From positions 451,908-515,907 of the forward strand of contig NZ_KB905371.1 in NCBI RefSeq assembly GCF_000378985.1: a stretch of 64,000 nucleotides of DNA, read 5' to 3'. Each line of letters opens with the position of its first letter. Within the stretch, counting starts at the first letter, position 1. The notes beneath the pieces were generated by a model. It saw only the letters and a program-made list of their open reading frames with translations, did not search any database and was not told the DNA's origin. The DNA is from Ensifer sp. BR816 (GTDB lineage: Bacteria > Pseudomonadota > Alphaproteobacteria > Rhizobiales > Rhizobiaceae). Of this stretch, positions 1-64,000 are shown piece after piece. The position numbers were made by a program, and so were the translations under genes.

Positions 1-138
1 AAGCCGATGAAAGAAGCCCTGCTCAACTTCGTAGCCGAATTCTCGCAGTACTTCGGGACCGGTTTCCGCTTGCAGGCGCTCGGTGTCCAAGAGCAGCCCA
101 TCCAGGTCGAGAACAACGCCTGCAAATGTCAAAGCCAT
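1..138 (-). CDS. HAD-superfamily hydrolase, N-terminal part (runs off the window)
   Basis: The first 46 codons of a gene that continues beyond the left edge. The protein begins MALTFAGVVLDLDGLLLDTE. This has the DxDG(x)nT/S-type motif I of haloacid dehalogenase phosphatases, with the nucleophile and general acid in LDLDG, and resembles the beta-phosphoglucomutase or phosphatase subfamily with its LLLDTE continuation. The ATG is the first one after upstream stops in this frame. The substrate cannot be told from this fragment. It is a shorter ORF than usual gene-finder cut-offs, and the reading on the other strand over the same bases is a shadow. Confidence 0.7.
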   Translation of the reverse strand, partial: MALTFAGVVLDLDGLLLDTERLQAETGPEVLREFGYEVEQGFFHRL

Positions 139-357
139 TTGGATGCTCTTCCGTTAGAGGCGTTCGGTATCAGTGATTACAGCATCTGACCCATGTCGCT
201 CACAAGCTTCCCCGCCGGCTCAGCGATACAAGCCTGAGATGAGACCTTCCACCTAATGCTCTGGCCCAATAACAGCTACGACCGATGTCGGTCGCGCCTC
301 GCATTAAGGAGGCGACCCGATCTGATTCGACCGAGCCGTCTCCGTCGCAGGCGCACA

Positions 358-636
358 TTACTTGTTCATCGCGTCCTTGAGCGCTTTCGCCGGCTGGAAG
401 GTCAACTTCTTCGCGGCAGCCACCTTAATCGTCGCGCCGGTTGCGGGATTGCGCGCATCGCGCTCCGGCGTTTCCTTGACCTTGAACTTCCCAAATTGGG
501 GGATTGACGTCTCGGCGCCCGACGTTGCTGCAGCGGCAACGGCGGCGAATACAGCCTCGACGATGGTCTTGCTCTGCGCCTTCGTCAGGCCGTGGTCAGC
601 GGCGATCTTGTCAGCGATTTCATTGGTGGTCGTCAT
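358..636 (-). CDS. HU-like DNA-binding protein (DNABII family)
   Basis: A 92-residue basic protein of the HU/IHF family. These proteins bind and bend DNA as dimers and compact it. Visible features are the N-terminal helical dimerisation part with its KAQSKTIVEAVF stretch, the QFGKFKVKE turn, and the ARNPATGATI segment that matches the conserved arm signature of HU (RNPxTG). The length is normal for the family (about 90). An upstream extension in the same frame exists but runs through low-quality sequence, so the ATG at 634-636 is chosen. It stands alone, near traG. Plasmid-borne HU proteins are often thought to act on plasmid DNA or conjugation complexes; that role is inference here. Confidence 0.85.
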   Translation of the reverse strand: MTTTNEIADKIAADHGLTKAQSKTIVEAVFAAVAAAATSGAETSIPQFGKFKVKETPERDARNPATGATIKVAAAKKLTFQPAKALKDAMNK

Positions 637-883
637 GATTGGGCCCCTCGTTGTGTTCGCGGAAAGATTTCCACCAGATTCATCCATTGTCACGGCACCG
701 CGGGCGCGCAACCCCCATAATCGCACCCATTTTCCACAACTTGCTGACAGCAATGTAACTTTCCGGCAGCTATCGCCACTCCGCGCGCGTTTCGGGATGT
801 ATGAGGTAGTGGCACACGGGTGTATTCGGCGCTGCGGCAAAGGCTCACGCACTGGCGTTTGTCGCGACGGGAATGTATGGGAC

Positions 884-1129
884 ATGAAAAGACATTCGAA
901 GGTCATCATGAAAGAGACGGTCCAAATCGGAAGCCGCGGCGACTTCGGTCTCTGGGCAATTGAAGTTGCTAAGCACATTGTCAGCGAGCAAGGATTCGAA
1001 CTTGCGAAGGCCGCGCGTGACGGCACAGAGGATGAGGTCCGTGCGGCCGGTAATGCTTTGGGTCAGGCAATCACAAACGCACTGCTCGAAGTCTATGACG
1101 GGCTTCTGGAGGAAGCGGACGCGACTTGA
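884..1129 (+). CDS. Small conserved-looking hypothetical protein
   Basis: An ORF of 81 residues, or 73 if the second ATG at 908 is used (MKETVQIGSRGDFGLWAIEV). The protein is acidic and alanine-rich and reads as amphipathic helices, with no signal peptide or membrane segment. It ends 11 bases from the 3' end of traG, which lies on the other strand, so the two genes converge. I do not recognise a domain. Protein-like composition and a tight fit between neighbouring genes support it as real; no function can be assigned. Confidence 0.5.
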   Translation: MKRHSKVIMKETVQIGSRGDFGLWAIEVAKHIVSEQGFELAKAARDGTEDEVRAAGNALGQAITNALLEVYDGLLEEADAT

Positions 1130-1139
1130 GACAGAGACT

Positions 1140-3062
1140 TCACCGCTTCTCCGCGCTTTGCGGGAAATGCGCATTTGGTTTCACGCACGTCTTCATGTCT
1201 TCGCGCCGAAACCAGATCGCACGACCGCATCTTAGCGGCGCATGGCCGGCGGTAAAGACGATCTGCTCGTCGGCCCGCATGCGCAGCACCTCGTGAGGCT
1301 GGATCAGCGGTCTGGCCGCAAGCTGCTTCGAGCGCGTTCGCGACGAACCTCTCGACTGGAAACTGCGGCTGACCTGGTTGATCTCGACCGTAGTCGTGCC
1401 GCATCGGCGGGAAATGTAATCGGCAGTCTCCGGATCGTTGATCGCGGCGAAGGAAATCCAGCTGGCGCTCTCGAACCACTTGCTGGCGGCGTCTCGGCCG
1501 CCATAGGTCTCGCGCATCTGGCCGATCGACTGGTAGATCATGGTGAGGGTGATTCCATACTTGCGGCCCGCGTCCCGGGCCGTCTCCAGGATCCGCATGT
1601 AACCAAGGCGCGCCACCTCATCGAGGAGGAAGAGCGCCTTCTCCTCCATCTCGCCGTTGCGGTTGTAGATCGCGTTCAGAAACGAGCCGATGATGACACG
1701 CGCCAGACCTGAATGCGTCTCCAGCGTCTTGAGATCGACGTTGATGAAGACGTCCGTTTTTCCTCCGGCGAGATCACTCGTCGTAAAGGTCGTTCCTGAA
1801 ACCAGCGCGGCGTAGTTCGGGTAGGATAGCCAGTGCGTTTCCTTGACGGCATTGGCGTAGACGCCCGAGAAGGTTTCCGGGGTCATGTTGACGAAGGCGG
1901 CGACGTTCTCCTTCACGAAATCCGAATTTGAATCGTCATAGATTTCCTGCAGCCGCTGTCGCAGCTTGGGTTCCGGCTCGGATAGGTTCTTGCGGACCTG
2001 CCGGAGTGTCTGGTCGTTTTCCGTCGTGTGGCCGGACAGGCAAACGTCGGCGATAAGCGCCGTCAGCAATTGCAAGGCCGAGGCGCGGAAGAAGTCATCG
2101 CGGACCCCACGCGCGCCACCGCTGTCGCTCATGATCCACGATGCGACGGAGGCGATATCCTCCTCTTTCGTCCCGCCGAAGCGGCCGATCCAGTCGAGCG
2201 CGTTGAAGCCGATCTCCGACTTCTTCGGATCAAGTACGAAGACGTCGCGGTTGGCATCGCCACGGTGTTTCGACACCATCGGCGCGACCTCGTTCGAAGG
2301 ATCGAGGACGACGAGCGCGCCACCCCATTTGAGCGCCGTCGGGACCGTGACTGACGTCGTCTTGAACCCGCCGGAGCCGGCAAAGACAATGCCATGCGAG
2401 GAGCCGAATGAGCCATCGAAGCAAAGCAGCGGCGACTTCCCGCCCGCTCCCCACGTCTCGGCACTGTCGGCGCGAAACGATTGGGCCGCGACAATGTCCC
2501 TGTCGACCCGGTAACGCTCGCCGATGACGATGCCGCCGGTCTCGGCAAACAGCTTTTCGGCTTGCGACAATTTCATCCAGTCAGCCTCGCCGTGCAAAGC
2601 CCGTTTTCCAACGATGCGTTTCGGCTCGGCCTTGGCGAAGGCGGCGTTGCCGGCGATCGCCACGCGCATGCCGAACAGCGCCGACATCAGAACGGCGGCC
2701 GCCCCGATCGCCTTCGCGGGATCGAGATAGTTGAAGATGGATTTGCCGGCCGGAACCTGTTCGAGAAACGCGGAGAGCCGCATTGCCTCACGTAGGGCTG
2801 CAATAACGAGCGTCGCTGTCGCGCCAGTGACTACGCCCCATCCTGCTGTCCTGATCCTCACCGAGCCGGCGCTCGCAAACAGAAGGACGATGCCGACAAG
2901 CGAGGCGAAGACATAAGGCAAAGCGATGCCGGCGCGGCCGAGCATCTGCCGGGCGGCATCCGTCTTGCCGAAGGCGGAGAGCAAGTGTTCGATCCCGGTC
3001 ATGCCGATGGCCGAAAGTATCATCAAAGCACAGGGTGCAACGAACAGCAGGATCCTAGTCAT
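1140..3062 (-). CDS. traG: TraG, VirD4-type conjugation coupling protein
   Basis: A 640-residue coupling ATPase of the TraG/VirD4 family. It links the TraA relaxosome to the Trb type IV secretion channel at the inner membrane. N-terminal hydrophobic segments (about residues 1-20, 50-90 and 120-140) anchor it. A Walker A (GSGGFKTTS, near residue 230) and a Walker B ([12 protein letters not shown], near 480) mark the hexameric motor domain. The start is the ATG at 3060-3062, which overlaps the traD stop as ATGACTAG. An upstream ATG would add seven residues and overlap traD further. Last gene of the traC-traD-traG operon, which diverges from traA across oriT. Length and order match Ti and rhizobial plasmids. 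Confidence 0.97.
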
Positions 3063-3270
3063 CGTTTTCTCCAAACGCCTCAACTCCGATTGCGGTGAGC
3101 CGTGAGCGCTCCTGTTCGTCTCCCTTCAGCCGCCGGGCGGCATCGATGAGAAGTCCGAGCAGCAGTGCCCGCATCTCGTAGCGCAGCCCCGCCTTAACGA
3201 TCAGGCCGCCGAGTTCGATCTTTTCGCGCGTGTCCTTCTTGCGGGCGTCGGATGTCGTTGTTCTTCGCAT
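3055..3270 (-). CDS. traD: TraD, small conjugal transfer protein
   Basis: A 71-residue basic protein matching TraD of Ti-type plasmids ([20 protein letters not shown] and the following [14 protein letters not shown]), which is also about 71 residues. Together with TraC it is an accessory factor of DNA processing at oriT; its exact biochemical role is not established. A longer in-frame ORF reaches back through traC, so the ATG at 3268-3270, just after the traC stop, is preferred. It sits 4 bases behind traC and overlaps the start of traG, so the three genes are surely co-transcribed. Confidence 0.92.
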
Positions 3271-3274
3271 CCGC

Positions 3275-3568
3275 TCAAGCCTCGCCAGCCCTGCCCTCAG
3301 CCGCGCCAGCCGGGTTATGCGCGCAGGGCGAGCTCTCGCCAGCGCCACCTGGCCCTTTCCCTCCTGTCGACCGGGCCTTCCCTCCGCGAAAACGTTTCGC
3401 CAGATCTTCGAACGCCGCCTGCAGCTCTCCCTCCTCAATCTCGATCTCGCCAAGTCCGGCCTTCAGTGCGATCCGGCCGATACGCTCGGCCTCGCGGGTC
3501 TCGGCGAGCTTGAGCTGCTCCTGGAGCTTGGCGATTTCGTCGCGAATTTTCGATGAGGGTTTTTTCAT
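3275..3568 (-). CDS. traC: TraC, oriT-processing accessory protein
   Basis: A 97-residue protein whose N-terminal half is a charged helix ([20 protein letters not shown]), probably coiled coil. Its tail is Gly/Ala/Arg-rich. This is the size and character of TraC from Ti-type plasmids, an accessory protein needed for transfer and thought to help the TraA relaxase at oriT. First gene of traCDG, starting close to oriT and divergent from traA. Any TraR-activated promoter for it must lie in the 255-base gap to traA. Confidence 0.92.
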
Positions 3569-3639
3569 GCCGACTGTCTCCTCGGGTGCGAAAGCTGTCT
3601 TTCGGACCCAATCTTCCGGATGTCGGTGCGGAACGCACT

Positions 3640-3653
3640 ACTGTGAATCATCC
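3640..3653. promoter_or_regulatory. Possible TraR-box half site in the traC-traA gap
   Basis: ACTGTGAATC at 3640-3649 is identical over 10 bases to one arm of the candidate TraR site beside traI (45335-45352, read on the minus strand). It lies in the gap from which traCDG and traAFBH diverge, where Ti plasmids carry a TraR-dependent bidirectional promoter. The second arm is poorly kept, so this is a tentative call. Confidence 0.3.
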
Positions 3654-3711
3654 AATCGCCAGGGGCGATGCTTTCATGAATGATCCCGGCCGCTCGACAA
3701 GAGCGGCATCC

Positions 3712-3744
3712 GAAGGGCGCAATTATACGTCGCTGTCGCGACGT
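3712..3744 (+). other. oriT: Origin of conjugal transfer (oriT) with nic-like motif and hairpin
   Basis: The motif AAGGGCGCAATTATAC (3713-3728) resembles the RSF1010/Ti-family nic region (AGGGCGCAcTTA in the same orientation). It is followed at once by a perfect 7-bp inverted repeat, ACGTCGC at 3727-3733 and GCGACGT at 3738-3744, with a 4-base loop. It lies between the divergent traC and traA genes, exactly where Ti-type plasmids have oriT. TraA is expected to cut near the GCGCAATTA segment; the exact nick is not known from this sequence. Confidence 0.88.
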
Positions 3745-3823
3745 TCTTTTTGAGAGCGCCTGGCGGGGCCGGTCTCGCTGCCGAACACGTTGATTTTGCT
3801 CGCAATCGGGAGAGAACTCCGCC

Positions 3824-6800
3824 GTGGCCGTCCCTCATTTCTCCGTCAGCATCGTCGCCCGCGGCTCCGGTCGCAGCGCTGTGCTGTCGGCGGCCTACCG
3901 GCATTGCGCCAGAATGGACTACGAGCGGGAGGCCCGCACGATCGATTACACGCGGAAGCAGGGCTTGTTGCACGAGGAGTTCGTCATCCCTGCCGATGCG
4001 CCGCCATGGCTGCGGACGATGATCGCCGATCGCTCCGTTTCGGGCGCGTCGGAAGCGTTCTGGAACAGTGTCGAAGTTTTCGAGAAACGATCAGATGCCC
4101 AGCTTGCCAAGGACGTGACCATTGCCCTGCCGATGGAACTCTCGACCGGACAGAACATCGAACTGGTGCGGGATTTCATCGAGCGGCACATCACCTCGAA
4201 AGGGATGGTGGCCGACTGGGTCTATCACAACGCGCCGGGCAATCCTCATGTTCATCTGATGACGACGCTTCGGCCACTGACCGAAGATGGTTTCGGCGCC
4301 AAGAAGGTCGCGGTCACAGGGCCGGACGGCAAGCTGATCCGCAATGACGCAGGCAAGATCGTCTACGAGCTTTGGGCGGGAAGCCTCAACGACTTCAATA
4401 CGTTTCGCGACGGCTGGTTTGCCTGCCAGAACCGGCATCTGGCGCGCGCCGGGCTCGACATCCGTGTCGACGGGCGATCCTTCGAAAAGCAGGGGATCGA
4501 GCTCACCCCGACCATTCACCTTGGTGTTGGCGCCAAGGCGATCGAGCGCAAGTCGGCGGAGACCGACGGGCAAGTTTCGCTCGAACGGCTGGAATTGCAG
4601 GAAGAGCGTCGCGCCGAGAACGCCCGCCGCATCCAGCGCCGTCCCGAGCTCGTGCTCGACCTGATCACGCGCGAGAAGAGCGTCTTCGACAAACGGGACG
4701 TCGCCAGGATCCTTCACCGCTATGTCGACGATGCCGGCCTCTTCCAAAGCCTGATCGCAAGGATCCTGCAGAGCCCGGAAACGCTCCGCCTCGAGCGTGA
4801 GCGGATCGAGTTTTCGAGCGGCGCCCGGCTGCCGGCCAAATACACGACGCGGGACCTCATCCGGCTCGAAGCGGAGATGGCCAACCGGGCAATCTGGCTG
4901 TCTCACCGGACCTCCCACGGCCTTGCCGACGCCGTGCGGAAAGCGACGTTTGCCCGCCACTTGCGCCTGTCGGACGAGCAGAAGACGGCGATCGCACATG
5001 TGACCGGCGGCGCGTGCATCGCTGCGGTGATCGGGCGTGCCGGCGCCGGCAAGACGACGATGATGAAGGCGGCGCGCGAAGCGTGGGAAGCCGCGGGATA
5101 CCGCGTTGTCGGCGGCGCGCTTGCCGGCAAGGCTGCCGAAGGCCTGGAGAAGGAAGCTGGCATCGTCTCGCGCACGCTGTCATCCTGGGAACTGCGCTGG
5201 AACGACGGCCGCAATCGGCTCGACGACAAGACGGTGTTCGTCCTGGACGAAGCGGGCATGGTGTCGTCGCGGCAGATGGCGCTGTTTGTCGAAGCCACGA
5301 CCAAGGCCGGCGCCAAACTCGTGCTTGTGGGAGATCCGGAACAGCTCCAGCCGATCGAAGCCGGTGCTGCTTTCCGGGCCATCGCCGATCGCATCGGCTA
5401 CGCCGAACTCGAAACCATCTATCGCCAGCGCGAACAGTGGATGCGCGACGCTTCCCTCGATCTGGCTCGCGGCAAAATAAGCAAAGCAGTCGAAGCCTAT
5501 CGCGCGCAGGGCAACGTCACCGGCGCCGATCTCAAGGAAGAAGCGGTGCAAACGCTGATCGCCGACTGGAACCGCGACTACGATCCCGCCAAGACATCGC
5601 TGATCCTTGCGCATCTGCGTCGCGACGTCCGCATGCTCAACGAGATGGCACGCGCAAGGCTCGTCGAGCGCGGTATCGTCGCCGAGGGATTTACTTTCAG
5701 GACCGAGGACGGCAATCGCAGATTTGCCGCTGGCGACCAGATCGTGTTCCTGAAGAACGACGGTTCGCTCGGTGTCAAAAACGGCATGCTGGCGAAGGTC
5801 GTTAGTGCAGCGCCCGGACGTATCGTTGCGGAAGTCGGAGAAGGCGAACACCGCCGCCAGGTCACGGTCGAGCAACGCTTTTACGCCAATGTCGATCTCG
5901 GCTATGCCACCACGATCCACAAGAGCCAGGGTGCCACCGTCGACCGTGTGAAGGTTCTGGCCTCCTTGTCGCTCGATCGCCATCTCACCTACGTTGCCAT
6001 GACCCGTCATCGCGAAGATCTTGGCCTCTATTACGGCCGCCGATCCTTCGCGAAAGCAGGCGGCCTTATCGCGATCCTGTCGCGCAGACAAGCCAAGGAA
6101 ACAACGCTCGATTATGCGAACGGCCGCTTCTACGGCCAAGCCCTTCGCTTCGCCGAGGCACGTGGCCTCCACCTCGTCAACGTCGCGCGCACGCTCGTTC
6201 GCGAACGGCTCGAATGGACCGTTCGCCAGAAGTCGAAGCTCGCCGAGCTTGGCGCACGTCTGGCGGCAATCGCCGGCAAGTTAGGTCTCTCCGCCGCGGC
6301 CGTCAGGCCCCCCCAATCGCACACCATCAAGGAGACGAAACCGATGGTATCGGGCATCACCACGTTCCCAAGATCGCTGGAACAGGCTGTCGAAGACCGG
6401 CTAGCTGCCGACCCCGGCTTGAAGAAGCAATGGGAGGAGGTCTCGTTGCGCTTCCATCTCGTCTACGCTCAGCCTGAAGACGCGTTCAAGGCCGTCAATG
6501 TCGATGCGATGCTGAAGGACGAAGCGACCGCGAAGTCCACCATTGCGAGGCTCGGCTCCGAACCGGAAAGCTTCGGTGCGCTGAAAGGCAAAAGCGGGAT
6601 CCTCGCGAGCCGCGCCGACAAGCAGAGCCGAGAACGGGCCGTCACCAATTCAGCTGCGCTGGCACGCAACGTGGAGCGATATCTGCGTCAGCGGACGGAC
6701 GCCGAACGCAAATATGACGCCGAGGAGCGCGCCCTTCGACTCAAGGTCTCCCTCGATATCCCGGCTCTGTCGCAGGCGGCAAAGCAGACGCTTGAACGGG

Positions 6801-7135
6801 TTCGTGACGCCATCGATCGCAACGATCTTCCGGCAGGCCTCGAATACGCGCTTTCCGACAAAATGGTGAAAGCGGAACTCGAAGGCTTTGCGAGAGCCGT
6901 ATCGGAACGTTTCGGCCAACGCACCTTCCTGCCGCTTGCCGCCAAGGACACGAACGGCCAGACCTTTCAGTCGGTGACCTCAGGCATGTCGGCCGGGCAG
7001 AAGGCGCAAATGCAATCCGCCTGGAATTCAATGCGGACGGTGCAGCAACTTTCCGCACACGAGCGCACCACCGAGGCGTTGAAGCGGGCGGAAACGCTGC
7101 GGCAGATGAAGAGCCAGGCGCTCTCGCTCAAATGA
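3824..7135 (+). CDS. traA: TraA, conjugative relaxase-helicase
   Basis: A 1103-residue, two-part relaxase of the MobA/MobL (MOBQ) type fused to a TraI-like helicase. The N-terminus ([20 protein letters not shown]) carries the active-site tyrosine region. The histidine metal motif NPHVHLM is near residue 140. A RecD/TraI-type helicase follows, with Walker [10 protein letters not shown] (near 405), Walker [10 protein letters not shown] (near 470) and the TIHKSQGAT motif near 705. It nicks oriT, stays bound to the 5' end and unwinds the strand. The start is GTG, preceded by GGGAGAG; starting there gives the AVPHFSV N-terminus expected for the family. Operon traA-traF-traB-traH, with the traF start inside the traA stop. 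Confidence 0.97.
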
Positions 7136-7698
7136 CCGCTATGACTCGAACAGACAAGCAAACACTGACGCGCCCCTGGCAAGCTGCAGTCACCTTATCG
7201 GTCTCCGCGGCTGCACTTGCATCAGTCGCTTTCGCCGGCTTCCTTGGCGGCTATCGAATCAACCTGACGCCGAGCGAGCCGCTTGGCCTCTGGAAGATTG
7301 CCCCGCTCGATCGCCCGCCCGATATCGGCGATCTGGTGTTCGTCTGCCCGCCGGATAGAGCCGACATGTGGGAGGCGAAAGCGCGAGGTTATCTCCGCCC
7401 CGGTCTTTGCCCAGGCCGCGTTGCGCCACTCATCAAGTCGATTGTCGCCGTTGCCGGCCAGCGCGTCGATATTGCCGAGGCCGTGACGGTCGACGGGCGC
7501 GTGGTTCCTGCTTCCGCTCTGGCGAGCAAGGACGGAAGAGGACGGTCCCTTGAACCGTTTTCCGGAGGTGTGGTGTCGCGTGGACAGGTCTTTCTCCATT
7601 CGTCCTTCGCAGGATCGTTCGACTCCCGTTATTTCGGGCCTGTGCCGACATCAGGCGTTCTCGGTCTGGCGCGTGAGGTGTTGACCTATGCGCCGTAA
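7132..7698 (+). CDS. traF: TraF, S26-type peptidase for conjugation
   Basis: A 188-residue membrane protease of the signal-peptidase S26/TraF family. In related systems it matures and cyclises the TrbC pilin. There is one N-terminal membrane segment (about residues 17-40). The motif [11 protein letters not shown] (46-56) contains the likely catalytic Ser48, and [13 protein letters not shown] contains Lys102 as general base. The ATG overlaps the traA stop (ATGA); a second ATG three codons on is equally possible. Translationally coupled to traA and traB, whose start lies 11 bases inside this gene. Confidence 0.94.
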
Positions 7699-8851
7699 CT
7701 GGATTCAACCAACGCTGCTCGTCATCGCCTCGGCCGGCGCCGGCACGGTCGCATGGAGCGGCCATGTGCTGCTGTTGCCGGTGGCGATCGGCTTTCCCAT
7801 CCTCTGGTCGCTGTCGAAATCGAGGTCGGCGGCAACGCTCGTTTCCGCCGCATATTTCTTGTCGGCGTCGCGCGGCCTGCCGCAAGGCGTGGCAACTTTC
7901 TATGCGTCGGATATTTGGCCCGGCCTGCTGCTGTGGGTGGCCGCCTCCGCGGGTTTTGTCGCGGTGCATGCGCTGTTATGGACGAAGGACGTCAGCCGCC
8001 GGCCCGCCCATTACGTTTTGGCGGGCCTCCTGATGGCAGTTCCCCCCTTCGGCATTACGGGCTGGGCGCATCCCGTCACAGCTGCCGGCGTGCTGTTTCC
8101 GGGATGGGGATGGTGGGGACTGGCTGCCACGACAGGCGGCCTGGCGGGCTTCGCTTCCCGCCTTCGGCCAGCTGTCGCCATAGGCCTTGCAGGCTTCTGG
8201 CTCTGGGCCGCCGCGTCCTGGACCGATCCGAAGCTACCGGAAGCATGGCGGGGCGTCGATCTCGAATTGGGTGCCTCGCTTGGGCGGGACATCAGCATGC
8301 AGCGCCACCGTAATTTGATTGCAACGGTAAGCGAACAAGCGTTGGACGGTGCTCGAACCATTGTCCTTCCCGAAAGTGCTTTGGGCTTCTGGACGCCGAC
8401 GGTCGAACGGCTTTGGGTCCGCGCGCTGGTAGGACGGGACATTACGGTCATCGCAGGTGCTGCAATTGTCGACGCTGACGGATACGACAACGTGGTCGTT
8501 GCAATCTCCGCAGAGCACAGTCGGATCCTCTACCGGGAGCGCATGCCGGTCCCTGGTTCTATGTGGCAGCCCTGGCGACCGCTTTTCGGCGGCAACGCCG
8601 GTGCGAGAGCGCATATCTTTGCAAATCCCGTTGTGGCTCTCGGCTCCGGCCGGGCGGCGGTGCTTATCTGCTACGAACAACTGATCATCTGGCCGGTCTT
8701 GCAATCGATGCGAGGCGAGCCGGATTTGATCGTTGCTGTCGGCAACGGCTGGTGGACCAAAGGTACATCCATCGTCGCCATCCAGCGCGCCAGTACCGCG
8801 GCCTGGGCGAGGCTTTTCGCAAAGCCGCTTGTTCTTTCGTTCAACACCTGA
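7688..8851 (+). CDS. traB: TraB, nitrilase-like membrane protein of conjugation
   Basis: A 387-residue TraB homologue. The N-terminal half holds several hydrophobic segments. The C-terminal half has the C-N hydrolase (nitrilase) fold seen in apolipoprotein N-acyltransferase. The likely triad is Glu in [10 protein letters not shown] (near residue 230), a Lys in [11 protein letters not shown]'s neighbourhood and Cys in AVLICYEQL (near 325). Ti-plasmid TraB raises transfer efficiency; its chemical reaction is not known. It overlaps traF at its start and traH at its stop (TGATG), so the genes form one operon. Confidence 0.93.
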
Positions 8852-9480
8852 TGCCCGAGGAAACCCCCATGCTCGACGCCGCCCTGATCAAAGACTGTGC
8901 CGACCCTTCTCTCAAGCCCGCGATCGTCGAGCAGTTCGTGACAGCGGCGGGCTCGTCCGATCCTCTCGCCGTGACCGTCCGATCGGGTGGCCGGTTGATC
9001 CTCGCACCGAAGGCCAAGTCTGCCGAGGAAGCGCTAGCGATCATGCGGCAATATGCCGGAAACGCTGTCGTCCGTGTCGGTCTGACGCAGTTGCCAGCCG
9101 GCGTGGGCATCAAGGACCTGGCCGAGCTGAAACCGGACTTGGTCGACGCATGCCAGAACCTGCGCAAGGGCACGGCGATGTTCGCCAAGGTCATCAGGAT
9201 TGTCGCTAAATGGTATGGCAATCCAAAGAACGACGAGGTTTTCCCGCAGATCTTCGAGGATGCCGTCTACGCCTGGAAGTCCGGCGAATTCGAGGGCACG
9301 AACGTGTTTCAGGCTCCCTATCCGGGGGGGAACGTCACGACAGGAGATGTGTCGCCCTCGGGCGCGGACGAAGACGGCGGCGACAGCCATCCAGAAGATG
9401 CCACCGCTGAAACTCCGGACGCCGGCAATATTGGTTCGGCCGAGATGCGGGTAGACCTATCAAGGATCGACGGCAAATAA
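8851..9480 (+). CDS. traH: TraH, conjugal transfer protein
   Basis: A 209-residue soluble protein matching rhizobial TraH. It has the opening MLDAALIKDCADPSLKPAIV, a compact alpha/beta body to about residue 150 and an acidic, low-complexity tail. It starts at the ATG overlapping the traB stop; a second ATG at 8869 is also possible. Last gene of traAFBH. In Ti plasmids traH lies in the same place and is not essential for transfer; its function is unclear. Confidence 0.9.
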   Translation: MPEETPMLDAALIKDCADPSLKPAIVEQFVTAAGSSDPLAVTVRSGGRLILAPKAKSAEEALAIMRQYAGNAVVRVGLTQLPAGVGIKDLAELKPDLVDACQNLRKGTAMFAKVIRIVAKWYGNPKNDEVFPQIFEDAVYAWKSGEFEGTNVFQAPYPGGNVTTGDVSPSGADEDGGDSHPEDATAETPDAGNIGSAEMRVDLSRIDGK

Positions 9481-9545
9481 CGGTGCCCGCGCTACAGCCG
9501 GGAATGTCCAGCGACTGAAAATGAGATCTGCTCGGCTCGCGCAAG

Positions 9546-9759
9546 TCAGTCGGATTTCGTCACGAGCCGTGGCTGGCTCAACACCAAAGCCTCGACGATT
9601 TGGCCAAGAACGGTGACGCTTGCTGAAACGTCGGCGCGCTCAATGCTGCGATGTAGCGTGTGCGCTCAGGCCCGAGACGTCTGCCAATTCTTCCTGCGCG
9701 AGGTGTTTGGCACGACGTATCCGCCCCAGATTGATCGCCATGACCTCCTTGAAACTCAT
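9546..9759 (-). pseudogene. XRE-type HTH regulator, frameshifted
   Basis: Read on the minus strand the gene starts MSFKEVMAINLGRIRRAKHL and runs AQEELADVSGLSA, a clear lambda-repressor-type (XRE) helix-turn-helix. After codon 34 the frame breaks. The end is found in another frame as SIERADVSASVTVLGQIVEA and closes with LVTKSD and a stop. The total is 214 bases, one more than a whole number of codons, so a net single-base indel has broken an about 70-residue repressor. A relative, intact but different, is at 33212-33460, also beside a traM. Start has a good AAGGAGGTC just inside, before the second ATG. Confidence 0.75.
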
Positions 9760-9785
9760 GACGTGAGTGGACCGAAATAGAAAGA

Positions 9786-9802
9786 ATCGTTCCAGAAACG
9801 AT
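9786..9802. promoter_or_regulatory. Inverted repeat, possible operator of the XRE gene
   Basis: ATCGTT-ccaga-AACGAT, a perfect 6-bp inverted repeat with a 5-base centre, located 27 bases upstream of the XRE pseudogene start. Its size and place fit an operator for self-regulation by an XRE dimer. The protein is now broken, so the site is probably a relic. Confidence 0.35.
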
Positions 9803-9962
9803 AATTTCGATTCCTTTCCCCGCGCATTAGTGGCCGTCTCGCCGCGCGTACTTTAAGTTGAAGGGGGCTGATGATTTAGACAGTGCCGTCAAGGCACAAA
9901 CGATATATTGCGGACGTTAGTTCTTGTGAGTCGGCGACGACATCAAAGCTGAGACCAAACGG

Positions 9963-10262
9963 ATGGGCGAGTGTAACGCATCCGGGAAGGCCGAGAAAAC
10001 GACAGAGGAGGATCTCGTTACAGCTCACTCAAGAAAGAACTGGAGGCTTGGCGGTTTCCGCAACCCTGGACACTGACGTCTTCTCATTGCCGATGAAGCT
10101 GTCCACGAAGAATGGCTTCGCGCCTGCGCTCGATCCCTCCGTCTCGAGCGCAGTTCTTCAGAGCCTGCAGGACGAACATCTCGCCCGGCAGAAAAAGTCG
10201 CAAGCCCAGCAGGAAGAACGCTGCGGTATGTCCATGATGTTGCCGCGGAGGATGAGGACTGA
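9963..10262 (+). pseudogene. traM: traM, decayed copy (TraR antiactivator)
   Basis: DNA similar to the intact traM at 33669-33989 but broken. The stretch equivalent to LAVSAIL is readable (LAVSATL). The next part matches only in another frame with a stop codon in it (RLLIADEAVHEEW). The core SVSSAVLQSLQDEHLARQKK then continues in the first frame, and the end (RYVHDVAAEDED) is again shifted after a deletion of about 16 bases. At least three frame changes mean no TraM can be made. It ends 3 bases from traR on the opposite strand, the same convergent arrangement as the intact pair at 33.7-34.7 kb. A 155-residue ORF over this region is a false product of the shifts. Confidence 0.85.
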
Positions 10263-10265
10263 CAC

Positions 10266-11030
<765 letters not shown>

Positions 11031-11142
11031 TCACACTAGGTCGCAACCATGCGGCTGGCCGAAGCTGCATCAATCGTCGGATCGCGACCGTACACTCATG
11101 CCACAGTCGCGGACCGATAGTGCCGAAACACTACCGGCGCCG

Positions 11143-12321
11143 CTATGCGATTGGAGACCGAGCAATTGGCCGCCGTCCATTAAGGTGGGGGCTTCCACTA
11201 CTGGCGACAGCCCCCGTGAAAAAAGCCCTGAAGAACGGAACGCAGCCGGCACCAACCGCGCCGGCTTGGACGCCAAGCTGTGAGGCGGAAACGGGAGCGA
11301 TCAGCAAGCCGCGAGATGGTCCTTCGATCGGCTCCGAGAGGATCGTTTCGACGAGCCGTTTGTTAATACCGCTAGGCAAACGACCGCCGACGACAATGCG
11401 TGCCGGATCGAAAAACGCCGTTGCTAAGCGCACAGCTTGCCGAAGCTGCGCGCCAGCCCGGCTGACCCATTCGCTTACGAGGGAACCAGCCGCCGCCGGC
11501 ATTGCATTCATGTGCTCGACGTCTCGAAGATAAAAGCCAGCGGCCTTCAGCGTCGCGAGAAGGTCCTGCCCAGAGGGACGCGGCTGATCGTAGGGGTACA
11601 GTACGCCCGGCAAGCAGGCATTGCCATTGGCACCCCGATATGGCTTCCCGTAGATCACAGCTCCGCCGCCAACCCCATGCCCGATGTGAATGAAGAACAG
11701 CGGATCATCGCCGGCGTTTTTATTTGCAAACACGTATTCGCCGAGGGCCGCTGCCGTGCCGTCGTTCTCGACATGGCAGGCAATCTCAAAGGCACCACGG
11801 AACGCTTCAATGGCCCTGCCCTCTTCAAAGGCAGGAAAGAAAGGGTGCGCCTTCAAGAGGTTTGAGGCGGTGCCGAAATTTCCCGGGACGGAAACGCCAA
11901 GGCCAACGAGGTCGCTTTTCACGATGGACAACGCAGCGAGCATTTCATTTACGGCAGCCTCAGCCGCTTCCGCCACTTCCTCCGGCTTGCCAGTCGTTAC
12001 TTCCACGGTTCTCGTTGCCAGGATCGACCCGCCAAGGTCGATGATGACCACTTCCATGCGCGCGATCGAGAAGGTGACGCCGGCTGCGAAGAAGCGATTG
12101 GCCTGCAGTCGCAATAGCCGGCGGGGTTGACCTTGCGCGCCGCTTCGATCGGGCTCATCCGAAAGCAGGCCAAGATCCAGCAACCCCCCGATGAGGCGCG
12201 TCACGGAGGCACCTGTCATCCCGGACAACTGCGCGAGGTCGACTCGCGCCACTCCCCTGTTCTTGAATATTAGTTCGACGAGTCGTCGTTCGTTGAGGGA
12301 AAGGTCCGGCAGTGCTGGCAT
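11143..12321 (-). CDS. ROK-family transcriptional repressor, copy A
   Basis: A 392-residue NagC/XylR-type ROK protein. It has an N-terminal winged helix (LNERRLVELIFKNRGVARVD then LSGMTGASVTRLIGGL, about residues 8-50) and a sugar-kinase-like ROK fold. The latter has GVSVPGNFG, the ENDGTAAALGE segment (near 195) and the GHGVGGGAVI signature (near 225). ROK repressors release DNA on binding a sugar or sugar phosphate. A long upstream extension in frame is ignored because the ATG at 12321 matches the start of the second copy. A 22-bp palindrome lies 57 bases upstream. Its partner transporter gene on the other side is only a scar. Nearly the same protein is encoded at 18767-19939. Confidence 0.9.
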   Translation of the reverse strand: MPALPDLSLNERRLVELIFKNRGVARVDLAQLSGMTGASVTRLIGGLLDLGLLSDEPDRSGAQGQPRRLLRLQANRFFAAGVTFSIARMEVVIIDLGGSILATRTVEVTTGKPEEVAEAAEAAVNEMLAALSIVKSDLVGLGVSVPGNFGTASNLLKAHPFFPAFEEGRAIEAFRGAFEIACHVENDGTAAALGEYVFANKNAGDDPLFFIHIGHGVGGGAVIYGKPYRGANGNACLPGVLYPYDQPRPSGQDLLATLKAAGFYLRDVEHMNAMPAAAGSLVSEWVSRAGAQLRQAVRLATAFFDPARIVVGGRLPSGINKRLVETILSEPIEGPSRGLLIAPVSASQLGVQAGAVGAGCVPFFRAFFTGAVASSGSPHLNGRRPIARSPIA

Positions 12322-12377
12322 GATGAAGGCAGTCCTAGCGAATCGATCCCCGGGTTCGGAAAAGTTATTGCAAAGAA

Positions 12378-12399
12378 AATTAACTTGCGCAATGTAATT
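12378..12399. promoter_or_regulatory. ROK operator palindrome, copy A
   Basis: AATTA-ac-TTGCGCAA-tg-TAATT, a 22-bp near-perfect palindrome upstream of the ROK gene. The same palindrome occurs at 19982, 23482 and 32240, each time between ROK and transporter sequence or its remains. It is the best candidate for the operator that ROK proteins bind, giving autoregulation and control of the divergent transporter. Confidence 0.7.
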
Positions 12400-12412
12400 A
12401 ACGCGGGCGGCA

Positions 12413-12556
12413 GGGACGAACCGAAAGGCAAATACGGCATCGGCGCACGTGTTCGGCACCTGCCTGCAATCCTCGTGCGCCTTCCACGGAGGTCTCCAAC
12501 CAAGGCTGGGATTTTCTGCGCAAGCTATGATCGCCAGCAATGACGCGGATTCGCAT
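12413..12556 (+). pseudogene. Scar of the ABC-transporter binding-protein gene (copy A)
   Basis: Short stretches align with the intact binding-protein gene at 23559-24560. GACGAACCGAAAGGCAAATA matches codons for DEYQGKY, CCTCGTGCGCCTTCC matches ILVRFL, and GGCTGGGATTTTCTGCGCAA with GACGCGGATTC matches GWEFLSK and NDADS. Deletions lie between these blocks. The gene lost its 5' half and its 3' end. It lies divergent from ROK copy A, the position of the transporter in the intact module. Confidence 0.75.
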
Positions 12557-13122
12557 CCTCCATTCTCGATAAGAGAAAGCTGGATTTTCAAGTGACGGAA
12601 ATGGCTATTAATCAAGCCGCAAAGAGACAGCACCGACATTGACCGCCGCATGCATCGAGTCCGGGAAACCCCGGAGATTCAAAGTGCCACCTGAAATCAG
12701 GAGATTTCGACTCTGTTCTCCGGGCCAAATTCCGCGACACCGCGGAATACACGGACTACACAAAATCTATGCGGACATTCCCGAGCATGAACTATTCGTC
12801 TTCACTTGTCGTCCGCACGATAAGTGCAGAGAGATACTTGCCTCACCCGGCCGTCGATACCGACCGGTCCCTCATTGCATTCTGTCACGGCCGGCTTCAA
12901 TTCCATGCCATTGCCTGCGCGGCGGGGTTGGTGCAGGCGGTTTCGCTTGAGCACCCGCCAAGGTCGCGGCCGGGGGTGGTCTGCGATCGAGTATACCTGG
13001 CCTCGAATTCGGCCCTTCCAGGACAAGGTTGAGCTTGCGCCTTTCTCGCCATGTCGGGTCAGCACCATGACACATTACGTCAGCGGCGCATCTGCCAAGC
13101 GACGAAGAGGCCCCCAGGCTCG
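12557..13122. other. 566-bp gap with no supported gene
   Basis: No ORF here has protein-like features. The left part is probably the end of the decayed module copy A; the rest is unassigned. It separates this scar from the 3' end of the S9 peptidase. Confidence 0.5.
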
Positions 13123-15465
13123 TCACCCGCTCGATTTATCCTTCGGCAGCTCGACCGGGATAGCGTTCCAGTTGGGCGGGTTTTGTCCGAGAATGTTGCG
13201 AACGAGGAAGTCCAGGAGTTTGCGGTTGGTGAACTTGCCGGGTGCACCATGATCCGCACCGGGCACATAGACCATTTCGAAGTCTTTTCCCGCCTTGATG
13301 AGCCGATCGGCAAGCTGGAAGGTGGAGGACGGATCGACATTGTGGTCCATTTCGCCGACGATGAGCATCAGCTTGCCCTGCAGCCGATAGGCATTGTCTA
13401 TGTCGGAGGATTGCGAATATTCGATGCCGACCGGCCAACCCATCCATTGCTCGTTCCACCAGATCTTGTCCATGCGGTTGTCGTAGCAACCGCTGTTGGC
13501 AACCGCAACCTTGTAGAATTCGGGGTGGAAGAGCAGCGCGCCCACCGCATTCTGGCCACCGGCGGACCCGCCGAAAATGCCGACATTGGAGATGTCGTAC
13601 CAGGGAAACTGAGCGGCTGCCGCCTTGTGCCAGAGAATGCGATCGGGGAAGCCCGCGTCCTTCAGGTTTTTCCAGGCGACATCATGAAAGGCGCGCGAGC
13701 GGTTGTTAGTGCCCATGCCGTCGATCTGCGCGACAATGAAACCTAATTGCGTGAGCAGCTCGGTCTCGGTCGAGAATGATTTCGGGACGAACGAGCCCTG
13801 CGGCCCGGCATAGATGTGCTCCACCACCGGGTATCTCTTCTTCGGATCGAAGTTGGCTGGCAGATGAATGATGCCCCAGATATCGGTCTTGCCGTCCCGT
13901 CCCTTGGCAGGAAAGCTGAGCGGCGGTCGCCAGCCCGCGGCGGTGAGCTCGGAAATTTCGGCGCTCTCGACATCCATCCGCTTGACGTTGTCTTTGGCAC
14001 GGTAGAGCACCATGCGCGGCGGCAGATCGACGCGAGACCACAAATCGACATAGTAGCGGCCGCCGGGCGAAAACACGATCTGGTGGTTGGCCGGCTCGGG
14101 CGTGAGCTCGGTCAGCCCCGTTCCGTCGAAGCCGATGCGGTAGGCGTGGACGAAATACGGATCCTCCTCCGGGTTCATACCGCTTGCCTCGAACCAGATC
14201 TGACGCTGGATCGGATCGACGTAGTCGACCGCCCGCACCACCCAATCACCATGGGTGATTTGGTTTTCGAGCGCACCGCTCCGGCCATTGAACAGATACA
14301 GATGCTCGTGCCCGTCGCGTTCCGACGCCCAGATGATCTCCTTGCCGTCATCGACATCATAACGGTAGGTTTTCCCGGTCCACTTCTGGTCCCTAGTGAG
14401 CGATATGTAATCGACGAAGGTCCTACTAGCCTCATCGATCAGCGCGCGCGTGCGGCCGGTGGCGGCATCCACCTCCACCAGACGATAGAGCTGATGGCCG
14501 CGCTGGTTGTATTCGAAGGTGAAGCCGCGCGCGTCCTTCCACCACTTGATGGGCGATATCTGGAACGGGTTCGAAAACAGGGCGTTGTCAATCGCGATCT
14601 CGCGCCGGCCGGCAATGTCGAACAGCACCGGCTGGGAAAGTGGAAGCACGTCACCCGCCTTGAGATAGGCGATGGAAGGAAATTTAGGTTGAAGCTGGTC
14701 CGTTGGCGCCGATTCGAGGTAGTGCACCTCCCGCTTGTAGCCGGGCCGGATGCGGTAGGCCGCAAGGTGGCGAGAGTCGGGAGACCAGCGGAGCGTGGAG
14801 AAGGCATAGTAGTTGCCTTCCGAACCGTCCCAGCTCAGCGGGACATCCTGCGAGCCGTCCTTGTTGCGCAGGAAGACATTGTAGTTCTTGATATAGGCGC
14901 TCCATTTTCCGTCCGGCGACACGCTCCACTTGCGGGAATCATTCGTCACGGGCGGCGTGTAGTCGTGGCTTTCCTTCTGATAACGCGGGTCGTCCGGCTT
15001 AATTTCGGCGGCCGTGCAGGCATCGCTCGTTAGGCCGCAACTCCACAGCCTATTCCCGCTGCGGAAGTTAAGCCTGTCACCATTGTCGGTCAGTTCGAAG
15101 CGGTCGAATGGAAGGTTTTCAGGATTAAAACTCTGGTGGGTCTCCTTGTTCAGCGCCGCCGCGAGGCGGACCTGATCGAAGGCCGGTCGCTTCTCGCCCG
15201 TGGCGGCATTGACCAGCAAGAACTCGTGCTCGCCGTGACTGCTCCGTCGGTAGGCGAAGGTGTCCTCGCTAAGCCAAAAAGGCACTTCGGGCAGATCGAC
15301 AGAGAGCCGGCGATAGCGGTCGTTGATCGTGAGCGCCCGCTCGAAGTCGGCGAGCGCCAGCGGCGAATCCCCAGGGGCCGGACCGTTCGGCAGCCCCTGC
15401 GCGCCCGCCGCTCCCGCCTCAACGAACAGCGCGAGCGTTAAAGCCCCGATCTTCAACATGGCCAT
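13123..15465 (-). CDS. Secreted S9 (dipeptidyl peptidase IV-type) serine peptidase
   Basis: A 780-residue protein with a signal peptide (about 1-22, LTLALFVEAGAAGAQG). An N-terminal beta-propeller of the DPP IV type (about 60-480) is followed by an alpha/beta-hydrolase S9 catalytic domain. The nucleophile elbow is FGGSAGG (Ser near 631), the acid is Asp in GEMDHN (near 704) and the histidine is in GADHGAPG (near 738). Classical members have GWSYGG, so the elbow is a variant. It probably acts in the periplasm on short or proline-containing peptides. It stands alone between two ROK module copies and so looks like separate accessory cargo. Confidence 0.85.
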   Translation of the reverse strand: MAMLKIGALTLALFVEAGAAGAQGLPNGPAPGDSPLALADFERALTINDRYRRLSVDLPEVPFWLSEDTFAYRRSSHGEHEFLLVNAATGEKRPAFDQVRLAAALNKETHQSFNPENLPFDRFELTDNGDRLNFRSGNRLWSCGLTSDACTAAEIKPDDPRYQKESHDYTPPVTNDSRKWSVSPDGKWSAYIKNYNVFLRNKDGSQDVPLSWDGSEGNYYAFSTLRWSPDSRHLAAYRIRPGYKREVHYLESAPTDQLQPKFPSIAYLKAGDVLPLSQPVLFDIAGRREIAIDNALFSNPFQISPIKWWKDARGFTFEYNQRGHQLYRLVEVDAATGRTRALIDEASRTFVDYISLTRDQKWTGKTYRYDVDDGKEIIWASERDGHEHLYLFNGRSGALENQITHGDWVVRAVDYVDPIQRQIWFEASGMNPEEDPYFVHAYRIGFDGTGLTELTPEPANHQIVFSPGGRYYVDLWSRVDLPPRMVLYRAKDNVKRMDVESAEISELTAAGWRPPLSFPAKGRDGKTDIWGIIHLPANFDPKKRYPVVEHIYAGPQGSFVPKSFSTETELLTQLGFIVAQIDGMGTNNRSRAFHDVAWKNLKDAGFPDRILWHKAAAAQFPWYDISNVGIFGGSAGGQNAVGALLFHPEFYKVAVANSGCYDNRMDKIWWNEQWMGWPVGIEYSQSSDIDNAYRLQGKLMLIVGEMDHNVDPSSTFQLADRLIKAGKDFEMVYVPGADHGAPGKFTNRKLLDFLVRNILGQNPPNWNAIPVELPKDKSSG

Positions 15466-16605
15466 TTGCCCCCTTCAGTTTTATTAGTCACCGCGTCCTT
15501 GGATCTGCACTGCTCAAAAGGCCGTGCAGCAGCGTTCAGGTCCTGAGGAGCCCGCAACTGCCTTGTTACGCAATCGCCGCGTCCGAACCTGATGACTTGA
15601 CGAGTCTCCGGACACCCAGGAACCGACGAGGTTGAATCGATGGGAAAGTTGGAATGGACTTCCCGCCCAAGCAGCAGCTTGGCCCAGCATTGTCATCGAC
15701 GAACCTCTGATCGGCCTCACAATGATCAATGGAGAAGATTGAGCTATCACTTTGAGCCGGCCTAATTAACACGGGGATTCTGGAGACCCCAGCATTAATC
15801 GTGCCAAAGAAGACACTGGTGGAAATACGCGCGGCTGGTCGAAACTGTTATGTCGCGTGTCTAACATCGTCAGACATCGGACATGCTCTACCTCAATACA
15901 ACGCCGCGTCAGGTGGACTGCCATTCAGGAACGGATGAACGAACGAAACCCTTCCGACTGGCGCCAGCTCCGCAAGGTCGTCAAACAGGCTGTGAACCAG
16001 ATGCCCCTGTGGGAGCCCACCATGCATTGAAGGGCGAAGCCTAGAAGGTTGGCTTTTCATCTGACCGGGCGCCTGCCCGGACGCATTAAGTGCAGGCTGA
16101 TCGCCGGATGCACGCCGGCCACCGCTGCTGCGATCGCGGCTTCCCGCGTCGATTTCTTGTCGTTGGTTGGATCACCCATAGCGCGCCGACGCTCGAGCCT
16201 CGATTTCGCGTGAAAAAAAGGGGCCAGCGGAAGACCGCGGCCAAAATTAACCTCCAGAGGGGAACAGCCGATCCGGCGGCTGCCGCAAGAGCGGTCCCGA
16301 ATGCCAGCTTTTTGAAGATTTGGAAGGTTCATTGCAATCCCCTTTTGTTGCAGGCGGATCATGCTCAAAAAGCGGCCAATCAATCAAAACGATAGTGCGC
16401 ATGGCAATAATGCGTGACATTCATATCCTTCGCGCCGAATTTATGACCTTCGCCATGAGGGATGGCTTAGCCGATCGTCCGGCCCGGGCGACGTGTAAAA
16501 TCGATAGTTCGGGCGAATTGAACGTCGCGACCTGACTGCTTCGCTCAGCACGCACCGGACACCGGAACCAGGCCATTGCCTCGCAGCAAGACGCCCAGCA
16601 CGGCG
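15466..16605. other. 1.1-kb gap without a supported gene
   Basis: No ORF is convincing. At 16336-16230 on the minus strand, ATGAACCTTCCAAATCTTCA followed by a one-base shift in an A run would encode KLAFGTALAAAAGSAVP. This looks like the signal peptide of a lost secreted protein, but nothing recognisable follows. The rest shows no promoter, repeat or RNA that I can support. Confidence 0.4.
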
Positions 16606-17078
16606 TTAGGTCGGTACGCCGAGCCCCACCTTGATCCGGTCCATGGCGACGAAGGTGCGGAAGCGTTTGACATTGTTGTTGCCGAAGAACAGGCGGCGGG
16701 TGCTTCGTAGTCGGCCATCGACGGCACGACGACGACGAGGACGAAGTCGGCTTCGCCGGTCACATAATAGCATTGCTGAATTTCGGGGGCGGCGGCAAAT
16801 TCGCGTTTGGCCTGCTCGATCTGTTCCGCCGTCTCGCTGATCACTTCGACCTCGACGAAGATGGTGATTGCCTGGCCGACGGCGGCGGGATCGACAACGG
16901 CGACGTTGGCGCGGATGACGCCATCCTCCGTCATGCGCTTGATGCGCCGCTGCACCGCAGGTGCCGAGAGACTGACAGCCGCGCCGATCGTCCTTTGCGG
17001 CGTCGTGTTGTCACGCTGCAGGATCTCCAGGATCTTGCGGTCGAAAACGTCGAGTTGGGGCGGTTTGGAGGGCGGCAC
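16606..17078 (-). pseudogene. Lrp/AsnC-family regulator with 4-base deletion
   Basis: Residues from the GTG at 17078 (VPPSKPPQLDVFDRKILEIL) form the Lrp helix-turn-helix (to TEDGVIRANVAVVD). The RAM ligand domain follows (FVEVEVISETAEQIEQ, CYYVTGEADFVLVVVVPSM). After MADYEA the frame is lost. The natural end, FFGNNNVKRFRTFVAMDRIKVGLGVPT, is found one frame over, and inserting four bases (CTGA) would restore a 158-residue protein of normal length. The shifted product would keep the DNA-binding domain but replace the last 25 residues. Another GTG at 17090 is possible. Divergent from the ammonia-lyase gene, which it presumably controlled. Confidence 0.8.
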
Positions 17079-17181
17079 GGACGACCCCACGAAACAAACT
17101 TGCAAAACAGAGGTCAAATATCGGCGCCATTTTTGCGAAGTTTGCAATATGTTTTCATCCAGACAACAAGCGAGGCCGTTC

Positions 17182-18381
17182 ATGTTAATTCTCAACAGCA
17201 ATCCCGACTATCGGTCGCCACTCGAACCTGACGATGCCGATATGCTCGGGCTCACTGCGGCCGAGGGCGTTGAACTTCACTTGCGCTTCCGCGACCATCA
17301 TGCCGAGACACCGCTGATTTCGTTGCCCGCGCTCGCCGCCCAAACAGGTATTGCTGCAATACATTTGAAAGATGAGGGCAAGCGATTGGGACTCGGCAGC
17401 TTCAAGGCGCTGGGCGGCGCTTACGCCGTCGTCCGCCTTGTTCTCGAGGAAGCGCAAAGACGGCTCAGGCGGCCGGTCGACATGGCCGAGTTGCGTTCGC
17501 CTGACGTCCGCAGGGTCGCCGAGACAATGACCTTCGCCTGCGCGACCGACGGCAATCATGGTCGCTCCGTCGCCCAGGGCGCCAGTCTCGTCGGCGCGCG
17601 GGCGGCGATCTTTGTCCACGCCGGCGTCAGCGACGAGCGCGTCGCGGCGATCGCACGCTTTGGCGCCGAGATGATCCGCGTCGCCGGGAGCTATGACGAC
17701 TCCGTCAAGGAGGCGGCCCGTGTGGCGCGCGCCCGCGACTGGACCATCGTGTCCGACACGTCCTGGCCGGGTTACGAGCGCATTCCCGGACTGGTGATGC
17801 AAGGCTACACGGCGCTGGTGCGCGAGGCGCTAAGGCAGATGCCGGCGCCGCCGACCCATGTGTTCATCCAGTCCGGCGTTGGCGGTATCGCCGCCGCAGT
17901 TGCCGGCCATCTGGCCATCGCATTCGGTGATCGGCGGCCGGTCTTCACCGTAGTCGACCCTGCCCGCGCCGCCTGCCTGTTCGAGACCGCGCGGGCCGGC
18001 CATCCCGTCGCCGTGCCGCATGGCGAACCGACCGTTATGGCCATGCTCGAATGTTACCAGCCATCGCTTGTCGCCTGGCGCATCCTGTCACGCGTTGCCG
18101 ATGCCTTCATGACCGTCGACGAGGACGATGCGATGGCGGTGATGCGGCGACTTGCCAATCCGGTCGGCGGCGATCCGGCTGTCGTTGCCGGAGAAAGTGG
18201 TGGTGTCGGGCTTGCCGGGCTCCTAAAGGCTGTCGCCGATCCTGAAATGAGATCGGCTCTTTCCATCAATGAGGAGTCCCGCATCTTCCTGGTCAACACG
18301 GAGGGTGCGACTGATCCCTGCAAATATCAGGAAATCGTCGGGCGTTCGCCTGATGAGGTCACATCGCGAGGTGCAGAGTGA
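17182..18381 (+). CDS. dpaL: Diaminopropionate ammonia-lyase (PLP enzyme)
   Basis: A 399-residue fold-type II PLP enzyme of the DpaL/YgeX family, whose E. coli member has 398 residues. It splits 2,3-diaminopropionate into pyruvate and ammonia. The PLP lysine lies in GLGSFKALGGAYA (near residue 75), the phosphate-binding glycines in QSGVGGIAAAVAGHL, and the substrate part in FACATDGNHGRSVA. The ATG at 17182 starts MLILNSNPDYRSPL and ignores a longer upstream extension that crosses the Lrp promoter. It overlaps the start of a truncated amidohydrolase gene (ATGAGC, 4 bases), so the two were an amino-acid degradation operon. Confidence 0.9.
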   Translation: MLILNSNPDYRSPLEPDDADMLGLTAAEGVELHLRFRDHHAETPLISLPALAAQTGIAAIHLKDEGKRLGLGSFKALGGAYAVVRLVLEEAQRRLRRPVDMAELRSPDVRRVAETMTFACATDGNHGRSVAQGASLVGARAAIFVHAGVSDERVAAIARFGAEMIRVAGSYDDSVKEAARVARARDWTIVSDTSWPGYERIPGLVMQGYTALVREALRQMPAPPTHVFIQSGVGGIAAAVAGHLAIAFGDRRPVFTVVDPARAACLFETARAGHPVAVPHGEPTVMAMLECYQPSLVAWRILSRVADAFMTVDEDDAMAVMRRLANPVGGDPAVVAGESGGVGLAGLLKAVADPEMRSALSINEESRIFLVNTEGATDPCKYQEIVGRSPDEVTSRGAE

Positions 18382-18587
18382 GCAACCATTCCATCGACTC
18401 CACCCGGCTGCTTGGCCGGCTTGGCGAACTTGGCGCCATCGGTCGTGACAGCGACAGCCGACTGATCCGTCTTGCCTCGTCCGATACCGACAAGCTCGGG
18501 CGGGACAAGTTCGTGTCCTGGATCGAAGCGGCCGGTCTCGAGGTCGCGGTCGACCGGATCGGACGCGTGGCGACGCGTAGACCGTGA
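18378..18587 (+). pseudogene. N-terminal fragment of an amidase/hydantoinase-type Zn hydrolase (M20)
   Basis: The first about 62 codons read like the start of an N-carbamoyl-amino-acid hydrolase: RLLGRLGELGAIGRDSDSRL and then DKLGRDKFVSWIEAAGLEVA. The family is about 400 residues, but here the frame stops at 18587 after VATRRP and no metal-binding region follows. The break lies about 180 bases before the end of ROK copy B, so arrival of that module, or a later deletion, removed the rest. The gene overlaps dpaL and must have been translated with it. Confidence 0.7.
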
Positions 18588-18766
18588 AGCCGATCCCGCT
18601 TCCCATCGACCTTGCAATTTTGTGGAGGTCGACTGCGGCGGTTGTGCGTGGCTGGCCACGCCGTGCGACAGTTGGGCGTGGTTCGCGCTCGGCGTCACAA
18701 GAAGCAGGCCTTGGCGACGTCCTGCCTCAACCGCTTCCTCCCCGCCGGGTTTATGTCTGCACCGAA

Positions 18767-19939
18767 CTATGTGGCCCGAGAAACGGGCCGTCTACCGTTA
18801 AGGCGGGCGCTTCCGCTATTGGCGACAGCACCCGTGAAAAGAGCCGCGAAAAACGGGACGCAGCCTGCGCCAACCGCACCAGCCTGGACGCCAAGATGCG
18901 AGGCGAAAACCGGAGCGATCGGCAGACCTCGCGATGGTCCTTCGACCGGCTCCGAGAGGATTGTCTCGACAAGACGTTTGTTGAGATCGCTGGGCAAGCG
19001 CCCGCCAATGACAATGCGAGCCGGGTCGAAAAACGCCGTCGCAACGCGCACAGCCTGGCGAAGCTGCTCGCCCGCGCGAGCGACCCACTGGCTGACGATG
19101 GCATCTGCTGCCGCTGGCAATGCGCTCATGTCGTCGAAGTCCCGAACCTGAAAGCCGGCCGCGTCCAGCGTTTCAATCAGGTCCTGTCCGGAGGGCCGCG
19201 GCTGATCGTAGGGGTAGAGGACACCCGGCAGGCAGGCATTGCCGTTCGCACCGCTATACGGCCTGCCGTCGATGACGGCGCCGCCGCCGACCCCATGCCC
19301 GATGTGAATGAAGAACAGAGGGTCATCAATGGGACTCTCATTTGCGAACACGTATTCCCCGAGGGCAGCGGCCGTCCCGTCGTTTTCGACATGGCAGGTA
19401 ATGTCGAAGGCATCTCGAAACACTTCGATTGCACGGCCGTCTTCGAAGGCGGGAAAGAAAGGGTGCGCCTTCAACAGGCTCGAGGCCGTCCCGAAATTTC
19501 CAGGCAAGGAAACGCCAATGCCGACGAGGTCGGTTTTCCGGATGGACAGTTGAGCGAGCATGTCATTGACGGCAGCTTGAGCTGCCTCCGCCACTTCTTC
19601 CGGGCTGCCGGTCGTCACCCCAACGGTCCTTGTGGCCACGATCGAGCCGCCAAGATCGATGATGACGACCTCCATCCGCGCCACCGAGAACGTGACGCCG
19701 GCTGCGAAAAAGCGACTGGCCTGCAGCTGTAATAGCCGTCGCGGTTGACCCTGAGCCCCACTTCGATCCGGCTCCTCCGAAACCAGGCCGAAATCCAGCA
19801 GGCCCCCGATCAGGCGCGTCACGGAGGGGCCCGTCATGCCGGACAGCTGCGCCAGGTCGACACGGGCCACTCCCCTGTTCTTGAATATCAGTTCGACGAG
19901 CCGTCGTTCGTTCAGGGATAGTTCCGGTAGTGCAGGCAT
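18767..19939 (-). CDS. ROK-family transcriptional repressor, copy B
   Basis: A 390-residue ROK protein, very close to copy A at 11143-12321 over its whole length. It has the same winged helix (LSGMTGPSVTRLIGGL), GVSLPGNFG, ENDGTAAALGE and GHGVGGGAVI motifs. The C-terminal few residues differ. An ATG 19 codons upstream would overlap the operator region, and the shared MPALPELS start is preferred. The 22-bp palindrome sits 43 bases upstream. On the other side of the palindrome is a decayed binding-protein gene, so this repressor, like copy A, has lost its local transporter and could act in trans on the operon at 23.5 kb. Confidence 0.9.
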   Translation of the reverse strand: MPALPELSLNERRLVELIFKNRGVARVDLAQLSGMTGPSVTRLIGGLLDFGLVSEEPDRSGAQGQPRRLLQLQASRFFAAGVTFSVARMEVVIIDLGGSIVATRTVGVTTGSPEEVAEAAQAAVNDMLAQLSIRKTDLVGIGVSLPGNFGTASSLLKAHPFFPAFEDGRAIEVFRDAFDITCHVENDGTAAALGEYVFANESPIDDPLFFIHIGHGVGGGAVIDGRPYSGANGNACLPGVLYPYDQPRPSGQDLIETLDAAGFQVRDFDDMSALPAAADAIVSQWVARAGEQLRQAVRVATAFFDPARIVIGGRLPSDLNKRLVETILSEPVEGPSRGLPIAPVFASHLGVQAGAVGAGCVPFFAALFTGAVANSGSARLNGRRPVSRAT

Positions 19940-19981
19940 GTCACGGTTCCTGGCAAATCGTTTAGAAGCTATTGCAAATAA

Positions 19982-20003
19982 ACTTAACTTGCGCAATGTA
20001 ATT
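19982..20003. promoter_or_regulatory. ROK operator palindrome, copy B
   Basis: Same palindrome as copy A with one change in the left arm (ACTTA instead of AATTA) and an intact TTGCGCAA core and right arm TAATT. The next 30 bases (AAAGTGACAC, then CCCACGTAAGAGG) are nearly identical to those at 23504-23531, the 5' untranslated region of the working transporter. Confidence 0.7.
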
Positions 20004-20055
20004 AAAGTGACACAGAGCCCACGTAAGAGGCATTCTCAAAATCGGGAGGGTTTCG

Positions 20056-20342
20056 ATGAAACGGCCGCATGTTCTTGCGCGCACTGCTGCCGCGGCTTTT
20101 CGGCTCGGGCAGACGCGATGATCTGCAGTCAAGGCGGCGAACGCGCGGCCTGGATTGCCGGCCAGGGCAAGCAGCGGACGATGTTGCTGAACGCGGGTTG
20201 GCGCCAAGGTCTAGACTCCTGGCAGAGAAGTACAATTCCCCAAGCCGACGTCTTTCCCGGCATGGCGGACACCCGCAGGGCCCACTGCCAAACTCAGTCT
20301 GCGTCCTGGACGAGCTTCCTCCCCGCGCAAGGTCAGTCGTAG
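20056..20342 (+). pseudogene. ABC-transporter binding protein, decayed copy B
   Basis: Aligns with the 5' third of the intact gene at 23559. The readable core SQGGERAAWIAGQGKQ matches SPQGGERAVWIAEQAKA. LLNAGW, a segment around RLLAEK in a shifted frame, and PQADVFPGMADT follow, and then the sequence ends at a stop. Frameshifts and a 3' truncation leave no usable protein. It starts 53 bases after the palindrome, the same spacing as in the intact module. Confidence 0.8.
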
Positions 20343-20444
20343 AGGATCCCTAATGAAAGGCGACACATGCGTCCCTACGCAACAAGGGCACAAGGGCGGT
20401 TTCCTTCCCATCGGGAACGTTTCGAAGCAGGGCAGGTGAGCGGG

Positions 20445-21473
20445 ATGAAAGCGCTCGGGAATACCGTTGAAGGATGTGCGCATAGTTTTGAAGCATCGTC
20501 GCGGGGCGCAATCCTGCGCAATCTCGAAGCTTCTGAACCGAATTGGAGGTGGTCGGTTCCCTTCGACCCGGCCGACGAGTGTTCGCTTAAGTTCAGCAGG
20601 CAAGATCTTCACACAACCTCGATAACCAGCGCGGAGCACTCAGTCCGTCTCGATGCGCTGGTCAGACGCCACACGGCGCGCATCAGTATCTTCTTCGTGC
20701 TGGCAGGTGCGATTGAGATCGGGGGTCGGCAAGCCCGCAAAATCCTATCTATCCCCGCGGGGCACGTTGCAAGCGTCTGCCAGGTTTCAGCTAGACAAAT
20801 GGCTATTGAAGCTGGCAGTTCCTGGTTGGCGTTTCACATTCCCGGATCCACGCTGCGGCGGCACTTTGAGGATATGACCGGTAAACCCTATCTACAGAAG
20901 TTTGCGTTGCCGCTTACCGGGTTTTTCGACGCCGACGCGGACGGCCTCTACCAGACGCTCCGGCAAGCGGGCAGGGACCTGAATGCTGCCTCTGCAGAGG
21001 AAAGACCGGTCCTGGCGAAGGCCTACCAACAATTGGCGCTGGCCAAGCTGTTTGCAAAAATGCCCCATAATCTTGCCGATGCATTTGCTCGAGGAACTCT
21101 GACGGCGGCGCCAAGGCAACTCATCAAGGCCGAGGCTTTCATGCGGGAGAACTTGTCTAACCCAATTACCATTGACGACCTCGCCAGCGCTGCAGGATGT
21201 AGCCCGCGAGCGCTGCAGAGAATGTTCCGCACCTATCGCGGACGCTCTCCCATCGGAACTCTCTGCAACTACAGGCTGGCCGCAGCGCATTGCGCGATAA
21301 AGGCCGGTCAAACGGCGAGCATAACCAATTTGGCTATCGCCTTTCAGTTTTCGAACCCGGGTCGTTTCTCAGCTCTTTACAAGAATGCCTACGGCCAAAG
21401 CCCCTCGTCCGCCCTGCGCTTTGCACGCGACGACGGCGAGGCGGAGCTGACTGACTCCAATGAACTCGGTTGA
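20445..21473 (+). CDS. AraC-family transcriptional regulator
   Basis: A 342-residue regulator. It has an N-terminal ligand or dimerisation domain of the AraC-binding type (about 30-200, with the [19 protein letters not shown] part) and a C-terminal double helix-turn-helix. The latter runs [20 protein letters not shown], then [22 protein letters not shown], the classic AraC signature, near residues 245-330. A start at 20367 would add 26 residues; the ATG at 20445 follows GAGCGGG and is preferred. It stands alone between the decayed module copy B and the porin gene. Its target is unknown; the downstream porin is the nearest gene in the same direction. Confidence 0.85.
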
Positions 21474-22125
21474 TAAACAACAAACGTCGCCCTTAGAGCG
21501 GTGATGTAATCATCCCCCCGGCAGGGTCGCCACGACAAGAGAGAAGCTGGATGCGCCTTTGGCATTGAGGCGCAAAGTGGCAGTACCCGTTGATCGCGCC
21601 CACTGGCCGCGGTGCGCTCGGCAGCATTCTACAGGGCTTGATCAGCGAAAGATTGGCAAAGCGAAAATCGCGTCGCCGCCGGTATAGAAGGCGTAGCGCG
21701 GGGATTGCGTCGCCAGCCTGTTCGGTTTGCTGGCGACGCTGCACCGGAGGGCCCGCCTTCTCTCGGGCAATCTCGTCGTATTGCCTCTTTCAAGAAGAGT
21801 CAAGCGTAATAAAACAAAGATCAAATAATGTCGTAATATGTATAAAGACATTTCGGACATCTGTAATGTATATATGAAAAATGTTGTCCAGATATACAAA
21901 ATACGACTCAATTTAAGCGGCGATTGAGCAACGACATATACATGATCGTTAGCCCTCTGTGTCCAAAATGCGGCAAATTTGGTTTCAACATTATTGTTGA
22001 ATGATACCTCTCGCGCGCTGCCCATCGGCATCGATGGCCTGTTTCGTTGCAGCGCGACGGGGCGCGGTCGGATCTTGAATCCTTGGCCGGCCCTTGATCA
22101 CCACTAGAAGAGAGACATCCTTCAA
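21474..22125. other. 652-bp AT-rich gap upstream of the porin
   Basis: No supported gene. Bases 21785-21920 are strikingly AT-rich compared with the surroundings and probably hold the porin promoter and leader. On the minus strand near 21560-21740 a broken stretch (YAFYTGGDAIFALPI, then TLRLNAKGA) resembles the C-terminal barrel of an autotransporter, too short and interrupted to call. Confidence 0.4.
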
Positions 22126-23151
22126 ATGAACATCAAAAGTTTGCTTTTCGCCTCCGCCGCGGCCTTCACGGCTGTGTCTGGCGCACAGGCGGCTGACGCA
22201 ATCGTCGCTGCCGAACCGGAGCCTGTTGAGTATGTCCGTGTGTGCGATGCCTTCGGCACCGGATACTTCTACATCCCTGGAACCGAGACTTGCCTGAAGA
22301 TCAGCGGCTATGTTCGTTTCCAGGTCTCGTATGGCCCCGACGAAGTCAATAAGCGCCAGGGCTGGGGGGCCCAAGGGACCTCCGATTGGGACGCCTTCTC
22401 GCGCGCCTATCTCGCCTTCAGTTCAAAGAGTGATACGGAGCTTGGCACCCTCACGGGTTTCTTCGCCGGCGAGTTCAACGCTGACAATGATAGCGACGTC
22501 GGCGATAGCCTGATCAACGTCGACGAGGCCTATATCCAGCTCGGCGGCCTCAAGGCGGGCTTCTTCTATAGCTGGTGGGACAAGGGTATAAATGGCGAAA
22601 CTGACTCGCTCGCTAACATTACCGAGTTCAACTCCATCGCATACCTTTACGATGGCGGCTCGATCCAGGCAGGCGTCGCTCTCAATGAGCTCGAGGGCAC
22701 GACAACGAAGGCCAACGGCATCGGTATTCAGGGCATCGTATCAGTAACCGTCGGCGGCGTTTCGATCGACCTGCTTGGCGGTTACGACACCGAAGTCGAA
22801 GAAGGGGCTATCCGTGCCCTGCTTTCCGCCGAAGTCGGTCCGGGCGTCTTCCAGATGGCTGGTGTGTGGACATCTGACCCGAACACGTATTTTGCGGCCT
22901 CCGAGTGGACCCTTGCCGCGTCCTATCGCTATAACGCAACCGAGAAACTGGCGATTACCCCTGGTATTCAGTATTGGGGTGACCTCGGCTTCGTCAACGA
23001 TGCTGATCAGTGGCGAGGTGGTCTGGCGGTGGATTATAAAATCACCGAGGGCTTGGCATCGCGCGTTTCGGTTCAGTACACCAGTCGCGATCTCGGCGCA
23101 GGTACCGATGATTTCGTAACCGGCTTCGTTCGCTTGCAGCGTGATTTCTGA
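22126..23151 (+). CDS. Outer-membrane porin (Porin_2 family)
   Basis: A 341-residue outer-membrane beta-barrel protein of the alphaproteobacterial porin family (RopA/Omp2b type). It has a signal peptide (about 1-22, ending SGAQA). A mature N-terminus with YVRVCDAFGTGYFYIPGTETCLKISGYV follows, the conserved cysteine pair and first strand of the family, then alternating amphipathic strands. The C-terminal phenylalanine (VRLQRDF) is recognised by the BAM machinery. Trimeric porins of this kind let small hydrophilic solutes pass. It is a monocistronic gene closed by a strong terminator, and lies just upstream of the working sugar transporter, which may use it for outer-membrane entry. Confidence 0.93.
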   Translation: MNIKSLLFASAAAFTAVSGAQAADAIVAAEPEPVEYVRVCDAFGTGYFYIPGTETCLKISGYVRFQVSYGPDEVNKRQGWGAQGTSDWDAFSRAYLAFSSKSDTELGTLTGFFAGEFNADNDSDVGDSLINVDEAYIQLGGLKAGFFYSWWDKGINGETDSLANITEFNSIAYLYDGGSIQAGVALNELEGTTTKANGIGIQGIVSVTVGGVSIDLLGGYDTEVEEGAIRALLSAEVGPGVFQMAGVWTSDPNTYFAASEWTLAASYRYNATEKLAITPGIQYWGDLGFVNDADQWRGGLAVDYKITEGLASRVSVQYTSRDLGAGTDDFVTGFVRLQRDF

Positions 23152-23168
23152 TCTGATTTGATTCTGAA

Positions 23169-23198
23169 CCTCGCAGTCACAACCTGCGGGGTTTTTTT
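23169..23198 (+). terminator. Rho-independent terminator of the porin gene
   Basis: Stem CCTCGCAG (23169-23176) pairs with CTGCGGGG (23184-23191), allowing one G-T pair, around a 7-base loop. A run of seven T follows. It lies 18 bases after the porin stop codon. Confidence 0.85.
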
Positions 23199-23217
23199 CT
23201 GCCGAGCATGATCTCCG

Positions 23218-23430
23218 TTTTGGAAAAGGTGACGTCGGCTCCCAAAAAACGACTGGCCTACAGCTGCAATGGTCGTCGCGGTTGACCTGAGCCGGCACCC
23301 GCGATCACCAGCCTGTTCGCCTGTTCGGCCGGGCAGCTCTGTCAGGTCGACATGCCACCCCTCCCCTGTTGTTGAATACAACTCGAACAGCCGTCGTTTG
23401 TTGAGGGAAAGCGCCGGCAGTGCCGGCGTG
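23218..23430 (-). pseudogene. ROK repressor, remnant of the local copy (copy C)
   Basis: On the minus strand PALPALSLNKRRLFELYSTTGE with VDLTELPGRTG matches the start of ROK copies A and B (PALPELSLNERRLVELIFKNRG, VDLAQLSGMTG). It then joins directly to a stretch equivalent to the segment around residues 70-90 (LLQLQASRFFAAGVTF) through a deletion. The remaining 300 codons are absent. The transporter operon next to it therefore has no local repressor. The change of the start codon (ATG to GTG-like context) and several substitutions show old decay. Confidence 0.8.
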
Positions 23431-23481
23431 CGCAAACCTGGAAAATGATCCAAGGTTTCTGAAGAAAGCGGTTGCAAAGAA

Positions 23482-23503
23482 AATTAACTTGCGCAATGTA
23501 ATT
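23482..23503. promoter_or_regulatory. ROK operator palindrome in front of the working transporter operon
   Basis: AATTA-ac-TTGCGCAA-tg-TAATT, identical to copy A, 56 bases upstream of the binding-protein ATG. As the only copy in front of an intact transporter, it is the site where ROK copies A and B could act in trans. Confidence 0.75.
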
Positions 23504-23558
23504 AAAGTGACACGGAACCCACGTAAGAGGGGCGTGTCCTCAAACCTGGGAGAAACTC

Positions 23559-24560
23559 ATGAAACTGTCACTTGCTCTTGCATCCGCGGCAATTGCGCTG
23601 GCCTCGGCCTTTCCGGCATTCGCCGGCGCCCTGACCATCTACAGTCCGCAAGGCGGCGAACGCGCGGTCTGGATCGCCGAACAGGCCAAGGCCGCCGGCC
23701 ACGACATTAAGCTCTTGAATGCAGGTGGCGGCGAGCTCTTCGATCGCCTGCTGGCAGAGAAGAACAATCCCCAGGCAGACGTCGTTCTTGGCATGGTGGA
23801 CACATCGATGGCCCTGCTGAAGAAGGAAGGCCTCTTCCAACCCTATTCGCCGTCCTGGGCGACGGACCTGCCGGCGCGGTACAAAGACGCGGAGGGCATG
23901 GTCCACAAGTTCTGGCAGACACCGATCGTGCTCGCCTATTACCCGGATCGGTTGCCGGATGCAGAGGCGCCGAAGAGCTGGCTGGATCTGACCAAAGACG
24001 AATACCAAGGCAAATACGTGCTCGGTGCCACTGCCTGGCAAACGCCGCGCATGTATCTTGCCGGTATCCTCGTCCGCTTCCTCGACGCCAACGGTGAGGT
24101 GTCGGATGAAGGCTGGGAGTTCCTCAGCAAGCTCTACGCGCATGCGATCATCGCCAACGACGCGGATTCCTATACCGAGGCGTTCAAATCCGGTCGCGCC
24201 TCGCTTGATCTGAATTGGCTCGGCGGCAGCTTCAAGCTGGCCAAAGACCTTGGCGCAAAGGTCAAGGTGATCGACACTGAAGGCGGTACGCCGATCCTTT
24301 CCGAAGGCGTGGCAATCATGGCCGCGACCGACCAACTCGATGAGGCCAAAGCCTTCGTCAATTGGTGGGGATCGGCCGACGTGATGGCCGCTTATGCCGC
24401 CAAGTTCGGCCAGGTGCCCGTCTTGCCGGAAGCCTTGGCCAAGTCGCCGCCCGCCGTGCAGGAGAATGCCAGGCTCGTGAAGGCGCAACCGATCGACTGG
24501 GATGCAATCGCCCCCAAGCTCGACGGATGGCTGCAGAAGATCGAGCTTGAAATCCGCTAG
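23559..24560 (+). CDS. ABC transporter periplasmic binding protein (Fe3+/AfuA-type family)
   Basis: A 333-residue extracellular solute-binding protein of family 1. It has a Sec signal peptide (1-22, ending AFPAFA). The mature start LTIYSPQGGERAVWIAEQAK is typical of the FbpA/AfuA cluster. The family was first named for ferric iron, but many members bind sugar phosphates or phosphonates. No obvious iron-binding tyrosine pair (YY near the C-terminus) is seen, and the operon encodes sugar-phosphate-type enzymes, so a phosphorylated sugar or polyol is the better guess. First gene of a five-gene operon. Two decayed relatives lie at 12.4 and 20.1 kb. Confidence 0.88.
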   Translation: MKLSLALASAAIALASAFPAFAGALTIYSPQGGERAVWIAEQAKAAGHDIKLLNAGGGELFDRLLAEKNNPQADVVLGMVDTSMALLKKEGLFQPYSPSWATDLPARYKDAEGMVHKFWQTPIVLAYYPDRLPDAEAPKSWLDLTKDEYQGKYVLGATAWQTPRMYLAGILVRFLDANGEVSDEGWEFLSKLYAHAIIANDADSYTEAFKSGRASLDLNWLGGSFKLAKDLGAKVKVIDTEGGTPILSEGVAIMAATDQLDEAKAFVNWWGSADVMAAYAAKFGQVPVLPEALAKSPPAVQENARLVKAQPIDWDAIAPKLDGWLQKIELEIR

Positions 24561-24596
24561 TCGGCGGCAATTCCCGAAATGGATTGGAAGTCTGCC

Positions 24597-25595
24597 ATGG
24601 CCGACAACGTTTTGTCTCTCAAAAATCTCGACGTCGGTTTCCCTGGCATGACCATCGTCCATGATCTGAACCTCGACGTTGCCGACGGCGCTTTTGTCTC
24701 GCTGCTCGGCCCGTCGGGGAGCGGCAAATCCACGGTGCTGCGCACCGTTGCCGGGTTACTCCCGGCCTTGGGGGGAAGGATCGTCCTTGAAGGGGGCGAT
24801 ATCACCACCCTTCCCCCTGAGCGTCGCAATGTCGGTATCGTCTTCCAGAACTACGCCCTGTTTCCAACGATGACGGCGTTCGAAAACATCGCCTTTGCGC
24901 TCCGCGTCGCAAAGAAACCGCAGGCGGAGATCGAAAGGCGCGTGCACGAGGTCGCCGCGATGGCCGGGATCACCGATCAGTTGGACAAGAAGCCGGCAAA
25001 CATGTCGGGCGGACAGCAACAGCGCGTGGCAATCGCCCGCGCGCTGGTGACCGGATCGCGCGTGCTGCTCTTCGACGAGCCCTTGTCGAACCTCGACGCC
25101 AAGGTCCGCGCCTCGATGCGCCAGGAGATCAAGCGCCTGCAGACGGAGCTCGGCTTTACCGCCATCTTCGTCACGCATGACCAGGAGGACGCGCTGACCA
25201 TGTCGGACGTCATTGTGGTGCTCAATCACGGCAGGATCGAGCAGATCGGCGACGGCCGCACCCTCTACCGCAAGCCGGCAACGCCATTCATCTGCGAGTT
25301 CATCGGCGTCTCCAATGAGCTGGCTCCCCCATTGGCGGCTCGCCTGCTTGGCCGCGATATCAAGGGCCGCAGCTTCGTGCGCCTTGAAGATGTGGTGCTC
25401 GGGGCCGCCGAAGGTATTCCGGCGCGGGTGAACCACGTCGAATTCCTCGGGGCATACAGCCGCATCGATCTCGATGTCGAGGGCCACGCCCTTTCGGCAA
25501 TGCTGATCGGCGATCCACTCCCGGAGCCCGGAAGCTCCGTCTCGCTCGCTGTCCGCCCCGGTGCTGCGCATATATTCGCCGAGGCGACACCATGA
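24597..25595 (+). CDS. ABC transporter ATP-binding protein
   Basis: A 332-residue nucleotide-binding subunit. It shows Walker A LLGPSGSGKST (near 38-48), Q-loop VFQNYALFPTMT, signature MSGGQQQRVAIARAL (near 135), Walker B VLLFDEPLSNLD and H-loop FVTHDQEDA. A C-terminal TOBE-like part (about 240-332) follows, as in carbohydrate and polyamine importers. An ATG six codons upstream exists, but the second has GGAAG at good spacing and is chosen. It energises the double permease that follows; the genes overlap by 4 bases (ATGA). Confidence 0.93.
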   Translation: MADNVLSLKNLDVGFPGMTIVHDLNLDVADGAFVSLLGPSGSGKSTVLRTVAGLLPALGGRIVLEGGDITTLPPERRNVGIVFQNYALFPTMTAFENIAFALRVAKKPQAEIERRVHEVAAMAGITDQLDKKPANMSGGQQQRVAIARALVTGSRVLLFDEPLSNLDAKVRASMRQEIKRLQTELGFTAIFVTHDQEDALTMSDVIVVLNHGRIEQIGDGRTLYRKPATPFICEFIGVSNELAPPLAARLLGRDIKGRSFVRLEDVVLGAAEGIPARVNHVEFLGAYSRIDLDVEGHALSAMLIGDPLPEPGSSVSLAVRPGAAHIFAEATP

Positions 25596-27301
25596 CCCGC
25601 ACTGCTGGCTTCGACCGCCTTCTCTACTGGTTCGGCTTGATCGTCATTGCCTGGGCCGTGCTGACTTTCCTTCTCGTTCCAATCAGTGCTGCCCTGCACG
25701 CCGCGCTGTTCAGGCATGGCGGGCTGGAAATCGTCGATGCCGTTGCGGAACTGGTGAGCTCTCGCCGCGTCCGCGCCGCGCTCTGGAACACCGCGTGGAT
25801 GACGGCGGCCACGATCGTCACCGTCACGATCGTCGGGATGTTTCAGGTGGCTGTGCTCGAATATTTCCGCGTCCGCGGGAGTGGCTTTCTAAAAGTTGCC
25901 TTTTCCACGCCACTGGTCTTTGGCGGCGTCGTTGCGGCCGCCGGCTACAACTTCACCTATGGCCCGGGCAGCGCCATCACCGCGGCGCTGACGGCGCTTT
26001 TCCCATCGATACCGCGCGACTGGTTCATTGGCTGGTTCGGCGTCCTCTTTGCCCACACCTTCCTGATGACCAGCTTCCACTTCCTGTTTTTGCGCGCCGC
26101 CATGCGCCGCGTCGACTATTCGACTATCGAGGCGGCGCGCAGCATGGGTGCATCGGAACTGACGATCCTGCGGCGCGTCGTCCTGCCGGTCATCATGCCG
26201 ACCTTGCTTGCCGTCACCCTGCTGACGCTCCACACGGTCGTCGGCTCTTTCGCAGCGCCCCAGGTCTTGGGCGGGCGGGACTTCCACATGCTGAGCCAGA
26301 TGGTCCTGACGCTGAACAGTCTGCGCAGGCCCGACATGGCAGCGCTTCTGGCGCTGCTGATGGGCATGGTTCTGATGGGGCTGATCCTGCTATCGCAGTA
26401 TTTCGAGGCCAAAGGCGCCTATACCGCCGGCGCGAAAACCACGACCCGCATCCAGCTGCGGCAAATCCGAAATCCGCTTCTGCGGACTATGGTGCACGCG
26501 CTTGCCTATTTGCTGGCCGCAATCTACCTGGTGCCGGTCGCGCTCATCGTGCTGTTCTCCTTCGCTCCCGCTTCAAGCATCGGCATTGAGATGCTGCCCT
26601 CCACACTCACCCTGACCAACTATGCCCGCGTGCTCGGCGGCGGCACGGCTTTCGTCCCGTTCTTCAATTCGATGCTCATGGGCTCGGCCGCGGTCGTTGT
26701 CGGTCTCGCCATCACGCTCTTTGCCGTGCCGATCATGGTGCGCAAGCGAAACTGGCTGACGCAGGCGCTCAGCATCAGCTTCTTCCTGCCCTGGATCATT
26801 CCCTCCATCCTGCTGGCGGTGGGGCTGATTGTTGCTTTCGACGCGCCCAATCCGCTTGTCGGCAATGCTGTCCTGCTTGGCAGCTATTGGCTTTTGCCGA
26901 TCGGCTACGTGATCTTCAGCCTGCCGCTCATGGTCCGCTTCATGCGTTCGGCCTTTATCGGCATCGATCCGGCCTTTGAAGAAGCGGCCCGCGCAATGGG
27001 CGCCTCCGGCCCCTATCGCTTCCGCCGGGTCGTCCTGCCGCTCGTGGCGCCGACCGCCATCCTGGTCGCCGGCATGAAGTTCAACACGCTGATGGCCGAA
27101 TATCCGCTCTCGGCCTTTCTTTACAACGTCAACAACAGGCCGCTGCCGATCGCCATCGTCGAGGGCGCGGTATCGGCCGACCCCGACCAGGCCGCCATCA
27201 GCCTCGTCTACGTGACGCTGATCATGGCCTTCTCGCTCACCGTCATCCTCATCGCCGAGCGCCTCAGCCTCGGCCGCACCCCGGAAACAAGCAACCTCTG
27301 A
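25592..27301 (+). CDS. ABC transporter permease, two fused membrane domains
   Basis: A 569-residue integral membrane protein with about 12 hydrophobic segments. It contains two copies of the binding-protein-dependent permease domain, each with an EAA loop: EAARSMGASELTILRRVVLP (near 180-200) and EEAARAMGASGPYRFRRVVL (near 465-485). Such fused permeases are usual in the FbpB/AfuB and phosphonate-type importers and serve as both halves of the channel. It overlaps the ATPase gene by 4 bases and is followed 13 bases later by the isomerase gene. Confidence 0.92.
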   Translation: MTRTAGFDRLLYWFGLIVIAWAVLTFLLVPISAALHAALFRHGGLEIVDAVAELVSSRRVRAALWNTAWMTAATIVTVTIVGMFQVAVLEYFRVRGSGFLKVAFSTPLVFGGVVAAAGYNFTYGPGSAITAALTALFPSIPRDWFIGWFGVLFAHTFLMTSFHFLFLRAAMRRVDYSTIEAARSMGASELTILRRVVLPVIMPTLLAVTLLTLHTVVGSFAAPQVLGGRDFHMLSQMVLTLNSLRRPDMAALLALLMGMVLMGLILLSQYFEAKGAYTAGAKTTTRIQLRQIRNPLLRTMVHALAYLLAAIYLVPVALIVLFSFAPASSIGIEMLPSTLTLTNYARVLGGGTAFVPFFNSMLMGSAAVVVGLAITLFAVPIMVRKRNWLTQALSISFFLPWIIPSILLAVGLIVAFDAPNPLVGNAVLLGSYWLLPIGYVIFSLPLMVRFMRSAFIGIDPAFEEAARAMGASGPYRFRRVVLPLVAPTAILVAGMKFNTLMAEYPLSAFLYNVNNRPLPIAIVEGAVSADPDQAAISLVYVTLIMAFSLTVILIAERLSLGRTPETSNL

Positions 27302-27314
27302 ATGGACACCTGAA

Positions 27315-28238
27315 ATGGACACTTGCATCACCGTCTGGCACTGGCCCACGCATGAACGCTGGTACGACGAGGGCATCCGCCAGTCGCTCGAGCTGATCCG
27401 TGAAGCCGGCTTCACGCATATCAACTGGAACCCCGATTCCGGCAGCTCCTACTTGCTTGCAGACGCCGAAATCGAGTTCACCCGCCGCATCGTCGCCGAG
27501 GCCGGCCTCAAAACCCACTCGGTTCACGCCAGCAACGGCGTCAACCCGGTCAGCGAGCTCGCCCATGCTGGGCCTGCGCCGTTCGCCATGGAAACGCGCA
27601 AGAACATCCTTTCCCCGCACGAATGGCAGCGTCAGAGCGGCGTCGAGCTCTTGAAGAACCGCGTTGATCTGGCTGCCGCTTTGGGCGCCCCGAATGTCGT
27701 GCTGCACGTCGACATTACCGACGACACGTTCCGCACATCCGAGACCGAGCAGTCGTTCTTTGAGCCGCTTTACCGCTCGCTTGACGACGTTCAAGCCTAT
27801 TGCCTCGAACGCAAGGTGCAGATCGCCGTCGAAACGTTGGTCAAGGCAAGTGCCTGGAACTATCATGCACTCTATGCCCGGCTGTTTGAGCGCTATGGCG
27901 CCGACTTCATCGGGCTCTGCTATGACAGCGGCCATTGGGAACTGATCGAGCCGGGCGAGGTATCCGTGCTGGAGCTTTATGGCAACCGGCTGCTGGCGAC
28001 GCACATTCACGACAATTTCGGCGCGAAGGACGACCATCTGCTGCCGTTCGACGGCAGGCTCGACTGGAACGCCATCACCAAAGCCATCGCCGCGACTGAT
28101 TATGTCACGCCGCTGAACTTCGAGACGCCGATGGACCGCTACGTCCTGGCGGAGGCTTCCTTCTATCAGCGGGCACACGAGATCGCTGTACGGCTTGAAG
28201 AGATGATCGCAGCAGGGCGCGACAAGGCAGCAAATTGA
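27315..28238 (+). CDS. Sugar phosphate isomerase/epimerase-type TIM-barrel protein
   Basis: A 307-residue protein of the xylose-isomerase-like TIM barrel superfamily (AP endonuclease 2 fold). It has metal-site residues in HSVHASNGVN, VVLHVDITD, IAVETLV, CYDSGHWE and THIHDNFG. These residues bind divalent metal in epimerases and isomerases that act on ketoses, inositols or similar polyols. The product cannot be fixed from sequence. Its place between the transporter and the phosphatase-like gene says it works on the imported compound. It overlaps the next gene by 4 bases. Confidence 0.85.
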   Translation: MDTCITVWHWPTHERWYDEGIRQSLELIREAGFTHINWNPDSGSSYLLADAEIEFTRRIVAEAGLKTHSVHASNGVNPVSELAHAGPAPFAMETRKNILSPHEWQRQSGVELLKNRVDLAAALGAPNVVLHVDITDDTFRTSETEQSFFEPLYRSLDDVQAYCLERKVQIAVETLVKASAWNYHALYARLFERYGADFIGLCYDSGHWELIEPGEVSVLELYGNRLLATHIHDNFGAKDDHLLPFDGRLDWNAITKAIAATDYVTPLNFETPMDRYVLAEASFYQRAHEIAVRLEEMIAAGRDKAAN

Positions 28239-29050
28239 ATCGCGATCTCACCACCCGACTGGATTTGCTTCAGAACGTCACTGCGAAGGTCGGGGCCTTC
28301 GCTCTACTGCGCTTTCGCAATCTTGCGCAGATCGCCATCGAGACCAAAGGCGAGGCTGATTACGTCAGCGCCGTCGATCGCGATGCCGAAAGCCTCGCCC
28401 GCAGGCTCATTCACGCCCAGTTCCCCGCCGACGCGATCGTCGGCGAGGAACAGCACGGCAAAGCCGAGGGCGACTACTGGTTGATTGATCCCATCGATGG
28501 AACCGCGAATTTCCTGTCGGGCATCCCGTTCTGGGCGGTCTCGATCGCCTATGTTCGCGACAATGAGCCGGTCTTCGGCGCCATTGCGCTACCGGCATTG
28601 GCCGCCTTGTTCTGGGCCTCGGTAGACGGCCCTTTACATGCGACGGGATCGGTTTCGCCGGTCGTCGGCACGCAGCCGATCGCCTTTGGCGTGGGCCGGA
28701 ACCGGACATGGCCTATCGCCCACCGGCTCGAAGTCGAAGCGACGCTCGAAGCGCAGGATTTCCATATCGTCTGCTTGGGGAGCTGTGCCGCAGCGCTTGC
28801 GATGGTCGCGGCGCGCCGGCTCGCCGGCTATGTCGAGCACGGCACCAATCTTTGGGATTGCGCTGCCGGACACGTCTTATGCCGGGCGGCGAATATGCCG
28901 TCGACCATTCTCCAAGAGGCAAATGGGAAAGTGGCCGTCATTGCCGCTGCCCAGCATCTGCCAGAAATTGCCAATATCTTGCCGGCATGTACAGGGAACG
29001 CACTGCTTCGGCACTTGCTGAGCGCGCAGTTAGGTCGCGCAGAAGTGTGA
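28235..29050 (+). CDS. Inositol monophosphatase-family phosphatase
   Basis: A 271-residue Mg2+-dependent phosphatase of the IMPase/FBPase superfamily. Metal-site motifs are complete: GEEQHG (Glu71-72), IDPIDGTANF (Asp85, Asp88) and NLWDCAAG (near 208). Likely reaction: removal of phosphate from an inositol or sugar phosphate. The start is TTG, overlapping the stop of the isomerase gene (TTGA); no other start occurs before the conserved part, so translational coupling is likely. Last gene of the transporter operon. It fits a pathway in which a phosphorylated polyol is imported, dephosphorylated and isomerised. Confidence 0.9.
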   Translation: MNRDLTTRLDLLQNVTAKVGAFALLRFRNLAQIAIETKGEADYVSAVDRDAESLARRLIHAQFPADAIVGEEQHGKAEGDYWLIDPIDGTANFLSGIPFWAVSIAYVRDNEPVFGAIALPALAALFWASVDGPLHATGSVSPVVGTQPIAFGVGRNRTWPIAHRLEVEATLEAQDFHIVCLGSCAAALAMVAARRLAGYVEHGTNLWDCAAGHVLCRAANMPSTILQEANGKVAVIAAAQHLPEIANILPACTGNALLRHLLSAQLGRAEV

Positions 29051-29242
29051 TCTTTCGGGTCCACAAATCGTCATAACCAAACTGTTCGGTGCCGTAGCCT
29101 TGCTGGCATTTTTATCTGCAGACAATCTCCTTAGGGGGCTTGCCCTGCTCGCTGCCGTAAGGACGAGCTTGGATGAATGTCGATTTGAACTCGGCCTCGA
29201 AATTTTTCTTTCGCCGTACCTTGAGGCGAGGCCAAAGACGCC

Positions 29243-30331
29243 CTAGCGATGGATATTGATGCTGATCCCCTGTTGAGCGACAGAGCTCACGTTCGCCGGC
29301 GGATTGCCAGGACTAGCCGTGCCGCAGGGGGTTTGAATCTCCCCGAAAAGATACTGGCCGCTGTTGCAGGGCAGCATGTTTACGTCGAGAAAATGACTCC
29401 CCCTCAAAGAGTTCTGGTAAGCTATAACTTCTTTCATCGACAGTGGCGCTGAGAATATCGTCACTCCCTCAAAGCCGGGCAATGCCTCTATCGGCTCGAT
29501 GGTCGGCGGGGTTTGCCCGGGCACACCGGCTGCGCCAATAAGCCACGACCCAACCGATCCGAAAATGACGGACTTGGGCCGGTCGGTTGGCGTGCCAGCG
29601 TCGAAAGGAAAGTGCGGGAAACCACCATCAAGCACGGCCTCATCCCACTGGTAAGCGGTAAACGCCAGTAAATAGGTGTAGGGCGCGAAGCGGTCCATGC
29701 GAACCTTACCGTCTGGTGTGAAGGTAAAGTATATCCACTCGGTTCCGGAGAAGTCGCCTGTTGGTCCTAGGAGATTCATATCCCACGGCTTCTGCCAATA
29801 AGCGGTTTGCGCCGTATTGCCTTGAAGCGAGCTTTTGGCAACAGACCACTTTTGCCCCCTTAAACTGGGCTTCGCTCCCAAAGCGAATACCAAGTATGCG
29901 TCGTTGGAATTAGAACTCAACAGGGACAGCGTGCTACCCCCATTGGGAACGGTATTATCACGGGTCTTCTCGACCAAAAGGACTGTGAACCCCGTTGCCG
30001 GGCTGATCGACGCGATCTCCCTGGTCTCGATGGACGAGTTTGGCGGAAAGTTAAACGATGTCTTATTGGTATAGAAGTCAAATGCCTGCTTTGTATTATG
30101 AGGCACAGGATAATCTGCCCCGGTAGCAGAGTCGTGTATATACAGCTTTGGATAGTCGCCAAAAACAGGCACGACCTTCGGAGTGAGTGTTTGAGACACC
30201 TTTACCGACGCGCTTTTGAAGCAGTCAGCCTGGTCGGCGCATGAACCAGCCTGGCTTGCGCCAGCAAGAAGCAATGCCGTTATAAAGAATGGTAGAGAGA
30301 TCGTCTTTCCAGTTTTCATCGGCAGATCCAC
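29243..30331 (-). CDS. Secreted protein of unknown function
   Basis: A 362-residue protein with a signal peptide (ISLPFFITALLLAGASQAGS, cleavage near residue 29; a second ATG four codons on is possible). Two cysteine pairs (CADQADC near 31-37 and two more cysteines near the C-terminus, in MLPCNSGQ and TPCGTA) suggest disulfides. The middle part (STLSLLSSNSNDAYLVFALG, then EWIYFTFTPDGKVRMDRFAP) resembles a LamG/concanavalin-type beta sandwich, without clear family match. It starts 21 bases after the glycerophosphodiesterase gene in the same direction, so the two probably form an operon and act outside the cell together. Base composition is lower in GC than its neighbours. Confidence 0.7.
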   Translation of the reverse strand: MDLPMKTGKTISLPFFITALLLAGASQAGSCADQADCFKSASVKVSQTLTPKVVPVFGDYPKLYIHDSATGADYPVPHNTKQAFDFYTNKTSFNFPPNSSIETREIASISPATGFTVLLVEKTRDNTVPNGGSTLSLLSSNSNDAYLVFALGAKPSLRGQKWSVAKSSLQGNTAQTAYWQKPWDMNLLGPTGDFSGTEWIYFTFTPDGKVRMDRFAPYTYLLAFTAYQWDEAVLDGGFPHFPFDAGTPTDRPKSVIFGSVGSWLIGAAGVPGQTPPTIEPIEALPGFEGVTIFSAPLSMKEVIAYQNSLRGSHFLDVNMLPCNSGQYLFGEIQTPCGTASPGNPPANVSSVAQQGISINIHR

Positions 30332-30351
30332 TTTGAAGCGCAGGTCTTACT

Positions 30352-31485
30352 TCAGCGACTCAGTTCGCTGGTGTTGCGGCGCCCTAACTCGCGCAGCATG
30401 TCGCCAACCACGTCGGGCCAGTCAGTGGTGATCAGATTGGTACGATTGACGATTGCCATTTCCGGATCTCCGCGTAAGTCCGGCACGATGCCTCCTGAAA
30501 CGGTCGAAGCGGGATCGGTGTTGTGCGCGAAGCAGCATTTTCCAGCGCTGTTGGCGACGCCCTCCGGATAGTAGTTACTTTCATGATAGGTGGCGAAGCC
30601 CTGCTTTTGATCGACGTAGTCGAAATACGCTTGAAGACCGTCACCTTTGTAAAATTGGTTCATTTCAAACTGAACGGGGAATGGAGCCACATTCCACTGA
30701 TCGTAGATCGTGTCCTGATGAGGATCCCAGTTGGAATCCTTCACGTTCTTGTCGTCCGGGTTTTCAACTATGATCAGCCCGCCGATGACAGTGGGATCGT
30801 AGGTGGTCCGGTTAAGAAAAGTGCCAAGATCCGCCGCATCCTTGGCCTTCAGCTTGAATACGACAGCCTTGCCGAGCTGCGGATTTTTCTTGGCCGCGAG
30901 AATATCTAGGCAACGTTGCGTGAGTTCAATGGGATCAGTGGGATCCTGGTCGTCCACCGCCCCTTTCACATCGACGATCATCACATATCCATGCCCATCA
31001 TTGGCGACATATTGGGCGAGCAGATCAAGCGCTGCTGAGAATGTCAGGAACTTCGCCACGCGCCCTTGCGAGTCCTTAAACACACGTCCATGGCGGTCGC
31101 GTAGATCGGCTTGCTGTATTTGCGAATAGTCCTGATCGTACAGCAGGCCGCTTCCGGTGGATTCCCGCTCGATCCTGTAGTCGTGAGATAGAATGACTTC
31201 CTTGTCCGCTGTAAAGCGGACATCGACCTCCACGGTCTCGATCTGTGAATTCCAGGCATCTTGCAAAGCGTAGGCTGAATTCTCGGGATAGACCTCCCAA
31301 GATCCACGATGCGCAGATAGCAGAACCAAGCCCGTGTCGGGTTTTGGCAATCTAAACATGTTTCTTGTGATGGCGCTCACGAGATATGGCGAAGGCTTCA
31401 CCGGAAGCACCGCCTCTGCCCGGGCATGGGATAAGAAACACAGAGCAAAAATTGAGGTTGAGATAAGTGACGCACGCATGTCCAA
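30352..31485 (-). CDS. Secreted glycerophosphodiester phosphodiesterase family protein
   Basis: A 377-residue protein with a signal peptide (1-23, LCFLSHARA). A GDPD TIM barrel follows: LLSAHRGSWEVYPENSAYAL holds catalytic His59 and Arg60 with Glu68, VEVDVRFTADKEVILSHD holds metal ligands Glu86 and Asp88 and second histidine His101, and VMIVDVKG is the next strand. Members cleave glycerophosphodiesters to glycerol 3-phosphate and an alcohol; some have other targets such as sphingomyelin-like lipids. Secretion suggests action on lipid-derived substrates outside the inner membrane. The product could be food for the transporter encoded upstream, but that link is inference. Its GC content is below that of the plasmid core. 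Confidence 0.85.
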   Translation of the reverse strand: MDMRASLISTSIFALCFLSHARAEAVLPVKPSPYLVSAITRNMFRLPKPDTGLVLLSAHRGSWEVYPENSAYALQDAWNSQIETVEVDVRFTADKEVILSHDYRIERESTGSGLLYDQDYSQIQQADLRDRHGRVFKDSQGRVAKFLTFSAALDLLAQYVANDGHGYVMIVDVKGAVDDQDPTDPIELTQRCLDILAAKKNPQLGKAVVFKLKAKDAADLGTFLNRTTYDPTVIGGLIIVENPDDKNVKDSNWDPHQDTIYDQWNVAPFPVQFEMNQFYKGDGLQAYFDYVDQKQGFATYHESNYYPEGVANSAGKCCFAHNTDPASTVSGGIVPDLRGDPEMAIVNRTNLITTDWPDVVGDMLRELGRRNTSELSR

Positions 31486-32107
31486 TTCCTAGTTAATATG
31501 TAACGCGCGAAGCGCAACGGGCAAGCAAATATCCTGCGATCAGAGCTTAAGGTATGTTTTGAACAGTATAGGATGGGGGGCAATCCCGCTGTTTTCATCC
31601 ACTCCATTCGGACATCATTCAAAGAGACGCCACGATGGTCTCCACTTACGACGACCTTTCAAAACCTATCTCTCTGAACACGCGTCCCAGCCCGGATTTA
31701 CTGCGCTCCCACACGATCATAACGCCTCCCCCATACGGCCTCACCTCACTCCCCCTATCCGGCGAACATGCCTGTCATGCCGCCGGACGAAGCGCTCTCA
31801 TCACGAACGCCCCGCGAGCCGATTGGAAATCTGCCACTGGTGTCCGCCGCCAACGAAATCATCGAAGCAAGTTGCATGCCGTATTGGCGCACGTTTTGCG
31901 CTGCACCACTTGTCGGTGCCGCGGTCGGGCCTGGGGACCGTTGGTGTGGTGTCGGACTTCCAACATTCTTGTCCGCTTTCGGACAAGAGAGAGCTTGCGG
32001 CAGACACGCACTGGCAGAACCTTGAGCAGGAAACGCCGCGACCCGATCCGAACTCCATTCTGCGCTGCGCTTTGTCAGCCCAACGTCTGACCCTGAGACT
32101 GGCTTCT
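31486..32107. other. 622-bp gap, non-coding debris
   Basis: Several overlapping ORFs are open here, but none has a recognisable motif, ribosome site or protein-like pattern. It adjoins the module scar at 32108-32262 and probably contains rearranged pieces of it. Confidence 0.4.
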
Positions 32108-32235
32108 GTTGGCCTGCAGTTGCAAGAGGTGACGTGGGTTGACCTTGCGCGCGGCTTCGATCCGCCCTTCCGAAAGCAGTGCACGCATGGCGCAGTCCGC
32201 AATAAGCTATGATGGAATCCAAAAAGCCATTGCAG
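32108..32235 (-). pseudogene. ROK repressor, scar of a fourth copy (copy D)
   Basis: TGGCCTGCAGTTGCAAGAGG, followed by GGTTGACCTTGCGCGC and GCTTCGATCCGCCCTTCCGA, matches the stretch of ROK copies A and B that encodes PDRSGAQGQPRRLLQLQA. About 45 bases on, the sequence jumps by deletion to the promoter side (AAGCCATTGCAGTCAAAATT). Only this short piece and the operator remain of the module. Confidence 0.7.
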
Positions 32236-32239
32236 TCAA

Positions 32240-32261
32240 AATTAATTTGCGCAATGTAATT
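32240..32261. promoter_or_regulatory. ROK operator palindrome, copy D
   Basis: AATTA-at-TTGCGCAA-tg-TAATT, with both arms and the core fully kept although the repressor and transporter genes next to it are gone. It lies 72 bases upstream of the small LuxR-type ORF at 32334, which might therefore have been captured by the ROK regulon. Confidence 0.65.
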
Positions 32262-32333
32262 TAAGCTCCGTAATCGACGCCGAGGGTCCTCTAGTGCGAC
32301 GTTGTCGGGCGCCGCGATCTAGGGAACTACGCA

Positions 32334-32522
32334 ATGCTCTCACCCTTCGAAAAATCGTGCCTTCGGTGGGTGTCTGAAGGTAGATCTGTAGCCGATGTGG
32401 CCCTGCTTCAGGGAAAATGTGTCGCTGAAGTCGAACAATGCCTTGCCCGCGCGCTCGATGCACTTGGAGTAAAATCGATAGAGGAAGCGCTCAGGAAGGC
32501 CAATCTCTCAACGTCCAAATAA
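32334..32522 (+). CDS. Small LuxR-type helix-turn-helix protein
   Basis: A 62-residue protein that is just a GerE-type DNA-binding domain: LSPFEKSCLRWVSEGRSVAD, then EVEQCLARALDALGVKSIEE. It corresponds to the C-terminal part of LuxR regulators. It lacks a sensor or autoinducer domain. Such solo domains can bind DNA as dimers or interfere with full-length LuxR proteins. It starts 72 bases after an intact ROK palindrome and lies 1.2 kb from traM-traR. No strong ribosome site is visible before the ATG. Confidence 0.7.
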   Translation: MLSPFEKSCLRWVSEGRSVADVALLQGKCVAEVEQCLARALDALGVKSIEEALRKANLSTSK

Positions 32523-32589
32523 ACTTGAGTTGGATTGGAGTTGGTTTCCCCGCCGTCGTCGGCGTTCGACCGCGAGCCGGTCGGGCAGA

Positions 32590-33041
32590 AGGCCGAGACC
32601 TGCTGCCTTTCGACCGTTCGTCGTTTACGCGCTGGCGGGGGCCGCATGGGGCGATGCAGGCGCAGGAGGTGATCGTCGATACCACCGAGCAGCCGAGGAA
32701 CGTGATGTTCCCGCCGATGCCAAACTCACCCTCGGCGCGCGAACGATTGGTGCGAGTGTCGGCGTGAAGCTGCGCCAGATCTTCACCAGCGGCCAGAAGC
32801 GCGGCATCACCCCGGCGATCAAGTGCGGGATGCGGCGGCGCTCCGCCGTCCCGGTCATCGGCCGTCTCAAGGCCGAGCACCGCATGGGCCGCAACTATCT
32901 CGCCGGCAACAGGGGGATGCGATCAACGCTGTCCTGGTCGCCGCCGGCTACAACTTCTCGCTCCTTCTCAACTGGTTCAAGCAGCTTTTGTGGCTGCTGC
33001 CCTGGCTCCATAGCAGAACAAAGGCGCGCGCCACCGCTTAG
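32590..33041 (+). pseudogene. IS5-family transposase remnant
   Basis: Pieces of a DDE transposase in three frames. LLPFDRSSFTRWRG and VIVDTTEQPRNVMFP belong to the N-terminal part. RGITPAIKCGMRRRSAVPVI with GRLKAEHRMGRNYLAG is the conserved C-terminal E-region. AVLVAAGYNFSLLLNWFKQL is the end. Large internal deletions and two frameshifts make it inactive. No terminal inverted repeats were recognised. It marks a past insertion between the ROK module scar and the regulatory genes of conjugation. Confidence 0.8.
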
Positions 33042-33211
33042 CGACAGTCATCGTTCATGGTCGACTATATACTGTCGGCCAACCGGGAACGAGCTTCGAA
33101 GTCTTGCTCGGTCAGGCTCTGGTCCCGACGCAGACGAGCGGAATTTCTCCCCACGAGTTTGCGTATATTCATGTGCGGAGATCGCGGCTTTTTTTAAGTC
33201 TGTTAAATACT

Positions 33212-33460
33212 CTATTTGTCAAACTCGATGGTCCACTCGGCATGTTCGTCCGGCGACCGCTTCAGCAATTCTGACGCTTCGATGCCCAAGGCTGTCGCCA
33301 ACCGGTCCACGACTTCGATGCTGGCATTGTACGTGCAGCGCTCAAGCGAGCTGATGTATGTGCGATCAATATCCGCGCGATGGGCAAGCTCCTCCTGTGA
33401 CAGGCCTTTGGCCTGCCGGGCTGCTCGCAGGTTTCGTGCAAGTACCTCTCGAATCGTCAT
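33212..33460 (-). CDS. XRE-family transcriptional regulator
   Basis: An 82-residue single-domain repressor. It has the lambda-Cro type helix-turn-helix LRAARQAKGLSQEELAHRAD with DRTYISSLERC (residues 8-45) and a short acidic tail. The ATG at 33460 is chosen because the longer ORF upstream is not protein-like. It is divergent from traM across about 200 bases. An XRE gene, now broken, is in the same place beside the other traM (9.5 kb), so a small XRE repressor seems to be a regular neighbour of traM on this plasmid and may tune conjugation genes. Confidence 0.85.
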   Translation of the reverse strand: MTIREVLARNLRAARQAKGLSQEELAHRADIDRTYISSLERCTYNASIEVVDRLATALGIEASELLKRSPDEHAEWTIEFDK

Positions 33461-33668
33461 GTTCGAGAGAACAGCGACTTGATGAGTATTCGACCACGGA
33501 GTATCTTCTACAAGCGTTGTGGTAACAGAGTACCTATGAGTGAAGACAAGACGGTCCCGTGTAGGGTCGAGCTTTCCTCCTGGGCCAAACGGCAGCGTAG
33601 TGAATTGAACCGGTATATTGCGGGGGAGGCCGGGGGCCACCCTGCGAGGGAATGGATAGGAGAAGCGG

Positions 33669-33989
33669 ATGAACGATATTGTCCCATCCGAGGCGAACGA
33701 CGAGAGCAAGGAGAAAGCGGCCCTCCCAGGTTTGATGCAAAAGTCAGAGCTAGAGGCGTTGGCGGTCTCCGCGATTCTGGAACACCGCCGTCTTCTCGCC
33801 GCCGACGAAGTTGTCTATGAGGAGTGGACGCGCGCGACCGACGACGGGTCAGTCTCCACTGCCGTACTCAAGAGCCTGCAAGACCAGTACTTCGAGCGTC
33901 AGAAGAAATCCGAAGCTCAGCAAGAAGAGCTTTCGGAAATCATCGACGCGCTTGGCTATATCCCTGATGTTCCTTTGCGTGATGAGTGA
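33669..33989 (+). CDS. traM: TraM, antiactivator of TraR
   Basis: A 106-residue, highly helical protein of the TraM family. TraM binds TraR and stops it from activating transfer genes until enough autoinducer is present. The two long helices (KSELEALAVSAILEHRRLLA, and LKSLQDQYFERQKKSEAQQE) are those used for binding TraR. A good ribosome site (AGGAGAAGC) precedes the ATG. It converges with traR, the stops being 3 bases apart. It is the only working traM in the window and so must control both TraR proteins, if both are active. Confidence 0.88.
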   Translation: MNDIVPSEANDESKEKAALPGLMQKSELEALAVSAILEHRRLLAADEVVYEEWTRATDDGSVSTAVLKSLQDQYFERQKKSEAQQEELSEIIDALGYIPDVPLRDE

Positions 33990-33992
33990 CGG

Positions 33993-35027
<1,035 letters not shown>

Positions 35028-36329
35028 TCAGCGCCACGCATAAGATGCCGGAAAAATGATATCCTGATCGACGAGAACGTTGAATTTGTAGCCTGGTCGG
35101 ATTCGGATCGTTGGCTGGACACTCAGGCCTTTCGAGAGGGTCTGTTCTGCCACACGGCCGAAACTCTCCGCGAAATTCCGCCGCGCGGCATCCGATGCCG
35201 TATCCTGCGCGGCAAGCGACGAACGCTCAGGCAAGGACATATCGATACCGGTACCGATGATCGCGACCAGCGCCGCCGAACCGAAGGTCCGCCAAAGATG
35301 GCGGTCCACCTTGTCTCTAAAACCGCCATAGCCTTCCGCGTCCGTCCCGGCCATACCGCCGATCTGCAGGGTCGACCCGTTCGGAAAAATGAGATCGGTC
35401 CAGACAACGAGAACTCTCTCCTGGCCAAAGGACACTCTGGAATCGTAACGGCCAAACAGCTTAGCTCCCTGTGGAATGAGAAGGCGATAACCAGTGGCGC
35501 TGTCGTAGACGTTCTGGCTGACCTGCGCGGTAATGCGGCCCGGCAGGTCGGAATTGAGGCCGTTGATCAGAGTTGCCGGAATGACCGAGCCGCGTTTTAG
35601 CTCATAGGGAGACACCTGCGGCACGACCCGGTTCGGTAAATACCCGATGTCCTTGTTATCCTGGTTCAAAAAATCCTCCTTCGATGTCTGGGCATTCGGA
35701 TCGACGTTCTGCGCCATCAACCCTGATTTCATCGCTGCGGCATAAAGATCGGAGGCGCTGTGCGCCATCCTGTCCGTGTCCCGATGGCTGGTCGCGTTGG
35801 CATCTGCCGACCCTCTCTCGGCATCGGAGATATCCACCTTAAGCGGCGAGCCGAGCGCGGTTGCGCTCGCCTGAAGCCGAGCCATTCGCTGGCGCTGGGC
35901 TTCACGAATATATTGCTCGTCCTGCTCTCGTTTCAGACGCGCTCTCCATTCCTCCTCGGATTCCATCCGTGGGCGCTGGTCTTCTCGCTCGACCGGGCCG
36001 CGCGCTATGGTCGGCTCTTCCTTCTCGACCTTCTGCTCGACGGCAGGCGTCGGCTGAAACGTCTCCTGGTCAATCGGCTCGCCGATGATGCCGTCGGTCA
36101 CTCCGCGTTTGAGCTGATCGCCGAAGTTGGTGGCAGGCGTGTTTGAGCCGCTGTCGATATCGTTGCCACGGTTGAAGGCGATCCCGCGCCAAGTCAGCCC
36201 GATTGCGACGACGCCACAGAACAGAATGGTGAGGACGATGGCGAGAACGACGGGAAAGCGATTGAGGCGACGCATGCCCTTCTGATCGTCAGCCTGGTTG
36301 GACGCGCCGAGCTGGAGCGATTGCACCAT
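35028..36329 (-). CDS. trbI: TrbI, VirB10-like channel protein
   Basis: A 433-residue VirB10 homologue that bridges inner and outer membrane in the mating channel. It has a short cytoplasmic N-terminus, one membrane segment (about residues 25-45, FPVVLAIVLTILFCGVVAIG) and a periplasmic Pro/Glu-rich linker (about 80-150). The VirB10/TrbI domain follows, with VIPATLINGLNSDLPGRITA and the closing IRPGYKFNVLVDQDI. The start at 36329 gives the length usual for Ti TrbI. Last gene of traI-trb. Confidence 0.95.
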   Translation of the reverse strand: MVQSLQLGASNQADDQKGMRRLNRFPVVLAIVLTILFCGVVAIGLTWRGIAFNRGNDIDSGSNTPATNFGDQLKRGVTDGIIGEPIDQETFQPTPAVEQKVEKEEPTIARGPVEREDQRPRMESEEEWRARLKREQDEQYIREAQRQRMARLQASATALGSPLKVDISDAERGSADANATSHRDTDRMAHSASDLYAAAMKSGLMAQNVDPNAQTSKEDFLNQDNKDIGYLPNRVVPQVSPYELKRGSVIPATLINGLNSDLPGRITAQVSQNVYDSATGYRLLIPQGAKLFGRYDSRVSFGQERVLVVWTDLIFPNGSTLQIGGMAGTDAEGYGGFRDKVDRHLWRTFGSAALVAIIGTGIDMSLPERSSLAAQDTASDAARRNFAESFGRVAEQTLSKGLSVQPTIRIRPGYKFNVLVDQDIIFPASYAWR

Positions 36330-36339
36330 GGTCCCCTCC

Positions 36340-36783
36340 TCAGTTGCGCTGCATGATGGAAAGCGCACTCGCCGGCTTGGCACCGGCTGCAGTCGGCGTA
36401 TAGGCGCGGCCGAACGCCAAGGAGGGTGTTGTCAGGCGAGCAAGGACTTGACCGTCGATGGCGTCAATCGCGTAGGCAAGCTCGATCGGCTTGACGTCCT
36501 TTCCAACCTTGCCGTCAGTGATTACCGCGTAGCCCCAGCCCTTAAGGGCAGCCTCTAATGCGGTTGCAAACTCGGACCTGTCATTGTCCATCTTAATCGT
36601 TGTCGAGCCGACCGGGCCGATCTGCTCGGCGAGCCGAGTCGCCATATCGCCGGCAATGGCAATTGCGGCCGATCCGGAAACAGCGGGCGGCGCGGTACCG
36701 GTGGTCAGTGCGTCATCGGCAGTCTGGCAACCGTAAAGAAGTGTGGCGGCGATGAAGGTGAAGTGCAGCTTGCGCATGGTCAT
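36340..36783 (-). CDS. trbH: TrbH, conjugation lipoprotein
   Basis: A 147-residue protein with a lipoprotein signal: hydrophobic residues then LLYGC, with Cys19 as lipid attachment point. A small soluble domain follows. In Ti-type operons TrbH sits between TrbG and TrbI and is thought to be a VirB7-like partner of the outer-membrane core. The ATG overlaps the trbG stop; the second ATG, six bases on, has a better spacing to GAGGAG. Confidence 0.88.
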
Positions 36784-37592
36784 TCTCCTCGCCGGATCGT
36801 GATTTTCTGCTGCCGCCAGCCGACGCCGGAAACGAGGATCGCCTTGTCGACTGCGTAGTCGATTATCATCATGTCGTTCTTCATGCGGTAATTGACGATG
36901 CGGTTCTGACCGCCGGAGACGACGAACAGGACCGGTGCGTCCTGACCGGAAATCGACTTCGGAAACTGGATGTAGGTCTTGACGCCATCCGAATAAACGC
37001 GTCTCGGCTTCCAGGGTGCGCCGCCGCTCACCGAATAGGAGAAGGTGAGCTTGTCGGGAGCCGTGCCGGCAATGCCGCCGGTCTCCAGTCGCGCGTTGAT
37101 GTCGGCGATCTTGGTCGAGATGTCCCCGGGATATTCGAAACCAATCCGGGCCATGTACTGGCTCGGATGCGACTTTAGCTGAATGTGATAGGTGCGCCTC
37201 GACGTCGTGACGACCATGGAGGTGACGAGACCGGCCTCGGACGGCTTGACGATCAAATGGACTGCCTGTCCGCCGTTCGCGCCCGAGGTCGCCGGCTCCA
37301 CCTTCCAACGGACGGTATCGCCGACGAGGACGTCGCGAACGATCTCGCCGCCCTGCAGTTCGATATCGCAGACCTGCAGCGGCGAGCAGACGACGGAGGG
37401 CTGGGTTTCGCCGAAGAGGAAGACGACTTTTCCATCCGGACCGGTGGTGACGAGGCCCGGCATGCCCCGCCACTTCCTCGAGATGTTCGTTCCCTTCACC
37501 TCATTCGTCGTCATGCTTTGCGCGTAGGTATCGCTCACGAGGGCGAATCCGGCAATGCAGCCGGCGGCTGCGATCATTCCTGTTCTGTGCAT
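36780..37592 (-). CDS. trbG: TrbG, VirB9-like outer-membrane core protein
   Basis: A 270-residue VirB9/CagX-family protein with a signal peptide ([20 protein letters not shown], cleavage near 24). It shows the N-terminal beta domain and the C-terminal segment [20 protein letters not shown] that forms the outer-membrane-associated core with TrbI and TrbH. A longer reading upstream adds 12 residues but no signal peptide, so the ATG at 37592 is preferred. Confidence 0.94.
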
Positions 37593-37609
37593 AGAAAAAT
37601 CCCCTGCCC

Positions 37610-38272
37610 TTAAATCTGTGCCGTCCAATCAAAATCGCGGACGTAAAGACCGATCGGGTTGAGGCGGATGGTCGCCTCGTCCTGTGGCCCCGTCAGCGTG
37701 ACCGTTGCGATGCCGCGGAACCGGCGCGTGCCGGTTTCCTTACCCTTGCGGTCGCGCTCGTATTCGGTCCAGTCGATCTGATAGGTCTGGTTGGATAGTG
37801 CCACGATGTTGTTGACCTCGATGGCGACCGTCGACGTCTTTGCCCTCTCGAACGGCGAGTTGCCGCGGAACCAGGCACTAATTTTCTCCGTAGACGGGTC
37901 TGAAGTTCTGAGAAGTGCGTAGGTCCGGTCGATATATTGCTTTTGCACTACGGCATCCGGTGTTATCGAGCGGAAGCTGCTTATGAAGTTGCCGAGCGTG
38001 GCGCGCACCACGCGAGCATCGGCATACTCGATCTGCTCCGGGAAGCCGGCGGTCACCGACGTGCCGAGTTTGTCGACCTCGACGATGTAGGGCACGAGTG
38101 TGACCTGCGTGCTCAGGTAAATCGAGTAGCTGAAGCCGATCACGGCCATGGACAGGCCAAGGATCCCGACAAGACGCCAGGCTGCCGCGGCTTTTACATA
38201 GGAGCCGTATCGTTCCGACCATTCCTGGCGAGCGGCGAGATACGGGTTCTCGGGGGCGCGGTTCGCTGCCAT
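37610..38272 (-). CDS. trbF: TrbF, VirB8-like channel assembly protein
   Basis: A 220-residue VirB8 homologue. It has a short cytoplasmic start ([18 protein letters not shown]), one membrane helix (about 33-55) and a periplasmic NTF2-like domain to the end ([20 protein letters not shown] region). It nucleates assembly of the channel. The ATG at 38272 follows AAAGGGATG spacing and gives the family length; an upstream ATG lies inside trbL. Confidence 0.94.
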
Positions 38273-38294
38273 CGATTCATCCCTTTCTTTTCTG

Positions 38295-39470
38295 TTAGTC
38301 GTTGCGTTCGGGAAGTCGCTTTGGAGCACTGTGCCCGCTGCGGCTCTCGTCGAGCTTGGCGTTTGCTAGCCCGAGGAGTGTGCCGGCATAGGCGCCTGGA
38401 GAGCCGATGGCCTTCTCCTTCGCCGCGGATCCGGCAGCTTTGCCAGCCGAGCCGAGGCCGGCCCCAATGCCCCTGAAGGCGGAACCTATGACCGAGGAGC
38501 CTGCGGCTCGGGCGGCTTGACCTGCCGAAAACCCCGCCCCTGCCGCACCCACTGCGAGCAATCCGGCGCCGGCGGCGAAAGACGCCGCTTGTCCGCCGTG
38601 GCGGATTGCTTCCATACCCCCGGAGACGGATGCACCTTGGACGACGCCCTGAATGATGCTCGGAACGTATACGGCAATGATGAAGACCACGACCGAAATA
38701 CCCGCAATCGCTAAGGTCGTCACGAACTGATCCGAGGACGCAGTGGGAGCCTGGGCGAGTCCAAGCAGGACATTCGATCCGATCTCTGCGATCATCACCA
38801 GCGCCATGAGCTTCATGCCGACGCCAAAGGCATAGACGAGGTAGCGAACGGCAAAGTCTTTCGTGAAGGACGAGCCGCCCAATCCGAGCATGATCATGCC
38901 CGCGAGTAGGCCAACATACATCTCGACCATCACCGAGACGAAGATCGCTGCGACAAGCGAGAAGCAGATGACGACAACGCCCATGGCCAGCACGGCCGCG
39001 ATCGCCAGCGCGTTATCCTCGAACACGCCGAATTGCGCCTGTTGAGACATTTGCGAGGCAACCCTGAGGCCGGCATCGAACACTTCCGCGGGCGATGCTG
39101 AACCGCCACCGGCGCCGATCTGAAACAGGCTGTCGACAACGGCTCGAGTAAAGGTCGGACCCTGGTCGAGAACAAACGCGAAGAATCCGACGAACATGAT
39201 CCGCCGCACAAGCTCCGCAAACCAGCTATCGAGCGACGCCGCCTGAATCGCGAGCCAGACGGCCGCGATGCCAATCTCGATCGCCGCGAGAATCCAGAAA
39301 AGCGATCTCCCCGCAGTCATAATAGTGGATTCCCACCCCTTCGCTGCCGACGAGACCTGGTTTTCGAGTTCAGTGAGAACCTGGCCCTCCTGCGCGAAAG
39401 CCGGAATCGCATACGCGACGCAAAAGAGGCCTGCGATCAGGATCGAACGTGTGACAGTTGCATTCACCAT
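38295..39470 (-). CDS. trbL: TrbL, VirB6-like polytopic membrane protein
   Basis: A 391-residue inner-membrane protein. It has a signal-like N-terminus, six or so hydrophobic helices (about 50-280) and a Gly/Ala/Ser-rich cytoplasmic tail ([20 protein letters not shown] and beyond) typical of TrbL/VirB6. It forms the inner-membrane part of the substrate path. It overlaps trbK by 7 bases. Confidence 0.93.
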
Positions 39471-39664
39471 CTCGGACGCATCTCCTGACCGTCCTTGATT
39501 GGCGGCAACTCCCTGCCAAAGCCGAAGAACCTCTCCCGGGCAGCACGCTGCTCGTGGGTGAGTGCAGGCTTGCCGCCGTCTCTGGAATTGACGATCAGAC
39601 CGGTCGCCACCGACGATAGAGGAACGGCAGCGAGCAAAAGGGTAATGAGGGTAATGCGGTTCAC
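39464..39664 (-). CDS. trbK: TrbK, entry-exclusion type small protein
   Basis: A 66-residue protein with an N-terminal hydrophobic helix (ITLITLLLAAVPLSSVATGL) and a charged tail. It occupies the trbK position between trbJ and trbL. Known TrbK proteins block entry of a second plasmid and several are lipoproteins; this one has no cysteine at all, so it cannot be lipidated in the usual way and may stay anchored by its helix. Its last about 25 residues (AARERFF, then DGQEMRPRW) closely resemble the C-terminus of TrbJ, the product of the overlapping upstream gene. Confidence 0.82.
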   Translation of the reverse strand: MNRITLITLLLAAVPLSSVATGLIVNSRDGGKPALTHEQRAARERFFGFGRELPPIKDGQEMRPRW

Positions 39665-40467
39665 CAGCGAGGCTCCATCTTTTGACCCTCGGGAATGCTC
39701 TTGACCTCGGCGTTGAAGAACTTTTCGCGCCGGGCCTGTGCGAGATCCTTGTCGGTCTGTTCGGTCTGCAGCCAGGTACCCGTCATGGTCATCTGCTGGG
39801 AGACGAGCCCGCGGAGCTTCTGCATCTGCGCGACTTGCTGGGCGGCAATCTGATGTCCGACCTGCAAGGCCTTCATCTGACCATCCGCTGTCTCGGACAT
39901 CGATCGCAGCGACAACATCGTGCTTTCCTCGCTGCCGAACTGATCGGCCGTGAGACTTGCCGCCTTCAGGGTGCTGGCGATCGTGTCGCGATTGGTGTCC
40001 GACCAGTTTTGGTACGTGGACGAGAAGCTCGCTGCATCCGGCAGATTGGTCTTGAGGTTGGCATAGCTCCGGAACCGCTGCTGAAGCACGTCGTCGGCAT
40101 TGGCCATCGAAAACGAAATGCTTTGGCCCTGCTCGACGATGCTGCGCAGTTGCTCGAGATCGTTCTCGATCTCACCCCACATGTGAGATGGAAGGGTCGC
40201 CGTATTCTGGAGCAGGTTATGATAGATGTTCAGCTGGGTTTCGATCTGCTGCGCAATCTGGCTGATCTGCGTCAGCTGATTCTGAATTTGCTCGCCGGAT
40301 TGACCGACGAGCGACACCAGTTCCCCATTGTTGAGGATCTGTGTCCATTCGGTTGCAGCGCCGGTTGCCGTGCCGGCTTGCATGGAATCGGGTGCGACGA
40401 TGGTTGCCGCGGCGACGGCCAATAGACCGGCGAGCCAGTTAGTCAAAATTGAGCAGCGATGCGGCAT
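39661..40467 (-). CDS. trbJ: TrbJ, VirB5-like minor pilus protein
   Basis: A 268-residue secreted protein with a signal peptide ([20 protein letters not shown], to about 31) followed by long alpha helices rich in Gln (LTQISQIAQQIETQLNIYHN), the pattern of TrbJ/VirB5. It is expected at the pilus tip or in the periplasm. It overlaps trbE by 29 bases and trbK by 4. The last residues GQKMEPRW after ARREKFF are repeated, slightly changed, at the end of TrbK. Confidence 0.93.
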   Translation of the reverse strand: MPHRCSILTNWLAGLLAVAAATIVAPDSMQAGTATGAATEWTQILNNGELVSLVGQSGEQIQNQLTQISQIAQQIETQLNIYHNLLQNTATLPSHMWGEIENDLEQLRSIVEQGQSISFSMANADDVLQQRFRSYANLKTNLPDAASFSSTYQNWSDTNRDTIASTLKAASLTADQFGSEESTMLSLRSMSETADGQMKALQVGHQIAAQQVAQMQKLRGLVSQQMTMTGTWLQTEQTDKDLAQARREKFFNAEVKSIPEGQKMEPRW

Positions 40468-42895
40468 CGTAAACTCCTCTCGTGTTTAGCCAGTGGATCG
40501 GCCAGTCCCGGCCATGTTCGGATTCAAGCGCCCGGATGCGCTTCAGGTCCTCCTTGCCGGAGGCGCCGACAAAGCTCAGCGCGAGGGGGCCGAGCGCCAT
40601 GTCGAAGAGGCGCCTGCCCTCAGGTGTGGCAACGTAATATTCGCGCTTGGGGGTCGCGCCCGCGACGATGTCGATCTGACGCTCGTTGAAGCCGATGCGT
40701 TCATAAAACTCCCGTGTTCCCCGCTCGCGCGCGGCGCCGTTCGGGAGGCAGATCTTCGTGGTGCACGACTCCTTCAGCACATCAATGATCCCCGAGCGTT
40801 CTGCATCAGAGATGGATTGGGTCGCCAGAACGACAGCGCAGTTCGCCTTGCGCAGCACCTTCAGCCATTCGCGGATCTTGGCTCGAAACACGGGGTGACC
40901 GAGCATCAGCCAGGCTTCGTCCAGCACGATCAGGGTCGGCGAGCTGTCGAGGCGCTTTTCGATGCGGCGGAACAGGTAGGTGAGCACCGGCACAAGATTG
41001 CGCTCGCCCATGTTCATGAGATGCTCGATCTCGAAGGTCTGGAAGGTGCCGAGCGAGAGGCCATCCTGTTCGGCGTCGAGCAACTGGCCCATCGGGCCAT
41101 CGACAGTATAGGAGTGCAGCGCATCCTTGATCTCGCGCATCTGAACGCCAGACACAAAATCCGAGAGCGACCGACCTGCGGCGCCGGCCATCAGTCCCAC
41201 CTGCCGGGAAATGACGTTGCGATGATCGGGCGTGATGGCGACGCCTTGCAGTGCGACCAGTATCTCGATCCATTCCGTTGCCCAGGCCCGGTCTGCATCG
41301 CTTCCCAGATCGGACAACGGGCAGAAGGCGAGCGCCCTCCCCTCACCTTCGTTGTCGCCACCGATCTCATAGTGATCGCCGCCGGCGGCGAGGGTCAGGG
41401 GCAGAAGCGAGTTACCTTTGTCAAATGCAAAGATCTGGGCGCCGTCGTAACGCCGAAACTGCGCGGCGATCAGTGCCAGAAGCGTCGACTTGCCTGAGCC
41501 GGTCGGACCGAAGACGAGGGTATGACCAACGTCGTCGACATGAAGGTTGAGACGAAACGGCGTCGAGCCGCTTGCCACCTGCATGAGCGGCGGCGAATTC
41601 GGCGGATAGAATGGGCACGGAGCGACCGGATTCCCGGACCAAACGGCGTTGAGAGGAATCAGGTCGGCGAGATTGCTGGTGTTGATCAGTGGTTCGCGGA
41701 TATTGCAATACCAGTTGCCGGGAAGGCTGCCAAGATAGGCGTCCGTGGCATTGAGCGTTTCGATCCGTGCTCCGAATCCTTCGGCCTGGATGAGCCGGCG
41801 GATCGCTTCCGCGTTTTCCTGGAGCGCCTCGCGATTCTCATCAAAAAGCACGATGACCGGAGTGTAGTAGCCGTAGGCGACCAACTGCGACGAAGCCTGT
41901 GCGATCGCGTCCTCGGTCTCGGCCACCATGGCCATGGCGTCTTGATCAACCGCCCGGCTCTGCGTCTGGAACAATTGATCGAAGAACGGCCGGACCTTCT
42001 GTTGCCACTTCTTGCGCGTGCGTTCGAGCTTCTGACGGGCTTCCTCGGCATCGAGGAAGATGAAGCGCGACGACCAGCGATAGGTAAGCGGCATCCGGTC
42101 GAGGCTATTGAGTATCCCGGGCCAACTCTCCGCTGGCATACCGTCGATGGCGACAACGCCGAGGAAACGATTCTCGATTTTCGGCGTCAGGCCATGTTCG
42201 AGCTCGGCTGTCGCGATCCAATCGAGATACATCGGTACGTCAGGAAGCCTGATCGGATGGTTTTCCCCGGTGATGCAGAAGCGAACGAACTGCAGCAGCT
42301 CATCGTACCGGGCAATCCGAGTTCCTTCCCTTTCGCTGACCTCGCGCGTCTCCATCCGCCCGATCGAAAGAGTGTTGCCTAGATACTGCTCGATCTCGCG
42401 GACGGCGTTCTTGAACATGAAAAGCACCGTGTCCGCGTAGGATTCCTTGCGGCTTTCCTCGTCCGAATAGATGTATTTGCTAAGCGCGGTCTTCTTGGAC
42501 TCCAGTGGCCGATAGGTGAGAACGATCGCGTGCTTGCTTTCGAAGTGCCCGTGCTCGCGAACAAAATGCGCCCGGCGCTCGGCGTCGATCGCACGTGTGA
42601 CTGGATCGGGGAAATGACCCCGATCCTGGGACGGGTAGTCGATCGTCGGAATGCGGATGGCCTCGACCTGGATCATCCAGCCACTCCCAAGCCTCGACAG
42701 GATCGCATTGATCTGCCGCGACAGCTCGTTGCGTTCGAGAGCGGTCGCACTTTCGGAATCCGGGCCGGCAAAGTACCAGCCCGCCATGAGACTGCCGTCC
42801 TTCAAGAGCAGCACCCCATTGTCGACGAGGCCGGCGTAAGGAACGAGATCGGCGAACGAAGGGCCTGTGGCCCGGAAGCGTTTCAAAGCTACCAC
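40439..42895 (-). CDS. trbE: TrbE, VirB4-type ATPase
   Basis: An 818-residue VirB4/TrbE/CagE ATPase that powers assembly and transfer. It has an N-terminal TrbE domain, then Walker A VFGPTGSGKSTLL (near 465) and Walker B TLIVLDEAWLML (near 655), with VLATQSISDAERSGI following. The length is normal. It begins 10 bases after trbD and overlaps trbJ at its 3' end. Confidence 0.96.
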   Translation of the reverse strand: MVALKRFRATGPSFADLVPYAGLVDNGVLLLKDGSLMAGWYFAGPDSESATALERNELSRQINAILSRLGSGWMIQVEAIRIPTIDYPSQDRGHFPDPVTRAIDAERRAHFVREHGHFESKHAIVLTYRPLESKKTALSKYIYSDEESRKESYADTVLFMFKNAVREIEQYLGNTLSIGRMETREVSEREGTRIARYDELLQFVRFCITGENHPIRLPDVPMYLDWIATAELEHGLTPKIENRFLGVVAIDGMPAESWPGILNSLDRMPLTYRWSSRFIFLDAEEARQKLERTRKKWQQKVRPFFDQLFQTQSRAVDQDAMAMVAETEDAIAQASSQLVAYGYYTPVIVLFDENREALQENAEAIRRLIQAEGFGARIETLNATDAYLGSLPGNWYCNIREPLINTSNLADLIPLNAVWSGNPVAPCPFYPPNSPPLMQVASGSTPFRLNLHVDDVGHTLVFGPTGSGKSTLLALIAAQFRRYDGAQIFAFDKGNSLLPLTLAAGGDHYEIGGDNEGEGRALAFCPLSDLGSDADRAWATEWIEILVALQGVAITPDHRNVISRQVGLMAGAAGRSLSDFVSGVQMREIKDALHSYTVDGPMGQLLDAEQDGLSLGTFQTFEIEHLMNMGERNLVPVLTYLFRRIEKRLDSSPTLIVLDEAWLMLGHPVFRAKIREWLKVLRKANCAVVLATQSISDAERSGIIDVLKESCTTKICLPNGAARERGTREFYERIGFNERQIDIVAGATPKREYYVATPEGRRLFDMALGPLALSFVGASGKEDLKRIRALESEHGRDWPIHWLNTRGVYDAASLLNFD

Positions 42896-42905
42896 GACCG
42901 CCTCC

Positions 42906-43205
42906 TCAATGCCGCCGCCACGGCGAACTGGTCGCCCTATAGTAGGGGTAGTAGGAAATGTGCCTCATGTAGACTTGCCGCATCAGTGGATCGAATTTCG
43001 CCATCATCCTGAGCAGCCAGAGGATCACGACCCAGACGGCGATACCGAAGAGCGCCGAATAGACCGTCAGAACGACGAAGATCAGGATGACGGCAGCGAG
43101 CCCGGTGAGCAGCACCAGCTCCCGATCGGCGCCCATCAGGAGGTTCGGGCGGGTCAGAGCGCGATGAATGCGACTACGCTGCAGGCCGGACAGGGACTCA
43201 GCCAT
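42906..43205 (-). CDS. trbD: TrbD, VirB3-like membrane protein
   Basis: A 99-residue protein with two adjacent membrane helices ([20 protein letters not shown] and [20 protein letters not shown]) after a basic start containing the [12 protein letters not shown] motif of TrbD/VirB3. It works next to TrbE. It overlaps trbC by 8 bases. Confidence 0.93.
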
Positions 43206-43578
43206 TGCCCCCCTCCCCTTCTCCGTTGAAGCCGAACGACTGCCTCTGCTCGTCCGTCAGTCCGATCGACGCGCCGGTCGCGCCGAACAGGCCGACTATT
43301 TGGGTGGCGCCAAGCAGGATGCCGGCGACGAGGACGACATAGACGAGCCGCCGGGCAAAATCGTTGAGTTCGCCGCCGAAGATGAGCATGCCCCCGGCGA
43401 TTGCCATTGCTGCAAGGGCAATGGCGCCCGCGACGGGACCGGTGATCGACTCCTGAATTTGCTCCAGCGGCGCTTCCCACGGCAGCCCGCCGCCACCAGA
43501 GCTGGCGAGCGCGGGAGCAAACGGCCCGAGAACCATGGGCGCGGCAAGGAGCGCGACGATGATGACTTTACGCGACAT
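43198..43578 (-). CDS. trbC: TrbC, VirB2-like pilin precursor
   Basis: A 126-residue prepilin. It has a signal peptide ([18 protein letters not shown], cleavage near 26), two hydrophobic segments ([20 protein letters not shown], and [20 protein letters not shown]) and a Gly-rich tail. In this family the subunit is cut at both ends and made circular by the TraF peptidase. It overlaps trbB by 11 bases. Confidence 0.94.
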
Positions 43579-44545
43579 GACGCACCTCCTGCTCTTCGGT
43601 CAGCTGGTCTGATTCGATCGCGTATTCGCCGCCCGCAAACCGCTCGACCTGAATGAGGTCGCGTATACGCCGTCCGCGCGAAGTTCGTTCGATGGAGACG
43701 ATAAGGTCGACCGCCTCGCCGATGACCTCTTGCATCGGCTGCTGGCTTGCCTCAGCGGTCAGCTGTTCTAGCCGTCGTAGCGCCGACGCGGCGGTATTCG
43801 AGTGGATTGTCGCCACGCCACCGGGATGACCGGTGTTCCACGCCTTGAGCAATGTGAGGGCAGCGCCGTCGCGGACCTCGCCGACGACGATCCTGTCCGG
43901 CCGAAGCCGCATCGTGCTCTTTAGGAGCCGCGCCATGTCGACAGTATCGCTCGTGTGCAGGAGCACGGCATTCTCCGCCGCGCATTGGATCTCAGCCGTA
44001 TCCTCAAGGATGAGGAGGCGTTCTTCGGGAGCTGACTTGACGATTTCGTCGATGACCGCATTAGCCAGCGTTGTCTTGCCAGAGCCCGTTCCTCCGGAAA
44101 TGATGATGTTGAGCCTGGCGGCAATCGCGCTGCGGATCGTCGACGCCTGATGGGCGGTCATCACGCCAGAACGCACAAAGTCGTCGAGCGGGATCAGCCG
44201 TGAGGCCCGACGGCGAATGGTAAAAGTCGGCTTTGCCACCACTGGAGGCAGCAGTCCTTCAAAACGGTGGCCGCCGATGGGCAGTTCGCCGGAGATGATC
44301 GGTTGCTCAGCATCCACCTCCGACCGAAGGGCATGAGCGACGGTTCCGATCACCATTTCCGCGGCGGCGGCGGATATTTCGCCGGCCGGCGCAACACCGT
44401 GACCGAGCCGTTCGACGAACAGCTTTCCATCAGGATTAAGCATTATCTCGACGACGGTCGGATCGTCCAGGGCTGCGCACAGGTGATCGCCGAGCGCGTC
44501 CTGAAGTTTGCGAACGAGTCGCGGATGGGAACGAAGCTGGTTCAA
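43568..44545 (-). CDS. trbB: TrbB, VirB11-type traffic ATPase
   Basis: A 325-residue hexameric secretion ATPase of the GspE/VirB11 family. It has an N-terminal domain to about 130, Walker [14 protein letters not shown] (near 150), an Asp box ([12 protein letters not shown]), Walker [21 protein letters not shown] and a His box ([14 protein letters not shown]). It starts 11 bases after traI and is co-transcribed with it. Confidence 0.96.
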
Positions 44546-44556
44546 GGCGATCTCCT

Positions 44557-45177
44557 TTACGCTACCTGGCTGACGGTGAGTTCGGATCGGTAGTTCGGTG
44601 GCCGGAGCTTCTGGAATCTGTCCGCATCCGCGGGCAATGTGCCCGCTACGGCCATGGTTACGCCGATCTTCTCGGGAGCACCCAGGCGCTGCAGCGACCA
44701 GCCAACGCGAGCGAGGATTCGCTCGAACCGAAGATCAGTCACGGTGACGATCTCGGTGTAGTTATTCCCAATGCACCATTCGATGATGCCTGCGAACATG
44801 GTCAGCGTGGCCTCATGGACGGAGCCGTCTCCCTTCCCCTCTTCGAGCGTTGTGTCGACGCAGAATCGGGAGCTCTCGATCATCGACGGATGGGCGTTCA
44901 GGCGACCTTGCGGAAGTAGCGAGGGAAACACATCTGCCAGCATGGTCGGGCCCGTAGCAGGCAGAAGGCGTGCACATCCCGCCAGTCGGCCGGCCGTAGA
45001 GATGGCCAGGATGTAGGTCGGTTCCAGATCGTCGAACGCATCTGCCTCACGGCCAGCCGCAACGTCGACGTCCCACTTCAGACGGTCCGAAAAGACCTTG
45101 GCGCGCAGCTCGTGGTGGCTGTGCAGCAGCTGAACTTCTCGGACATTTCTCGGTTCTGAGATCGCGAGAATCTGCAT
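44557..45177 (-). CDS. traI: TraI, acyl-homoserine-lactone synthase
   Basis: A 206-residue LuxI-family enzyme. It makes an acyl-homoserine lactone (3-oxo-C8 in Ti plasmids) from S-adenosylmethionine and acyl-ACP. Conserved residues of the family are visible: Arg and Phe in LRAKVFSDRLKWDV, Glu/Asp in the AGREADAFDD region, GCARLLPATGPTML, and ESSRFCVD. The ribosome site is GGAGAG before the ATG. First gene of traI-trb, so signal production and the mating channel rise together, a positive feedback loop through TraR. Confidence 0.96.
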   Translation of the reverse strand: MQILAISEPRNVREVQLLHSHHELRAKVFSDRLKWDVDVAAGREADAFDDLEPTYILAISTAGRLAGCARLLPATGPTMLADVFPSLLPQGRLNAHPSMIESSRFCVDTTLEEGKGDGSVHEATLTMFAGIIEWCIGNNYTEIVTVTDLRFERILARVGWSLQRLGAPEKIGVTMAVAGTLPADADRFQKLRPPNYRSELTVSQVA

Positions 45178-45237
45178 GAATCTCTCCGTAGTTGTTGGAC
45201 GACGGGGAAATCAGCACGAATCGGAATTGGGTGTCAG

Positions 45238-45253
45238 TTGTAGAATCCTACAA
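45238..45253. promoter_or_regulatory. Candidate tra box 1 (TraR binding site)
   Basis: TTGTAG-AATC-CTACAA, a perfect 6-bp inverted repeat with a 4-base centre, 61 bases upstream of the traI start. Size and dyad match an 18-bp LuxR-type box. The sequence differs from the classical Ti box, as expected for a divergent TraR. Confidence 0.6.
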
Positions 45254-45334
45254 GGTTTTTGAGCCCCGATTCGCTTGGCAGCGCGGTTTGGCTACGCGCC
45301 GGACAGGTTTCGCGCATTTTTCGAAGAGGCAAAC

Positions 45335-45352
45335 CTATGTAGGATTCACAGT
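45335..45352. promoter_or_regulatory. Candidate tra box 2
   Basis: CTATGTAGGATTCACAGT shares TGTAGGATTC with the reverse complement of tra box 1; the second arm is shortened. It lies 179 bases upstream of repA and could activate the rep side. Confidence 0.45.
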
Positions 45353-45447
45353 AAAACAGACAGGGAACGTGGAAGGCCTGATTATTTGCTAAGCCACTGA
45401 TTGAACGCGGAAATCGAACGTTTCCGCCCGCTGCCTCTATGGGGACC

Positions 45448-45500
45448 GTTAACCGTTCGTTAACCAAGCAGCGTTTGACGCAACTCGGGAATCGGTTAAC
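45448..45500. promoter_or_regulatory. Three GTTAAC sites and probable repA promoter
   Basis: GTTAAC occurs at 45448-45453, 45459-45464 (11 bases apart, one helical turn) and 45495-45500. The third overlaps the -10 of a possible promoter, TTGACG at 45475-45480 and TAACTG at 45497-45502 (spacer 16). RepA proteins repress their own operon by binding near the promoter, so these repeats may be its operator. Confidence 0.35.
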
Positions 45501-45530
45501 TGTAGCCGCGACGGAATTTGGGCGACGATC

Positions 45531-46769
45531 ATGAAAAAAGCGTCGCGAGTGATGACAACCATGAATATGCGGCCAGAAAACATGATCGAATCGTCCGCCG
45601 AGAAGATTAGCAGACAGGCTCAATTGCTGTCCGCACAGCTTCAATCGCTGCGGGAGCGGATTTACGAGCCGAATGCGATCAAAACATTGAAAACCTACAC
45701 CTCACGTGAGGTGGCTGGACTGCTCGGAATAGCTGAATCGACTTTGCGGCAAATGTCGTTGGATGGTGAGGGCGTCATCCCTGACCGCCACGACAACGGC
45801 CGTCGCGCCTACACGCTTGAGCAGATCAACGAGACGCGTGAACACCTGGCGCGAAAGCGACCTCACGACGCGCTTGAATTTCTGCCCCGCCGAAGACGCT
45901 CGGACAAGCTGCAAGTAATTGCGGTCGCTAACTTCAAAGGGGGCTCGGCCAAGACGACAACGACCGTTCATCTCGCTCACTATCTGGCTATCGCTGGGTT
46001 ACGTGTTCTGGCCCTCGACCTCGATCCACAGGCCTCGCTGTCGGCCATGTTCGGCTATCAACCAGAATTCGATGTCGATGAGAATGAGACGGTCTATGCG
46101 GCAATTAGATACGATGACCGGCGGCGCCCGATACGAGATGTCATCCGGAAAACTTACTTTTCTGGTATCGATCTGATCCCCGCTAACCTTGAACTCATGG
46201 AGTATGAGCACGAGACTCCACAGGCAATTGCCGATGGTCACGGTCGTGGAGACGAGATTTTTTTCCGGCGTCTGTCTTCTGTCATTCGCGAAGTGGAAGC
46301 TGACTACGATGTGGTTTTGATCGACGCGCCACCGCAGCTCGGCTATCTGACGCTCGGGGCATTGTGCGCCGCGACCGGACTGCTGATTACCATTCATCCG
46401 GCGATGATAGACGTCGCGAGTATGAACCAGTTTTTGGCGATGATGAGCGACCTCATGCACGTCATCGAAGAGCGCGGTGGCGTGCTCAAGCACGACTTCA
46501 TTCGGTATGTCATAACCCGCCACAATCCAAACGACGGTCCACAGGTCAATGTCGTAACTTTGCTACGCTCTCTGTTCAAAGAGGATGTTCTAGCGCCAGC
46601 AGTCGTCGAGACTACGGCGATCGCGAGCGCCGGCCTTGAGAAGAAAAGCCTCTATGAGATGAGTCGGGGAAGCGTCGGCCGCGATACTCTCAATCGCGCT
46701 TTGGAGTCAGTCGATTCTGTCAATAAAGAGATTCTTCGGCACATCAAAGAGGTGTGGGGCAGGTCATGA
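45531..46769 (+). CDS. repA: RepA, ParA-type partition ATPase
   Basis: A 412-residue RepA of the repABC family. It has an N-terminal helix-turn-helix (YTSREVAGLLGIAESTLRQM, about 56-75), deviant Walker A FKGGSAKTTTTVHLA (near 137), Walker A' LALDLDPQASLS and Walker B YDVVLIDAPPQLG. With RepB it segregates the plasmid and represses the operon. Several ATGs occur in the first 18 codons and the first is used here. The repB start overlaps its stop (ATGA). Confidence 0.96.
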   Translation: MKKASRVMTTMNMRPENMIESSAEKISRQAQLLSAQLQSLRERIYEPNAIKTLKTYTSREVAGLLGIAESTLRQMSLDGEGVIPDRHDNGRRAYTLEQINETREHLARKRPHDALEFLPRRRRSDKLQVIAVANFKGGSAKTTTTVHLAHYLAIAGLRVLALDLDPQASLSAMFGYQPEFDVDENETVYAAIRYDDRRRPIRDVIRKTYFSGIDLIPANLELMEYEHETPQAIADGHGRGDEIFFRRLSSVIREVEADYDVVLIDAPPQLGYLTLGALCAATGLLITIHPAMIDVASMNQFLAMMSDLMHVIEERGGVLKHDFIRYVITRHNPNDGPQVNVVTLLRSLFKEDVLAPAVVETTAIASAGLEKKSLYEMSRGSVGRDTLNRALESVDSVNKEILRHIKEVWGRS

Positions 46770-47803
46770 CCAATCCGCGCGACCGCAATCAGCGAATGAA
46801 AAGCTTGTTTGCCAACGTAAATCCTGACGAGTTGGTCAGACCGTCGGCTGCCATATCAGCTGACGCGGAGAAGCGGCGCGTGGGCTCGGCCGCTGTCAAA
46901 TCAATGGACAGGGCATTTGTCTCCATCGAGGAGGAAAACAAGCGGCTCCATGAGCAGCTGCTGTCGGCTGAGTCGATAATCGAGATTAATCCTGACAACG
47001 TAGTTCCCTCGTTCGTCAGCGATCGGCTCGACATTGAGGGAGACCGGACGTTTGAAGCCTTTGTCGAAGGAATAAGGGAGGCTGGACAAAAGCTTCCCAT
47101 CCTTGTCCGTCCCCTCCCCGGCCGATCGGGCCACTATCAGGCGGCGTATGGGCATCGTCGACTTCGGGCGTGCCGGATTCTGAAACGCCCGGTCAAAGCG
47201 ATTGTACGAGATCTTTCCGATGAGGAACTGATCATCTCTCAGGGGGTCGAGAACTCTGAGCGCCTCAACCTGTCCTTCATCGAGCAGGCCCTTTTCGCCC
47301 TGACTCTCAAGGAGAAGGGTTACAGCCGCGAGACGATCTCCGAAGCGCTTGGCCGAAAGGAACAGAAGAACGTCGCCTATATTTCCTTCCTGACAAACGC
47401 CGCGGCGGCGTTCCCCGAAGATCTCATCCGGCTGATAGGCTCGGCGCCTTCGATCGGCAGACCGAAGTGGGAAAAACTCGGCTCTCTCATTCAGAACCGG
47501 TCGCTCAATGCGACGCAGCGCCATGCCGTCGAATCCCTCACCTCGAGCGATGGGTGGGCGTCGGCCGACAGCGATCAGCGCTTCTCGTTGGTTTTGGGAG
47601 CGTTGGACAATGGAGGAAAGTCGGAGAGTGCCGTCACCGAGTTAGCGATCGGAGATGGCAGCGTAGTCGTCGCCAAACGATCTGGAAATGCAATGACTTT
47701 CTCGATCCCTGAGAAGCGTATCCCAGGTCTATCGGCATGGCTTCTGGAACGCCTTCCAGATCTCGTGCAGGAATATCGCGCCACCCAGAAAGAGGGCTCT
47801 TAG
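46766..47803 (+). CDS. repB: RepB, ParB-type centromere-binding protein
   Basis: A 345-residue RepB. It has a ParB/Srx-like domain (ILVRPLPGRSGHYQAAYGHR, about 110-135), a central helix-turn-helix (YSRETISEALGRKEQKNVAY) and a C-terminal dimerisation part. It binds parS sites. The ATG at 46766 overlaps the repA stop; a GTG four codons upstream is possible. It should bind the two AGTTACAGCTGTAACT palindromes at the end of repC. Confidence 0.95.
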   Translation: MTNPRDRNQRMKSLFANVNPDELVRPSAAISADAEKRRVGSAAVKSMDRAFVSIEEENKRLHEQLLSAESIIEINPDNVVPSFVSDRLDIEGDRTFEAFVEGIREAGQKLPILVRPLPGRSGHYQAAYGHRRLRACRILKRPVKAIVRDLSDEELIISQGVENSERLNLSFIEQALFALTLKEKGYSRETISEALGRKEQKNVAYISFLTNAAAAFPEDLIRLIGSAPSIGRPKWEKLGSLIQNRSLNATQRHAVESLTSSDGWASADSDQRFSLVLGALDNGGKSESAVTELAIGDGSVVVAKRSGNAMTFSIPEKRIPGLSAWLLERLPDLVQEYRATQKEGS

Positions 47804-47823
47804 ATGAAATTACAACCGAATTG

Positions 47824-47856
47824 AAAAAGGGCCTACCGACGCCAATCGGTAGACCC
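47824..47856 (-). terminator. Terminator of the antisense RNA
   Basis: An 11-bp stem (GGGTCTACCGA and TCGGTAGGCCC on the minus strand, one mismatch), a 6-base loop and then TTTTT. On the plus strand the same hairpin lies in the repC leader. Confidence 0.75.
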
Positions 47857-47905
47857 TTGATCCATTAGCCACCAGACCGAAACCGATCCGCGACATCACT
47901 TTAGC
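47824..47905 (-). ncRNA. repABC countertranscribed RNA (incompatibility RNA)
   Basis: The minus strand of the repB-repC gap has a good promoter: -35 TTGATT (47935-47940) and -10 TAGAAT (47912-47917) with a 17-base spacer. About 50 bases further is a strong terminator hairpin, arms 47829-47839 and 47846-47856 with one mismatch, followed by five T. The RNA of about 80 bases would pair with the leader of repC mRNA and limit RepC synthesis, the known role of this RNA in repABC plasmids. It is the main determinant of copy number and incompatibility. Confidence 0.8.
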
Positions 47906-48037
47906 AATCTGATTCTAGGACGGCCGGGCCAAACAATCAAGTCTCTGTAACTCCAGAGGCCGATTTTTTGCGCCCTCCTGCTGGCTTCCCAAATAACCGA
48001 AGATGGGAGCGGTGGCTCACGCCGCTGTGGGAATCCT

Positions 48038-49342
48038 ATGTCCGAAATTTCATCCGTCGCGTCTTTTAGACGTGTCACACCAGCCATCGTCGCAAGCAGT
48101 CGTTTGGCGATGGCGAACAATGTGCCAGATGCCGCGAAGGGAGACGTTGCCGTGCTGCTGAAGCAAGCGGCTCCAATCCTCGGGATAGACGGCACGACGT
48201 ATCACGTTATGGATATTCTCTTGGGCCTATCACGCCCAGAGGATTGGAAAGGGAGCGGGCGGCCCATTGTCGCGGTCTCGAATGCGAAGCTGGCTGAGTA
48301 CACGATGCGCTCGGAGCGCACGGTCATTCGCTGCATCCGCCGGCTCGTCGAGGCTGGCATCGCTGCTTACCGGGACAGTTCGACTGGCCGACGGTTTGTC
48401 TATCGTGACACGAGGGGCGGCATCATCGCGGGATACGGAATTGACTTCACTCCGGCGCGTGTGCGGTTCGCAGAGATCAAAGAGAAGGTAGAAGCCTATC
48501 GCGCAAGGCTCGCGGCAGAAACCGAAGCGCGACGAGATGTATCGCGTTTGGCCCGGGCAATCGAAGACCTTTGCAATGCCTTTCCCGACGATGCCGAAGA
48601 TTGGAGAAACCAGCTACAGGAAGCTGAGTTGACGGCGAAGAATGTCTTCGATCGCGCTGAATCGTACCGCGCACTTTATGCCGACGCCCTCGAGAGGAGC
48701 GATGCGCGTCAGGAAGGGAATGAAGTGTCAGCCGAGGGTGACATCGACGTCATGGCTACATATAGAACCCTTGAATCTTTAACTGAAAGTAAGAATGAAC
48801 CGCCGAGCTCTAAGGAGCCGAGATATTTTCCAGAGCGCAGCAGGGCTGCGCAGTTGGCTTTCAAGAAAAAGCCTGAGCCGAACGCTTCAGGACTTCGTGA
48901 AAAATCCACTCGCCCTTTGAGTGAAAATATTCAGACGCAAGTGCTAGGTTCAGTTTCGATAGGACTTGTGCAGAGCGCCTGCCCTGAAGCACAATCGATG
49001 ATCGGCGCACGGTTCGACACTTGGTCCGCGCTGGGTCGGAGCGGTGAAATGTTGCGGCGAATGATTGGGCTTTCTGAAGGCGGATGGATGGATGGGCAGC
49101 GGCGTGTGGGTGCCTACGCCGCTGCGGCAATACTGGCGACTGTTCTTGAAAAATCGTTGCGCGATCCGGAGCAGATTTCGAAGCCGGGGGGCTACTTCAG
49201 AGCAATGGTTGATCGTGCCACCGAAGGAAAACTCAACCTCGAACGCAGCCTCTTTGGATTGGTGGAGGGCAAGTACCAGGGTCTAGGCGTGAGCCCTAAA
49301 CCTGCCTCGCTTTCCGACGCTCGAGTTACAGCTGTAACTTGA
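48038..49342 (+). CDS. repC: RepC, replication initiator
   Basis: A 434-residue RepC. The N-terminal half is the DNA-binding initiator domain (AVLLKQAAPILGIDGTTYHV, then NAKLAEYTMRSERTVIRCIR helix-turn-helix, near 95). A variable middle follows, and then a conserved end (GRSGEMLRRMIGLSEGGWMD, GAYAAAAILATVLEK). In repABC plasmids the origin lies inside repC itself. The last codons (VTAVT and stop) are made of a parS palindrome. Preceded by the antisense RNA region; expression depends on it. Confidence 0.96.
   Translation: MSEISSVASFRRVTPAIVASSRLAMANNVPDAAKGDVAVLLKQAAPILGIDGTTYHVMDILLGLSRPEDWKGSGRPIVAVSNAKLAEYTMRSERTVIRCIRRLVEAGIAAYRDSSTGRRFVYRDTRGGIIAGYGIDFTPARVRFAEIKEKVEAYRARLAAETEARRDVSRLARAIEDLCNAFPDDAEDWRNQLQEAELTAKNVFDRAESYRALYADALERSDARQEGNEVSAEGDIDVMATYRTLESLTESKNEPPSSKEPRYFPERSRAAQLAFKKKPEPNASGLREKSTRPLSENIQTQVLGSVSIGLVQSACPEAQSMIGARFDTWSALGRSGEMLRRMIGLSEGGWMDGQRRVGAYAAAAILATVLEKSLRDPEQISKPGGYFRAMVDRATEGKLNLERSLFGLVEGKYQGLGVSPKPASLSDARVTAVT
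49324..49339. other. parS: parS-like centromere palindrome 1
   Basis: AGTTACAGCTGTAACT, a perfect 16-bp palindrome of the GTTnnnnnnnnAAC kind bound by RepB proteins. It encodes the last codons of repC and ends at the stop codon. Confidence 0.85.
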
Positions 49343-49380
49343 GCCTCGAGGCCGCGCTGAAGAAGAGAGAAAGCCGCAGG

Positions 49381-49396
49381 AGTTACAGCTGTAACT
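49381..49396. other. parS: parS-like centromere palindrome 2
   Basis: An exact second copy of AGTTACAGCTGTAACT, 57 bases after the first, outside coding sequence. Two identical sites fit a small RepB-bound centromere at the 3' end of repABC. Confidence 0.85.
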
Positions 49397-50137
49397 CTGA
49401 AGCCATGGTCTCCTCTCACCAAAAGGGTCAAAGTACCCCCTGCCCCTTCCCTGGAAACGTGCGTGTTTAAAGGAGGTCTCCGAACGTGAGAGATGCCACG
49501 TCAATGGCATACCCAGCCATTACGGGCTTGCTCGCGTCTCCTATCAGCGCAACCAGCGTCGCTGAACGCGGACAGGAACCAGCAGGGGTCCGACAACATT
49601 GTCAAACGGGGGCCAATCGTGCGGAACTCAACTACACGCGTTTTCCGTCAAGATGCCTCTTAGACTAGCCGCACGATGCCGTTTTCTAGTCCTTGCGATA
49701 CCGACGGCAAACAGTCCACCCGAGCTGTCGAAAGAACCGACTTCTGACGCCGTGACTCGCGCATCACCCGGTTCCAGAACATGGGCGAGGCTTTACGGTA
49801 ACGACGGGCTGCGTTTCAGTCGCGGCCATATGATCGCCTACAAACCATTTCAGCTAAAGCTCTTGCCGGGACTCAAGAGCTCACGTTTCGTGTTTTCCGA
49901 CGTGGCGGCTACGTGACCGTCGACGACACCCAGGTCAGCGTGGCCTCGATTGCCGAGAGTACAAATCTCGGTCTGGATGCGTTCATTACCTACGATGTCA
50001 TGCAGGCGCCCGACCCGTCGCCCAAGGTTCGCCTTCAATCGGTGTCGGACCCTGTTTTTGCGATAGATCGACGACGAACATGCGTCGAAACCCAGCGAAG
50101 GTCTGACGCCAAAGCTGCCAAAGTCTTTCCTTGCGTA
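49397..50137. other. 741-bp gap with coding-like debris
   Basis: No gene can be supported. One frame reads YDRLQTISAKALAGTQELTF, then VTVDDTQVSVASIAES and LDAFITYDVMQAPDPSPKVR between about 49827 and 50040. This looks like a piece of a real protein, but stops lie close upstream and no family is recognised. Probably a decayed gene. Confidence 0.4.
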
Positions 50138-50858
50138 CTATGTCGGAGGATCGCTAGCTTTGAGCATTGGATCCATCGCTCCAATGGCGAACGGCAGTAG
50201 ATCTGCCGGACGCCCGCTTCGACGCGTAGCGCTGTTAACGAAACGATGACGTGATTGCCTCATGGACTCAGGAAGAGGAATGCCGCGATCGGCGGCTTCC
50301 TGGGATATCCCGAGCGAAGCCCCTGTGCGGATCACTCCCTCGCCTGCATCCGAGGGCCTCAGCCACAGGCCGGCGACCTCGCTGCGGCGCCGGCTGCCGG
50401 AGGCGAGGGCGACCATCAGAATGGTCGCAGTCTACCAGCCAGAGCCTACTTTGATGCCAGGAAAGGCGAACGTCGAGACTGCGCCATTTCGTCAGCGTCG
50501 ACCAGTTGGCGAGGTGGCGACGCACAGTGTCCGCTTCCCACCGGCGCGGACCCCAAAGCTGATGGGCGACGAAGTGAGCAGCAGCGCCTTCGGCGCCGGC
50601 CAGGGGAGGGCACGCACTGCCAATCGCCAGTTGGCACCAGGCCTCGCGATCGCCGAGGTCCGATGCGAGCGCCCGCAGCGTGTCTTCGCCCATGCCGCCC
50701 CCTGGGTGCTTGAGTGTCGCGACGTCATCGTCGGTCAGCAGCGCGGCCAGTTGGTGGCGCCGGTCGAACGGCAGGATGGCGTCGAGCGCGTCGAGCTCTT
50801 CGGTGCGAAGATGCACCGCTTGGCTCTTCGGATCCACCACTCTATGGTTATTGATCAT
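50138..50858 (-). pseudogene. Tyrosine recombinase (phage integrase family), broken
   Basis: The N-terminal part (LDAILPFDRRHQLAALLTDD, then LRALASDLGDREAWCQLAIG and VRRHLANWSTLTKW) matches the core-binding domain of plasmid-borne integrases. After about residue 130 the frame changes and a large piece is missing. The second half (MVALASGSRRRSEVAGLWL and PESMRQSRHRFVN) corresponds to the first catalytic arginine region and the C-terminal end. The catalytic tyrosine region is not intact. A dead integrase, left beside the live recombinases at 52-55 kb. Confidence 0.75.
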
Positions 50859-50929
50859 CTCGTCCAGCTTCCGGTGTTCTTGCGGAAACTACGGAAAATC
50901 CGCATATTCCGGACAAAAGGAGTGTTGAT

Positions 50930-51205
50930 ATGACGTCGACCGTGACCGCTGCGGCGGTTTCCAAGAATTTCGGGGTCTATCAGGACGCCGCCGCGCGCGA
51001 GCCGGTGATCATCACCAAGAACGGCCGACCACGGACCATGCTGCTTGCCTATGAGGACTATCTGCGGCCGCGGCGCGACCGTCGCGTCGAGGAGACGGCG
51101 GAGCTGAGCGACGACGATCTCGCCGCGGTCCAACGGGCCGAAATGGAGCCGGGTCTCGATCGTCTCAATGCCGAACTGTTGACGGGCAAGCATGCTGCCG
51201 ACTGA
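50930..51205 (+). CDS. Phd/YefM-type antitoxin
   Basis: A 91-residue protein of the Phd/YefM antitoxin family: VTAAAVSKNFGVYQDAAARE followed by PVIITKNGRPRTMLLAYEDY is the typical N-terminal dimer and DNA-binding fold. The acidic C-terminus would bind the toxin. A strong ribosome site (AAAGGAG) lies 9 bases before the ATG. The toxin-like ORF follows at once. Such pairs stabilise plasmids by killing cells that lose them. Confidence 0.82.
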   Translation: MTSTVTAAAVSKNFGVYQDAAAREPVIITKNGRPRTMLLAYEDYLRPRRDRRVEETAELSDDDLAAVQRAEMEPGLDRLNAELLTGKHAAD

Positions 51206-51520
51206 ATCAAGGTAGGCCACGTCTTCCGTTATTCCTATCTTTGGCACGGGCAACATCTCGAAGGCCGCAAGGAAGGAGACAAAGATCGGCCCTGCCTGGT
51301 GCTGGCGCTGGTCGCGACTCTCGAGGACGGCACGCCGGTCGTGCGCGTGCTGCCGACCACCCATTCGCCACCCGGGCCGAACCGACGAGGCGATCAGATT
51401 CCGCCGGCGACTAGGCGCCGCCTCGGCTTCGATGACGAGCGCTCCTGGATTGTGCTTTCCGAAAGCAATCGCTTGGCCTGGCCCGGACCGGATATCCGGC
51501 CGGCGGTTCGCAGCGATTGA
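51206..51520 (+). pseudogene. Toxin-like ORF behind the antitoxin, start codon not found
   Basis: The open frame from 51206 reads IKVGHVFRYSYLWHGQHLEG, then DRPCLVLALVATLEDG and ERSWIVLSESNRLAWPGPDI. This resembles PemK/MazF-like plasmid toxins in its KDRPCLVLA strand. The frame has no ATG, GTG or TTG before the conserved part; the codon before it is the antitoxin stop. An ATG at 51192 overlapping the antitoxin end would fit if one base were added, so a one-base deletion may have inactivated the toxin. Translation from GTG at 51299 would lose the first 31 residues. Family assignment is moderate. Confidence 0.5.
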
Positions 51521-51633
51521 GGCCGGGCAGCGCGCGGGTCGGCGACAAAGAGATATTCGGTTACCTTCGGTGTTTCCCGCAAATACGCTAATGTCCTGGG
51601 CGAACTCGTAGGATCCTTGGACTTTGGAGTGAA

Positions 51634-51828
51634 GTGTGCGCGACGAAGAAAGTTACGCCTGAAATGGTCGAGGCGGCCCTTAGGGCAACGGACTTTGCGG
51701 TCAACGCCAGTTCGCGGCGCTGGATGAAGGCAGCAGTTGTCGCTGCATTGAGCGCCTCGAAAGTCGAGCCGTTTGCTCGAAGCTCGAAGCACGCGGACGA
51801 CGACGAACAGCCCCTACCGGTTTCTTGA
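51634..51828 (+). CDS. Small hypothetical protein
   Basis: A 64-residue ORF with a GTG start preceded by TTGGAGTGAA. KVTPEMVEAALRATDFAVNA and RRWMKAAVVAALSAS suggest two short helices. No family is recognised. It follows the toxin-antitoxin pair at about 110 bases. Called mainly for its ribosome site and amino-acid composition. Confidence 0.4.
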   Translation: MCATKKVTPEMVEAALRATDFAVNASSRRWMKAAVVAALSASKVEPFARSSKHADDDEQPLPVS

Positions 51829-52341
51829 ATGGTGAGTGCACCTAGGCCGTCTTTGCAACTACCATCAACAGAAATTCTTGATGGCGATTGCGGTCGAGAC
51901 CGCCAGGAGGGTCGAGAGGGCAGCTGAGCGCTGGAATGAGATAACGGCTGCGGTCAAAGTCTTGTAGACCCCGTCGCATGCAAATGTAAAGCCGTTCATC
52001 GCGTGGCTTGATCCTTTGGACGCCGTGCGGTTTCCGCCGTTCGCTGCGACGACCCTCTCGCCAGCCTGTGCTCTCCGTGGCGCATCGGTACCTCGACGGC
52101 TGCCCCGCAACTGCGGATCTGACTAAGGCGAAATAGTGGTTCGGCTCGTCACCTTACTTTCATCGATCGCGAGCTTGCCGCGTTCAGAACGGTTCATCTC
52201 CGCTACGTGCCCTCCCGTCGAGTTCCGGAGGAGGCGAGCTGCCCGCTCCAAGCGCAGGGCTCCTGTCGGACGTCGAGGACCACCGTTTGCCCGAACGCAG
52301 GGACGCTCGCCGGAAGCCCGGTCGCCTCATGAACCAGGCGC
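51829..52341. other. 513-bp gap, no supported gene
   Basis: No gene-like ORF, repeat or RNA was recognised between the small ORF and the end of the serine recombinase gene. Confidence 0.5.
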
Positions 52342-53259
52342 TCAGGACCGAACCAGGCCGAATCGGCGCGCCTCGTCCAATAACGCCCTGACGGAAGACG
52401 GCTGCCATTTCCTCCCGCCGCGTGGCGGCCGCTCCTGCATCTGGTCCAATTGGGCAGCAATATCGCGCAGCGACAGATCGGGGTCGGCGATCGCGATGCC
52501 AGCAACCAGCCGCATCAGATGATGTTCAGGGGGCCGACGCGGGGATCGGCTGAGCAGTTCCGGGTCTGCGAGCTTCTCGCGCACCATCCGATGAACCGCC
52601 CGGCGCAAGCGCTCGACCGTCCAGTCGTGACCTCGACGATTGAGAATGCGCACGACATCGTCCCAGCTGTGCCGCGGCCGCAGCTGGCGCACCGTCGGCA
52701 GCCATGCCTGCGCCGATGCAATCAGTTCATCGAGGTAGGCGCGCTCGCGCGCTGCGGATACCGCGCGGATTGCCTCCGGTCGCCGTTCCCGAAGCCCCGG
52801 ATTGCCGGCAAGCCTGCCGCGCGCCTTGGCGGCCAGCATGCCCGACTTGGTTCGCTCGGCGATCAGCGCGCGCTCGAGCTGTGCGACAGCGCCAAGCACC
52901 TGCAGCGAAAACATCCCCTGCGGTGTCGAGGTATCGATCGGATCGCGCAGCGAGCGGAAATGCACGCCGCGCGTCTCGAGGTCTTCGATGACGTCGAGCA
53001 AGTGGCTGACCGAACGGGCGAGGCGATCCAGGCGAACGACGACGAGCACGTCGCCTGCGGCAAGATCCTTCAGCAGCTTCGCAAGAACCGGCCTTGCCCG
53101 CGAAGCGCCTGATCCGTGCTCCTGATGAATCCGATCGCAGCCGGCGGCGCGCAGCTCGTCGACCTGGGCGTCGTTGAGCTGATCGTCCGTCGAAACGCGG
53201 GCGTAACCGATGAGCCTTTTCGGCGGGGGAGGGGGATTGAGATGCGAAGCTTTCGCCAT
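52342..53259 (-). CDS. Serine recombinase (resolvase/invertase family)
   Basis: A 305-residue site-specific recombinase. The catalytic domain is complete: RLIGYARVSTDDQ with the active-site serine near residue 24, VVRLDRLARSVSHLLDVI, and GMFSLQVLGAVAQLERALIAERTKSG. It is followed by the long helix and a larger than usual C-terminal domain (about 160-305) with a helix-turn-helix (SWDDVVRILNRRGHDWTVER). Resolvases are about 185 residues, so the tail is an extension. It probably resolves or moves this accessory region. The ATG at 53259 is chosen over an upstream one that adds low-quality sequence. Confidence 0.9.
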   Translation of the reverse strand: MAKASHLNPPPPPKRLIGYARVSTDDQLNDAQVDELRAAGCDRIHQEHGSGASRARPVLAKLLKDLAAGDVLVVVRLDRLARSVSHLLDVIEDLETRGVHFRSLRDPIDTSTPQGMFSLQVLGAVAQLERALIAERTKSGMLAAKARGRLAGNPGLRERRPEAIRAVSAARERAYLDELIASAQAWLPTVRQLRPRHSWDDVVRILNRRGHDWTVERLRRAVHRMVREKLADPELLSRSPRRPPEHHLMRLVAGIAIADPDLSLRDIAAQLDQMQERPPRGGRKWQPSSVRALLDEARRFGLVRS

Positions 53260-53556
53260 CGGGTTCTGTCGGCGTTTCGAGGTTGTACAAATAAGACACG
53301 TTTGAGAAAACGTTCCTTTGACGGCGTGTTTTAGGAGCAAAATGGAAGCCCGTACAGCACTAAATCCGGTCTCAAGTGGGCATCCGGCTATCGGAGGCTG
53401 AAGAATCGCGCCAGCGGCCGTCTGTGGCCGAAATGCAGCGAAATCAGCTCCTTTGAGGGCTGTCGCTTTTACTTCCCGATTTCCCTTGAAGCGCTAAGCG
53501 AAAAATCCGGTCCCCCAATTTTTACGGACGGCTTCAGGCCGAGCAGGGGAGGGTCT

Positions 53557-54702
53557 TTAAAGCCCGGATGCCTTGGTGAGATTGACGCGAAATCGATCGC
53601 GCCGCCGCTGGTATTTGCGGGTCATTTCCGCACTGGCATGGCCGAGGTGCTTCTGGACATAGCGCTCGTCGACCTCGACCGACGAGGCGAGGCCGGCGCG
53701 CAACGAATGGCCGGAAAATTTTTCGGCTCGCTCACCTTCACTGAGGTCGCTGCGAATACCGGCGGCCAAGGCCGCCTTCTTGACGAGACGCGCCACTTCC
53801 CGGTCGTTCAATCGGTCCGGTCCAACATCCTTGCCTTGGGCGCGGACGCGGCGGAACAGGGGACCCTTTGCAATCCGGGCGAACTTGATCCAGGTCTCCA
53901 CGGCAACGACCGGGCAGGTCGCATCCGACGAACCGCGGCCGATCTCGACTTCGCGCCAGCCGGTCTTGCCGCGCAGGGTCAGGAGCAGACCCTTGTCGAA
54001 GGTCTCGATCCAGCCGCGGCCGTCCTCGGTCTGGTCACGGCCGCAATCCAGCCCGACGATTTCGGATCGGCGCAGCCCGCCGGCGAAGCCGACGAGCAGC
54101 ATGGCGCGGTCGCGCAAGCCCCGAAGCGTCCCGCGATCGAGCGTTTCGAGCATGGCGATCAGATGCTCGGGCAGCACTGCTTCCTTCTGGCGGGGAGGGG
54201 CGGCGTGAGTGTTGCGAATCCCGGCCAGAACGGTGGCGATGTGGCGGTCCTTGCGGGCGAGCGGGAGGCCGCGCTGGGCATAGTTCCAGGTGATTGCGGA
54301 GAGACGCCGTTCGATCGTCATGACCGAATGGGGCTTGCGGTCGGCCGTTGCGGCTCCTGACGCGCAGGCGGTAATGTAGAGACCGACGGTGGGCGGATCG
54401 GGCGGCAGGTGCGTGAGACCCTGGCGCCGACACCAGCCGGTGAAATGCTTCCAATCGGAGGCATAGGCCTTGCGGGTGTTGGCGGAGCTGGCGGCCTCGA
54501 CATACCCGCGGGCGCGATCGGCAAGGCGCTCGAGATGCGCCGGCAGCGCGGTGGTCGCCGCCGCGACAGGGGAGGGGAGTGAGGCGCTCGTCTCGACCGA
54601 CGGCTGCGCCGCGGAAACATCGTTGTCGCCGGCCGTGCTGTCAGACGGAGCAGAACTCTCCTCGACGTGATTTTCGCCGTTTTGCTCGATGATTTGGCCC
54701 AT
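53557..54702 (-). CDS. Tyrosine recombinase (XerC/D-like integrase)
   Basis: A 381-residue recombinase. It has a low-complexity Ser/Ala-rich start (to about 55), a core-binding domain (SANTRKAYASDWKHFTGWCR) and a catalytic domain with Arg in GGLRRSEIVGL, HSLRAGLASS, HLGHASAEMTRKY and the nucleophile tyrosine in the last. All catalytic residues are present. The gene diverges from the DUF1403-scpB pair, an association seen on many rhizobial plasmids, and these may form one mobile cassette. Confidence 0.92.
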   Translation of the reverse strand: MGQIIEQNGENHVEESSAPSDSTAGDNDVSAAQPSVETSASLPSPVAAATTALPAHLERLADRARGYVEAASSANTRKAYASDWKHFTGWCRRQGLTHLPPDPPTVGLYITACASGAATADRKPHSVMTIERRLSAITWNYAQRGLPLARKDRHIATVLAGIRNTHAAPPRQKEAVLPEHLIAMLETLDRGTLRGLRDRAMLLVGFAGGLRRSEIVGLDCGRDQTEDGRGWIETFDKGLLLTLRGKTGWREVEIGRGSSDATCPVVAVETWIKFARIAKGPLFRRVRAQGKDVGPDRLNDREVARLVKKAALAAGIRSDLSEGERAEKFSGHSLRAGLASSVEVDERYVQKHLGHASAEMTRKYQRRRDRFRVNLTKASGL

Positions 54703-54827
54703 TTCTTATATAAGGAGCAAAACGTCCGATAAGGCAAGTTTATTGGACATCGTTTGCAATCGACAGGTGGTGCGGTTTCAAGCCAAAACGCTAGCGCAAA
54801 CTGCGCGTCTTGTTTATGCTCCGTGGC

Positions 54828-55781
54828 ATGGATTCGCGCCTCCGCTCCCCGCTTGCCACCCCGATCGCGTCGGCGGCCGTGCCGCCCCTGCCGGCCTGGG
54901 CGGATGCTCGCGGCCGCGATCTGAGCGAGGCGGCCTTCGCCGCCGGTATCGCCCTGAAATCCTTGGACGATCTGGTGCGCACCGAACCCGCCTGGGCCGG
55001 CTGCTGGCGCCAGCGGCTGGCGCTGAAATGCGCGCAATCGGCGGTGCAGCTAACCGGCCGCAGCGAGGGCGAGGCGGGCTTGCGCGATGCAGTGCTGCTG
55101 ACCGTACCCGGCGACGAGCCCGGCCCGGCGGGCGCGATGGTTTTGGCCTTCCAAAGACTGGCGGCGAAGAAGCGAACGATCGGCAGCAAGGTTTTGCAGC
55201 ACCTGGCGGAACTGATCGGCTTGCGCCGCGACGGCCTGAGCGAGGTTGCCGATCTTTTCGACGCCGCACTGCAGTCGCCGCGCGCCCTGCCGTTCGCCGC
55301 CGCCGAGCTGGTCGCCAACATCTGCGCCGCCCGCCCCGATGCCGAAATCCTCGCCTGGTGGCTGGCCGATCGGCTGCTGGCGGAAAAACTCGGCTGGGCA
55401 TGTGGCGTGCCGCTTTTGATGGGCGAACGCTACGGCGCTTCGTTCAAGACGATCGGCGGCCGGGGACGGGTGCGGCCGGGCGAGCCCGGCTTTGCCCGGG
55501 CGGTGTGCCTGGCGCTCGTGTCGGGCACGGTCGAGGCCCTGCGACAGGCCAACGACATTGGCCGGCGCGCCGAGACATTGTTGGCGGTGGCGCCAAAAGT
55601 GCGGACCAAGGGCGCCGGCCCCGTCATCCAAACACTGCTCGACGAGGATGCCGTGCCGGCCTCGGCGCCCGGCAGCCAACTCTCCCGCTGGGCGGCAACG
55701 CGGCTGTTCGAACGGCTCGAAAATCTTGGCGCGGTGCGTGAACTCTCCGGCCGCACCTCGTTCCGGATTTTTGGGTTATGA
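54828..55781 (+). CDS. DUF1403 family protein
   Basis: A 317-residue protein rich in Ala and Leu helices ([40 protein letters not shown]). It matches the DUF1403 proteins found on rhizobial plasmids next to ScpB and integrases. No catalytic motif is seen; its function is unknown. Starts at TTG 54810 or ATG 54816 are possible; the ATG at 54828 is preferred. It overlaps scpB by 4 bases, so the two are translated together. Confidence 0.75.
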
Positions 55782-56482
55782 CGATGGCGGGGGCGAGCGC
55801 AGCAAAAACCCGGCGTCGACGGGACAAGGATCGACAACACGATGTGTTGTTTGATCGCGAGCTTGAGGATCTGCCGGCGGAACTGCGCTGGCGCGAATGG
55901 ATGCTCAGGGTGGAAGCGGTGATTTTTGCCGCCAGCGAGCCGGTCAGCCGCGATATTTTGGCGCGCGTCGTCGGCCGAAACTGCAGCATCGAGCTTTTGA
56001 TCGACGACTTGCGCGAGGAACTGCGGTCGCGTCCCTATGACATCATCGCGGTGGCCGGTGGCTGGCAGCATCGAAGCCGTTCGGCTTACGCGCCCGCCAT
56101 CCGCGCCTCGCAGGCGCCGACGCGCTCGTCCTCGGCCGCAGCTGCGCTATTGGAGCATGAGGCCGCGGTGCTGGCGGCGATCGCCTATCTGCAGCCGGTG
56201 ACCCGCGGCGAGCTGTCCACCATGTTCGGCAAGGAGGTGAGCCGCGACACGATCGCCAGTCTACGCGACGCCGGCTTCCTCGGCTCCGGCCCGCGTAGCC
56301 CGACACCCGGCGCGCCTTACACCTATGTGACCACCAGACATTTCCTCTCGGTGTTCGGCCTCGAGACGCTGCGCGACCTTCCCGATCTTGAGCGCCTCGA
56401 GGACGACGGGTTGCTCAGCCGGCAGGCGCTGGACGAGACTTCGACCGCTGAGCCTGAAGGCGAAGCCTTCTCGAAGAAATGA
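55778..56482 (+). CDS. ScpB-like protein (SMC-ScpAB family, plasmid type)
   Basis: A 234-residue protein with two winged-helix domains as in Scp[21 protein letters not shown], then [20 protein letters not shown] with [20 protein letters not shown]. Chromosomal ScpB works with SMC and ScpA in DNA condensation; no smc or scpA is present here, so the plasmid form may have a separate role with DUF1403. Its C-terminal third is duplicated at 58098-58340, beyond the Fic gene. Confidence 0.85.
56198..56402 (+). repeat. Direct repeat, left copy (inside scpB)
   Basis: About 200 bases, from CAGCCGGTGACCCGCGGCGA to the codons for [14 protein letters not shown], occur again at 58101-58318 with roughly 90 percent identity by eye. 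The two copies flank the Fic gene. Confidence 0.85.
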
Positions 56483-56838
56483 ACCGCCAGGCCTCGCAAA
56501 ACGCATTTTCACCAGCAATATTCACCCAGATATTTCGCTCGATGATTGGGCCGATCAGGTGAGGCGCCTAGCCGAGATTTGCGCTCTTTCGAAGGACCGA
56601 GCGCTTGGCCCGGTTGTTTCCGGTATTCGCTGGACCAACCCCGATCCGGGCTCGAAACGATCTCCTAGGGGACAGCGCGATACAAAAGAGGATTTGCCAC
56701 ATGAGGGAGTTGGGTACATTCACCATGGGAACGTGGCGCAACGTCGACCGGCAATAAAACCGGCAAAGTGATTGCCATAGGGTACGCCTATCACTATGTT
56801 CGCAAAGAGAAATCCAACGGCATAAAAAGCGGCAAAAT
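56483..56838. other. 356-bp gap between scpB and the Fic gene
   Basis: No supported gene. It probably holds the Fic promoter. The AT content rises sharply in the last 100 bases. Confidence 0.45.
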
Positions 56839-58011
56839 ATGGTCACTTTGGCGAGCATGGAACCACTGCTTCCCGAAAGCAACAAAGAGCTTGAAGACGT
56901 CGCTATCGAATTGACTTCGACAGCTAGCCGTTTCGCTGCACGCCTGCACCCCATTATGCGAGCGTCGGTCGGCGACCTCGTGCGCTCGATGAACTGCTAT
57001 TACTCGAATCTCATCGAGGGACACAACACACTTCCCGTCGACATCGACCGCGCAATGGCAGGTGACTATGCGCGAGAGCCAGAGAAGCGGAACCTTCAGC
57101 TTGAAGCGCGCGCCCATATCGAGGTGCAGCAGCTGATTGACAGAAGCCAGATGCCCTTTCCTGTTTTATCGCTGGAAGGCATCTGCTGGATGCACGGAGA
57201 GTTTTGCCGGCGGCTTCCGAATGACCTGTTGATCGTCCGAAACCCAGATACCGGCGAAGAAATCAAAATGGTTCCCGGACAGCTCAGAACGCGGCATGTG
57301 AAAGTCGGTGAACATATAGCCCCCGAGCCTGAAATGATCGAACCGCTCATCGCAAGGTTCGTCGAAGCCTACTCATTCAAGATGCTCTCCAAGCTTCAGA
57401 AAATCATCGGCGTCGGCGCGTCTCACCACCGCCTCGCATGGATCCACCCGTTCTTTGACGGCAATGGGCGTGTGTCGCGGTTATTCTCGCATGCCCTTTT
57501 GCGAGATCTTGGAATTGGCTCAGAACTGTGGTCGGTGTCACGCGGACTTGCCAGAAACGTCTCCGACTACAAACGATTGCTCGCCCAAGCGGATCAGCCC
57601 CGCCGTGGTGATCTCGACGGTCGCGGCAATCTCACACATGCGGGCTTGACCGAGTTCACCGCCTTCTTCCTGTCTTGCTGCCTGGACCAAGTCACATTCA
57701 TGGAGGAGCTCCTGACCCCTGAGGAACTGCTTAACCGCGTGGAAATCTGGTGCAATGAGGAGGTTCAGATGCAACGCCTTCCAAAAGGCAGCTGGCCTCT
57801 CTTGCGCGAAGCCATCCTCACGGGCGAATTCGTACGCGCACAAGTGCAGGTTCTGACAGGCTATCAAGAGCGCCAGGCGCGGACAGTTCTATCCAGCCTC
57901 CTCGACAGTGGTGTGCTGACATCGCCCAGTCCGAAGGGTAAAGTCCGCCTCGGTTTCCCGCTCGACGTAATCGAGCGATGGCTCCCCCGACTTTATCCCG
58001 CCGTGCGTTAG
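56839..58011 (+). CDS. Fic-domain AMP-transferase with N-terminal inhibitory motif
   Basis: A 390-residue Fic protein. The active-site loop HPFFDGNGRVSR is complete (near 203-214). Such enzymes transfer AMP or related groups to target proteins. Residues 53-58 (SNLIEG) match the inhibitory helix motif [S/T]xxxE[G/N], here in the same chain before the Fic core (class II), so the enzyme should be self-inhibited and need no separate antitoxin. A winged helix at the end (about 320-390: TGYQERQARTVLSSLLDSG) may bind DNA. Starts at 56839 or 56857 are possible. It lies between two copies of a scpB segment, pointing to insertion as a cassette. Confidence 0.92.
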   Translation: MVTLASMEPLLPESNKELEDVAIELTSTASRFAARLHPIMRASVGDLVRSMNCYYSNLIEGHNTLPVDIDRAMAGDYAREPEKRNLQLEARAHIEVQQLIDRSQMPFPVLSLEGICWMHGEFCRRLPNDLLIVRNPDTGEEIKMVPGQLRTRHVKVGEHIAPEPEMIEPLIARFVEAYSFKMLSKLQKIIGVGASHHRLAWIHPFFDGNGRVSRLFSHALLRDLGIGSELWSVSRGLARNVSDYKRLLAQADQPRRGDLDGRGNLTHAGLTEFTAFFLSCCLDQVTFMEELLTPEELLNRVEIWCNEEVQMQRLPKGSWPLLREAILTGEFVRAQVQVLTGYQERQARTVLSSLLDSGVLTSPSPKGKVRLGFPLDVIERWLPRLYPAVR

Positions 58012-58097
58012 TTGCCTTAGAAGAGGCTTCTCCCGGTCGATAACTTTCCTCCGCAATGGTTCATTGCCCGACTATTAGACAGAACTGCCACATTCAT

Positions 58098-58342
58098 TCC
58101 CAGCCGCTGACCCGCGGCGAGCTGTCCAGCATGTTCGGCAAGGAGGTGAGCCGCGACACGATCGCCAGTTTGCGCGACGCCGGCTTCCTCGGCTCCGGCC
58201 CGCGCAGCCCGACACCCGGAGCGCCTTACACCTATGTGACGACCAGACATTTCTTATCGGTATTCAGCCTGGAAACTCTACGCGAGCTGCCCGATCTCGA
58301 GCGGTTTGAGGACGCCGGGCTGCTCAACCGGCAGCGCTTTGG
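58098..58342 (+). pseudogene. scpB 3' fragment (right copy of the direct repeat)
   Basis: [20 protein letters not shown] to LERFEDAGLLNRQ repeats residues of ScpB at 56191-56420. It has no start of its own and after 58342 runs into unrelated sequence. A 163-residue ORF that includes it is therefore a chance fusion. It is the trace of a duplication or of a second scpB gene lost when the Fic cassette came in. Confidence 0.85.
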
Positions 58343-58405
58343 GGGGATGCACTTGCTGAAGATGAGGGATCGGAAGGGACCTGAGTGCAGGATTTACCTA
58401 GGAGC

Positions 58406-58623
58406 TCAGGTTTTCGACCTGCCTCATAGGTTGGGTCGACGACGTCGACCACCCTCCATCACACGCGCAGGCGCTCGTCGCCATCGATGCCTGGAACGAA
58501 CTGCAGGTGCTGCATTACAACACCCACCGCCAGCGCCAATCCGCTGACTTCGTCTCGATCTGCTTCGTACTCGCCCTGTTCTCCATCGGCCTTGTATACC
58601 TGTATCTCAAGTTCGCCCGCTAG
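58406..58623 (+). pseudogene. C-terminal fragment of a small membrane protein
   Basis: The frame that ends at 58623 reads SHAQALVAIDAWNELQVLHY, then QRQSADFVSICFVLALFSIG and LVYLYLKFAR, a helix followed by a membrane segment at the C-terminus. A TAG at about 58403 closes the frame upstream and no start is seen, so only the end of the gene remains. The family is not recognised. Confidence 0.45.
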
Positions 58624-58828
58624 CGATCGCTATCCTGCAGACCATCGCTTTGGGATCATCGCAATGCGCGTTGGGGGAGCGACTCGGGCCGCCGGCAACC
58701 TGCTTTGGCTCTCTTTGCCGTTGTGTGTGACCGGATTCAACATCTGGGTCGCAGACCTGGCCTGACACAATCATGGCGCTCTGGATTCGTTTTACCTGCG
58801 TGGAGGGCTAGCGGACCTTCCTCGCCTT

Positions 58829-59107
58829 TTGGAGCAGCCGATTTTCATTTGGGCATTTTTCCAGGCTGTTGGTTTGATCGCTGTAGGCCTCACACTCGTT
58901 GTCGCCGGAATGTTCGCCGGCCACTATCTTGTAAGGGGCGTGAATCTCCGCACCGCGCACCGGCGTCCTTGGCAGATGAGGTGGTTAAACGCGACGCGGA
59001 ACTACTGCGGTGTGTTTGGCGCGCTTTTGCTTGCGATCGCTTGCGCTATCGCATGGATCGCGATTTCAGGACTGGGCTATCAGTACGTACACTGGCGTCC
59101 AGCCTGA
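58829..59107 (+). CDS. Small two-helix membrane protein
   Basis: A 92-residue ORF from a TTG start, with two membrane helices (AFFQAVGLIAVGLTLVVAGM and VFGALLLAIACAIAWIAISG) and a charged loop between (RTAHRRPWQMRWLNATRN). Protein-like sequence continues upstream in frame to 58764 without a start codon, so the gene may be truncated. It precedes the convergent kinase pseudogene. No function can be assigned. Confidence 0.45.
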   Translation: MEQPIFIWAFFQAVGLIAVGLTLVVAGMFAGHYLVRGVNLRTAHRRPWQMRWLNATRNYCGVFGALLLAIACAIAWIAISGLGYQYVHWRPA

Positions 59108-59191
59108 CAAAGTCGAAGTGGGCGGTGTGTTTGATCAAACCGACTGCACCACCCTCAACCCGATTGGTTAGTGGTTTGTTCGCAAATGAAT

Positions 59192-59735
59192 TCATATGAA
59201 CTGCTGAACGAAATCGATAAATTCATCCGTCTCGCTTGATTTTATCGAGTTCATCGGAATGGAAAGCAACTCTGCATGCTCTCTCGCAAGGCCAACGCAT
59301 AGATCCTGATAAGCCTAACGCTTCAGTCGTGCGCTTTGGTCCGTCTCGCATGGGGTCAGCTGCGCGCCGCTCGATGATAGCCGCCGGAGAGTCAACGATG
59401 ATTGCGATTGCTGCAGGCTTTAGACCGGCGATAACTTCGAAAGGGATATGGACGAGCCCGTCATCGGTGTCGACCACATTGTGGCCATCGAATAGGATCG
59501 ACCTGCTGTCTTGCGCCTTGTAGGAGCGAAACCCGTCGAGAAGCAGCTTTTGATTGTCCACCACTCGGTCCGATCTCAACGAATCGGCGGAAACGATTTG
59601 CGAGGTTAGACGTTCTTTCTCGGCACGGATCAATTCGCTGCCGCTGACGTGGCGTACGCCTAAGGATGTGACCACCTGCCGGCAAAGCCAGGATTTGCCG
59701 ACGCCCGAAACGCCGAATACGAGTATTGTGTTCAT
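59192..59735 (-). pseudogene. P-loop kinase (adenylate-kinase-like), frameshifted near the end
   Basis: Starts MNTILVFGVSGVGKSWLCRQ with a clean Walker A. A DGHNVVDTDDG strand follows and then a lid-like RRAADPMRD, as in small nucleoside or RNA kinases. After LGLSG the frame reads poorly (SMRWPCERACRV). One frame over the sequence continues sensibly as QDLCVGLAREHAELLSIPMN, then SSETDEFIDFVQQFI and stops at 59192. So a one-base shift changes the last about 45 residues; the uncorrected product ends at 59223 and may still fold. Divergent from the ASCH gene 122 bases away, which looks like its partner. Confidence 0.7.
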
Positions 59736-59857
59736 CGCCCCACCTATGATGGTTGACCGTAACAGCTTTCTGGGGACGGCTACAAGCAAGGCTTGGGTAC
59801 TATCAACGGGTCAGCTATACCCGGAGGCAAAGGTGAATTCCGAAAGGAGAGACAGCA

Positions 59858-60376
59858 TTGAAGGTGGCATTCCATAGTGCGAAGCCGATCGATCAAGGAA
59901 GTCTTGCTCCCTCGGAGCTCAAAGCCCATCTCTGCAACAAGTTTCCCGATCTCGATGCCGTCGAGCGCCATCGATTCGTCATGGTAGCGGACCTTGCAGA
60001 GCTGATCTTCTCCTCGAGAAAATCGTCGACGATTCGGTATTCAAAGGGTGCCGTCGAATATCCTTCAGCCCAAGAGCTACCGCTATTCGTCGTCAGCGAT
60101 CATCGCGAAAAGGCCGTACCGACCTGCATTGGTGCGCTACATATTGGTGCCGTCTGCTACAAGACACTCGCCGAGCTCAGCGACAGCGATGCCCGCAAGG
60201 ATGGGTTTGCGTCGAAGGCCGATCTGGTCCACGCATTGCACACATTCTACGGCGACATCCAGGCAAGCGACGTGCTTTCTGTATTCGAGTTCACGCTTAG
60301 CGCAGCCCAGGGTGCTGGGAAAACCCACCGGAGGCACAAACAAGTCGGTGACCGGCTGGCCAGAGCGGCCGGCTAA
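59858..60376 (+). CDS. ASCH-like (PUA superfamily) protein
   Basis: A 172-residue protein. VADLAELIFSSRKSSTIRYS followed by KGAVEYPSAQELPLFVV, then CYKTLAELSDSDARKDGFAS and KADLVHALHTFYGDIQ, has the ASCH layout: a beta barrel with a basic start (RKSSTIR) and the DA..DGF.S...L...L...Y end. ASCH domains bind RNA; one bacterial member (YqfB) removes the acetyl-cytosine base from N4-acetylcytidine. A basic tail (KTHRRHKQVGDRLARAAG) may help RNA binding. It runs divergently from the kinase gene and overlaps the stop of the PIN-GNAT gene by 4 bases. Confidence 0.7.
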   Translation: MKVAFHSAKPIDQGSLAPSELKAHLCNKFPDLDAVERHRFVMVADLAELIFSSRKSSTIRYSKGAVEYPSAQELPLFVVSDHREKAVPTCIGALHIGAVCYKTLAELSDSDARKDGFASKADLVHALHTFYGDIQASDVLSVFEFTLSAAQGAGKTHRRHKQVGDRLARAAG

Positions 60377-61875
60377 AATTCAAATCCGAGGTTGAGAAGT
60401 GGCTTCAGCCTTTGATAGCGGCCTTCGGGAATCTCGCTGATTGACTGGGAATGACTTCTCACAACACCTTCTGACATCAAAAGCTTCAATGGAAGCGTGG
60501 GCACGATGTGGCCGATCAGAAGGAAGTCGATGACCTTCAAAGGGCTGGTGCCGCCCACCCAATTCCGGAGGCCTTCATCAGAAAAAACGGATCGCTTGGC
60601 GGTCCAGCGTCTCACCTCGTTTAAGTCATCCGTATGGCGAACATTCTCGACGATCCCAATCGACGTGATCGACTGAACACGCGGCGACTTGCTGTCGCGC
60701 TTGGTCATATAGAAGAAGACGATGTCGCCGGGACGGACCTTCCTGGTCGTCGAGTGGCAGATGTACACTTTGCGGATCGTGTTACCCGGGATAGCCACCT
60801 GGGTCGTCGACACGTTTTCCGGAAGCATCTCGACTTCGGGAAAGAGCTTCGCATGGTATGACGGCCAGATCGGAACGATGAACTTGCGTATCGCCGTCCC
60901 GTCGTGGAAACGAGGGTAATTCCTGCGAGCAACGGTAAGTGCATCCTCGCCAGTTCGAAGGTCCAGCTTCCCGCGTCCGATGGCCCTTTCGAAAACTCCG
61001 TCGCCGTCACTTTGCTCGTTGGTCTTTTCGAAGCCGTAGTCTTCAAGAAGTCGGATCAGCGACTCCTGCTTCGCTTTGGCAGTGAGGTATACGACATCGT
61101 AGCGGTTTCGCTGGGCATGCCAGAAGATCTGTTTGAGCAGCTGTTCGCCGAGCTTCTGCCCACGATGATCTTCCGATACCTTGAACGTACAGATCTTCAG
61201 GATTTTTTTGCCGGGTTTCTTGATGTTGGCTTCAGAGCGCTTCTCGTTTTTTCGGATTACGATGGCCGCAAGCGCTTCGCCATTCTTCACGATCCAGCAA
61301 TCGCGATGCTCGTTGACACATTTCGCCGTCCAGCCATCGAAATCGTTATAATCAGCGCGCAGTCCATCAAAAATCGGATCACTGAATTCGATCGCGTGGG
61401 CCTTTACCTCTTCCACGGCTGGCAAGAAGACCGTGTCAGGTTCAAAGCTTTGTTTGAGCCAGGCCAGCGCATCTGCGACGGTCATCACACGCTCGGCAAG
61501 GCCAGCTCGCTTCGCACGGCGATGAAGACCGTCGTCTTCCGTGATAAGGAAGTCCGCTACGGATCGATAAACAGCGTGAAGCAGCTTTGCATCGACGACA
61601 TCGTTTGGCTTTTTTAGTTCGCCATAGCGATCCTTTAGCTCATCCACGCTTGGTGAAGCGACCCCCTTCAACTGCTGGAACTTCTGGACCTTGCTGAGGG
61701 TGGCTTTCTTGCGAGGCTCGTTGGTATCGCGATTTATGTCTTCGATCGACACCTCGTGGACGAAAACCTGAACGCCGTGCTCTTGCGCCATGCGCAGCAA
61801 GTTCGCAAACTTAGCTTGGATTTCTCCGTCATTCTCGAGCTGGATGACGATATTGGTATCAATCAAAAACTTCAT
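60373..61875 (-). CDS. PIN nuclease - GNAT acetyltransferase - PUA-like fusion protein
   Basis: A 500-residue, three-domain protein. Residues 1-140 are a PIN ribonuclease with its acidic set: Asp6 in FLIDTNIV, Glu45 in VSIEDI, Asp95 in DVVDAKLL and Asp114-115 in ITEDDGL. Residues 165-300 are a GNAT N-acetyltransferase with the acetyl-CoA loop HRGQKLGEQLL (237-247). Residues 310-500 look like an EVE/ASCH-type PUA domain (KVYICHSTTRKVRPGDIVFF, ITSIGIVENVRHTDDLNEVR). PIN and GNAT domains both occur as tRNA- or mRNA-directed toxins, and PUA domains read modified RNA, so an RNA-targeting role is likely. Start at ATG 61875, one base after the ASCH gene stop, so the two form an operon. Confidence 0.8.
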   Translation of the reverse strand: MKFLIDTNIVIQLENDGEIQAKFANLLRMAQEHGVQVFVHEVSIEDINRDTNEPRKKATLSKVQKFQQLKGVASPSVDELKDRYGELKKPNDVVDAKLLHAVYRSVADFLITEDDGLHRRAKRAGLAERVMTVADALAWLKQSFEPDTVFLPAVEEVKAHAIEFSDPIFDGLRADYNDFDGWTAKCVNEHRDCWIVKNGEALAAIVIRKNEKRSEANIKKPGKKILKICTFKVSEDHRGQKLGEQLLKQIFWHAQRNRYDVVYLTAKAKQESLIRLLEDYGFEKTNEQSDGDGVFERAIGRGKLDLRTGEDALTVARRNYPRFHDGTAIRKFIVPIWPSYHAKLFPEVEMLPENVSTTQVAIPGNTIRKVYICHSTTRKVRPGDIVFFYMTKRDSKSPRVQSITSIGIVENVRHTDDLNEVRRWTAKRSVFSDEGLRNWVGGTSPLKVIDFLLIGHIVPTLPLKLLMSEGVVRSHSQSISEIPEGRYQRLKPLLNLGFEF

Positions 61876-61876
61876 C

Positions 61877-62314
61877 TTATTGGCCGTAAACGATCTTGCG
61901 GAAAGCGTCGTCTGCATAGGTGAACGACTGCGGCGGGGTGAACTTCAGTTTAGCCTTTAGTTCTTCGAGCGGGACGGGGACCGTGAGTTTGACCGGATCG
62001 CGAAGAACGAGAACGTACCCCTCGCCCAAATCGCCGTAATACTCGTCAAACGCCGGCTTCTCGATATAGGCGACGTCATGATACTGCCGCCAAATTTCAT
62101 CGACCGGTAATCTCTTGACTTCTTGGATCGTGGCATACCCCAAGACCGCCTGAAGCGGCACGGTTGCATAGATAAACAGCTTCGCATCTGTTGCTGTGCC
62201 ATACGGGAATCGCCGTCGCAGCTCGACCTTCTTCAGTCCATCTACGATCCGTGTCGCATATTCAGGCTTAATGCTGAGGACAAAGTCCTGCTTGAAGAGA
62301 TCCAAATTTGTCAT
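61877..62314 (-). CDS. ASCH-domain protein, partner of the PIN-GNAT fusion
   Basis: A 145-residue ASCH protein: DFVLSIKPEYATRIVDGLKK then VELRRRFPYG is the opening of the domain, with TVPLQAVLGYATIQEVKRLP and DEYYGDLGEGYVLVLRDPVK completing the barrel. The KxxELRR cleft is positively charged, suited to RNA. Start at ATG 62314; an upstream ATG adds 14 unlikely residues. First gene of the pair, one base before the PIN-GNAT gene. As antitoxin, modification reader or base remover it could limit or direct the effector; this is inference. Confidence 0.78.
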   Translation of the reverse strand: MTNLDLFKQDFVLSIKPEYATRIVDGLKKVELRRRFPYGTATDAKLFIYATVPLQAVLGYATIQEVKRLPVDEIWRQYHDVAYIEKPAFDEYYGDLGEGYVLVLRDPVKLTVPVPLEELKAKLKFTPPQSFTYADDAFRKIVYGQ

Positions 62315-62467
62315 GATTAATCGTACTTGAATGACGCTGAAACGCGCCGCTTGCATTTGCTCATACTACCTTGACTTGCCTAGGTCTAGCCTAACCCGGA
62401 ACAGGTTTTGGTGCCCGGGCGTCTTTTTCGTTCGCTCGATAAGCGCCAAGCAGGTGGTCGGTCCTGC

Positions 62468-63394
62468 TTAGTGAACCGGGGTGGCGTCGGGAACATCATA
62501 TACGTTTTCGGAGAATGGCGACGTTAGGCGGTGGTCCAGGAACGCCCGGATTATATCCGCACATGACTCCTCAGTAGGATCAATTCTGCCGTGTGCATCG
62601 AAAATTAAGAGCAAGCCGAATTGATGGTGTTGTTGTCTCAACTTATCCATGAAGGCCGCATTCCTGTAGTGCCCTTTTTGTCTGATGGCGCACACCCGTC
62701 GCAGATGCAGCTTATTCGTCCCAACGAACGTGACTAAAGGAGCGATGTCCGAGAACAATGAGGAAAAGTCTTGTTCCGCTTGGAGGGCGGCAAAGTCATC
62801 CGCATGAGCCTGCTTATAACTCAACACCGACTCAAAGGCCGCTTTGTTCGTCATCAGCACGTCGTCATCAATAATAAAGAAATCGACGTAGCGTGAAACG
62901 CTAAAGCTTGGCGCCTGCTGTAAGGTTAGCTCGTCGTCAGCAAAGAGCACAGTTAAATAGCTGACTGCTTTTTGGGACTTCCATGACGCATCCGTTTTCC
63001 GGACAGCGTAGAGGATTGAATCGCCGCTCACGAGCTTGATGACATAGAAGTCGCTGTTACGCACATCTTTCAAGTTGCGCACCTTCTTTGCGTCAAGCTC
63101 TGCAGCGGTCTGTTCTATCAGCAACCCTGCGTGGGTAAGTAGGCCATCGATACGAAGCGCACTATCCTCATTGTTCTGAGCGAGCAGGCCATATTCATTG
63201 ACCTCGAGAATTCGTGCACGCTCTTGAATTACCGCTTGCTTTAATGCGGTGTCGAGGGCGTCGTCTGTTTGCACCCAGCGCCCCGTGAACACCGGTGCCG
63301 CTCCTGGTCGAAATGATTTCTTGAATACCCAAAGAGCGACGGTCGCTGCGTCGATATCAAAATTTGTAAATGCTTGCAGTGCAGCCATGTTCAA
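62468..63394 (-). CDS. kwaB: KwaB-like protein (DUF4868), Kiwa antiphage system
   Basis: A 308-residue protein with the DUF4868 pattern: SDFYVIKLVSGDSILYAVRK, then VLFADDELTLQQAPSFSVSR, YVDFFIIDDDVLMTNKAAFE and RRVCAIRQKGHYRN. KwaB of the Kiwa defence system has this domain and about this length, and binds DNA to stop phage late transcription and replication. Its start overlaps the stop of the membrane gene kwaA by 4 bases, the known kwaA-kwaB order. Lower GC than the plasmid core, as usual for defence genes. Confidence 0.78.
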   Translation of the reverse strand: MNMAALQAFTNFDIDAATVALWVFKKSFRPGAAPVFTGRWVQTDDALDTALKQAVIQERARILEVNEYGLLAQNNEDSALRIDGLLTHAGLLIEQTAAELDAKKVRNLKDVRNSDFYVIKLVSGDSILYAVRKTDASWKSQKAVSYLTVLFADDELTLQQAPSFSVSRYVDFFIIDDDVLMTNKAAFESVLSYKQAHADDFAALQAEQDFSSLFSDIAPLVTFVGTNKLHLRRVCAIRQKGHYRNAAFMDKLRQQHHQFGLLLIFDAHGRIDPTEESCADIIRAFLDHRLTSPFSENVYDVPDATPVH

Positions 63395-63990
63395 TCATCC
63401 TTGGTGCGGCTGGGCTTAACTATGAGAATATCTTGGATGGCAACTTGCCGATGGCGCTCGCCGCTTGCGACGGCGCCGTTGACGAGCGCATTGCTGGAAT
63501 GCTCCGTAGCATCACCTACAAACCTGTAGGAGAGGTCATAGAGGCGCCATCCAAAGGCGATCAGGATCGGATTGAGCACAATCTGCCCTGATCGGTATGT
63601 GATCCAGAACATCCAACCTAAAAAGATTAGAAAACCTACAAATTTCCCCGTCTCTTGGTAGTCGAGGCTCATAAAAGACACCACGTAGGGCAGGGTGTAG
63701 TTCATCAGATCGGCCGGTACATGCTTCACTCCAGTCAGTTCGATTTCGTGTTTTGGCTGGACGAGCGCCAGGGCAACTAGTGTAACTACGAAACACAGAC
63801 TGCATGCCACGAATATTCCAAGTGCAAAACGTGGATTGTTCAGCGGCAGCGAACAGTCCTGCTCCCAGATTTTCCAACATACATTCTGGCTCAAGCGCGA
63901 GTAATCGACGTTTTGCGCAAGCAGGATGAGGCTCAGGGGCAGGTAGGAGCCGACGAAGATGACCATCGCAGTTATCATCCGAAGTTGCAT
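63391..63990 (-). CDS. kwaA: KwaA-like membrane protein, Kiwa antiphage system
   Basis: A 199-residue protein with four membrane helices (MITAMVIFVGSYLPLSLILL; FALGIFVACSLCFVVTLVAL; FVGFLIFLGWMFWITY; VLNPILIAFGWRLYDL) and cysteines in CWKIWEQDCS between the first two. The fourth is followed by a soluble tail. KwaA is a four-helix membrane sensor that recruits KwaB. Identified mainly by its pairing with the DUF4868 gene. The start lies 10 bases from the window edge, so a longer form or another upstream gene cannot be excluded. Confidence 0.72.
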   Translation of the reverse strand: MQLRMITAMVIFVGSYLPLSLILLAQNVDYSRLSQNVCWKIWEQDCSLPLNNPRFALGIFVACSLCFVVTLVALALVQPKHEIELTGVKHVPADLMNYTLPYVVSFMSLDYQETGKFVGFLIFLGWMFWITYRSGQIVLNPILIAFGWRLYDLSYRFVGDATEHSSNALVNGAVASGERHRQVAIQDILIVKPSRTKDD

Positions 63991-64000
63991 GCGCCGCTCT

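Follow-up and report, generated by a model that had tools for sequence, protein, structure and literature searches.

A 64,000-nucleotide stretch of Ensifer sp. BR816 DNA (here called the window; contig NZ_KB905371.1, positions 451,908 to 515,907) probably preserves what is left of several old copies of a single ROK-regulated uptake module; through control in trans these remnants would still add up to one working system. The junction between a ROK repressor gene, an operator and a binding-protein gene occurs there four times, as copies A (11.1-12.5 kb), B (18.8-20.3 kb), C (23.2-32.0 kb) and D (32.1-32.3 kb; Table 1). Copies A and B keep the repressor and the operator and have lost the transporter; copy C keeps its operator and the whole transporter operon, and its own repressor is destroyed. 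In the mechanism that we propose, ROK A and/or ROK B would bind in trans to the operator of C, holding the uptake operon repressed until a ligand sets them free; this ligand may be a phosphorylated sugar or something that the linked phosphodiesterase produces. Copy D would be an old relic operator that was inherited together with the phosphodiesterase block.

Table 1. Features of the accessory stretch and its left flank (positions in the window)
Feature	Position	Strand	Evidence or remark
traR1, LuxR-type quorum-sensing activator, left flank of accessory stretch	10266..10997	-	Pfam Autoind_bind + GerE
Whole accessory stretch, 21.95 kb	11118..33067	.	S. mexicanum has 1.6 kb there; flanks match at 85-86%
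A: ROK-family repressor gene, intact, 392 aa	11143..12321	-	Pfam ROK 64.4 bits
A: operator (palindrome)	12378..12400	.	palindrome search
A: binding-protein scrap, ~residues 146-192	12412..12527	+	tblastn, two collinear pieces
B: ROK-family repressor gene, intact, 390 aa	18767..19939	-	Pfam ROK 74.6 bits
B: operator	19982..20004	.	palindrome search
B: broken binding-protein gene, residues 8-106	20067..20327	+	tblastn E 1e-8
AraC-type regulator	20367..21473	+	Pfam HTH_18
Outer-membrane porin	22126..23151	+	Pfam Porin_2 373 bits
C: ROK scraps, residues 2-37 and 54-93	23204..23426	-	tblastn E 2e-9
C: operator, 54 bp ahead of binding-protein start	23482..23504	.	palindrome search
C: substrate-binding protein, SBP_bac_8/6 kind	23559..24560	+	Pfam, PhnS2 101 bits, PDB sequence matches
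C: ABC ATPase	24579..25595	+	Pfam ABC_tran + TOBE_2
C: fused ABC permease	25592..27301	+	Pfam BPD_transp_1, two stretches
C: xylose-isomerase-like TIM barrel (sugar isomerase/epimerase)	27315..28238	+	Pfam AP_endonuc_2
C: inositol-monophosphatase-family phosphatase	28235..29050	+	Pfam Inositol_P
Conserved, apparently exported protein, partner of GDPD gene	29243..30331	-	75-87% identical in 7 other plasmids
Glycerophosphodiester phosphodiesterase (GDPD)	30352..31485	-	Pfam GDPD 51.5 bits
D: ROK scrap, ~residues 58-84	32081..32162	-	BLASTN to A, 84.7%, E 3e-13
D: operator	32240..32262	.	counterpart of NGR234 and IC4062 relic operators
62-aa ORF downstream of D	32334..32522	+	81% protein identity in NGR234

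Four remnants of one divergent module

A sequence-only reading of this DNA had placed the same module at four sites, each copy decayed in a different way. Self-BLASTN of the whole window and the operator matches bear out the first point, and gene content in tblastn searches the second. A and B align over 1244 columns at 81.0% identity (11158-12401 against 18776-20005), B and C over 482 (71.6%, E 4e-50), A and C over 169 (76.9%) and A and D over 72 (84.7%, E 3e-13). That reading had named a likeness confined to the palindrome as the observation that would speak against it; alignments of 72 to 1244 columns, reaching past the palindrome, rule this out. The 23-bp palindrome occurs four times in the window when three mismatches are allowed, against none in 100 shuffles, and its 20-bp core has four matches at the same threshold in the whole 6.95-Mb genome, namely those of A to D, all on the same strand. 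Four operator sites is the highest number per genome among the 33 genomes of the genus that were searched. From its conservation we infer that the palindrome is the ROK operator: in all 15 outside modules examined it lies inside the gap between the ROK and binding-protein genes with two mismatches at most. A scan for promoters and terminators gave one promoter-like and two terminator-like sites, which is the chance level.

All four copies lie inside a single stretch of about 21.9 kb that replaces 1.6 kb of the transfer region of a related plasmid, and which looks like a single insert or replacement within the conjugation region. Passages of a paper on the rhizobial transfer genes rcgA/rcgR (PMC9601222) yielded no link to this insert.

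Copies A and B have, as the earlier reading described them, a kept repressor and a broken binding-protein gene. The scrap of the latter in A begins just beyond the operator, and its E value of 0.001 per piece (tblastn) is modest. For copy C the full transporter operon and the mere scraps of repressor were read correctly, and its extent has to be enlarged to take in the genes of the exported protein and the GDPD (29243-31485). Copy D does consist of a repressor scrap and the palindrome, but it is neither fresh nor private: NGR234 and IC4062 have a relic in the corresponding place, which rules out a decayed copy peculiar to this plasmid. At the protein level the D scrap gives a tblastn E of 0.15, and the DNA match is the firm evidence. 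Two further genomes have the D operator variant together with the 62-aa ORF at identical spacing, and CCBAU 05631, where the operator only was compared, has the variant too. The NGR234 relic retains the start of a binding protein (tblastn E 2e-6); in IC4062 such a start is visible in the DNA alignment only, with nothing significant in tblastn. When the operator of D was tested for better conservation than its flank, the p-value was 0.009 with NGR234 as partner and 0.044 with IC4062; the same test of NGR234 against IC4062 gave p 0.17, all of these being post hoc and uncorrected values. The 62-aa ORF has no Pfam match at 0.001, and its NGR234 counterpart is annotated as LuxR family.

Surviving repressors and a transporter operon without its own

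ROK A and ROK B are 84% identical in protein sequence and have no further close homologue in the genome, where the next best protein is 30% identical. Their Pfam scores (cut-off 22.9 bits) place them in the ROK family, and neither reaches the NCBIfam equivalogs for NagC (86 and 94 bits, cut-off 650) or Mlc (42 and 54 bits, cut-off 530). No separate Pfam HTH model matched either protein; the NagC model matches both from residue 12-13, so a predicted N-terminal DNA-binding region is present besides the ROK domain, and ROK B matches the solved ROK regulators 7rhe and 1z05 from residue 9 and Mlc from residue 16. In the first 68 residues, the expected DNA-binding region, the two repressors differ at five positions. 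Position 38, in the presumed recognition helix, is Pro in ROK B and Ala in the other 16 rows of the alignment, so that DNA binding by ROK B may be altered.

Both repressors are under purifying selection. The dN/dS ratio, an average over the whole history of the genes that cannot show a present-day need for both, is 0.107-0.177 in the nine pairs that include A or B and 0.110-0.170 in the six that do not. By gene the values are 0.12-0.18 for ROK A, whose pairing with R. gallicum R602 is the highest of the 15 (0.177), and 0.11-0.13 for ROK B; the copy C binding protein is under a similar constraint (0.10-0.13). Given two intact, constrained repressors and a transporter operon that has none, ROK A and/or ROK B probably control the copy C operon in trans, though with its repressor dead this operon may simply be constitutive. 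Slow decay without function, in which A and B would be leftovers still undisabled and C constitutive, appears unlikely to us. It would account for the decay evident in all four copies, for Pro38 in ROK B and for the nine replacing changes among the 32 private codon changes of A (B has 6 among 36, and the eight remaining rows 10-31%), but it sits poorly with two full-length repressors whose dN/dS resembles that of intact orthologues at dS above 0.4.

Age and origin of the copies

Judged by their divergence, the copies are old, not recent. The sequence-only reading had proposed repeated duplication within 21 kb, with recombination through the module shaping the region. The duplication is not borne out, with A, B and C each nearest to R602 and D shared with NGR234 and its kin, and we found no evidence that such recombination made the copies. 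The trees cover A, B and C, D being too short for a joint tree of all four; in the ROK tree the Mim1c row lacks its first 13 codons and some relatives lack the last few. In path length the closest neighbour of each of A, B and C is R602 and not another of the copies, and yet a 339-column tree of the repressor-start/operator region puts the three together with support of 23/77, so the phylogeny that had been suggested as a check gives a divided answer.

We lean, tentatively, towards repeated acquisition, in which A, B and C would have come from different rhizobial plasmids at different times, D being inherited with the phosphodiesterase block; the receiving region might then, with the same reserve, be one that collects cargo. 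R602 is closer to A (85.4% identity, dS 0.41) and to B (84.4%, dS 0.56) than A is to B (81.1%, dS 0.69). The A+B clade is unsupported in the ROK tree, and forcing it lowers the log-likelihood by 6.4 units (AU p 0.045, borderline). The AraC-porin tail of B is of the NGR234 type, an AraC gene also lying downstream of the module in NGR234, MPMI2T, S. shofinae and CCBAU 05631, and the GDPD pair of C is as in R602 and R. etli. The best relatives of neighbouring blocks, among the loci compared, differ likewise (GR64 at 87% for the S9 peptidase, S. chiapasense at 80% for AraC-porin), and R. etli Mim1 carries one copy on each of two plasmids, with no phosphatase gene annotated in one of these copies. 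Against this, A, B and C radiate from about one node near R602 where the branches lack support, and their operators have in common a letter, C, that is absent from 13 of the 15 outside operators; repeated acquisition would need parallel change or conversion to explain it.

That shared letter, and the union of the three copies in the best repressor-start/operator tree, are what an old local duplication would predict, in which one resident module gave rise to A, B and C at about the time when this plasmid lineage parted from those of R602 and R. etli, and the copies then decayed. This is a possibility that we hold a little more loosely, since the AU result for the full ROK gene goes against A+B, the tails of B and C differ, and the operon tree groups C with the R. 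etli copies to the exclusion of R602 (support 100/99), A and B being placed without support in their own tree. Recent tandem duplication through the module is very improbable: four copies in 21 kb with operators on one strand would suit it, but it is disfavoured by the dS between A and B, by the counterparts of D in NGR234 and its kin and by a scan of the A/B pair, in which no 100-column block exceeded 85% identity.

Substrate, kindred systems and plasmid transfer

The module resembles an importer of phosphate esters with a link to an exported phosphodiesterase, although any assignment of its substrate is a guess. The copy C binding protein has relatives of iron, phosphonate and sugar-phosphate type. 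In Pfam it matches SBP_bac_8, 6, 1 and 11 and not the AccA-type class C family, class C binding proteins being matched by SBP_bac_5. It falls below every NCBIfam cut-off (PhnS2 101 bits against 392.75, PhnS 69 against 395.3). Ferric-iron binding proteins score best among its PDB sequence matches; weaker, distant relatives are 6wce (P5P-binding), 4r6y (phosphonate-binding) and 4r72-4r75, which we take to be AfuA entries. A PDB sequence search with the isomerase gave no match, and the exported protein has none in Pfam, NCBIfam or PDB, a profile search of PDB included. The GDPD protein has, to the eye, a signal-peptide-like start. A ROK homologue is present in the same record in all 24 records, among the matches listed, whose best place held the GDPD pair alone, many of these being near-identical strains. 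Structure models were too poor for use (mean pLDDT 31.1 for the exported protein and 36.5 for the binding protein).

No literature on this module was found among titles and the beginnings of abstracts, most subscription journals lying outside the coverage. The module itself is present on pNGR234a (468.9-478.7 kb), in R602 and in R. etli, with the same divergent arrangement of ROK gene, operator and binding protein and the same ATPase, fused permease and isomerase. The phosphatase is likewise found in the NGR234, R602 and Mim1c modules, the GDPD pair on the module's plasmid in NGR234 and R602, and a D-type relic in NGR234. Those records have one whole module each, whereas in the present plasmid several decayed copies share the functions among them, and one of these copies, unlike theirs, adjoins traR. 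The ABC importers of hexose phosphate (AfuABC), P5P and 2-aminoethylphosphonate have binding proteins distantly related by sequence, and AfuA, which carries sugar phosphates, was earlier predicted to bind iron (PMC4546632). In comparison with such importers, iron-type proteins score better in the PDB search, the binding protein stays below the NCBIfam cut-offs, and the isomerase, the phosphatase and the GDPD link are additional.

Two phosphodiester systems bear a likeness to the module. In the Xanthosan system of Xanthomonas (AvrBs2, XanT, XanP and XanR) a putative ROK regulator is described as the neighbour of a GDPD-derived protein and of genes for phosphodiester uptake (PMC12807533). As there described, that system combines a type III effector with a TonB transporter and a 2H phosphoesterase, in contrast to the ABC transporter and apparently exported GDPD protein found here, where the AvrBs2-type GDPD synthase model gives 24 bits against a cut-off of 1000. 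On pTiC58, AccR is described as controlling acc and the traR-containing arc operon (PMC5924552). The agrocinopine acc/arc system resembles the present one in being plasmid-borne, with a repressor at a divergent promoter and traR nearby, and in a phosphodiester nutrient, which is predicted here; it differs in that AccA is a class C binding protein (PMC4526662) and not of the SBP_bac_8/6 kind, and the repressor here is a ROK protein.

The segment 10054-11117, traR1 included, matches S. mexicanum DNA at 86%, and traR1 scores 157.5 bits against the TraR model, under the cut-off of 250. ROK A lies 145 bp upstream of it on the same strand, with its own operator and with no terminator-like site in the gap, so that transcription from the A operator could enter traR1, which retains about 120 bp of backbone DNA upstream. 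It is doubtful that copy A was kept because it placed conjugation under nutrient control through traR1. Such a circuit, an equally speculative analogy, would parallel the agrocinopine-AccR-arc-traR circuit of Ti plasmids, with a ROK protein as its regulator and an independent evolutionary origin.

On R. gallicum and R. etli plasmids the module adjoins nif genes, and the finding points to a nutrient system beside nif genes that shares many of its components with opine-like systems. If copy A also drives traR1, nutrient control of the spread of a rhizobial plasmid would be directly testable, as with opines and Ti plasmids. If our reading of the region as a whole is right, the repressor genes and their target operon sit on different decayed copies, and the region would be a compact natural example in which duplicated regulatory modules persist through complementary loss.

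Module remains and the accessory stretch around them

Self-comparison of the window bears out the sequence-only reading's description of four related places, A to D, each holding remains of a module in which a ROK repressor gene and a binding-protein gene with its ABC transporter operon diverge from an operator palindrome. A and B have the entire repressor gene and the operator in common (81.0% over 1244 columns); the match of B with C runs from the repressor start through the operator into the binding-protein start (71.6% over 482 columns), and similarity is 76.9% between A and C (169 columns) and 84.7% between A and D (72 columns). The operator lies on the same strand at all four places; these account for every site in the whole genome, as a search for the 20-bp operator core with up to 3 mismatches found no further match outside A to D. 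The window covers bases 451908-515907 of a replicon 606 kb long; the genome measures 6.95 Mb. Gene scraps were located by tblastn with proteins of Rhizobium gallicum R602 as queries.

Features of the module remains and their surroundings
Feature	Window position	Content
traR1 (LuxR-type activator gene)	10266-10997 (-)	left of copy A
Copy A	11.1-12.5 kb	intact ROK gene (392 aa); binding-protein scrap beginning right past the operator, residues 146-174 and 180-192 (E 0.001 each)
Copy B	18.8-20.3 kb	intact ROK gene (390 aa); binding-protein scrap, residues 8-106
AraC-porin pair	20421-23195	
Copy C	23.2-32.0 kb	ROK scraps (residues 2-37, 54-93) ahead of complete operon: binding protein, ATPase, fused permease, TIM-barrel isomerase, inositol-phosphatase-family protein; beyond it, on the opposite strand, an apparently exported protein with no family assigned and a glycerophosphodiester phosphodiesterase (GDPD)
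Exported-type protein	29243-30331	next to the GDPD gene in each of the 8 aligned plasmids (window included)
Copy D	32.1-32.3 kb	ROK scrap and operator kept
62-aa ORF	32334-32522	downstream of D; kept in NGR234 and IC4062
IS5-family (ISRsp18-like) remnant	32603-33066	right end of accessory stretch
traM/traR stretch	10036-10983; 33746-34710	two diverged copies (72%) flanking the accessory region
Direct repeat (239 bp)	56192-56430; 58101-58338	89.5% identity

Plasmids of S. mexicanum and S. terangae match the window at 85-86% on both sides of the accessory stretch (from 10054 and 10107, respectively, to 11117, and at 33068-34997 in both). Since both flanks match with 1.6 kb between them there and 21.95 kb here, A to D and all that lies between them appear to be one replaced stretch, reaching from traR1 to the HTH-traM-traR2 genes. 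Its inner blocks differ in their best relative among the loci compared: GR64 for the S9 peptidase (87%), S. chiapasense for the AraC-porin block (80%) and R602 for the block from C to the GDPD gene (89-90%). S. mexicanum and S. terangae likewise have two traR-type genes at the matching place, and window 12560-12973, between A and the S9 peptidase, is matched at 72-76% by two further genomes from the genus.

Origins of the copies

The operator occurs in 9 of the 33 genomes searched in the genus (four sites in BR816, two in each of four genomes, one in each of four) and in 10 of 12 plasmid records, twice in two of them (NGR234 and CCBAU 05631). In NGR234 and IC4062 a D-type operator variant sits between D's own neighbours, the GDPD gene and the 62-aa ORF; the relic there retains the binding-protein start and has lost the repressor, while D retains a repressor scrap and has lost the binding-protein start. 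Two more of the 33 genomes pair the D-type variant with the 62-aa ORF at the spacing of those relics (509-510 bp, where the window has 93). Because variant and neighbours are alike in these genomes, D is an old relic that the S. fredii group has as well. The 62-aa ORF has no match in Pfam; its dN/dS against NGR234 and IC4062 is about 0.3-0.6, and it has matches in 14 of the 33 genomes, the remoter ones at 50-65% identity.

The full-length ROK tree (17 rows) leaves A and B outside a 100/100 clade of NGR234, CCBAU 05631, S. shofinae, MPMI2T, IC3342 and IC4062; they branch among the R602 and R. etli copies in no firm order, A joining the R. etli Mim1 copy Mim1c at 83/75. A tree constrained to unite A and B is 6.36 log-likelihood units worse (AU p 0.045), no 100-column block of the pair exceeds 85% identity, and A+B carry no special signal in shared-state sites (they have 4, A+Mim1c has 12 and B+Mim1c 9). 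Silent divergence is 0.694 for A-B, 0.414 for A-R602, 0.557 for B-R602 and 0.498 for R602-Mim1e, the last another Mim1 copy. The operon tree (16 rows) joins C to the R. etli copies and puts R602 just outside that group (100/99 and 96/98); by identity, however, the C operon is closest to that of R602 (90%). Separate acquisition of A, B and C must, however, contend with an operator letter, C, that all three share and that just 2 of 15 outside ROK/binding-protein operators have. The sequence-only reading, which invoked repeated duplication and recombination through the module, is supported in part. We conclude that A, B and C date from about the time when these plasmid lineages diverged, whether they arose by duplication or by acquisition.

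What the module may import

Because of its parts list (a phosphatase, an isomerase, the linked GDPD, and a binding protein related to PhnS-like and sugar-phosphate-type proteins), the module is suggested to import a phosphorylated sugar or a phosphodiester product. As a caution, iron-type binding proteins head the PDB sequence matches of the binding protein. The GDPD link is supported by the records that matched best at the GDPD pair alone: among the matches listed, 24 of 24 such records carry a ROK homologue too, many of them being near-identical strains, and 83 further records matched beyond that listing. The exported-type protein beside the GDPD gene has no family in Pfam, NCBIfam or PDB. 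Elsewhere the AraC-porin pair follows a phn C-P lyase operon (S. chiapasense) or the ROK module (NGR234), hinting that its porin may be a channel for organophosphorus compounds.

Candidate regulatory links

traR1 follows the end of ROK A at a distance of 145 bp, both genes being on one strand. A scan found no terminator-like site in this gap; its two terminator-like matches fall within ROK A, at chance level. traR1 retains its own upstream sequence for about 120 bp. In pTiC58, as described in PMC5924552, AccR governs both the uptake of agrocinopine and the traR-carrying arc operon. A ROK-traR circuit of this kind is a possible, bolder candidate reading for the window. The Xanthomonas xanthosan cluster, like the module, includes a putative ROK regulator gene, whose knockout, according to PMC12807533, had no significant effect on lesion length. 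Ensifer sp. MPMI2T has the whole module in one record (L019) and, in another (L022, 1905-2645), the 3' part of a ROK gene next to the 5' part of a traR gene. By eye, an IS5-type transposase is among the surrounding ORFs, as is a NopM-like protein; the ROK fragment appears to be another relic adjoining traR.

C lacks its own repressor, and A and B are the only close ROK homologues in the genome, the next best being 30% identical. Both are under constraint comparable to that of intact relatives. Caution over control of C by A and/or B comes from position 38 of ROK B, a residue of the presumed recognition helix: it is proline there and alanine in the 16 other rows. ROK A and ROK B would autoregulate through their own operator copies, and either or both would repress C in trans through the common operator. 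Such trans control of C, the simplest functional reading of the sequences, would be a case of complementary loss.
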